NCBI RefSeq assembly: GCF_001476815.1
Contig: NZ_LDSL01000104.1
Span: 1-42,115, forward strand
From: Pseudacidovorax intermedius
Lineage (GTDB): Bacteria > Pseudomonadota > Gammaproteobacteria > Burkholderiales > Burkholderiaceae_C
Length of the DNA stretch: 42,115 nt
Direction of reading: 5' to 3'
The notes under the pieces were generated by a model that made no database searches, was not told where the DNA came from, and saw only the letters and a list, made by a program, of their open reading frames with translations. Positions within the stretch are counted from its first letter, which is position 1. Each line of letters begins with the position of its first letter. Made by a program: the position numbers and the translations under genes. Below are positions 1-42,115 of the stretch, one piece after another.

Positions 1-2140
1 AAGCCCGACTGGATGTTGGCCAGCGAGGCGTCGCTCAGGTAGAGGCTCCCGGGCGTGCCGCCGCCGCTGCCGCCCAGCACCACCGTGCCGGTCGGGTCCG
101 TGGGGCTGATGGTGAGCGTGGCACCGGCGCTGCGCACCGGCGCGGCGATGGTGATGTCGGTCGAGCGCAGGACGATGTCCTTGCCGCCCGCATCCACCGC
201 ATTGGAGATGGTCTGGGTGCCGCCCAGCGTCGCCACGTCGGTGGCGCCGCCGCGCGAGCCGGAGCCCGAGGCGCCCACGTCCGAATAGACCTGCACCGAC
301 CCGGTGGCGAACACCACCACGTCCTGCCGCGAGGTGCTCGACACCGTCAGCGACTTCGCATCCACCACGATGGACTTGGGGCTGAAGGTGAAGCCGTTCA
401 CCTTCTCGCCCACGCCGTTGAGCGCGGTGATGGTGATGTTGCCGCCGACCGCCTGCAGCATTGGGCCGCCCGCCTGGCGCAGCACGGTGCCGTTGGCGAA
501 GAAGTTGTTCTGCTCCTGCGCGTTGAGGCCCGTCGCCACGATCCTGCCGGTGGCCTGGTCCATGGTGAAGTTGCCGCGGCGCAGTGCCCAGTCGATGCCG
601 GCATCGAAACCGTTGCCGGCACGCAGCCAGCCCAGGCTGCTGTCGATGTTGGTGACGGCACCCTTGAGTGCCCGCACCGTCAGGTCGCCCGAGCCGCCGG
701 CATGCACGCCGGCGCCCAGCAGCACGTCGCCGCCCTCGGCCGCCAGCACGATGCTGCCCTGGTGGGCGCTGCCGCCCGTGGTCGAGATCTCGCCCAGGAT
801 CTGCAGCGTGGTGCCGGCCGTGAGGTTGACCAGCCCGGTGGTGGCATGCACGCCGGTCCCGGGACCGGAGCCCGCCGCCACGGTGAGCGCACCGCCGCGC
901 GTGATGATGGACACGCCGCCGTCGGCCTGCTGGTTCACCTGCTGCAGGATCAGCCCGTCCACTTCCTCGATGAACACGGCGCCGCTGACGCTGTTCACGA
1001 AGTCCAGCGCGCGGACCTGGATCTCCAGCGGATTGCCGTTCTCGCCGATGCCGCCGGTGGAGCGGATGTAGAGCAGCGCATCGCTGGCGATGATGTCGGT
1101 CGTGCCTTCGGCCACGTCCAGCACGCCGCCGGCCACGATGCTCAGGGTGCCCGCATTGGTGGTGCGCAGCTTGCCCAGCATGATGTGGCTGCCCGCCGTC
1201 ATCGTGATGCTGCCGCTGCCGGCGTTCACCACGGTGTCGCCCGTCATGTCCAGCACGCCGGCGCCGGCGTCCAGCACGACGTTGCCGCCGAGCGTCGTCA
1301 CGTCGCCCGCGGCGGCCATGCTCAGGCCGCCCGCGCCACGCAGCGTGACCGCGCCGGTGGCCGTGGTCAGTGCCTGGTTCACGGTCAGCTTGCCGGCCGT
1401 GGTGATCAGCTGGATCGACGCCGAGCCGACCGCCTGGATCGCGCTGTCGACCGTCATCGCGCCGCCGGACTGCAGCAGCACCGCCGCATGGCTGGTGCTC
1501 AGCGCCTGCGCCACGGTCATGCCGTCCTTCTCGTAGATGGTGATGGCCGAGCCGGCCGTCACCGTCAGCGTGGTGGCGTCGATGGCACTCACCACCGCGC
1601 CGTTGACCAGCTTGCCGCCCGTGACCGAGCCCGCGGCCGTCAGCGTCACCGCACCGGCCGTGGCCATGTTGTCGATGACGATGCTGCCGGTCTTCGAGAC
1701 GATGGTCACGATGCCCGCAGTGCCCGTGATCGAGCCGATGCTGACGTTGCCATCGGCCTGGATCGTGATGTTGCCGCCCCTCATCACCAGGCTGGAGATC
1801 GACAGGTCGCCGCTCTCGAAGATGGTGAGGTTGCCGGCGCCCGTCATCTCGACGGACAGGGTGTCCACCGAGGTCTTGAGGGTCAGGTCGTCGCCGGAGG
1901 TCACCTTCAGGTCGTGGGCGGTGAGCGTGCCGCCCACCGTCAGCGCATGGCCGGCGCTCAGGTTGAGCGTGCCGCCGCTGCTGCCGCTGCCGACGTTCAG
2001 GTCGGAGACGACGATCAGGTCGCGGCCGGCCGCCAGGGTGATGGACTCGCCCGCATGGACGTCCATCTTCACCACGCTCAGGTTGCCCGTGACGGACAGG
2101 CTGGCATTGCCCGGCGCGCGCTGGGGAACGATGAGGATGT
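1..2140 (-). other. Filamentous-haemagglutinin-like beta-helix, part 3 (to window edge)
   Basis: About 710 residues of highly regular rungs: NLSVVKMDVHAGESITLAAG, DLSISSLVMRGGNITIQADG, VSIGSITGTAGIVTIVSK, SIQLITTAGKLTVNQAL, DVLLGAGVHAGGSGDLTV. Near the edge it contains NFFANGTVLRQAGGPMLQAV and SLTVSSTSRQDVVVFATG, then DLTISAP-like strands ending TISPTDPTGTVVLGGSGGG. The reading frame is still open at position 3, so the C-terminus, any cell-wall or outer-membrane anchor and any type I secretion signal lie beyond the low-coordinate edge. Confidence 0.75.
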
Positions 2141-5100
2141 AGTCGCCGCTCTTGGTGAGCGCGCGGTTGGCGTCGGTGTCGGCGCTGCTGCCGCCGGCGG
2201 TGAAGGCGGTGTTCGCCTGGTTCGCGGTCAGCGTCAGCGTCGAGCCGCTGACGGACACGGCCACCAGGCCGCCCTGCTCCGCCTTGTACTCCAGCGCGCC
2301 GAGCACCGAGGCCCAGTCGGCGGTGACGGTACGGCCGTTGACCGTGTCGCCCACCTTGACGCTGTAGGTGTTCAGGCCCACCTGGACCGTGTAGTCCACG
2401 CCCGCCTTGACGGTGCCCGTGTAGGCCACGGTGGCGACCTGCGTCGCATCCGTGCCGGCGGCCGTCAGCAGCGTGCCGGTGTCGCGCACCGCATTGGCCA
2501 CGTCGGCCTGGTAGTGGCGCAGCACCGAGGTGCCGTCGACGGTGAAGCCGACGTTGTCGACCTGCGCGGTCAGCACCAGCTTGCGTGCCGCCACGTCCTT
2601 GGTCACCACGAGCGACACGCTGTTCGCCGCCTCGCCGGTGGTGATCTGGCTGGCCAGGTTGGTCAGCACCGAGTTCCAGTCGGCGGTCACGCCGCCGCTG
2701 CCGACGGTCACGCCGTAGGTGCGGCCATTGACCGTCACCGTGTACTCGTAGCCCTGCGCCAGCGCATAGGAGGCGTTGGCCGGGTCGGCGAAGCTGAGCG
2801 AGGACTTCTGCTTGGCATTGACGCCGGCATCGCGCTCGGTGGCGACGGTGGCGGCTGCGGGGCCGCCCAGGGTGCCTGCCGCGATGCTGAAGGTCGTGTT
2901 GTCGGCCTCGGCCAGCAGGCCGACGGCGGACTGGACGGCCACGGCGGCGCCGAAGTTGTCGGTCACCGTGCCCAGCGCGGACGTGCCGCGGATGGTGAGC
3001 ACGCCGGCCCGGTCCTTGGCCAGCACGCTGCCATCAGTGAGCCTGGAGGCCAGCTGCGACGCGACGGTCTGCCCGCTGTCGCCGGCCACCGCGGTGTAGC
3101 TGTAGTTGGCGCCGCCCACGTTCACCGTGTAGGTGGTGCCGGCGGCCACGGTGAGCGACGACAGGTCGATCGAGCGCACGTCGTAGGACGTGGCGTCGAT
3201 GGCCTCACCGGCCTCGACCACCGACACCAGCGCGCTGCGCAGCGAGGCCCAGTCGGTGACGTTGTAGCTGGAGGCGGTGACGGTGTAGGCGCTGTTGGCG
3301 GTGCGCAGCGCACTCGCCAGTTCGGTGTTGACCTTGGCCATGTCGTCGCCGCTGGCGGCGACGTAGCTGACGCGGGTCTGGTCCACCGTCAGCACGTAGC
3401 GGTAGCCGGAGCCGAAGACCACCGAGCTGAAGTCCAGATGGCGGCCCGCCTGCGTGGTCTGCACCTCGGTCACGCCGCCGGTGCCGGCATTGGCCACGGC
3501 CTGCCAGGTGCGCATGGCCGTGGCGATGGTCTTGCCGACCGCCTGGGTCACGGTGATGACGTTGCCGCTGACCGTGGCGCCGAAGGTGGCGTCGGCGTCG
3601 ATGGCGTTCTTGAGCGCCGTGACGATGGCGGCGTCCGAATTGATGGTGCCGGTGGCGATGACCTCGAAGGTCTTGCCGTCGATGGTCACCGCGTAGCGCG
3701 CGTCGGCCACGTAGTGCCAGCCCACGGTGAGCTTCGGGTCGACCTTGGCGCTGACCGTCGCCGACGGTGCGTCGCTGCTGATGTCGGCCGTGCCCGCGTT
3801 GTACGACGCCGAGGCCGACGTGATGCTCAGCTTGTTCGTCGCCGCGTCGTAGCTCGCGCTGTAGTGGCCGCCGGCGCCGATGGCGCTGGCCAGCGAACTG
3901 CCCATGGCATCCGCGGTGGCACCCGTGCCTTCGTAGCTTTCGCCGGCGATCACCACGTGCCACTTGTCGCCCGCGCCCGGCGCGGTGGTCGGCAGCGTGA
4001 CGGTGCGCGCACCGTCGGTGGCGACGGAGACGCTGCCCTGGCCCGTCTCGGCCTGCAGGGACTGCACGGCGACGCTGCTGGCCGCCGCATTGGCGGCCAC
4101 GTTGGCGATGTCCAGGAACTGGTTGCCGCCCAGGTGCACCGCGTACTCGTGGCCATTGAGCACCACGCTGTAGCTCTTGCCGGCCTGCGGCGCGGCGCTG
4201 GCGTCGAAGGTGACGCCGCTGAGCTGCTTGTCGAGGTAGCCGGAAGCGACGTCGCCTGCGGCGGTGTCGATGGTGCTGCCATCCTTGGCCACGCCGCCGG
4301 TCACGGCGTCGGTGGCCGGGGCCGTCACCGACACGCTGCCGAGGGTGAAGGCCACGTTGCCGTGCTCGGCCACCAGCGTCAGGCGCAGGGCGGTGGCATC
4401 GACGGTGACGGCGATGTCCTCGCCGGCCTCGATGCGGGTCTTGAGCGCGCCCAGCACCGTCGCCGCCGTGTCGGAGGCACCGGCGGTGACGCTGTAGCGG
4501 TGACCGTTGACCAGCACGCTGAACACCTGGTTCACCGTCGGTGCCGCGCTGAAGGCCAGGGTGCTGACCTGCGCGACGGAGACGCCCGCAGCCGTCACCG
4601 TGTGCATCGCGAAGTTGCTGATCGCGCCGCCGGCTTCCAGCAGGGTCTTCTCGGTGACCGTGCTGTCGTTGTTGTGCACGTAGCCGTCGGCCGCGATCGT
4701 GCGGACCTCGACGTCGTCGCCGTTGCCCGACTTGCTCGGGTCGGTCAGCTGCACCGTGCTGACGCTGCCGTTGATGGTGACGCGGTAGCCGTACAGGTCG
4801 GCCACCTTGTCGTCGTAGGCGTCCTGGCCCACCAGCACGTTGCCGTTGCTGTCGCGCACCAGGGCCTTCAGTTCCTTCACGCCGCCGAGCGCGTCGACGG
4901 TGATGGCGCCGGAGGTCTTCTGCGCGCCCATGTCGGTGGCCGCCTCGACCTCGTCCACGAAGATGATCGCGGTCGAGCGCAGCGAGATGTCGTGGCCCGG
5001 CGCGAAGTTGCGCACCTCGCGCAGCAGCAGGTTGCCGCCGGCGGCGATGTCGATGGCGCCGTCCTTGGCGCTCGCGAGTTCCACCGTCAGTCCGGTGGCC

Positions 5101-8100
5101 TCGTTGATCTTGATGTCGCCCTGCACCGTGGAGCGGACGTTGACCGTCTCGACCAGGGTGTTGAGCTGCACATCCCTGGTGGCCTCGACCACCAGGCGGT
5201 CGGAGATGAACACCGAAGCGCCGTCCGAGGTCACGTTGGCCGCCTTCAGGCTCAGCGTGCCGCCGCTGGTGGCCGCGGCCACGATGCCGCTCTGCAGCGT
5301 GAGCGTGCCGCCCACGCGCATCGTCACGTCGCGGGCCGACTCGAAGCCGTCCAGGCCGCCGACGAAACCGCTCAGGCGCAGGTCGCGCGCCACCTCGAGG
5401 AAGATGTCGTTCCTGGCGCGGATCTCGAACTTGGAGGCCAGCAGCTGGTCGATCTGCAGGTGGACGTTGCCGGTCTGGATCTGCGCCGAGCTGGTGGTCG
5501 AGCGGGTGCCGTTGGCGTTGACGTCGACCACCTGGCTCACGGTGCTGGTGCCGCGCGCCTCGATCAGCACGCTGTCGATGGCGGTGGCGGCGCTGCCGTC
5601 GTAATGGGTGGCCTTGACATTGATCAGGCCGCCGACGGACGTGGTGACGCCATTGGCGGTGCTGACCACCGGCGTCAGGTTGACGTCCTGCCCGGCGATC
5701 AGCTCCAGGTGCCGGTTGACGTTGAGCGTGGTGCCCTTGAGGTTCAGGCTCTCGCCGGTCTGCAGGATCAGCGTGTCGGCCGTGATCGTGCTGGGCAGCA
5801 GCTTGGTGAAGTTGTCGCTGGCGACCGTGCCGTCGGCGTTCAGCGTCATCGCGCCGAACTGGAAGTACTGGCCGGCGCGGTATTCCATCCACTCCGGCGC
5901 GTCGAAGAAGCGGTAGAGCTCGATGGTCTTCGCGGCGTCGAACACGATGCCGCGGGTGTAGCTGAGCGAATCGCCGCTCGTCGGCGTCTTCACCACCACG
6001 CTGCCGGCCGTGCTGGCCAGGCGGATGGTGTCGCCCTTCACCTTGTCGTTCTTGTCGACCAGCAGCGAGCCCGCGCTCGTGATGTCCACCCGCGTGTTGC
6101 CCGTGCCAGCCGTGGTGCTGCTCGTCGCGTTGAGCACGTGCAGGCCGGCGAAGCGCTCGTAGGCACCGTCGGTGTCCACCAGCTGGATGTCGCCGCGCGT
6201 GGTGCGCGCGTCGAGTTCGTTGATGGCGGTCTCCAGGCCCGTGATGCCGCTGACGGCCACCACCGTGAGGCGGTTGGCCACCACGTCCACGCCGGCGTCG
6301 CCATAGGCTTCGCCCACGGCACCCGCGCGCGACTCCAGCCGCACGTTGCCGGCCGAGCTGACGAACACGGGGACCAGGGTGTTGTTCGGGCCCTGCACCG
6401 TGGGCTGCGCCGCACCGGCGTCCAGGTGGACGCCGGCCGAGACGAAGCGGACCATCAGGTCCTGCTGCGCCGTGATGGCGATGTCGTTGCCCGTCTGGTT
6501 GGTCTTGAGCTGGGCCGAGACCACGTCGATGGCGCCCGCGCCCGTCACGCTCAGGCTGCCGTTGGCCACGCCGGCTTCGAGCAGCAGCTTGCGGCTGCCC
6601 TGGTCCACGGTGGCGCTGGCGCCGCCGGCCAGGGTGGCCTGCACGTCCAGCACGAGGCGGTTGACGTTGGTGCGGATGTCCACGGCGCCGGTGCTGGTCA
6701 CGCTCAGCTCGTCGGCCACGGTGGTCTGGCCGGTCAGGCTTTTCACGGTGCCCTGGGCGGACACGGTGACGTCGCCGCGCGCATCGTTGCGCACGTCGCC
6801 CAGCCACAGGTTGGCGTCGATGGCGGTGCCGCTGTTGCGCGCCGCCGTGAGGCTGATGTCGTTGCGGTCGCTGGTGCCGCGCGTGACGACGCTGGTCGCC
6901 GTCAGGCTGCCGGTGTTGTAGACCGTGATGCCGCCGTCGGCGGCCACGGCCGTGAGGTCCAGCGCGCCGACGTTCGTCAGGTCGATGTTGCCGGCGCCGG
7001 TCAGCGCCACGTTGGCCTGGGCCACGCGGCTGCTGAGCATCAGGCCGGTCTCGGCGCTGGCCACCAGGCGCTTGGCCGCCATGGTGCCGGCCGCCACCCA
7101 CACCTTGTGGTCGTCGCCGGTGGTGCCGGGCAGCTGCACGAGGTCGCGCACCTGCTCGATGAAGCCCGAGGCCGCAGTCAGCGACAGGGTGCCGGTGGCC
7201 CCCGCCGTCGCGTCGACGGTGGCGTGGTTCAGCACGATGTTGCCGCCGTACTCGCCCGCCTTGAAGCTGATGTTGCCCGAGGTGGCCGTGAGCACCGTCT
7301 GCTCGTCGGCGCGGATGTCGCCATCCTTGAAGGTGTTGGCCTGGGCCGAGCCGGACTCGAGCGCGATGTCGCCCGCCGTGACCGTGCCGCTGAGCTGCAG
7401 GTCGCGGCCCGCATAGACCTTGACCGTGTCCAGGTGGGCGCTGCTGTCGCTGGCCGCCACCACGCCGCCCAGGTTGACGTCCTGTGCGGCCTTGAGCGTG
7501 ACGGTGCCGTGGCTGCCGGTGGCGGCCAGGGTGCCCGAATCAGCCAGCGTGAGCGAGCCGCCGGCCGACAAGTCCAGCGTCTGCGCCACCAGCTTGGTGG
7601 CGACCGTCTGGCCGCCGATGGTGTTGCCCTGCACCTGCAGCTGCGTGCCGGCGTCGATGTCCAGGCCCTGCGTGGCGGCCACGATGCCGCTCACGCGCAC
7701 GGCGCCGCGCGCATCGATGGCCACGGTGGCGCCTTCGAGCGAGGCACCGGTGTACGAGCCGTAGTTGGTGTCGATGGTCTGGCTGCTGGCCTCGGTCACC
7801 AGCTGGGTCACCTGCTGGATGATCGGCACGGACTTCCACACCGTCACGTTCTCCAGCTTCGTGACCATCACCTCCTTGGTGGTGGTCTGGTAGACCGGGC
7901 GGTAGTCGAAGTCGTCCTTGGCGATGGTCGCCAGCTGGTACTTGAGCTGCACGCGCTGGTCGGTGATCTCCTGAGTCTTGGCCGTCCACTGGTACATGTA
8001 GTCGACGAACTGCTCGAAGCGCCGGCCCCACACGAAGGCGGAGCTCGACTCGTCGTTCACGCCGCCCAGGTTGGGCGTCGAGCCGGTGTAGTCGGCCTTC

Positions 8101-11100
8101 CAGCCGCCGTAGTTGATGTGCTGGTACAGCCGCACCGCGTAGGTGGCGTTGGTGAAGCGCACCGCCTGGGCGTCGTCGTTCCAGTCGTCGCGGCGGCTGC
8201 TGTTGTAGTAGCTGCCGAGCCACGGGTCGTTGCCGCGCAGCTCGAGCGAGGCGCCGACGTAGTTGGCCCACCACCACAGGGTGGGACCGCCATAGCCGCC
8301 CTGGATGCCCGGGGCGATGCCGACATCGCGCACGCCGTCGTACTGCGTCCACAGCCGCTGCAGCGAGGCCGTGCCGCTGTCGAGGGTGCTGTTGTAGGCC
8401 GCGATGGCCAGGATGTTGTTCGTGGCCGGCGCACCGCCGCTGAAGCCATAGCCCTGAACCAGGTTCTGCTTGGCCGGATCACTGTCGTTCCATGACCAGT
8501 TGGGGTCGTAGGCCAGCGTGCCCGCATGGCCGTCGGCCATGCTGGTGAAGATGCGCGAGCCGGTGTTGCCCGAGTAGGAGACCTTCCAGCGGCCGGCGTC
8601 GCCGTCGTAGTCGACGCTGGCCTGCGACCAGTCGAAGCTGGTGCGCGAACCCGTCCACACCGAGCTGACCTGGTCGTAGAACACGTTGGCCCGGTCGTAG
8701 TACGAACCCACGACCTCGCCCTTCGGCGTGGCCGTCGCTTCCACCCAGGTGCCGGCCGCGCCGGTACCGGTGGTGGCGGAGCCGCCATTGAGGTACTTGG
8801 CACTGCCGTCGCTCACCAGGCGCAGGATGTCCTCCTGCGATCCCACCGGCATGTAGACGTACTTGTCCCGCCAGTTGGCGACGTCGACGTAGAAGACCTT
8901 CTTGGCGTTGTTGGCCCAGTCCGGCGTCCACGCAGTGTGGGTGGTGTTGCCGTTGAGGGTCTTCCACTCCTGCGCGCCGTCGTACGTGAAGTTGTAGATG
9001 GGCATGTAGCCCAGCGTGTTCAGCACGGCCCAGCGCTGGGCGTCGCTCAGCTGCGAGAAGGACTTGTAGCCGGGATCCTTGTAGTTGCCGCTCGGCGCCT
9101 CGGCGCTGCGCCCCGGCGTCTGCTCGTTGCCGGCGTTGGTCCACACCACCACGCGGATGTTCGCGGCATTGGGCTGGCGGGCCGCGATGGCGGCGTCCTT
9201 CTCGGCCTGGGTGTTGAAGTAGTCGATGCCCTCGATGAAGAAGTCGCGGAACTGGTCCGCGGCCGCCGCGTTCGGGTTGTAGTAGCCCGTCTGCGACAGC
9301 GTGACGTTCATCGTGTGGTAGGTGCTGCCCACCTTGACCAGATCGGTGCCGACCTGCTCGGTGATGACCGTGGGCACCCAGGTGACCACGGGCACCTGCA
9401 CGGTGCCGTCCTCGACCTGCTGGTAGCCGGTGACCACGTCCACCGTCTTGGTGACGGTCTGGTAGGTGGTCACGTCCACCGGTCGCGCCACGCCGCCGCC
9501 GATGGCGGCGTCGACGATCACGTCGCCACCGGACTGGATGCTCAGGCCGCCCTTGGCCTGCACCACGCCCTTGTTGCTGATGGTGATGGTGCCGCCCGAG
9601 AGCTGCGCCTTCGCGACGCCCAGCTCCATGGCCGCGCGCGTCATGTTCATGTCGACGCCGGCGTTGAGCACGATGTCGTGCATGGAGCCGAGCGAGCCCG
9701 ACACCTTCAGCGTGCTGCCCGCATTGACCAGCAGCTTGCCGGCCGTGGCGTCCTTGTCCACCAGCACGTTGCCGTTGACGGTGATGTTGCCGCCGGCCAG
9801 GTGCACCAGGTGGCCCGCCTTGACGATGGGCTGGTCGTTCTTGTTCGGGTCCGAGGCGCTGGACAGCGTCAGCTTGTCGCCGGCCTTGATGTAGATCGAC
9901 GACTGCGCACCGTAGGCAAAGATGTGGCTGCCCGAGGTCATGCTCACGTTCGCCGCCACGATGGAGACGGACTCCTGCGCCTCGATGTTGCGCTGCACGA
10001 CCACGTCGCCCGAGGTGGACTCGATGGTGACGTGGTTGACGTGCGCGCGCGTCATCGCCGCGTCCGACTCGCCCACCGCGATGAAGCGGATGGTGACGCC
10101 GTCGGTCGAGCGGATGTTCACGCTGCCGCCGTCGGCGGTGTCCAGCGTGCCGCCGGTCAGGTAGTTGCCCTGCGCGTCCTGCGTGAGCACGTCCACCAGC
10201 ACGCCGATGCGGCTGGCGTCGGTGCCGCCGACGACGTTGACCTGGTCGTTGGCACGCACCAGGCCCGCCACCATGACCTGGGAGCGCGACTGCAGCGCGA
10301 TGTCCGCGCCCTGGCCGGTGGCCAGGATGCTGCCGCGCACCAGCAGGTCGCCGTCGGTGGTCAGCGCGATCTGGCCGGCCGCGTCGGTCACCCTCACGGT
10401 GCTGCCCGGGTTGAGCACGATGCCGGTGCCCTGGCTGTCCTGGCCCGCCACCATCTCCACCGTGCCGCTGGCCGAGGCCTGGAAGGCGACGGTGATGTCC
10501 TGCGACGCGCGCAGCTTCAGGGCGGCGCCCGCCGCCGACAGCTGCTCGCCGCCGGCGTACAGCCCACCCTGCAGGTCCATGCGCACGGCATCCGCGCGCA
10601 CCAGGCTGCCGGCGCCCAGGGCCAGCACCTTGCCGTCCGACGCCACGCGCAGGTTGCCGCCGGCATGGATGTCGACCAGCCGGTCGGCGCTCAGCACCGC
10701 GCCGCCGCTGCGACTGCCCACCGAGCCGACGGACACGTCGCCGCCGGCGCTGAGGGTCACGCCCTGCCCGGCCGCGTTGGCGGCGACGGGCGAGCCGTAG
10801 ATGGCGATGTTGCCGCCCGCCACCACGCGCAGCGAGCCGGCCAGGGACATGTCGGCATGCAGCTGCACGTTCTGCGCGGCCGAGACCTCGACCTCGTAGT
10901 CGTAGCTCGCCGGCGTCGCACCGGTGCTCTTGACCACGCCGGCCAGGTCCACGTTCTTGCCCGACAGCACGATCTGCGCGCCGGTCTCGATCCAGCCCGA
11001 CGCATGCTCCAGCGTCAGGGTGCCGCTGGTGGCACCGATCTGCACCAGGCCCTGCGCCGCATTGCCGCGGCCGATGCTGCTGTTGATGGAGACGTCGTTC

Positions 11101-14100
11101 AGGCCGGTCATGACGATCCGGCCGCCCGCGTCGAGCGTGTTGAACTGCGCGGTGCCCGTCGTGCGCAGGCTGACCTCGCCCGCATGCACCTGGGTGCCGG
11201 CCTTGATGACGATGTCGCGCTGCGCGGTGAGTTCGCCGCGGATCTCCAGCGTCTGGCGCGCGTCGATGACGATGTCGGCATTGAGGCCGCGGGCGATCAG
11301 GTCGCCCTCCATCACCACGTTGCCGGCCGGCGACAGCTGCATGCCGCCCGACAGCGTTTCCAGCAGGCTGGTGGCCGACAGGTGCACGTTCTGGTTGCCC
11401 AGCGCATTGGTGCCGGCAAACATGTTGATGGCCGAATGGCCACGGATGGCGCCGGAGATGGTGATGTCGCCGCCGGGCGCATTGGCCCGGCCGAGGTTGA
11501 CCACCGAGCCGCGCGCGCTGGCGTCCAGCGCATAGGCGCGGCCCGAGCTGGCGGTCGCGCCGCCGTCCACCTGCGTGAAGCCCAGCAGTTCGGCATGGCC
11601 GCCGGCCACGGCGGCGATGGCGAACCGGTAGGCGCCGCTGGTCAGCATGAGGTGGCCATCGGCGAGGCGAACCTTCAGGCCGTAGGTCGCGAAGTCCGGG
11701 ATGGCGTCGATGGCGGCCTGCAGGTCCGCCGCCAGGCCGGCGATGCCGGTGTTGCCCGTGGTGGCCGAGGCGGCCAGGCGCACCACCTGGCTCACGGTGC
11801 GGCTGCCGTCCTGCACGCTCAGCGTGAAGGCCACGTCCTGCGTGATGCGGCCGCTGGCGTACTGCATGAAGTCCGCCGCCACCAGCTCCTGCGTCCATTC
11901 GGGCGTGAGCACCGACAGGCTGCCGGCCGCCGACAGCGACAGCGTGCTGTCCTGCTGCGTCGTGCGCAGGTGCACCGCGCCGCCGACGACGATGCCGTCG
12001 GCCAGCCACGGCTCGGCCTGCGTGGCCGTGCCGGTGCCGGTGCCGCCGCGCACGTCGATGGTCTTGCCGGCCGTCAGGTCGCGGCCCAGGCGGACCTGCT
12101 GGCCCGCCACGATGGTGATGACCGAATCGCCGCCGAAGCTCTGCGCCGTGCTGCCCAGCGTGAAGCCGTCGGCATCGCGGTGGTCCACCACCTGGCCGCC
12201 GGCCACCAGCTGGCCCAGGATCTCGGCGTCCTGCGAGGCGCTGACGCGGATCTCGCCATCGGCATGCTGCGTGGTGACGCGGGCCGCGGCCGGCATCTTC
12301 ACGCCGATGCCGTCGGCCAGGCTGAAGCCGCCGGCCAGGTCGACCAGGTGGCTGGCGCGGATGGTCGCGCCCACCTCGATGCTGCCGCCCGAGGCCGTCT
12401 TGGCCTGGCCGCCCAGGTAGAGCTGGCCCAGCGAATGCAGGCGCACGGTGCCGTTGCCGGCCGACCAGTCCAGGTCTTCGCTCAGCAGGCGGCCGTTGGC
12501 GTCGAAGGTCTGGCGCATGGTCGCGCCGGACAGGATGCTGCCCGCGATGGTGACGCCGCCCTGGGCGTCCACCGACACCAGTCCGCCGGACTGGTCGCTG
12601 GTGAGGCCGGCCGCGTTCAGCCCGCCGGCACTGCCAATGACCACGGCCCAGCCCTGGTCGTCGGCACTCAGCGCCTTGGTGGTGGTCAGGGTGACCGACT
12701 TGGCGGCCTGCAGGCCGGCGTCGACCAGCACCTGCTGGCCGGCCTTGACCACGATGGTGGAATCCGGGCCGCTCCAGGTCACGCCCTGGGCGCCGATGGT
12801 GCCGCCGGCCACGATGGCGCCGTGCAGTTCCACGTCCTGGCTGCCGATGACGGTGATGCTGCTGCCGGCGCGCGTGGTGTTGAGCGTCGAGGACGCGTTG
12901 ACGTACACGCTGGTGCCGGCGGCATTGGCGCCGTTGCGGTCTGTGCCGTCCAGCTCCACGCCGCCCACGAGCGTGATGTTGCCGTTGACGTTGGCTTGGC
13001 CTTCCCAGTACAGCCAGCGGTCGGACTGCATGACGAGGTCGGAGCCGGCGCCCAGCAGGTTGATGTTGCCGCGCACGATGACGTCGTCGGCCGTGGAAAC
13101 CACGAAGTCGGCGTCGTCCTGCAGCGTGGTGATGGTGCCGGTCAGCAGGAAGCCGAAGCCGCGCTGGCCCAGCAGCGGATGCGGCTCCAGCACGCGGATC
13201 TCGTCCACCGCGCCGTCGTTGTTGGCGTCGTAGGCGTACACCACGTACTTGTGGCTGCCGTCGCTCACCACCCAGCGGTTGGTGTCGGCCACGGTGACGT
13301 CGGCGTTGCGGTAGTCGATGCCCTCGGTGAAGGAGGTCATCAGCTGCTTGCCCGCCGGGGCGGCGGCGTTGTAGTACACCTTGCCGCCGTAGGACGTGAA
13401 GCCGCTCTGGTCCAGCACGCGGAAGAGCTGGTCGCCCGTGAGCGAGGACAGCGCCGCATGGTCGGCCGGACGCGCCACGTCGGCCCAGCGCAGGCCGCTC
13501 ACGGTGTAGTCGGTGCCGGCCTTGAAGCTCAGGTGGTACTGCTCGCCCACCGGCTTGGTGGCGTTGTAGTACACGGCGCCGTCCCAGCGGGCATAGCCCA
13601 GCTGCGCCAGCACCGCGTTCTGCTGCTCGATGCCCAGCTGCTCGAAGCCCTGGCCCGTGGCCGGGCGCGTGAGGTTGCCCCAGGCGATGTCGGCATTGCT
13701 GTAGTCCTTGCCGTCGCCCTCCACCAGCGTGCCCAGCACGCGGCCGGTGCCGGCGTTGTAGAACACCTGGCGGTCGACCTGGTCGTAGCCCAGGGACTTG
13801 AGCACCACGGCGCGCTGCGAGGGGTTGAGGTCCTCGAAGCTGGCGCTGTCCGTCGGCCGGGCGACACCGCCCCAGTCGATGGCGTCGAGGTTGTAGTCGG
13901 CGGCCTGGCCCTGCGCGAAGCCGTCGACCACGCGCACGTTCTTGGCCGCGTCGGTCTTGATGAAGTGCAGGCCTTCCAGCACCTCGTAGCCCATGGCACG
14001 GGCCACCACCTTCTGCTGCGCGGCCGTGAGGTCGCCGAAGGCCGCACCCGCGGCCGGCGCACCGGCGCTGCCCCAGTAGATGCTGCCGTTGGCGTAGTCG

Positions 14101-17100
14101 GAGGCCGGGCCCTGGGTGAAGGTCGACACGGCCTTCTTGCCCGGCGCGGCGTTGTAGTTGAAGAAGTTCTTGTAGCCGGTGCCGTGGTCCAGGAAGTCGG
14201 CCACGATCTGGCGCTGCTGCGCGCTCAGCTGGCTCCAGGCGGCGTCGGCGTCGGGAATGGGCGCGATGGGCGTGCCCGCATCCACGCCGGGGCCGAACCA
14301 CAGGTCGCCCGGCATGGAATAGAAGTCGAAGGTGTAGCCCAGGGCCTCCGCCACCACCATCTTCTGCGCGCCGCTCAGCGCGTCGAAGCCGGTGCCGGCG
14401 GCCGGCGCGCTCACGCCCGCGGCGGCCCAGCCGATGCGTGCGTTGTCGTAGTCGTAGGCCGGGCCCTGCGTGAAGCCCGTGAGGACCGCCATGGTGCCGT
14501 CGGCGGCCGTGCGCGTGAACACCAGGCCGTCGTAGGTGGCATAGCCCAGCTGCGTGGCCACGGCCTTCTTCTGCGCCAGCGTGAGTTGGTCGAAGCCGGC
14601 GTTGGCCGCCGGCGCACCCGCGTCGCCCCAGTGGATGTCGGCATTGCGGTAGGCGACCAGCTCGCCTTCGGTCAAGGCCGTGCGGAAGGTGTGGGTGGCG
14701 GCATTCCAGTAGCCGCCCTGGTCGTAGGTGGTGTAGCCCAGCGAGGCCACCAGCGTGGCCTTGGCCGCATCGCTCAGCGCGTCGAAGGGCGTGTAGTTGG
14801 CCAGCGAGACGGCGCTGGCCACCGAGGCCAGCGGCGTGTTGCCGGCGCCGAACAGCGAACGCAGGTCCACATGGATCTGGCCCTGGTTCAGCGCCGAGAC
14901 GATGGCCGCGAACTTGCCGGCATCGCTGGTCGAGGCCAGGGTCTTGCCCGGCAGGGTGTCGAAGTAGTCGGCATGCGGGTCGCTCACGGCGCCCGCATCG
15001 ATGCGCAGCGCGCCGGCCGCCACCAGGGCGCCGGAGAGCATCAGCTCGCCCGCGGTGCTGATGGACAGGGTGGCGCCGCCGCCGACCAGCAGCGGCGTGA
15101 GGCCGTCGGCCGCATAGCGCGCGCCGGACAGCACGGCGCTGCCCGACAGCAGGCCCATGGCGCCGGTGGCGCGCAGGTCGATGGTCGAGTTCGCGCCCTC
15201 GGCGGACAGCACCGCGCCCTCGAGCAGCTTGAAGGAGGTGCCGGCCGACAGCTCCATGCGGGCACCGGCGCCCAGCGCCTGCACGCTGGCGGCCATGACC
15301 ACGGAACCCGAGCCGGCCATCAGCACCTGGCCGCCGTCGGTCAGGTTGCGGATCACCGCGCCCTTGTCGGTGGTGATGCTGTTGGCCTCTGCGCCATAGC
15401 TCACCATGGCGCCCTGGCCGGTGGTGCCGGCGACGCGCACGTCCACCAGCGTATCGGCCGTCAGCCAGCCGCTCACCAGCAGCTGCTCGGTCAGGCGCAG
15501 GACCGTCTCGCGCGCATGCACGCCCGAATCCGGCGCGCCCATGGGCGTGCGCAGGTTCTGGCGCTGGACGTCCATCAGCCGCGCCTGGAAGCTCAGGCGG
15601 TCGGTGGACTGCACGTCGCCCACGATGTCGATGCGGTCGGCGATCAGCGTGGCGCCGTCGCGCAGCATGGCCGAGTAGTGCTCGGTGCCGATGGTGGCGT
15701 CTTCCACGTCGCCCACGTACATCGCCACGCCGGCGGCGCGGTGGCCGATGGTGATGCCGCTGAAGCCGTCCTTCAGCGCCGACAGGTCGCGCATGCCCAG
15801 CTCGAGGTAGCCGGTCTCGATGCCGAAGGAATAGTCGCCGCCGAACAGGCCCTGGGCCGCCGCGCCGATGCGGTAGCTCTGGCCGATGGACCAGGTGCGG
15901 ATGCTCAGCGCGCCGGTGCCCGACACATGGTCGTCGCCCGAGGCGAAGTCCACGTCGTCGGCCACGATGGCGATGCTGCCGCCGCCGGTGCCCGTGCTGA
16001 GCTGGCCGCTGGCCAGGGTCAGCGCCGCCTCGTGCGTCGCCAGCTGGATATCGATCAGGCCGTTGGGCGTGGTGAGGCCGCCGGCCGCATAGCCGTCGGC
16101 GACGATGGACAGGCCGTCGAGCTCGCGCACGACGATGTCCGAGAAGCCGGCACCCGCGGTGCCGCGGTTGACCACGTTGAGCTGGTCCACCTGCGTGGTC
16201 AGCGTGCCGCGCAGGCCGGCCGCGTCGATGCTCAGCATCGCCTCGGGCAGCTTCAGCAGCGTGGCCTGGGTCACGTCCACGACGCCGGCGCTGGACAGGT
16301 GCAGCGAGGTCTTGCCCCAGCTTGCGCCGCCGGTCATCTTGAGCGCGGTGCCGGTGCTGGCGGTGTCGGTCACCTCGATGCGGTCGAGCGCATCGTCGAA
16401 GTTGATGACGCGGTCGCCGCCGTTGATGGTGGTGGCGAGCTGGTGGTCGCCCAGCACCAGCGGCGTGCTGCTGGAGAAGGCGCTGAGCACCAGGCGGTCG
16501 TAGTCCGAGCCGCTCTTAAGGTTGAGCGTGCCGGGGCCGGTGACGTAGATGGTGTTGTTGCCGGTGCCGGTCTCGACGTTGTTGGTGCCGGCGCCGACGT
16601 AGATGACGTCGTTGCCGCCGCCGCTCTTGATGGTGTTGACGCCGTCGCCCATGTCGACGATGTCGGCGCCGTCGCCGCCCACGAAGCGGTCGTTGCCTGC
16701 CCCGCCCTCGAAGCGGATGCCGCCCACGTCGCCGCTGGCGAACTGGTCGTTGCCCGCACCGCCGCGCACCACGCTGCCGGCGCCGCCGCCGAGGATGACG
16801 AAGCTGTCATTGCCCTCGCCGCCGTCGAACTGAAGCTGCGCGCGCACGTGGCGGCCGACGTAGATCGAGTCGTTGCCGCGGCCGCCGTTGGCCACGATGT
16901 GGTTCACGTTGGTGAAGCTGGCCGACTCGCCCAGGGAGCTGACGGTGACGACGTTGCTGTCCTTCTCCTGCTCGACCGTGTAGGCCTCGCCGATGATGTC
17001 GTCGTAGACCGTGTTGCCGTAGCGGTTGCTCGTGTCGCCCATGTTCAGGTAGAGCGTGTCGCCCACCTGGTAGGCGATGCGCGGCGGATCCGCCCACGAC

Positions 17101-20100
17101 CACTTGAAGCTGCCCGACAGGGTGATGCCCATCACGGTGACGCGCGCCGCCATGTAGGCGCTGGCGGCGTTGATGTCGATCTCGCCGCGGAAGCCCGCCA
17201 GCGTGAAGTCGATGGAGAACAGGCCCAGGTCGATCTCGAAGTCCAGCGAGCCCCAGGCTGCCGCCGCGAAGCGCGGCGCGCTGCTCAGCGTGAGCGACAC
17301 GCCCGCGTTCAGGTGCAGGGGGCCGAGGTGGATGTCGATCTCCGCCTTGCCGCGGATCTCGAAATGCCCTTCCGAGTCGACGTAGCCGCCGACGTCGATG
17401 GTCAGCGCATTGAAGAAGTTCAGGCTGCCGTCGAAGGACAGCTTGAACACGTTGTCGATGACGCTGATGCCGCCCTTGAAGTCGACATTGAAGGTCAGCA
17501 GCTTGATGGCGCCCACCAGCTGCATGTCGAACAGCGTGTTGGCCTTCACCACGTTGCCGTGCAGGTCGGTGTAGTCGCTGCTGCCGGTGTTGATGCGGAT
17601 GTCCGCACCCGCACGGATGGTGACCGGGCCCGCGCCCAGTTCCACGTTGGTGTGCAGGTTCAGCGCGAAGACGGGGCTGCCGCCCTCCATCAGGAAGGCG
17701 GCCGAGCCGCCCACCTTGACCTGGCCGAAGCCGGCCAGCTCCATGGTCATGTCCATGGCCGCCTGCACGCCGCGCGCGTCGATCAGCAGGTCCATGGCAC
17801 CCGACATGCTCACCGGGCCCACGGCCACGCTGGCCGAGCCCGAGATGCGCAGCATCTGCGGCGACAGCATGACCGTGCGCAGCGGATTGCCGTGGCTGTC
17901 CAGCGCCAGCGTGCGCACTTCCTGCTGCGTCGCGGTGGTGTTGATCTGCAGCAGGAACTTGCCGGTGACGGTGAAGATGCCGCCGCCGTCGATCAGCGTC
18001 GAGTTGGGGCCGGAACCTCCGACCTCGAAGGCGCCGTAGATGCCGGTGTTGGCCGGCGTGTTGGGGTCGATCAGGATGCCCAGCGTGCCGGTGACCGACA
18101 GCGGCTGCAGCAGCGGCAGGTCGAGCGTGGCGGTGGCGCCCAGCTCGGCGCGCACGGTGCCGTCGACCACCGAGACGATGACGCTGAAGTCGCCCTTGAG
18201 CGACAGCGCATGGTCCAGCAGGTCCATGGTGCCGTGGCCCACCACGGCGGCGTAGGGGCCCACCCAGCCCGGCTTGCCCGGAGGCGCCGCGCCGATGGTG
18301 AAGCTGTCGAAGCCGGTGAGCGCCCGGAATTCGTCCGGCACCACATAGGTGATGTCGCGGCCGAAGGTGTTGAGCGACAGGTCCAGGTCGGCGCGGATGT
18401 CCACCACCGAGCCCAGCGTCAGGTTGGCGTCCAGCGACAGGCGCGCGGCGACGCCCGGGTCGCTGCCGCCCTGCACCACGATCAGGCCGGTGCCGTGGCG
18501 CTTGAGGTTCAGGCCGTCCGGCCCGATCTGCACCATCACGTCGGCGAAGGCCGTGAGGCCGGTGCTCTGCGAGAAGCGGAAATCCAGCACGCCGGTGGCC
18601 GTGACCAGGCCGAACAGGTTGAGCTCGACGCGGCCCTTGATGCGCAGCAGCTGCTCGTCGTAGTTCAGCACGATGGGGTGCGCGGCATCGCCGGTGGCGA
18701 TGGCATAGCCCGGCTGCACGACGCCATTGACGTCGCGGTACGACGCCTTGCTGTAGTCGATGGCGGCGAACTGGAAGGACGCGCTCACGTCCTCGGTGAA
18801 GGACACGCCGGTGTGGATGTCGCCGCTGAGCTTGCCGATGCTGAAGGTGGCCCGCGCGCCGAGGTTGATTTCCATCGACAGCAGGTCGGCCGTCATGTCG
18901 GCACCGGTCACGCCCACCAGGTCGATGGAGTCGATGGTGGCATGGCCGGCGACGTAGGCGCCGACGCTCACCGAGGTCAGCCCGACCTCCAGCTCGCGGG
19001 AGACCACCAGGCCCAGGTTCAGGTTCTTGACCGCCAGGCCCACGGCCGAGGTGTTGGGCGAGTCCTTGGGCGTGATGCGGCCGTCGTTGTCGGAATCGCG
19101 CCAGTAGCCGCCGTAGCCTACGAAGCCGTAGGCCTGGCTGATGCCCAGGGCCAGCGAGGACACGTTGGTCTGCACGCCGTTGGTCAGCGTGACGGCCTCG
19201 GAGCCCTTCTTGGTCAGCGCCATCGACGCCGACAGCTGCAGGAAGCCGCCGATGTTGATCTCGGCATAGCCGATGGACGCCTGGATCAGCTCCTCGTTGA
19301 AGTCGATCAGGATGGTGTGGCCGCCACCGGCCTGCACCTGGAAGCCGGGCTTGGTGCCGGCCGGCGCCTTGGCGTCCACCGGGAAACTGGTCTCCCAGTT
19401 GATGGACGGCGGGCCGAGGAGCTGCAGCGCCAGGTTGATGTAGCCGCCGGTCGGGTCCTCGGGCAGCACGAAGGTGTTGATGTTGACCGACACGTCGTGC
19501 AGCTGCGCCGACAGGATCGAGTCGGGGATGCCCACCAGCTGCGCGTAGCCCACGTCCGCCTTGACGGTCAGGAAGCGCGGCGACACCTGCTCCAGCGCCG
19601 GCAGCAGGGTCATCAGCGCCGGGGTGGAGATGACCACCGCGAAGTCGACGTTGCCGATGGCGATGCCGATGGCGCCCTCGTTGGTCGGGTCGTTGTTGTC
19701 GATGCGGTCGTTGTTGTCGGTGGCCGAGTCGTAGCGGTACGGGCCGCCCACGCCGGCAAAGCCCTGCAGGTCGTGGCCGGCCAGGGTGATGGTCTCCATC
19801 TGCAGCTTGAGCGTGGAGCTGGTGCCCAGCAGGGTGCCCGCTTCGTTCATCAGCTTCTGCAGCGCGCCCAGGTTCACGTCCGCCATGAAGCGGTCGCCCT
19901 TGCGGAAGGCCAGCGAGCCCGACAGGCTGAGGAACTGCGACACCTGCAGCTCGGCATAGCCGATGTCCACGCCCAGCAGCTGGGTGCCTTCGAAGTTGAG
20001 GTAGACGCCGGTGCTCGGGCCGGTGCGCACCTTGAAGCCGTGCTGGTTGGTGACCGGATCGACGATGGAGCTGAAGTTGGCTGTGGACTTGAGCAGGCCG

Positions 20101-23100
20101 CCGAACAGCAGGCCGCCGTAGTTGACCTCGATGGTCACGTCCTCGGCGCGCACCTTGAGCACGTCGCCCATGCCGTAGGTGGTGGCCTTGTCGGCATGCA
20201 CGTACAGCGAGAAGAAGTTCTGCGCGTTGAAGAACTGCGGCAGGTCGGCCTTGAACATGGAGAAGCCCACGTCCACGCCTTCCACGCTGAAGCCCACCAG
20301 GTCGTTCGGGTTGGTGATGCGCAGCTTGCCCGGCTGGCCGGTCACGGCCTCGTAGTGCGGGTTGCCCACGCCCACGTAGGCGTAGACGTTGCTGGCGCCG
20401 AAGCTCAGGCCCTTGAAGGTGACGCCGTCGATGGTCGAGTAGTCGCCCGAGACGCCGCCCAGCGCCTTCAGGCCGTCGATGACGGCCGCCGCGGGCGTGC
20501 CGTTCAGCAGCGACTCCACCGACGCCAGGTCCGCCGGCAGGCCGGTGTACATCTTGCCGGTGAAGGTCTCGCCGATGTTCAGCTGGAAGTCGCCGCGCAG
20601 GTGGACGAAGTCGCCCAGGTCCAGCGACAGGTTGGGCAGCTTGAGCGTGCCCATGATGGTCGGCAGCTTGCCGTCGAAGCCGATCGAGATGTCCAGGTCG
20701 CGGATGAAGGAGATCGCGCCCTTGAGGAAGTCGAAGTTCGGCGACAGCGTGGGCAACATGTCGCCCAGGCCCGACAGGCTGATCTTCGGGAACAGGTTGC
20801 CGGTGTCGGGCAGCGTGAAGTTGAAGTTGAACCCGGCATCGATCTTGATGAGATCCATGATGCCCAGGTGGGCCGTCATGCCGATGCCCAGCGTGTTGCC
20901 GCTGAAGCCCAGCACCAGCTTGTCGGTGGTGCCGATCGGCACTTCCAGGCCCTTGCCGCCGTCGATCTTCGACAGGTCGGCATAGAAGCCGGGCAGCGGG
21001 TACTGGCCGGCGAAGGCGCCGTTGAAGGCGAAGCGCAGGTCGGTGGCGTTGAGCGTGAGCCAGGGGTCGGTGCCCACCAGGCCCGCGAAGTCGGCCTTGG
21101 CGTCCAGCGCGAAGAACTTGGCGGGGCCGGCGGCCGGCATGTTGGCGCCCAGCGAGGGCGAGAGCATGGCCAGCGCGAAGTCCAGCCCGGTCACGGCCAG
21201 GCCGATGGCGCCGCTGCTGATGCTGCCGTCGGCCTGGATGTGGCCGTTGATGCCGGCGAAGGCGCTGACGTTCTTGCCCGCGACCACCAGGGCCTCGGCG
21301 GGCATGCCCAGGCCGAAGCCGGGGCCGTGGAATTCCACCTCGTCGAGCGTGCGCTTCTGGAAGGTGAAGCCGCCTTGCAGCGCCAGGATGCCGGCGATGG
21401 AGGCGGTGGCCTTGCCGACCGAGGCCTCCAGGATGGCGTTGCCATAGTCGATCACCATCGGCGCGCCGCCGGTGGCGATCTCGCGGCCCTTGCCGCCGTT
21501 GGAGAAGTCGGCGATCAGCCCGGTGCGGTTGCTGATGTTGATGCCGACGTTGACGTCCTGCAGGTCGAACTGGATGAAGTCCGAGCCGAAGCCGACGAAG
21601 CCGATCTGCTCGCCATGGGCCTTCATGCCCACGAACTTGGCGCCGGCGGCCAGGGCCGACAGCGGGTTGGACGGATCGATGGCGTTCTTCGCCGTCAGGA
21701 TCGTCATGCCGAAGTCGAAGTCGCGGATCAGCAGGCCCACCGACTCGGGGTTCAGCGCGTCGGCGCTGTTGATCTTGCCGTCGCCGTTGGTGTCGCGCAC
21801 GAAGGGCTTGTTGACGCCGACGAAGGCGGTGACGTTGTTGGCCCCGATCTCGATGGCATTGGCCTGCACGTTCGGGATCACCACGTTGCCGACGGTCTTG
21901 ACGTCCAGGCTGGTGGCGCCGCTCATGCGGAAGGCGAAGTCGCCGGAGACGTAGACGAACTTCGACACCGTCAGCAGGACGTCGTGCACCGTCGCCTGCA
22001 CGAAGGCGCCGCCGGCGTAGTCGATGGTCAGCTCGGTGGCGCCCGCGCGCACCTTGAGGGGCTGCGCGCTGTGGGCGAAGTCGATGGAGGGGCGCGAGGC
22101 CGGGTCGGTCGACCAGCCGGTGCTCCAGTTCATCTGCACGTCGATGCGGCCGCTGGACAGCTCGAAGATGTCCGCGCCGCCGGCCACGATGAACTCGTCG
22201 GCCGAGCCATCCACCGCGATGAACTTGGGCATCACCTTGGCGAGGCGGCCCGTGGGCGTGAGGATGGCGAGCGCCAGGTCGATGTTCTTGACCGCCACGC
22301 CGAACACGCCGTCCTGGTCGCGGATGGGCGTGGTCGACTGGAAGTCGGGCGTGCCGTAGCCGACGAACACGTTGGCCTGGCTGACGCCGATGGTCATCAT
22401 CTGCATCTCGACGTCGTCGATGTGCGTGAAGTCCGACGACACCTTGCCGCCCGAGGCCAGCACCTGCGCCACCGAGCCGGCCGCCAGGCTGGTGAGGGTG
22501 GCGCCGGTGTCGACGCGGAAGGACTGGCGCCGGCCCATCTCGAAGCTGAAGCCGCCCTGGATGTGGACGAAGTTCTGCACCACGATGGTGGCGCGCGCCA
22601 CGTCGACGCCGATGTAGCCGCTGGCGAAGGCCAGCGCGATGGGCGCGTTGCCCGTCTGCACCAGCAGGCCCGCCGCGCCGAAGGTGGACACGAAGTCCAC
22701 GTAGGGGCGGATGGTGGGCGCACTGCTCCAGGCGGCGCCGGAGTTGGCGCGCACGCTGGCGCCTTCGGCCGACAGCGTGAGGAAGCTTTCGAGGCCGACG
22801 AAGGCCACGTTGTCCACCGAGGCGGACAGCGCCCACAGCGTGCCGACCTTCTTCGTCGGGTCGGTGAACATGGCCAGGGCCATGTCGAAGTTGTCGATGA
22901 CGAGGCCGGTGGCGTCGCTGCTGCGGCTGTCGCTGACGCCGTCGCCGTTGGTGTCGATGAAGTACGGACCGGCGCCGACGAACATCTTCACGTTCGACAG
23001 GCCGATCGTGGTCACGTTCATCGCATAGTTGTCGATGCGCGAGCCGTCGGCGCTCACGGTGCCGCTGCCCAGGCCCAGGCTGTGGGCCTGCACGGCGCTG

Positions 23101-26100
23101 AGGCCGGTGACGATGTCCACGCCCACGCTGCCGCCGCGGCCCACGGAGAAGCCGCCTTCGACGTGGAAGAAGTCGCCGATGGAGATCAGCGCGTGCTGCA
23201 CCTGCACGCCGAAGAAGGCGCCGTTGAAGTCGAACTTGACCGGCGTGCCGCCGGTGGCCACCTCGAAGCCGCCGGTCGAGCGGAAGCTGCTGGCGAAGTC
23301 GATGGTGGGCGCCACCTTGACGGCGGCGCTCCAGTTGGAGCCCGAGTTCAGCTGTACCTCCAGGCCCTGCACCTGCAGCTGCATGAAGCCCCAGTCGGCG
23401 TCGACCGGCTTTGCCCACGAGGCCTTCAGGCTGTACATCAGCGGCACGACGCCCTGGGTGTCCTTGAAGGCGGCGAAGGCGACGTCGATGCCCGACAGCG
23501 TGAACAGCGGGTCGCTCGTGTCGCCGACCTTGATCACCACGTTGGACGCGCCGATGGTGATGGCGTTGACGGCCAGGCCGGTGATGCGCGAGCCGTCGGT
23601 GCTCAGCATGCCGTTGGCCAGGCGGCCCAGGCCCAGCGACGCGGCCTGCAGCCGGTCCAGGCCGGTGTTCACGTCCACCAGCGTGGTGGTGCGCTCGAAG
23701 GCGAAGCCGCCCTCGATCTGGAAGAAGCCGCCGATGTTGAGCAGCGCGTGATCGATGTTGACGCCGATCATGGCGCGGCTGTAGTCGATCGCGATGGGCG
23801 CGCCCGAGGTCGGGATCGAGAAGCCGCCGTTGAAGCTGGTGGAGAAGTCGACGTACGGGTTGAGCACGCCGGTGGCCGTGGTGCCCCACTTGCCGCCCTG
23901 GTTGACGTCGATGCTCAGGCCGTCGGCCGCGAAGCGGAACACGCCGCCCAGGTCGATGTCGATGCTGTTGTTGTAGCGCACCTGCAGTGCGTACAGCTTG
24001 GGAATGACCGACAGCGGATCGGCCGCCAGGGTCGAGTCGAACATGGCCAGGCCGACGTCGATGCGGTCCAGCTTGACGCCGAAGGCATCGGGGTTGAGCT
24101 GCTCGCCCGCGTCGCGGATGCCGTTGTGGTTGGCGTCGATGAAGTACGGGCCGAGGCCGGCGAAGACCTCCAGGTTGCTGCCGCTGAGCAGCAGGGCCGA
24201 GACCTCCAGGTCCTCGATGCGCTTGTGGTCGGCCGACAGGCCCTGCACGCGCGCCAGGCCGCTCGCCAGCGAGGCCGGCAGGTTGCCCGCCGGCAGGCCG
24301 GTGGCCACGTCCACGTGGGTGGTGGCCAGCTGCTCGAAGTAGAAGCCGCCGCTGATGTAGATGTAGTCGGAGATGGCCAGGGTGGCGCGGCCGATCTGCA
24401 CTGCGGTGGTGTTGCCGCGGCTGCCGTCCATGTCGAGCAGCACGCTGCGGCTGCCGCCGATGTCCACGCGCAGCGGCGAGGCCTTGAAGTCGATGACCGA
24501 TTGGCCGGCGAGGCCGGCGCGGTTGATGGTCAGCGCCACGTCGGTGGCGGCGATGGTCAGGGCGTCGATGCCCAGGAAGCGGGCACCGGCCGCGCTGGCT
24601 TGCAGCGCCGTCCAGTGGCGGGTGGCGTCGGCCTGGCTGGTCATGAGCGCCAGGGCCACGTCCACGCCGTCGAGTTCCACGCCCAGCGCGTCGGACGTGC
24701 CGCCGTTGACGCCGGCGAAGGCATGCACGTTGCTGGCGCCGATGGTCAGCAGGTTGACGTTCACCCGGCTCGCATCGGCCAGCTGCACGGTGGCGGTGCT
24801 GGTCTGGATGGCGAAGTCGCCCGAGACCTGGACGAAGCCGTACAGGTCCACCACCAGCTGCGCGCTGGCCTTCATCAGGGCGCCGTCGCTGCCCCTCATG
24901 TCCAGTGCCAGCGTGCTGCTGCCGCCGGTGGCGATGGCCAGCTGCGTGGCGCCGGCGGCATAGTCCACCACCGTGTTGTTGGCCACGCTGGTCGACGAGC
25001 CGGACTTGTTGATCGCCACCGCGATGTTGGAGGCCGAAACCGTCAGGTCGCCGGCACCGACGATGGCGGCGCCGCCGGCCGTGGCCTGCAGGCTGGTCCA
25101 GCTGCGGGTGCCGCCGTGCTCGTGCATCAGCGCCAGGCCGAAGGTCACGTTGCTGAGCTTCAGGCCCATCTGGTTGGCGGTGCCGCCGTTCAGGCCGGCG
25201 AAGGCATCGACGCCCGAGGCGCCGAGCGTCAGCAGGTCGACGTTGGCCGTCGTGCTGTCGGAGAGCTTGACGGTCTGGCTGCTGGTCTGCAGCGCGAAGT
25301 CGCCTTCGACCTGGAAGAAGCCGTAGAGGTCCAGCGACAGGTGGGCGCTGGCCTGCAGCAGCTCGCCCTTGGCGCCGGCCATGTCGAGGTGGATGGGCGC
25401 GCCGCCGGTGACCACCGTCAGGTCGGTCGCGCCGCTGGCGTAGTCGACCACGGCGTCGTTGACGACGCTGGCCTGGTTGATCAGCACCTTGAGGCCGCTG
25501 GCGGACAGGTTGATGTCCCCCAGGCCCACGAAGCCGGCGCTGCCGGCGCTGGCCTGCAGCGAGGTCCAGCTGCGGCCGGTGGCCGCCTGGCCGCTGGCCG
25601 CGCGCTGCGTCATCAGGGCCAGGCCGAAGTCGACGTCGTGCAGTTGCAGGCCGGAGGCGCTGGCCGTGCCGCCGCCGACACCGGCGAAGGCCTCCAGGTC
25701 GGCACCGCCGATGGTGAGCATGTCCACGTCCACCGTGGCGGCGGGCGTGCTGCCGTGCGCGGCCAGGGTGACCTGGCGGCTGCTCTTCTGGATCGCGAGG
25801 TCGCCTTCGACGTGGAAGAAGCCGTACACGTCCACCGTGAGGTGGCCCGAGGCCTGGAGCAGCTTGCCCTTGGCGCCGTCCATGCTCAGCTGCAGCGGCG
25901 TGGTGCCGGTGCCGGTGGCCACGGCGAGTTGCGTGCCGTGGGCATAGTCGACCACCACGTTGGCGCCGGCGCCCGTCTGGCCGCTCTGGTTGACCAGCAG
26001 TTCCAGGTCGGTGGCGCGCAGCGTCACGTCGGAGATGCCGACGAAGGCCACGGAGCCGGCCTTGGCCTGCACGCTGGTCCAGTTGCGGGCGGGGGCCGTG

Positions 26101-29100
26101 CTGCCCGCCGCCATCTTCTCGCCCATCAGCGCCAGGCCGAACTGAACGTTGTTCAGCTGCACGCCGGTGCCGCTGGCGCCGACGAAGCCATCGATGCCGG
26201 TGCCGCCGATGGTCAGCACGTCGACGGTCGCGGTGCTGCGGTCGGACAGGGTGACGGTCTTGCTGCTGCTCTTCTCGAAGGCGAAGTCGCCACTCAGCTG
26301 GGCGAAGCCGAAGACGTCCAGCGTCAGGTGCGCCGATGCCTGCATCAGCTTGCCCTTGCTGCCGTCGAGCGACAGGTCCAGGCTGGTGCCGGTGCCCGTC
26401 GCGACGGACAGGCTGGTCTTGTTCGCGCCGGTGTATTCGACGACGGCGTCGTTGGCGGTGCCGGCCTGGTTGACCGCGATGGCGATGGCGCCGGCCGACA
26501 GCGTCAGGCCGTCGACGCCCACGATCTGGGCGCTGGTGGCGGTCGCTTGCAGGCTGGTCCAGGTGCGCGCGGGCGTAGTGGTGCCTGCGGCCATGTGCTG
26601 GCTCATCAGGGCGAGGCCGAACTGCGCGTTCGTCAGGCTCAGGCCGACGGCGTTGCTCTGGCCGCCGTTGGCGCCGATGAAGGCGTTGATGTTGGTGCCA
26701 CCGATGGTCAGGACGTCGGCCGTGATCTGCTCGTGCGCGGCGTTCGCCAGCGTGACGGTCTGGTTGCTGCTCTTCTCGAAAGCGAAGTCACCGGAGAGCT
26801 GGGCGAAGCCGAACACGTCCAGCGTCAGGTGCGCCGATGCCTGCGTCAGCGCGCCCTTGCTGCCGTCCAGCGACAGGTCGATGCTGGTGCCCGTGCCGGT
26901 CGCGACGGCCAGCGTGGTCTTGTTCGCGCCGGTGTATTCGACCACCGCGTCGCTGGCGGTGCCTGCCTTGTTGACGGCAACGGCGATGCTGCCGGCCGAC
27001 AGTGTCAGGCCGTCGACGCCCACGATCTGGGCGCTGGTGGCGGTCGCTTGCAGGCTGGTCCAGGTGCGCGCGGGCGTGGTGGTGCCTGCGGCCATGTGCT
27101 GGCTCATCAGCGCCAGGCCGAACTGCGCGTTCGTGAGGCTCAGGCCGACGGCGTTGCTCTGGCCGCCGTTCGCACCAATGAAGGCGTTGACGCTGGTGCC
27201 GCCAATGGTCAGGACGTCAGCGTTGACTTGCTCATGTGCGCTGTTCGCCAGCGTGATCGTCTGGTTGCTGCTCTTCTCGAAGGCGAAGCTGCCCGACAGC
27301 TGGGCGAAGCCGAAGACGTCGAGCGTCAGATTGCCCGAAGCACGCGTGAGGCTGCCCTTGCTGCCGTCCAGCGACAGGTCGAGGCTGGTGCCGGTGCCCG
27401 TCGCGACGGACAGGCTCGTCTTGTTCGCACCGGTGTACTCGACGACAGCGTCACCGGCCGTGCCGGCCTTGTTCACCGCGATGTCGATGGAACCGGCCGA
27501 GAGAGTCAGACCGTTCACACCCACGATCTGCGCGCTCGTCGCGGTCGCTTGCAAGCTCGTCCAGGTGCGCGCGGGCGTGGTGGTGCCTGCGGCCATGTGC
27601 TGGCTCAACAGCGCCAGGCCGAACTGCGCGTTCGTCAGGCTCAGGCCAACCGCGTTGCTCTGGCCGCCATTCGCGCCGATGAAGGCGTTGATGCCCGTGC
27701 CGCCAATGGTCAGCACATCGGCGGTGACCTGCTCGTGCGCAGCGTTCGCCAGCGTGACGGTCTGATTGCTGCTCTTCTCGAAAGCGAAGCTGCCGCTGAG
27801 CTGCGCGAAGCCGAACACATCCAGCGTCAGGTTGCCCGAAGCACGCGTGAGGCTGCCCTTGCTGCCGTCGAGCGACAGGTCGAGGCTGGAGCCCGTGCCC
27901 GTCGCAACGGTCAGACTGGTCTTGTTCGCGCCCGTGTATTCGACGACGGCATCCCCTGCCGTGCCCGCCTTGTTCACCGCGATGTCGATGGAACCGGCCG
28001 ACAGCGTCAGCCCGTTCACGCCAACGATCTGGGCGCTGGTGGCCGTGGCTTGCAGGCTGGTCCAGGTACGCGCAGGCGTGGTGCTGCCTGCGGCCATGTG
28101 CTGGCTCATCAGGGCGAGGCCGAACTGCGCGTTCGTCAGGCTCAGGCCGACCGCGTTGCTCTGGCCGCCGTTGGCGCCGATGAAGGCATTGATGCCCGTG
28201 CCGCCGATGGTCAGCACGTCGGCCGTGACCTGCTCGTGCGCAGTGTTCGCCAGCGTGATGCTCTGATTGCTGCTCTTCTCGAACGCGAAGCTGCCGGAGA
28301 GTTGGGCGAAGCCAAAGACGTCGAGTGTCAGATTGCCCGAGGCACGCGTCAGGCTGCCCTTCGCGCCATCCAGCGACAGCGCGAGGCTCGTGCCGGTGCC
28401 CGTCGCCACGGACAAGTCGGTCTTGTTTGCACCGGTGTACTCGACCACGGCGTCGCCGGCCGTACCGGCCTTGTTCACCGCGATGTCGATGGATCCAGCC
28501 GATAGGGTCAGACCATTTACACCCACGATCTGGGCGCTGGTCGCGGTCGCTTGCAAGCTCGTCCAGGTCCGCGCGGGCGTGGTGCTGCCTGCGGCCATGT
28601 GCTGACTCATCAGCGCCAAGCCGAACTGCGCGTTCGTCAGGCTCAAGCCGACTGCGTTGCTCTGCCCGCCGTTGGCACCGATGAACGCATTGATGGCCGT
28701 GCCGCCGATGGTCAGCACGTCGGCGGTAATCTGCTCATGCGTGGCGTTCGCCAGCGTGATCGTCTGGTTGCTGCTCTTCTCGAAGGCAAAGCTGCCCGAC
28801 AACTGCGCGAAGCCGAAGACGTCCAGCGTCAGATTGCCCGAAGCACGCGTAAGGCTGCCCTTCGCGCCGTCCAGCGACAGCGCGAGGCTCGTGCCCGTAC
28901 CCGTCGCCACGGACAAGTCGGTCTTGTTGGCACCGGTGTACTCGACAACTGCATCGCCTACCGTGCCCGCCTTGTTCACGGCGATGTCGATGCTTCCAGC
29001 CGACAGCGTGAGGCCGTTCACGCCGACGATCTGGGCGCTGGCGGCCGTCGCCTGCAAGCTCGTCCACGTCCGCGCAGGCGTGGTAGTGCCTGCGGCCATG

Positions 29101-32100
29101 TGCTGGCTCATCAGGGCCAGGCCGAACTGGGCATTGGTCAGGCTCAGTCCGACCGCATTGCTCTGGCCACCATTAGCGCCGATGAAGGCGTTGATGCCCG
29201 TGCCGCCGATGGTCAAGACGTCGGCCGTAACCTGCTCGTGCGCGGCAGTCGCCAGCGTGATGGTCTGGTTGCTGCTCTTCTCGAATGCGAAGCTGCCAGT
29301 CAGTTGGGCGAAGCCGAAGACGTCCAGCGTCAGGTTGCCCGAGGCGCGCAGCAGGCTGCCCTTGCTGCCATCTAAGGAGAGGTCGATGCTGGTGCCCGTG
29401 CCGGTCGCAACGGCCAGCGTGGTCTTGTTCGTTCCGGTGTATTCGACCACCGCGTCGTTGGCGGTGCCTGCCTTGTTGACCGCGATGTCGATACTTCCAG
29501 CAGACAGCGTCAGGCCGTTCACGCCGACGATCTGCGCGCTGGTGGCCGTGGCTTGCAGGCTCGTCCAGGTACGCGCGGGCGTGGTGCTGCCTGCTGCCAT
29601 GTGCTGGCTAATCAGGGCCAGGCCAAACTGCGCGTTCGTCAGGCTCAAGCCAACCGCGTTGCTCTGGCCACCATTCGCGCCGATGAAGGCATTGATGCCC
29701 GTGCCACCGATGGTCAGCACGTCGGCCGTGACCTGCTCATGCGCAGTGTTCGCCAGCGTGATGGTTTGGTTGCTGCTCTTTTCGAAGGCAAAGCTGCCCG
29801 ACAACTGCGCGAAGCCAAAGACGTCGAGCGTCAGATTGCCCGAAGCGCGCGTCAGGCTGCCCTTGCTGCCGTCCAGGGAGAGGTCGATGCTGGTGCCCGT
29901 GCCGGTCGCAACAGCCAGCGTAGTCTTGTTCGTGCCGGTGTACTCGACGACGGCATCCCCTGCCGTGCCAGCCTTGTTGACCGCGATGTCGATGCTTCCA
30001 GCAGACAGCGTGAGGCCATTCACGCCGACGATCTGCGCGCTGGTGGCCGTGGCCTGCAGGCTCGTCCAGGTGCGCGCAGGCGTGGTGCTGCCTGCAGCCA
30101 TGTGCTGACTCATCAGCGCCAGGCCGAACTGCGCGTTCGTCAGGCTCAGGCCGACGGCGTTGCTCTGTCCGCCGTTGGCGCCGATGAAGGCATTGATGCC
30201 CGTGCCGCCGATGGCCAGGACATCGGCCGTCAGCTGCTCGTGCGTGGCGTTGGCGAGCGTGATGGTCTGGTTGCTGCTCTTCTCGAACGCGAAGCTGCCC
30301 GAGAGCTGCGCGAAGCCAAAGACGTCGAGCGTCAGATTTCCCGAAGCGCGCGTCAGGCTGCCCTTGCTGCCGTCCAGGGAGAGGTCGATGCTGGTGCCCG
30401 TGCCGGTCGCAACCGCCAGCGTGGTCTTGTTCGCACCGGTGTACTCGACGACCGCGTCACCGGCCGTACCGGCCTTGTTGACCGCGATGTCGATGGAACC
30501 GGCCGACAGCGTCAACCCGTTCACGCCAACGATCTGCGCACTGGTCGCGGTCGCTTGCAGGCTAGTCCAGGTCCGCGCAGGCGTGGTGGTACCTGCGGCC
30601 ATGTTCTGGCTCATCAGGGCCAGGCCGAACTGGGCATTCGTCAGGCTCAGGCCGACCGCATTGCTCTGTCCACCGTTGGCGCCGATGAACGCGTTGACGC
30701 CCGTGCCACCGATGGTCAGGACGTCAGCGTTGACTTGCTCACGTGCGCTGTTCGCCAGCGTTATGGTCTGGTTGCTGCTCTTCTCGAAAGCGAAGCTGCC
30801 CGACAACTGGGCGAAGCCGAACACGTCCAGCGTCAGGTTGCCCGACGCACGCAGCAGGCTGCCCTTGGCGCCATCCAGCGACAGCGTCAGGCTCAAGCCC
30901 GTGCCTGTCGCCACAGACAGGTCGGTCTTGTTCGCGCCGCTGTAGTTGACGACCGCACCGCCTGCGGTGCTGGTCTTGTTCACGGCCACATCGATGGCGC
31001 CGGCCGACAGCGTCAGCCCATCCACACCGACGATCTGGGCACTGGTCGCGGTCGCTTGCAGGCTGGTCCAAGTGCGCGCAGGCGTGCTTGAGCCTGCGGC
31101 CATGCGCTCGCCCATCAGGGCCAGGCCAAACTGGGCATTGGTCAGCTTCAGGCCGACTTCATTGCTCTGTCCACCGTTGGCGCCGATGAAGGCACTGATG
31201 CCCGTGCCGCCGATGGTCAGCACATCCACGGTCACGTTGCTGGCGTCCGACAGCGTGACGACCTTGTTCGCGCTCTTCTCGAAGGCGAAGTCGCCCGAGA
31301 GTTGCGCAAAGCCGAACACATCCAGCGTCAGGCTGCCCGACGCACGCAGCAGATTGCCCTTGGCGCCGTCCAACGACAGCGTCAGGCTCGAGCCCGTGCC
31401 TGTCCCGACGGACAGATCGGTCTTGTTCGTACCGATGTAGTTGACAACGGCACCATTGGCAGTACTCGACTTGTTCACCGCCACGTCGATGGCGCCGGCA
31501 GACAGCGTCAGCCCATCCACACCCAGGAACTGGGCGCTGGTGGCGGTCGCTTGCAAGCTCGTCCACGTGCGGGCAGGCGTGGTGGTGCCCGCAGCCAGGC
31601 GCTCGCCCATCAAGGCCAGGCCGAACTGTGCGTTGGTCAGGCTCAGACCAACCGCATTGCTCTGGCCGCCGTTGGCGCCGATGAAGGCGTTGATGCCCGT
31701 GCCACCGATGGTCAGCACGTCAACGGTGACGTTGCTGGCGTCCGACAGCGTGACGGTCTTGTTGCTGTTCTTCTCGAAGGCAAAGCTGCCCGACAGCTGG
31801 GCGAAGCCGAACACATCCAGCGTCAGGTTGCCCGAGGCACGCGTCAGGCTGCCCTTGCTGCCGTCAAGCGACAGGTCGATGCTGCTGCCCGTGCCCGTGG
31901 CGACGGACAGGTTCGTCTTGTTCGCACCGCTGTACTCGACCACTGCGTCACCCGCCGTGCCTACCTTGTTGACCGCGATGTCGATGCTTCCAGCAGACAG
32001 CGTAAGGCCATTCACACCGACGATCTGAGCGCTGGTGGCCGTGGCCTGCAGGCTCGTCCAAGTGCGCGCAGGCGTGGTGCTGCCTGCAGCCGTGTGCTGG

Positions 32101-35100
32101 CTAATCAGGGCCAGGCCAAACTGCGCGTTCGTCAGGCTCAAGCCGACCGCGTTGCTCTGGCCGCCATTCGCGCCGATGAAGGCGTTGATGCCCGTGCCAC
32201 CAATGGTCAGCACGTCGGCCGTGACCTGCTCATGCGCGGCATTCGCCAGCGTGATGGTCTGGTTGCTGCTCTTCTCGAAGGCAAAGCTGCCCGACAGCTG
32301 CGCGAAGCCAAAGACGTCGAGCGTCAGATTGCCCGAAGCGCGCGTGAGGCTGCCCTTGCTTCCGTCTAGCGATAGGTCGAGGCTTGTGCCCGTGCCGGTC
32401 GCAACAGCCAGCGTGGTCTTGTTCGTGCCGGTGTATTCGACGACAGCATCACCGATCGTGCCCGCCTTGTTTACCGCGATGTCGATGCTTCCAGCAGACA
32501 GCGTCAGGCCATTCACGCCGACGATCTGCGCGCTGGTGGGCGTGGCTTGCAGGCTGGTCCAGGTACGCGCAGGCGTGGTGGTGCCTGCGGCCATGTGCTG
32601 GCTCATCAGGGCCAGGCCGAACTGGGCATTCGTCAGGCTCAGGCCGACCGCATTGCTCTGTCCGCCGTTAGCGCCGATGAAGGCATTGACGCCGGTGCCG
32701 CCGATGGTCAGCACGTCAGCGTTGACTTGCTCGTGCGCAGTGTTCGCCAGCGTGATCGTCTGGTTGCTGCTCTTCTCGAAGGCAAAGCTGCCAGAGATTT
32801 GAGCAAAGCCGAACACGTCCAGCGTCAGGTTGCCCGACGCGCGTAGCAGGCTGCCCTTGGTGCCGTCCAAGGAGAGATCGATGCTGGTGCCCGTGCCGGT
32901 GGCGACGGACAGGTTCGTCTTGTTCGCACCGCTGTACTCGACGACAGCGTCACCGGCCGTGCCGGCCTTGTTCACCGCGATGTCGATGGAACCGGCCGAC
33001 AGCGTCAGGCCGTTCACACCGACGATCTGGGCACTGGTCGCGGTCGCTTGCAGGCTGGTCCACGTGCGCGCGGGCGTGGTGGTGCCGGCGGCCATGTGCT
33101 GGCTCATGAGCGCCAGGCCGAACTGCGCGTTCGTCAGGCTCAGGCCGACCGCATTGCTCTGTCCGCCGTTAGCGCCGATGAAGGCATTGACGCCGGTGCC
33201 GCCGATGGTCAGCACGTCAGCGTTGACTTGCTCGTGCGCAGTGTTCGCCAGCGTGATCGTCTGGCTGCTGCTCTTCTCGAAAGCAAAGCTGCCCGACAGC
33301 TGCGCAAAGCCGAAGACGTCCAGCGTCAGATTGCCCGAAGCGCGCGTCAGGCTGCCCTTGCTACCGTCAAGGGACAGGTCAATGCTGAAGCCGGTGCCCG
33401 TCGCGACGGACAGGCTCGTCTTGTTCGCACCGGTGTACTCGACCACGGCGTCGCCGACCGTGCCCGCCTTGTTCACCGCGATGTCGATGGAGCCGGCTGA
33501 CAGCGTCAGGCCGTTCACGCCGACGATCTGCGCGCTGGTGGCCGTGGCTTGCAGGCTAGTCCAGGTCCGTGCAGGCGTGGTGCTGCCTGCGGCCATGTGC
33601 TGGCTCATCAAGGCCAAGCCGAACTGGGCATTGGTCAGGCTCAGGCCGACCGCATTGCTCTGTCCGCCGTTAGCGCCGATGAACGCATTGACGCCCGTAC
33701 CGCCAATGGTCAGGACATCGGCCGTGACCTGCTCGTGCGCGGCGTTGGCGAGCGTGATGGTCTTGTTGCTGCTCTTCTCGAACGCGAAGTCGCCCGTCAA
33801 CTGCGCGAAGCCGAAGACATCCAGCGTCAGATGGCCCGAGGCCTGCAGCAGTTCGCCCTTGCTGCCGTCGAGCGACAGATTGACGCTGCTGCCCGTGCCA
33901 GTCGCCACCGACAGCGCGGTCTTGTTGGCACCGCTGTATTCGACGACCGCGTCGTTGGCCGCCTTGGCCTGGTTGAAGGCGAGCTGCACGCTGCCGGCCG
34001 ACAGCGTCAGGCCGTTGACGCCGGCAAAGTCGGCCTGCGTGGCGCTTGCCTGCAGGCTGGTCCAGGCGCGGGTGGGCGCCGGCTGGCCGGTGACGGACTT
34101 CTGGCTCATCAGGGCCAGCGCGAATTCCATGCCCGTCAGGCGCAGGCCCACGGCATTGGCCTGGCTGCCGTTGGTGCCGATGAAGGCGCTGATGCCCGTG
34201 CCGCCGATGGCCAGCAGGTCGGTGTCGACCTGCTCGTGGGCCGCGTTGGCCAGCGTCACCGTCTGGCTGCTCTTCTCGATCGCGAAGCTGCCCGACAGCT
34301 GCACGAAGCCGGACAGGTCCAGCGCCAGGTTGCCCGAGGCCTGCAGCAGGCGGCCCTTGGCGCCGTCCAGGGCCAGCGTGACGTGGGCGCCGTTGGTGCC
34401 GGTCGTCACGTCGAAGGCCGTGGTGCGGCCGTAGTCGACGACGCTGTCGCCCGCGTTGCGCGCCTGATTGACGGCCACGCGGATCTGGCCGGCGGACAGG
34501 GTCAGCCCGTCCACGCCCGTGATGGACGCACCCGCGGCCGTCGCCTGCAGGCTGGTCCAGCTGCGCGCCGGCGTGGTGCTGCCGGTGGCCATGTGCTGGC
34601 TGATGAGGGCCAGGCCGAATTCCACGCCGGTGAGTTGCAGGCCCATGGCGTTGGCGCGGCCGTGGCCGACGCCGGCGAAGGCGTCCAGGCCGGTGCCGCC
34701 GATGGCGAGCACCTCGGCGCCCAGCACCTGCTCGCCGCTGGCCAGGGTGACGTCGCGGCGGCTCCTCTCGATGGCCAGCTGGCCGTCGACGGCAAAGAAA
34801 CCGGCCACGTCCAGGCTGAGGTGGCCGCTGGCTTCCAGCAGTTCGCCGCGCGACGCCGCCATGTTCAGGGCGACCGACGTGCTGCTGCTCGTGGCCACCG
34901 AGAAGGCGTGCGCGCCGCTGAAGTCCAGCACCTGGTCGTTCGCACGGCTGGCCTGGTTGATGGCGATGCTGAGGCCGGAGACCTGCATCGTCAGGTCGGC
35001 CAGGCCCACCACGCTGGCGCTGCCCGCGGTGGCGACCAGCGTGGTCCAGTGGCGCGAGGCATCGGCCTGCGAGGTGGCCAGCGCCAGACCGAAGTCCACG

Positions 35101-38100
35101 CCCGTGAGCGCCAGGCCGGCCTTGGCGGCGCTGCCGCCGTTCACGCCGACGAAGGCATTGGCGCCATGCGCGCCCAGCGTGAGCAGGTCAACGGCCAGGC
35201 TGCTGCCGTCGGCCAGCGTGAGCGTCTCGACACTCTTGTTGAGCGCGAAGCCGCCCGAGACCTGGAAGAAGCCGTAGACGTCGATGTCCAGGTCGCCCTG
35301 CACCTGCAGCAGCTGGCCCTTGGCACCGGCCATGTTCAGCGTCATGACCGTGCCGGTGCCGGTGGGCACCGCCACGCCCTGCGCGGCGTAGTCGATCACC
35401 AGCGCATGGGCCGGCACGCCAGGGGTGCTGTGCGTGTAGCCGTCATGCACCTGCGACAGGCCGGGCGTCGCCACCTGGGCCGAGGCCGTGACGGCCAGCG
35501 CGGCGACGTCCACGCCCGCCAGGCTGCCGCCGAAGCGCACCACCAGTTCCTTGCCGTTCCAGAAGGTCGCTTCGACCTGGGCGCCGGCGAGGGACTGGTT
35601 GATGGCGGCGTCCAGCGCCGCGTTGATCTCGGCGCGGCCCGCGTCCAGGGCGATGCTGCCCGTGGTGTAGGTCTGGCCGCCGTGCGTGAAGCCCAGCGTG
35701 AAGCCACCGGCCAGCGCCTGCATGTCGAAGACCACGCGCTGCGCTTCGGCCACCGCCGCCTGGCCCTGGGCCAGGTTGTAGGGCTTGGCCGTGGCATTCA
35801 CCAGGCTGCCGAAATGCGTGGTGAAGTCGGCGATGTCGGTGTTCGCCTTGGCACCGGCGAACTGGACGTCGTAGCTGCTGAAGCGGCCGCCGGAGGCGCC
35901 GGCGTTGTAGCTCACGCTCAGCTCGCCGGCCTGGAAGCCGCCCATGGCGAGCAGGGCCGCCTGGATGTTGGCGGCCTGGGTCGCGGGATCGCTGCTGTAG
36001 GCGATGGCGGCCGTCGTGCGGCCCGCATATTCGATGGTGAACGAGCCGCTGGGCGCCGTCTCGGCCACGGTCACCGTGCTGCGCAGCGCGTTCAGGGATT
36101 GGCCGGCCAGGCTGCCGCCGAAGCCCACCAGGAAGGCGCCATTCGCGTCGGTGGACACGGTCACGCTGCCGCCGATGCCCGCGAGTGCGGCATTCAGGGC
36201 CGACTGCACCGCCGAGGCGCCGGCGCCGAGCGCGATGGCGCCGGTGGTGTAGGCCGAGCCGTTGTAGGTCAGCGAGAGCGTGTAGCTGCCCGCGGCCGCG
36301 GTGTCGATGGCCACGCGCTGCACTTCGCCCAGCGCCGCACCGGCCGCGCTGACGTTGGAGGCGCTGACGTGGCCGAACACGGTGCGGGTGCCCACCACGC
36401 TGATGTCGCCCACGTCCGTGCCCGCCAGGGCGCCGCTGAAGCTGATCAGGTAGCGATGGCTGCCCGTCGTCTTCTGGTCGAAGGTGACGCGGATGTCGTT
36501 GGCGTTCGCGTTCAGCAGCTGGACCAGCGCGGCCTTGATGTTGGCGGCGTTGAAGCTGACGCTGTTCTGTGCGAAGAATTCGGTCACCGAGCCGGCGACG
36601 CCAGCCACCGACAGGATGTAGCTGCCCACCGAGGTGTAGGGCGTGTCGAAGACGATCTGCTGCACTTCGCCCGTGGCGGTGCGGGCGGCCGAGACTTCGC
36701 CGATGGCGATGGACACCGGCGCCGGCACCACGCGCTCGGCCTCGATGACGATCTGCTTGACCTCGCTGGTGCCTGCCGCGGCCTGCGCGTCGGTGCTCAC
36801 GGTGGCGGTGATGCCGGCGGCCGTCAGGTGGACGCCCAGCGTGCCCGCGGCCTGGCCGGCCAGGCTGCCGATCAGCTCGATGGCGAAGCCCTGCTCGCGC
36901 GAGCCGGTCACGTGCACGTTGCCGGCGCCGACCAGCGTCTCCAGCGTGCGCGTCAGGCTGGCGATCAGCTCGGCCGTGCTCTCGCGGCCGGTCAGCGTGG
37001 CCGTGGCATCGGCGCCGCCGTAGCTCAACTTGAGGCTGCCGACGGCGGTGGCGGGCAGCTGCAGCGTCCACAGCGCGTTCTGCTGGTCCGAGGTGGCCGC
37101 CGTGGCCGGCACCTGCACGCCGCGGTTGATGTTGACGACGAGGTTGGAGGCGGCGACGTGCACGTCGTCCAGCCCCACGAAGGTGGCCAGCTGGGCCGAG
37201 GCCTGCAGGCTGGTGAACTTGTGCGCCGCATTGGCGCGGTCGACGGCGAAGAGCAGGCCGAAGTCGGCATTGCCCAGGCGCAGGCCCAGCGCATCGCTGC
37301 TGCTGCGGCCGTTGACGCCGGCGAAGGCCGTGATGCCGGCGCCGCCCAGGCTCAGCGTCTGGGCCTGGATCTGGCTGCCGTCGGACAGTGTGAGCGGCTG
37401 GGTCTTGCTTTCCAGCGCGAAGCTGCCGGAGACATTGAAGAAGCCGAAGACGTCCAGGTCCAGATGGGCCGTGGCGAGCAGCTGCGCGCCGGCGCTGCCG
37501 GCCATGGCCAGCGTGACGTGGCTGCCGGGCCCGGTCGCCACGTTCAGCGGCGCGGCCTGCCAGTCGATGACGTTGCCGGCCGGCGCGCTGGCCCGGTTGA
37601 CGGCCACGTGCACGTTGGAGACCACCGCCGTCAGGTCGCTGACGCCGACGAAGGAAGCGGTGCCCGGCGTGCTCGCGTTGCTGGCGATGTCCAGCGCGGT
37701 CCACTGGCGTGCGGTGCCGGTGGCGCCCGCGGCCAGTTGCTCGCTGGCCAGCGCCAGGCCGAAGTCGAAGCCGTTCAGCGACAGGCCGATGGGGCTGCTG
37801 CCGGTGATGCCGGCGAAGGCCTGCACCTGGCTGGCGCCGACCGTCAGCAGGTCGACGTCGACCTGGCTGCCGCCCTGCAGCGTCACGCGGGCGCTGCTCT
37901 TGTCGAAGGCGAAGTTGCCGCTGACCTGCACGAAGCCGAACAGGTCCAGGTCCAGCTGGCCGGCGGCGCGGACGGTGGCGCCCAGGGCGCCGTCCAGGTT
38001 CAGCGTCGCGCTGCTGGCGGCGCCGGTGGCCACCGTCAGCTGGTGGCTGCCGCTGAAGTCCAGCACCACGCCATCGGCCGCGGCGCGGTTGATGGCCACG

Positions 38101-41100
38101 GACAGCTGCGTGCCCGAGGCCTTGAAGCCATCGAGGCCCACGAAGGAAGCAGCGCCGGCGCTGGCCTGCAGCGTGCTCCACTGGCGCGGCGTGCCCTGGC
38201 CGGCGGCCAGGGTCTCGGTGGCCAGCGCGAGGGCCACGTCCACGTTCGACAGCGCGAAGCCCATGGCGCCATCGGTGCCGCCGCGCACGCCGGCAAAGGC
38301 GGACACGCCGTGCATGCCCACCGTCAGCAGGCGCACGGCCACGGCGCCGGATTCGTCCACGTTGGCGGTGGCGGCCCGGTCGGCCTTCTGCAGCGTGGCG
38401 TCGGACTGGCTCAGCGCGAAGCTGCCCGAGGCCTGCAGGAAGCCGAAGGCATCCAGCCGCAGCGTGCCGGCGGCGCGGGTCACGGCGCCGTCCTGGCCCT
38501 TCATGTCGAAGGCGATGGTGTGGCCGTTGCCGGTGTCGATCGCCAGCTGGGTCTTGCCGGCGCCGAAGTCGATCACCGACGCGCCGGCGGAGGCGCGGTT
38601 GATGTCCAGCCGCAGCGCCTCGGCGGCGAGTTCCAGGCCGGCCACGCCGGTGAAGGACGCCGAGCCGGCGGTCGCCTGCAGGGCCGTCCAGGTGCGGGCC
38701 GTCTGGCCGGCTGCCACCTTGTCGCTGGCCACGGCCAGCGCGAAATCCATGCCGGCCAGCTGCAGGCCGGCGGCCTGGGCCGTGCCGCCCGCCATGCCGG
38801 CGAAGGCGCGCACGTCGTGGCCGCCCAGGGTCAGCAGGTTCACGTCCACCGGACTGCCGCCGCTGGCGAGCACCACGGACGAGGTGGACTTGGAGAAAGC
38901 GAAATCGCCTTCGAGCTGCAGGAAGCCGAAGGCGTCGATGCTGAGGTGCCCCGAGGCGCGCAGCAGCGCCCCGTCGGCGCCGTGCATGCCGAAGGCGACG
39001 CTGCTGGCCGGCCCCGTGGGCACGCTGAGCGTGGTGCGCGCATAGTCGACCACGCTGGTGTCGCCCGCGGCGCGGTTGACCTGCACCGACAGCTTGCCGG
39101 CGCCCAGCACCAGGCCGTCGATGCCCACGAAGGAGGCGCTGTCGGCCGTGGCCTGCAGGCTGGTCCACTGGCGGGCGGTGGCGGTGCTGCCCTGGGGCAG
39201 CACTTCGCTGATGAGGGCCAGGCCCAGGTCCACGCCCGTCAGGCGCAGGCCCACCGGGTTGGCGCCCTGCCCGTTCACGCCCACGAAGGCCGAGATGCCG
39301 CGGCCGGCCAGGCTCAGCACGTCGACGTTGACGGCCGAGGCGGATTCGTCCGCCGGTGTGGCGGCCACGTCGGCCAGCAGCACCGTCTGGCTGCTCTTCT
39401 TGAGCGCGAAGTCGCCCTCGGCGCCGAAGAAGCCGAAGGCGTCCAGGTTCAGGTGGCCGGCCACCTGCAGCAGGGCGCCCTGGCGGCCGTCCATGTCGAG
39501 CGCGACGGCATCGGTGCCCAGGCCCAGGCGCAGGCCCTGCACCGCGTAGTCGACCACCGCATCGCCGGCGCGGCCGGCCTGGTTGACCGCCACGATCATG
39601 TCGCGGCCGGCCAGCGCCAGGCCGTCGATGCCGTGCAGGCTGGCGCCGGCCACGCGGGCCTGCACGCTGGTCCAGGTGCGCGTGGCGTCGTTGCGGTCGG
39701 CCAGCAGGGCGATACCCAGGTCCGCGCCCGACAGCGTCAGGCCGACCTCGTTGGCCTGGCCCTTGTTCACGCCGACGAAGGCGTTGGTGTTGGCCAGGCT
39801 CAGGTCCACCAGGCTGGCATCGACGGTGCTGCCGTCGGCCAGCACCACCGCGGCATTGCGCTTGTCGATGTTGACCTGGCCTTCGGCCCGCACGAAGCCG
39901 AAGAGGTTGAGCGCCAGGTTGCCATTGGCGCGCGTCTGCGCGCCCAGGCTGCCGTCCAGGTCCAGCGACACCGTGCCGCTGCCGGTGGCCACGCTGATGG
40001 CGTTGGCGCCGGCCAGGTTGGCCACCGCATCGCCCGCCTTGCCGGCGCGGTTGATGGTCACGCCCAGCTGGGTGCCGCTCACGCTGAGCCCGTTGCCCGC
40101 GCTGACCGACACGCTCGCGGCCGTGGCCTTGGCGGCCGTCCAGGTGCGGGTGGCGTCGCTGCGGTCGCTCATCAGCGCCAGCGCGAACTGCACGCCGGCC
40201 AGGTCCAGGTCCAGCGCGCTGCCGAGCAGGCCGGCCGAGGCGCTCACGTTGCTGGCGCCCACCGTGAGCATGTCCACGGCGATGGGGCTGCCACCGCTGG
40301 CCAGCTGCACGCTGCCCACGCTGCGGTGCAGCGCGAAGTCGCCGCTGGCGCGGAAGAAGCCGTCGATGTCCAGCAGGCCGCCGCGCACCGCGACTTCCTG
40401 CACGCCGGCCACCAGGCCGGCGCCGTAGGCATAGCTGGCGCTGCCCACCGTCACCGTCTGCGCGGCGAAGTCGCTGCCGGTGCTGTTCCAGCGCACGGCG
40501 GCGCTGGTGCCGCCCAGGGTGGCGGCGTCGCCCAGCGTGGCCTGCACGCTGCCCGAGGCCTCCAGCACGGTGCCGGACTGGCCCGCGGTCGTGACCACGC
40601 GCAGCGCCACCGACGCATCGCTCACGCCCACCTTGAAGCCGCCCGCCGCCAGCGACACCGACGCATGGCTGGCGATGACCTGCATCGCGCCGGTGGCCGT
40701 GTCCTTGCCGAAGGAGAAGTCGCCGCTGAGCACGAAGGCGCCCACCGTGGCGCTCAGGCCCTGGATGTCCACCACCGGCGTGCTGCCGGCGGCCATGCTG
40801 CCGAAGGTGTAGCTGAAGCCGCGGAAGTCCAGCTTGACGCCCGTGAGGTCGCCCGCCTGCTGGTTGAAGTGCAGCGTGGCCGAAGCCGCCGAGGCGTTGG
40901 CGAAGTCCCCGCCGTTGACGTAGGCGCCGCCCGAGGCCTCCAGCGCGATCTTGCCGCTCGTGTCCACCGACAGGGCGAAGGCCCCATGGTCGATGCCCAC
41001 CGACATGCCGCCACCGGCCATGCGCGCCGACACGTCGTGGCCCGCCGCCACGAACTGGTTGCCCGCCATCGCAAAGCCGAAGTCGCCCGAGACGGTGATG

Positions 41101-42115
41101 TCGTTGAACACCGTCAGCGTGCCCTGGTGCGCCGACAGCGTGACCCGCGTGACGTCCGTGGCCGGCGCGTCCAGCGTGAACGTGGGCGCATTGCTCGCAC
41201 CGCCGAAGCTCAGAGGATGGGCGCTCAGGTCCGGGCTGCTGGCGCTCGCGCCCGGGCCCACGCCCACCGCGAAGTCCAGCGTCAGCTGGTTGGCCGTCAG
41301 CGACAGCCCGCTCGTGCCCTGCAGCGTCAGGCCCGTCACCGTGCCCTCGCCCAGCACCCAGCCCGAGTCGGCCCGGCTCGCATCGGCGATGTAGGCGATG
41401 CCGATGTCCGCATCCGAGAACGCGATGCCCGGCCTGGCCGCGTCCAGCGAGCCCAGCACGCCGCTGCCGTCGTGCAGGCCCAGCAGCAGGATGTCGTGCG
41501 CGCGCCCTGCCCCGTCGCCCAGGTCGGCGTCGGCCATGTAGCCCAGACTGAAGTTGCCCGACAGGTGCAGCCCCTGGCCCAGGTCCAGCGCCGTGGCGCC
41601 GAAGTTCAGCGGGCCGCTGGACTGGAAGTAGCCGGCGTTGATCAGCTGGCCCACGCCGTCCTTGATGGTGCCCGTGAGGCCAGTGGGCGTGGCGCTGTCG
41701 ATGGCACCGATCAGCAGCCCCGCGGTGGCGTTGAGCTTGTGGGCCGTGAGCACCACCGCGCCAGCGGTGTTGGTGTCGCCCGTCTGTTTGATCTCGAAGT
41801 AGTAGGTGTCGCTGCCGGCGGACTGCACGAAGCCCTGGCTGCTCGAGAAGTGGCCCGAGACGCTGCCATAGGTCATGAAGGTGAACTGCTGGCCGTCGGT
41901 GGGCTTGAAGCCGTCGATCAGGCTCAGGGCCAGCTTGCCGTCCAGGGTGGCGTTGCCCGAGACGTTGATCTGGTCGTAGTGGCCGGCGCCGGTGCCGGCG
42001 CTGCTGCCGCCCAGCTCGATCTGCAGCGTGCCGCCGGCGCTCTGGGTATAGCTGCTGACGTTGTCCACGCCCGGCGAATGGCCGGGGCTGACCACGCCGG
42101 TGTTGAGCACCGCCA
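1..42115 (-). CDS. Giant multidomain repeat adhesin-like protein, partial at both ends
   Basis: One reading frame is open across the entire window: 14,037 complete codons (3 to 42,113), no stop seen, first visible residues AVLNTGVVSPGHSPG, last visible residues SLANIQSGL. Neither start codon, ribosome binding site nor stop codon is present, so the gene is longer than 42 kb. The translation is a mosaic of all-beta repeat modules, an internal RTX block, EF-hand-like loops, a beta-gamma-crystallin-like domain and filamentous-haemagglutinin-like beta-helices, and I met no cysteine codon. Such features are typical of giant secreted adhesins of Gram-negative bacteria exported by type I or two-partner systems; the location is inferred to be extracellular or cell surface. 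No catalytic motif was recognised. No neighbouring gene is visible, so operon context and regulation are unknown. The single-gene reading is very secure because the meaningful protein repeats stay in the same frame from end to end; the adhesin role is a family-level inference. Confidence 0.95.
2140..4640 (-). repeat. About eight beta-sandwich-like repeats of 75-120 residues
   Basis: Visible residues about 12,492-13,325. Each copy has a T-Y/F-x-V-x-V-N/D-G-x-x-Y/F-x-V hairpin (VFSVLVNGHRYSVTAG, SYSVVLNGHEYAVHLG, KWHVVIAGESYEGTG, RYAVTIDGKTFEVIA, RYVLTVDQTRVSYVA, TYTVNVGGANYSYTAV, EYTVTVNGRTYGVTVG, DYTVQVGLNTYSVKVG). It is followed by a helix-like L-x-x-A/L segment and a strand pair ending L-x-L-T/V-A. 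Similar hairpin-helix-strand repeats occur in large cell-surface proteins of proteobacteria. The block is inserted between two beta-helices, entered at LLEAGGAISNFAMHTV and left at KSGDYILIVPQRAPGNASL. I cannot give a confident family name. Confidence 0.75.
4640..7785 (-). other. Filamentous-haemagglutinin-like beta-helix, part 2
   Basis: About 1,050 residues of FHA-type rungs: ATVAIDARGAVRVSGIVAA, SLTLADSGTLAATGSHG, DVNLGGVVAASDSSAH, SLTATSVVTRGTSDRNDI, HLELIAGQDVNLTPVV, DITLTAARN-like strands and NLLLREVRNFAPGHDISL. Coil length is about 20-25 residues with Gly/Asn/Asp at turns. One short non-rung segment, ELYRFFDAPEWMEYRAGQY (about 5.87-5.94 kb), is rich in aromatic and charged residues and may be a loop projecting from the helix. 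No catalytic motif seen. Confidence 0.7.
7785..7925 (-). other. Val/Thr-rich linker B
   Basis: About 47 residues: DDFDYRPVYQTTTKEVMV, then TKLENVTVWKSVPIIQQV and TQLVTEASSQTI. The opening Y-Q-T-x-T-K-x-V-x-V matches linker A (YQTVTKTVDV). After it, FHA-like rungs resume with SYTGASLEGATVAIDARG. A preceding stretch (FEQFVDYMYQWTAKTQEIT, RVQLKYQLATIAK) is helix-like and possibly a short coiled segment. Confidence 0.55.
8030..8275 (-). other. Beta-gamma-crystallin-like domain (two Greek-key motifs)
   Basis: Two consecutive motifs are visible. The first reads WANYVGASLELRGNDPW, then SSRRDDWNDDAQAVRF; the second reads YAVRLYQHINYGGW, then GSTPNLGGVNDESSSAF. Y/W-x-x-G-x-S/K plus a closing W/V-N-D-x-x-S/A-S/A is the signature of microbial beta-gamma-crystallins, whose N/D-N/D-x-x-S/T-S box binds calcium; the second motif has NDESSS, while the first, NDDAQA, lacks the Ser. 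Length (about 80 residues) fits one two-motif domain. In secreted bacterial proteins such domains act as calcium-stabilised folds or surface-binding modules. The assignment rests on motif order, not on a search. Confidence 0.75.
8275..8960 (-). other. Aromatic-rich region of unknown fold
   Basis: About 230 residues with unusual amounts of Trp, Tyr, Phe, Asn and Asp for this protein: TAWTPDWANNAKKVFYVDV, NWRDKYVYMPVGSQEDIL, VSSVWTGSRTSFDWSQASVD, NTGSRIFTSMADGH, AYDPNWSWNDSD. It includes DYDGDAGRW, a possible Asp-rich turn. No rung pattern and no family that I recognise. It runs straight into the beta-gamma-crystallin-like domain, and the composition suggests an exposed globular or carbohydrate-contacting part, which is inference. 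Confidence 0.5.
8960..9300 (-). repeat. Ninth, degenerate Tyr/Trp repeat
   Basis: About 110 residues recall the eight-copy repeat of 13.2-14.8 kb: GYYNPN, then FFIEGIDYFN, a longer charged insert (EKDAAIAARQPN), VVVWTNAGNE, then FSQLSDAQRWAVLNTLGY with Phe at 9,057-9,059, and NFTYDGAQEW. The helix motif F-x-x-L-x-x-x-Q-x-x-V-L-x-x-L-G-Y is intact. This places an isolated copy more than 3.8 kb from the main cluster, separated by a complete beta-helix. Confidence 0.7.
9296..9480 (-). other. Val/Thr-rich linker A
   Basis: About 60 residues open with VTTYQTVTKTVDVVTGYQ, followed by VQVPVVTWVPTVITEQV and VGSTYHTMNVTLSQTG. It is almost pure beta-branched residues with no Gly-rich rungs, marking the exit from the beta-helix. 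A clearly similar stretch occurs at 7,785-7,925, so the two bracket the aromatic-rich island. Confidence 0.55.
9480..13190 (-). other. Filamentous-haemagglutinin-like beta-helix, part 1
   Basis: About 1,240 residues of repeating rungs typical of FHA-like exoproteins: a strand, a turn with Gly/Asn/Ser and another strand, for example VELHGAIVAGGTIGAQGV, VTIAGSILSGATM, NIAIYGSPVAANAAG, HVTIESTSGDVVVQRNIEA and GTITISNKGVVQAKGGLSI. Recurrent words A-G-x-x-I/V-x-V/L, x-D-x-x-L-x-A and G-x-I-x-I-x-A define coils of about 20-25 residues. FHA-like beta-helices form long needle-like shafts in two-partner-secreted adhesins; the N-terminal TPS domain that would prove that route is outside the window. One small non-helical domain interrupts it near 11.56-11.93 kb. 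Confidence 0.75.
11560..11930 (-). other. Small inserted domain within the beta-helix
   Basis: About 120 residues interrupt the beta-helix: TQELVAADFMQYASGRIT, then FTLSVQDGSRTVSQVVRLA, then TTGNTGIAGLAADLQAAID, then VRLADGHLMLTSGAYRFAI and LLGFTQVDGG. The order strand-DG-strand, Asn-Thr, helix L-x-x-D-L-Q-A-A-I, then L-x-D-G-x-L-x-L-T-S resembles the general design of flagellar hook-IN-type and related adhesin domains. The resemblance is by eye only. The beta-helix rungs resume immediately afterwards (SARGSVVNLG). Confidence 0.5.
13190..14786 (-). repeat. Eight Tyr/Trp-containing repeats of about 65 residues
   Basis: Eight head-to-tail copies begin near 14,786, 14,594, 14,387, 14,237, 14,039, 13,838, 13,646 and 13,455; lengths run from 50 to 69 residues. 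Each starts with a helix-like segment F-x-x-L-x-x-x-Q-x-x-V-V-x-x-L-G-Y (for example FEQLGIEQQNAVLAQLGY), then V-F/Y-Y-N-A, then F-x-x-G-x-D-Y-x-N-A-D-I-x-W-G and a Pro/Ala turn. The third copy is the shortest and lacks the Y-x-N-x-x-I-x-W-G part. The last copy runs into VVYAYDANNDGAVDEI, which carries another D-x-N-x-D-G calcium-like loop (13,203-13,229). The mixed helix/strand pattern contrasts with the all-beta surroundings. I do not recognise a named family; a ligand-binding or fibre-decorating role is speculation. Confidence 0.85.
13203..13229 (-). other. Calcium-like DxNxDG loop after the Tyr/Trp repeats
   Basis: DANNDGAVD follows KYVVYAY and precedes EIRVLEPHP. Ligand-type residues sit at positions 1, 3, 5 and 9, as in FG-GAP/EF-hand-like loops. 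It lies at the border between the Tyr/Trp repeats and the next beta-helix. Confidence 0.55.
14787..16540 (-). other. Beta-helix module following the RTX block
   Basis: About 585 residues. It begins with a strand block (DYDRLVLSAF, ALDRIEVTD) right after the RTX repeats, then short rungs such as VRELDGLSIVADG, NGLIDIQLATHEAALTLASG and SIAIVADDVDF. A distinctive stretch YLELGMRDLSALKDGFSGI then ITIGHRAAGVAMYVGD follows. After that come regular rungs: LIADRIDIVGDVQ, LLVSGWLTADTLVDVRVAG, GQVLMAGSGSVVMAASVQAL. The L-x-L-G/L-x-x-G-F-x-G-I-x-I-G motif is, from memory, common in giant RTX-containing bacterial proteins of the LEPR-XLL class, but that is not verifiable here. The fold is inferred to be a right-handed beta-helix. 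Confidence 0.55.
16540..16900 (-). repeat. Internal RTX-type calcium-binding nonapeptide block
   Basis: About 120 residues contain a run of Gly-Asp/Asn nonapeptides: GGRGNDSIYV, GGEGNDSFVI, GGAGNDQFA, GGAGNDRFV, GGDGADIVD, GGGNDVIYV, then the weaker GAGTNN and GTGNNTIYV. The G-G-x-G-x-D-x-U-x consensus is that of RTX proteins, where pairs of nonapeptides bind calcium and fold as a parallel beta-roll after type I secretion. In ordinary RTX toxins this block sits near the C-terminus just before the secretion signal; here at least 5,500 more residues follow, so it is an internal folding module and does not mark the end of the protein. Confidence 0.9.
16900..19060 (-). other. Amphipathic beta-rich region without unit signature
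   Basis: About 720 residues (visible 7,685-8,405) after the last array unit. The text is continuous alternating hydrophobic/polar strands, for example KFLLQINTTATQQEV, DLLIDARGVQAAMDMTMEL, FALNLHTNVELGAGPVTI, SLDFEIDLGLFSIDFTLAG and GITLSGSFKWSW. The L-T-I-G-G, W-T-x-L-Q-A and V-x-x-Y landmarks are lost. Long runs of two-residue periodicity suggest an extended antiparallel sheet or a beta-solenoid-like rod. It ends with QVGDTLYLNMGDTSNRYG and leads directly into the RTX block. I do not recognise a family; a superficial resemblance to strand-rich lipid-bridge proteins is not evidence of that function. Confidence 0.55.
19062..19097 (-). other. EF-hand/dockerin-like calcium loop
   Basis: DSDNDGRITPKD follows FVGYGGYWR. 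It fits D-x-D-x-D/N-G-x-I-x-x-x-D with the central glycine and hydrophobic position 8 conserved. Confidence 0.75.
19689..19730 (-). other. Asp/Asn-rich loop, probable calcium site
   Basis: DSATDNNDRIDNND follows FAGVGGPYRY. The D-N-N-D-R-I-D-N-N-D core resembles a slightly lengthened EF-hand loop; it lacks the usual glycine at position 6, so binding is less sure than for its relatives. Confidence 0.5.
21759..21794 (-). other. EF-hand/dockerin-like calcium loop
   Basis: DTNGDGKINSAD follows FVGVNKPFVR. This is a textbook dockerin/EF-hand loop (D-x-N-x-D-G-x-I-x-x-x-D), the clearest of the series, again placed just after the F-V-G-V strand of its unit. Confidence 0.8.
22929..22955 (-). other. 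Calcium-binding-like DxNxDG loop
   Basis: DTNGDGVSD follows FVGAGPYFI, the same position within its unit as the loop at 24.1 kb. Ligand positions 1, 3, 5 and 9 are Asp, Asn, Asp and Asp. Confidence 0.65.
24102..24137 (-). other. EF-hand/dockerin-like calcium loop
   Basis: The residues DANHNGIRDAGE follow FAGLGPYFI. D-x-N-x-N-G-x-x-D-x-x-E matches the 12-residue calcium-binding loop, with oxygen ligands at positions 1, 3, 5, 9 and 12. Binding is inferred from the motif. Confidence 0.65.
26206..33712 (-). repeat. Homogeneous core: 15 tandem 167/165-residue units
   Basis: Using the L-T-I-G-G strand as a phase marker (positions 33,703; 33,202; 32,701; 32,200; 31,705; 31,210; 30,709; 30,208; 29,707; 29,206; 28,705; 28,204; 27,703; 27,202; 26,701; 26,206), there are 15 units: twelve of 501 bases and three of 495. 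Consensus landmarks in order: VLTIGGTGINAFIGANGG, QSNAVGLSLTNAQFGLALM, PARTWTSLQATATSAQIVG, LTLSAGSIDIAVNKAGTAGD, VVEYTGANKTSLSVATGTG, LSLDGSKGSLTRASGNL, TLDVFGFAQLSGSFAFEKSS, then either ANTAHEQVTAD-like (501) or SDASNVTVD/SDRSTATVD-like (495) endings. Protein identity between units is very high while many third codon positions differ. The units are in direct head-to-tail order with no spacer. An all-beta extended stalk is the likely structure; function is inferred as a length-giving part of an adhesin. Copy number could be misassembled. Confidence 0.95.
33712..35410 (-). repeat. Diverged tandem units after the insertion
   Basis: This stretch holds the second half of the interrupted unit followed by three complete units, with L-x-x-G markers at about 35,173, 34,699 and 34,204, spacings 474, 495 and 501 bases. 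The framework is that of the array: G-F-F-Q-V-S-G-G-F-A-L, then A-F-V/A-G-V, then F-G-L-A-L, then R-x-W-T-x-L, then V-D-Y. Similarity to the core consensus rises unit by unit: the unit beginning at 34,204 already has TRAWTSLQA, NGLTLSAGS and VVEYSGANKT, followed by the core ending. This makes a graded transition rather than a sharp boundary into the homogeneous core. Confidence 0.85.
35410..37130 (-). other. Five-domain insertion inside a repeat unit
   Basis: About 570 residues (visible 1,662-2,235) separate the VVNINRG strand of one array unit (near 37,125) from its expected continuation HALVIDYAA (near 35,400). The insertion consists of about five related beta-domains of 95-125 residues. 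They share a starting E-V-Q/K or E-A-Q motif (SEVKQIVIE, GEVQQIVFD, GEVQRVAID, AEAQRVVFD), a G-S/G-F/Y-T/I-L strand, an alpha-like A-L/N segment (for example INAALDAAIN), and a closing F-G/S-G-x-L-A-G-x-D/S-V motif. Similar E-V-Q...F-x-G-x-L-A-G modules are known as tandem repeats in very large bacterial surface proteins. It is in frame with no stop, and I saw no transposase sequence or inverted repeats, so it behaves as a protein-domain insertion rather than a mobile element. Confidence 0.8.
37130..41790 (-). repeat. Diverged all-beta tandem units, N-terminal flank
   Basis: Roughly ten tandem units of about 155-168 residues (visible residues about 108-1,662). Each contains the same ordered landmarks: a strand ending L-T-V/L-G-G/A, then F-A/V-G-V, then G-L-x-L-x-x-x-D-F-x-L-A-L, then R-x-W-T-x-L-Q-A, then F-V-G-x-D-G-L, then V-x-I-N-R-A, a V-V-D-Y or V-I-D-F strand, V-A-T-G, and finally G-x-L-x-L-D-x-F-G-F-x-x-x-S-G-D-F-A-F. 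The strand markers (L-T-x-G-G) fall near 40,262, 39,797, 39,310, 38,821, 38,318, 37,837 and 37,345, with about three more distorted units before 40,340. Units share the framework but little exact sequence, unlike the homogeneous core further on. Alternating hydrophobic residues indicate an all-beta fold; I cannot assign a named family. The last unit of this block is interrupted by an insertion. Confidence 0.8.
41790..42115 (-). other. Autotransporter-passenger-like beta-helix segment
   Basis: About the first 108 visible residues read GVVSPGHSPGVDNV, then a Gln-Ser/Gly-Gly stretch (TQSAGGTLQIELGG), then DQINVSGNATLDGKLALSL, then FMTYGSVSGHF. The order (PGxSPG, amphipathic strand ending in IELGG, D-x-I/L-x-V-x-G-x-A-x-L-x-G, closing G-x-F) is the classic rung pattern seen at the end of beta-helical passenger domains of autotransporters and related large adhesins. 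In those families it caps a longer right-handed beta-helix, so more beta-helix probably lies upstream of the window. Here it is followed directly by the unit array rather than by an outer-membrane beta-barrel, which argues against a classical autotransporter at this point. Confidence 0.7.

Follow-up and report, generated by a model that had tools for sequence, protein, structure and literature searches.

Giant LEPR-XLL proteins are already known, and larger bacterial proteins have been reported. A Vibrio LEPR-XLL member of about 8,000 amino acids is described with C-terminal RTX and serralysin domains (PMC10868602). Giant proteins of Omnitrophota are reported to reach 85,800 amino acids, with transmembrane and carbohydrate-degradation domains and a surface role proposed for some of the giants (PMC12057145). 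Cysteines are reported to be missing from lipases secreted by the type I route and from RTX S-layer proteins (PMC3034196).

The gene described here extends this known set. It shares with the LEPR-XLL proteins (NCBIfam NF012209, LEPR-8K) a giant size and, on a neighboring contig (C137), an N-terminal motif that scores above the family cut-off; compared with the Vibrio member, no Pfam RTX or serralysin domain exceeds its cut-off in the window. With the giant RTX adhesins and RTX S-layer proteins it has in common the lack of cysteine, an acidic composition, calcium-type motifs, and β-repeats, but its RTX motifs are few and lie mid-protein, and a SecA-like motor is encoded among its neighbors. A very large frame is common to this gene and the Omnitrophota giants, although the product is far smaller than 85,800 amino acids and the window holds no transmembrane or carbohydrate-degradation domains by Pfam. 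The neighboring SecA-like family matches SecA and accessory SecA2 over the motor core; in contrast to these, its frame is shorter (about 670 to 750 codons in most matches), and its gene is accompanied by those for HlyD-type adaptors and an M50 protease.

A Conserved Giant Gene

The window is the whole stretch of DNA that was analyzed, 42,115 bases, and comprises one entire contig (C7) of a 5.55-Mb draft assembly in 295 contigs (completeness 99.97%, contamination 0.22%). As the earlier note had reported, one minus-strand frame stays open throughout and has neither a start nor a stop inside the window:

3..42113, minus strand: open frame, internal part of the gene for a giant LEPR-XLL protein; 14,037 codons, with residue k at 42113-3(k-1)

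This frame contains 0 stops, against roughly 120 expected from the composition of the three codon positions and roughly 274 from overall composition, while the remaining five frames hold 8, 37, 210, 481, and 602. The GTG at 42110 is merely an early codon of the open frame, not the gene start. The GC content at third codon positions (GC3) is 0.947, and plus-strand frame 2, the antisense frame whose phase matches that of the gene, contains just 8 stops, with 6,669 codons uninterrupted by any; this run is an effect of the extreme GC3, not the sign of a gene. Because high GC also holds an antisense frame open over that distance, openness alone is weak evidence for a gene, and our conclusions rest on homology, selection, and composition instead.

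Conservation in relatives settles the reality of the gene, and with it the earlier suggestion of a very large bacterial gene. Pseudacidovorax sp. NFM-22 provides an ungapped full-length relative of 16,017 amino acids, from ATG to stop with no N. The gene of P. intermedius DSM 21352 (NZ_QQAV01000001.1; same genus, our G177) likewise runs from ATG to stop over 15,348 codons, although a 94-N run inside it leaves that copy not fully proven. Window residues 1 to 14037 align to the DSM 21352 protein in three best blocks at 53 to 62% identity, the first window residue corresponding to DSM 21352 residue 130 and the last to residue 11,408. A copy in a Pseudacidovorax metagenome-assembled genome has a 100-N gap, after which the frame is lost. 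Massilia sp. IC2-278 encodes a protein of 11,508 codons counted from the listed GTG; the likely ATG would give 11,494. Among 200 genomes of the bacterial family, 4 contain repeats like those of the window. LEPR-XLL leaders occur more widely (30/200 family genomes, 0/14 control genomes), with open frames of up to 14,318 codons.

Massilia sp. IC2-278 has another LEPR-XLL gene (2,930 codons) in tandem, directly upstream (L114-L115), and both of its LEPR-XLL proteins have similar C-terminal tails ending in W-x-E-D-L-x-L.

We considered whether the frame might be an assembly artefact produced by contigs mis-joined inside repeats. Such an error would be in keeping with a draft assembly of 295 contigs, with repeat-array copies that are 83 to 90% alike, and with a gene that is interrupted at repeat contigs. 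Yet the alignment to DSM 21352 extends over the whole window in three blocks, the NFM-22 gene is ungapped at 16,017 amino acids, and the window contains no exact repeat of at least 150 nt (nine repeated 127-mers remain). We regard an artefact, the mis-joining against which the earlier note had cautioned, as very improbable; the copy number inside the window array could still be wrong.

Selection was assessed on the closest two full-length relatives. Between NFM-22 and DSM 21352, dN/dS is 0.209 over 15,316 codons and ranges from 0.116 to 0.477 across 1000-codon bins; these complete relatives are under purifying selection in all 16 bins. For the window against DSM 21352, the values of 0.77 and 0.88 are uninterpretable because a GC3 near 0.95 holds synonymous change down. 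The strong selection for an intact product proposed earlier is supported in these two relatives. A repeat-driven, functionally neutral relic would account for the fast change in repeat number and for the same-genus genome G071, in which neither window-type repeats nor a LEPR-XLL leader was found. Purifying selection in every bin and the lack of any stop or cysteine speak against such a relic, which we consider scarcely credible.

Start, End, and Additional Pieces

Both edges of the window can be connected to other contigs of the same genome:

42024..42115, minus strand: where the gene enters the window (5′ side); these 92 nt match the end of C137 at 97.8% identity, and C137 holds the start and leader
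1..20, minus strand: where the gene leaves the window (3′ side); these 20 nt recur unchanged at the end of C53, where the same frame continues

The upstream contig C137 holds an ATG and the LEPR-XLL leader, which scores 38.7 bits against NF012209 (cut-off 17; the DSM 21352 leader scores 34.9 bits). In complete relatives the leader lies in the same frame as the remainder of the gene. The window covers an internal stretch of one giant gene, which begins with a LEPR-XLL leader and encodes a protein free of cysteine. Downstream, the frame proceeds onto C53 and repeat contigs: C123, C125, C127, and C149 are open tandem repeats with units of about 229 residues each, and C149 and C125 have 170 nt in common. 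C125 extends almost to the C-terminus of the relatives and then runs off its contig end, so the protein's own C-terminus was not recovered; C-terminal tails differ among relatives. The contig extension proposed in the earlier note succeeded at the start, on C137, and stopped short of the gene's own stop. If all pieces belong to one gene, they sum to about 24,600 amino acids, with their order and copy number unproven. The genome has just one N-terminal piece of this giant's type, which favors a single gene.

Elsewhere in this genome, C267 (L165/L215) bears a second, smaller LEPR-XLL gene with a 2,300-codon frame and its own complete SecA-like cassette.

Repeat Architecture and Turnover

The earlier note described protein motifs in register from one edge to the other. 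Twenty-five copies of one repeat motif do occur in register between residues 812 and 5832; they do not reach the edges, and the remainder consists of other repeats. From the N-terminal side, the window encodes the following:

24414..40373, minus strand: tandem β-repeats of about 155 to 169 residues per unit, residues ~581 to 5900, with an AlphaFold model
26274..35273, minus strand: expanded core of the array, residues ~2281 to 5280, where copies mostly span 165 to 167 residues
24111..24137, minus strand: calcium-loop-like motif DxNxNGxxD, residue 5993, putative function
22929..22955, minus strand: calcium-loop-like motif DxNxDGxxD, residue 6387, putative function
21768..21794, minus strand: calcium-loop-like motif DxNxDGxxN, residue 6774, putative function
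16689..16886, minus strand: short RTX-like stretch with four GGxGND motifs, residues 8410 to 8475, from motif count, tandem repeats, and a sub-cut-off Pfam match
13203..13229, minus strand: calcium-loop-like motif DxNxDGxxD, residue 9629, putative function
13194..14816, minus strand: region built of helix-plus-strand repeats (residues 9100 to 9640) that shares 41 to 73% identity with eight relatives; low-confidence model (pLDDT 60.6)
3..13193, minus strand: rest of the window toward the C-terminus, residues 9641 to 14037, long and β-rich, β-helix-like by eye only

AlphaFold modeled 400 residues of the array as all β (pLDDT 80.6, pTM 0.67), and a search with this model returned no confident structural match. 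The four calcium-loop motifs and four GGxGND motifs in the window compare with means of 0.1 and 0.34, respectively, in shuffled sequences. The RTX-like stretch scores 21.6 bits against Pfam HemolysinCabind, below the cut-off of 23, and a Pfam search of window residues 9401 to 14037 identified no family.

Adjacent copies of equal length in the array core are 83 to 90% identical in DNA. The repeat motif occurs 25 times in the window, 10 times in DSM 21352, and 13 times in NFM-22, and the NFM-22 protein exceeds that of DSM 21352 by 507 residues at one place, equal to three copies of 169. Protein length would drift through the gain and loss of whole repeat units.

Absence of Cysteine

The window frame encodes 0 cysteines in 14,037 residues, while the other five frames would encode 65 to 1,282. 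The gene's other pieces (161 residues on C137, together with C53, C123, C125, C127, and C149) also contain none, nor do the NFM-22, DSM 21352, and both Massilia proteins. For comparison, six cassette proteins have 27 cysteines in 3,446 residues. Fragments of other LEPR-XLL giants are cysteine-poor, not cysteine-free, at 21 in 35,062 residues, a count to which some fragments perhaps contribute in the wrong frame. The absence of cysteine suggests that the protein crosses the envelope unfolded.

A SecA-like Cassette beside LEPR-XLL Genes

Upstream of the giant gene, the DSM 21352 operon encodes, in order, SapC, an outer-membrane efflux protein, an HlyD-type adaptor, a second adaptor, an M50-protease/HlyD fusion, a SecA-like protein, and Lcl_C. 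In the window's genome, contigs C44 and C137 together give the order channel, adaptors, M50 fusion, SecA-like protein (its gene split between the two contigs), Lcl_C, SapC, and giant. The SapC gene therefore occupies opposite ends of the operon in the two genomes; in the window's genome the SapC and Lcl_C genes lie between the SecA-like gene and the giant (L050:1011-1781 and 1966-4986).

We defined a four-gene core consisting of the SecA-like motor, the M50-protease/HlyD fusion, and two further HlyD-type adaptors, and looked for it near 33 LEPR-XLL matches (37 rows minus the window genome's own C137, DSM 21352, G167, and G052, which were viewed separately). With a uniform fetch, the full core was found near 23 of the 33, and near 24 when one extra stretch was included (G082, fetched because of a match seen in an earlier search). 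No core gene occurred in any of 20 control stretches drawn from the same set of genomes, with one 20-kb stretch taken per control and up to two stretches per LEPR-XLL match. These counts are to be read with the knowledge that the cassette profiles were trained on the very loci counted and that the component thresholds, like the 500-bit class used below, were chosen after scores had been seen. Among the 24 core-bearing loci, a recognized channel is present at 7, SapC at 6, one or the other at 13, and Lcl_C at 0. Nine of the 33 matches do not have the full core, and six of these show nothing in the fetched stretches. The LEPR-XLL genes of G116 (L169), G127 (L205), and G128 (L201) are accompanied by the M50 fusion and adaptors with no SecA-like gene, possibly a variant exporter.

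The association extends to whole genomes. Scoring five candidates per genome, the M50 fusion profile matched in 30/30 LEPR-XLL genomes and 13/170 others (200 genomes in all); at 500 bits or more, the counts were 27/30 and 2/170. Since the genomes are related, Fisher values overstate their independence. In this bacterial family, LEPR-XLL genes are linked to a SecA-like ATPase, an M50/HlyD fusion, and two HlyD-type adaptors, often joined by an efflux-type channel or SapC. In the literature searched, to which preprints and most subscription journals did not belong, there was no description of LEPR-XLL giants paired with a SecA-like motor and M50/HlyD fusion. This pairing is the unexpected part of our results and may be new to a specialist.

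The M50 fusion scores 22.5 bits against Pfam M50, below the cut-off of 27.2, and its catalytic HExxH residues are invariant in 14/14 aligned sequences. The SecA-like profile, 783 residues long, aligns through residues 18-609 with SecA chains of solved structure (E 7e-186), the match ending near residue 609, and the protein scores 123.5 bits against PF07517 (SecA_DEAD; cut-off 24.6) and below every NCBIfam SecA cut-off. All 10 genomes examined had a SecA-like match, which sits on a contig with a giant piece in nine; in the exception, G206, the pieces are on other contigs. At 1e-20, SecA-like matches were detected in 22 of 200 genomes. Seventeen of these genomes carry LEPR-XLL; in the five without it, the frames span 923 to 964 codons, the size of housekeeping SecA. 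The Pseudacidovorax SecA-like protein keeps GK[S/T] and DxAD; its MAGRGTD and RQGDPG stretches are not kept, which places its motor activity in doubt.

The NFM-22 SecA-like protein (L109:14803-16800) has lost parts of helicase motifs that relatives in other genera retain.

Proposed Export and Role

We consider it reasonably probable that the giant protein forms a calcium-stiffened β-repeat fibre, secreted or held at the surface, that is addressed by its leader, exported by the cassette, and used for attachment or aggregation. In this proposal the chain would remain unfolded in the cytoplasm until its N-terminal leader is recognized; the SecA-like motor would then push it into a conduit made of the adaptors and the outer-membrane channel, with the M50 protease perhaps trimming it. 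Folding would take place outside the cell, where the fibre, stiffened by calcium, may serve attachment or aggregation. The adhesive role is the weakest step and is suggested by the resemblance to giant adhesins and S-layer proteins, while export by the SecA-like cassette is suggested by its genomic linkage to LEPR-XLL genes. A broader and more tentative idea, which we hold to be possible but somewhat doubtful, is that an undescribed secretion system handles the LEPR-XLL giants as its substrates: a SecA-type motor would take the place of an ABC transporter and drive a cysteine-free chain of over a megadalton, addressed at its N-terminus, through HlyD-type adaptors, the M50-protease/adaptor fusion, and an outer-membrane channel.

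Alternatively, the protein could be an ordinary type I secreted RTX adhesin, with its ABC exporter encoded nearby or elsewhere and the SecA-like cassette serving another purpose. Its RTX-like motifs and absence of cysteine recall the type I lipases and RTX S-layer proteins mentioned above (PMC3034196), and an ABC signature occurs on the genome's own C44 contig, some 7 kb from the cassette. In G066 (L177), an ABC transporter gene lies between a channel gene and an adaptor gene, forming a type I-like set that adjoins the SecA-like cassette. Set against this, the RTX motifs are few and mid-protein, with a Pfam match under its cut-off; a pattern scan, simple and run with no positive control, detected no ABC signature in 33 of 35 cassette stretches; and the seven neighbor proteins of the Pseudacidovorax operon include no ABC transporter. 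We judge type I export unlikely.

Two-partner secretion or an autotransporter-like route of the filamentous hemagglutinin (FHA) type, using the Sec pathway and an outer-membrane barrel, appears less probable still. The protein is long and β-rich with FHA-like repeats by eye, and in Pseudacidovorax the residues after the leader are fairly hydrophobic (mean 2.01 over 15 residues), which makes an ordinary Sec signal possible there. The neighboring genes, though, encode adaptors and an efflux-type channel, and in DSM 21352 neither the N-terminal 229 residues, where an N-terminal TPS domain would be expected, nor the C-terminal 809 have a Pfam match.

Should the cassette indeed be the exporter of the proposed fibre, a SecA relative would be powering transport across the envelope. 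Substrates could then be recognized in many genomes by their N-terminal leader, a defined gene set, and a simple composition test based on cysteine avoidance, and the system would be relevant to the question of how polypeptides above 1.4 million daltons, the mass of the window part alone, leave the cell. In a Lake Baikal study, transcripts were assigned to a Limnohabitans LEPR-XLL protein (PMC9611531), a hint that genes of this type are transcribed in nature.
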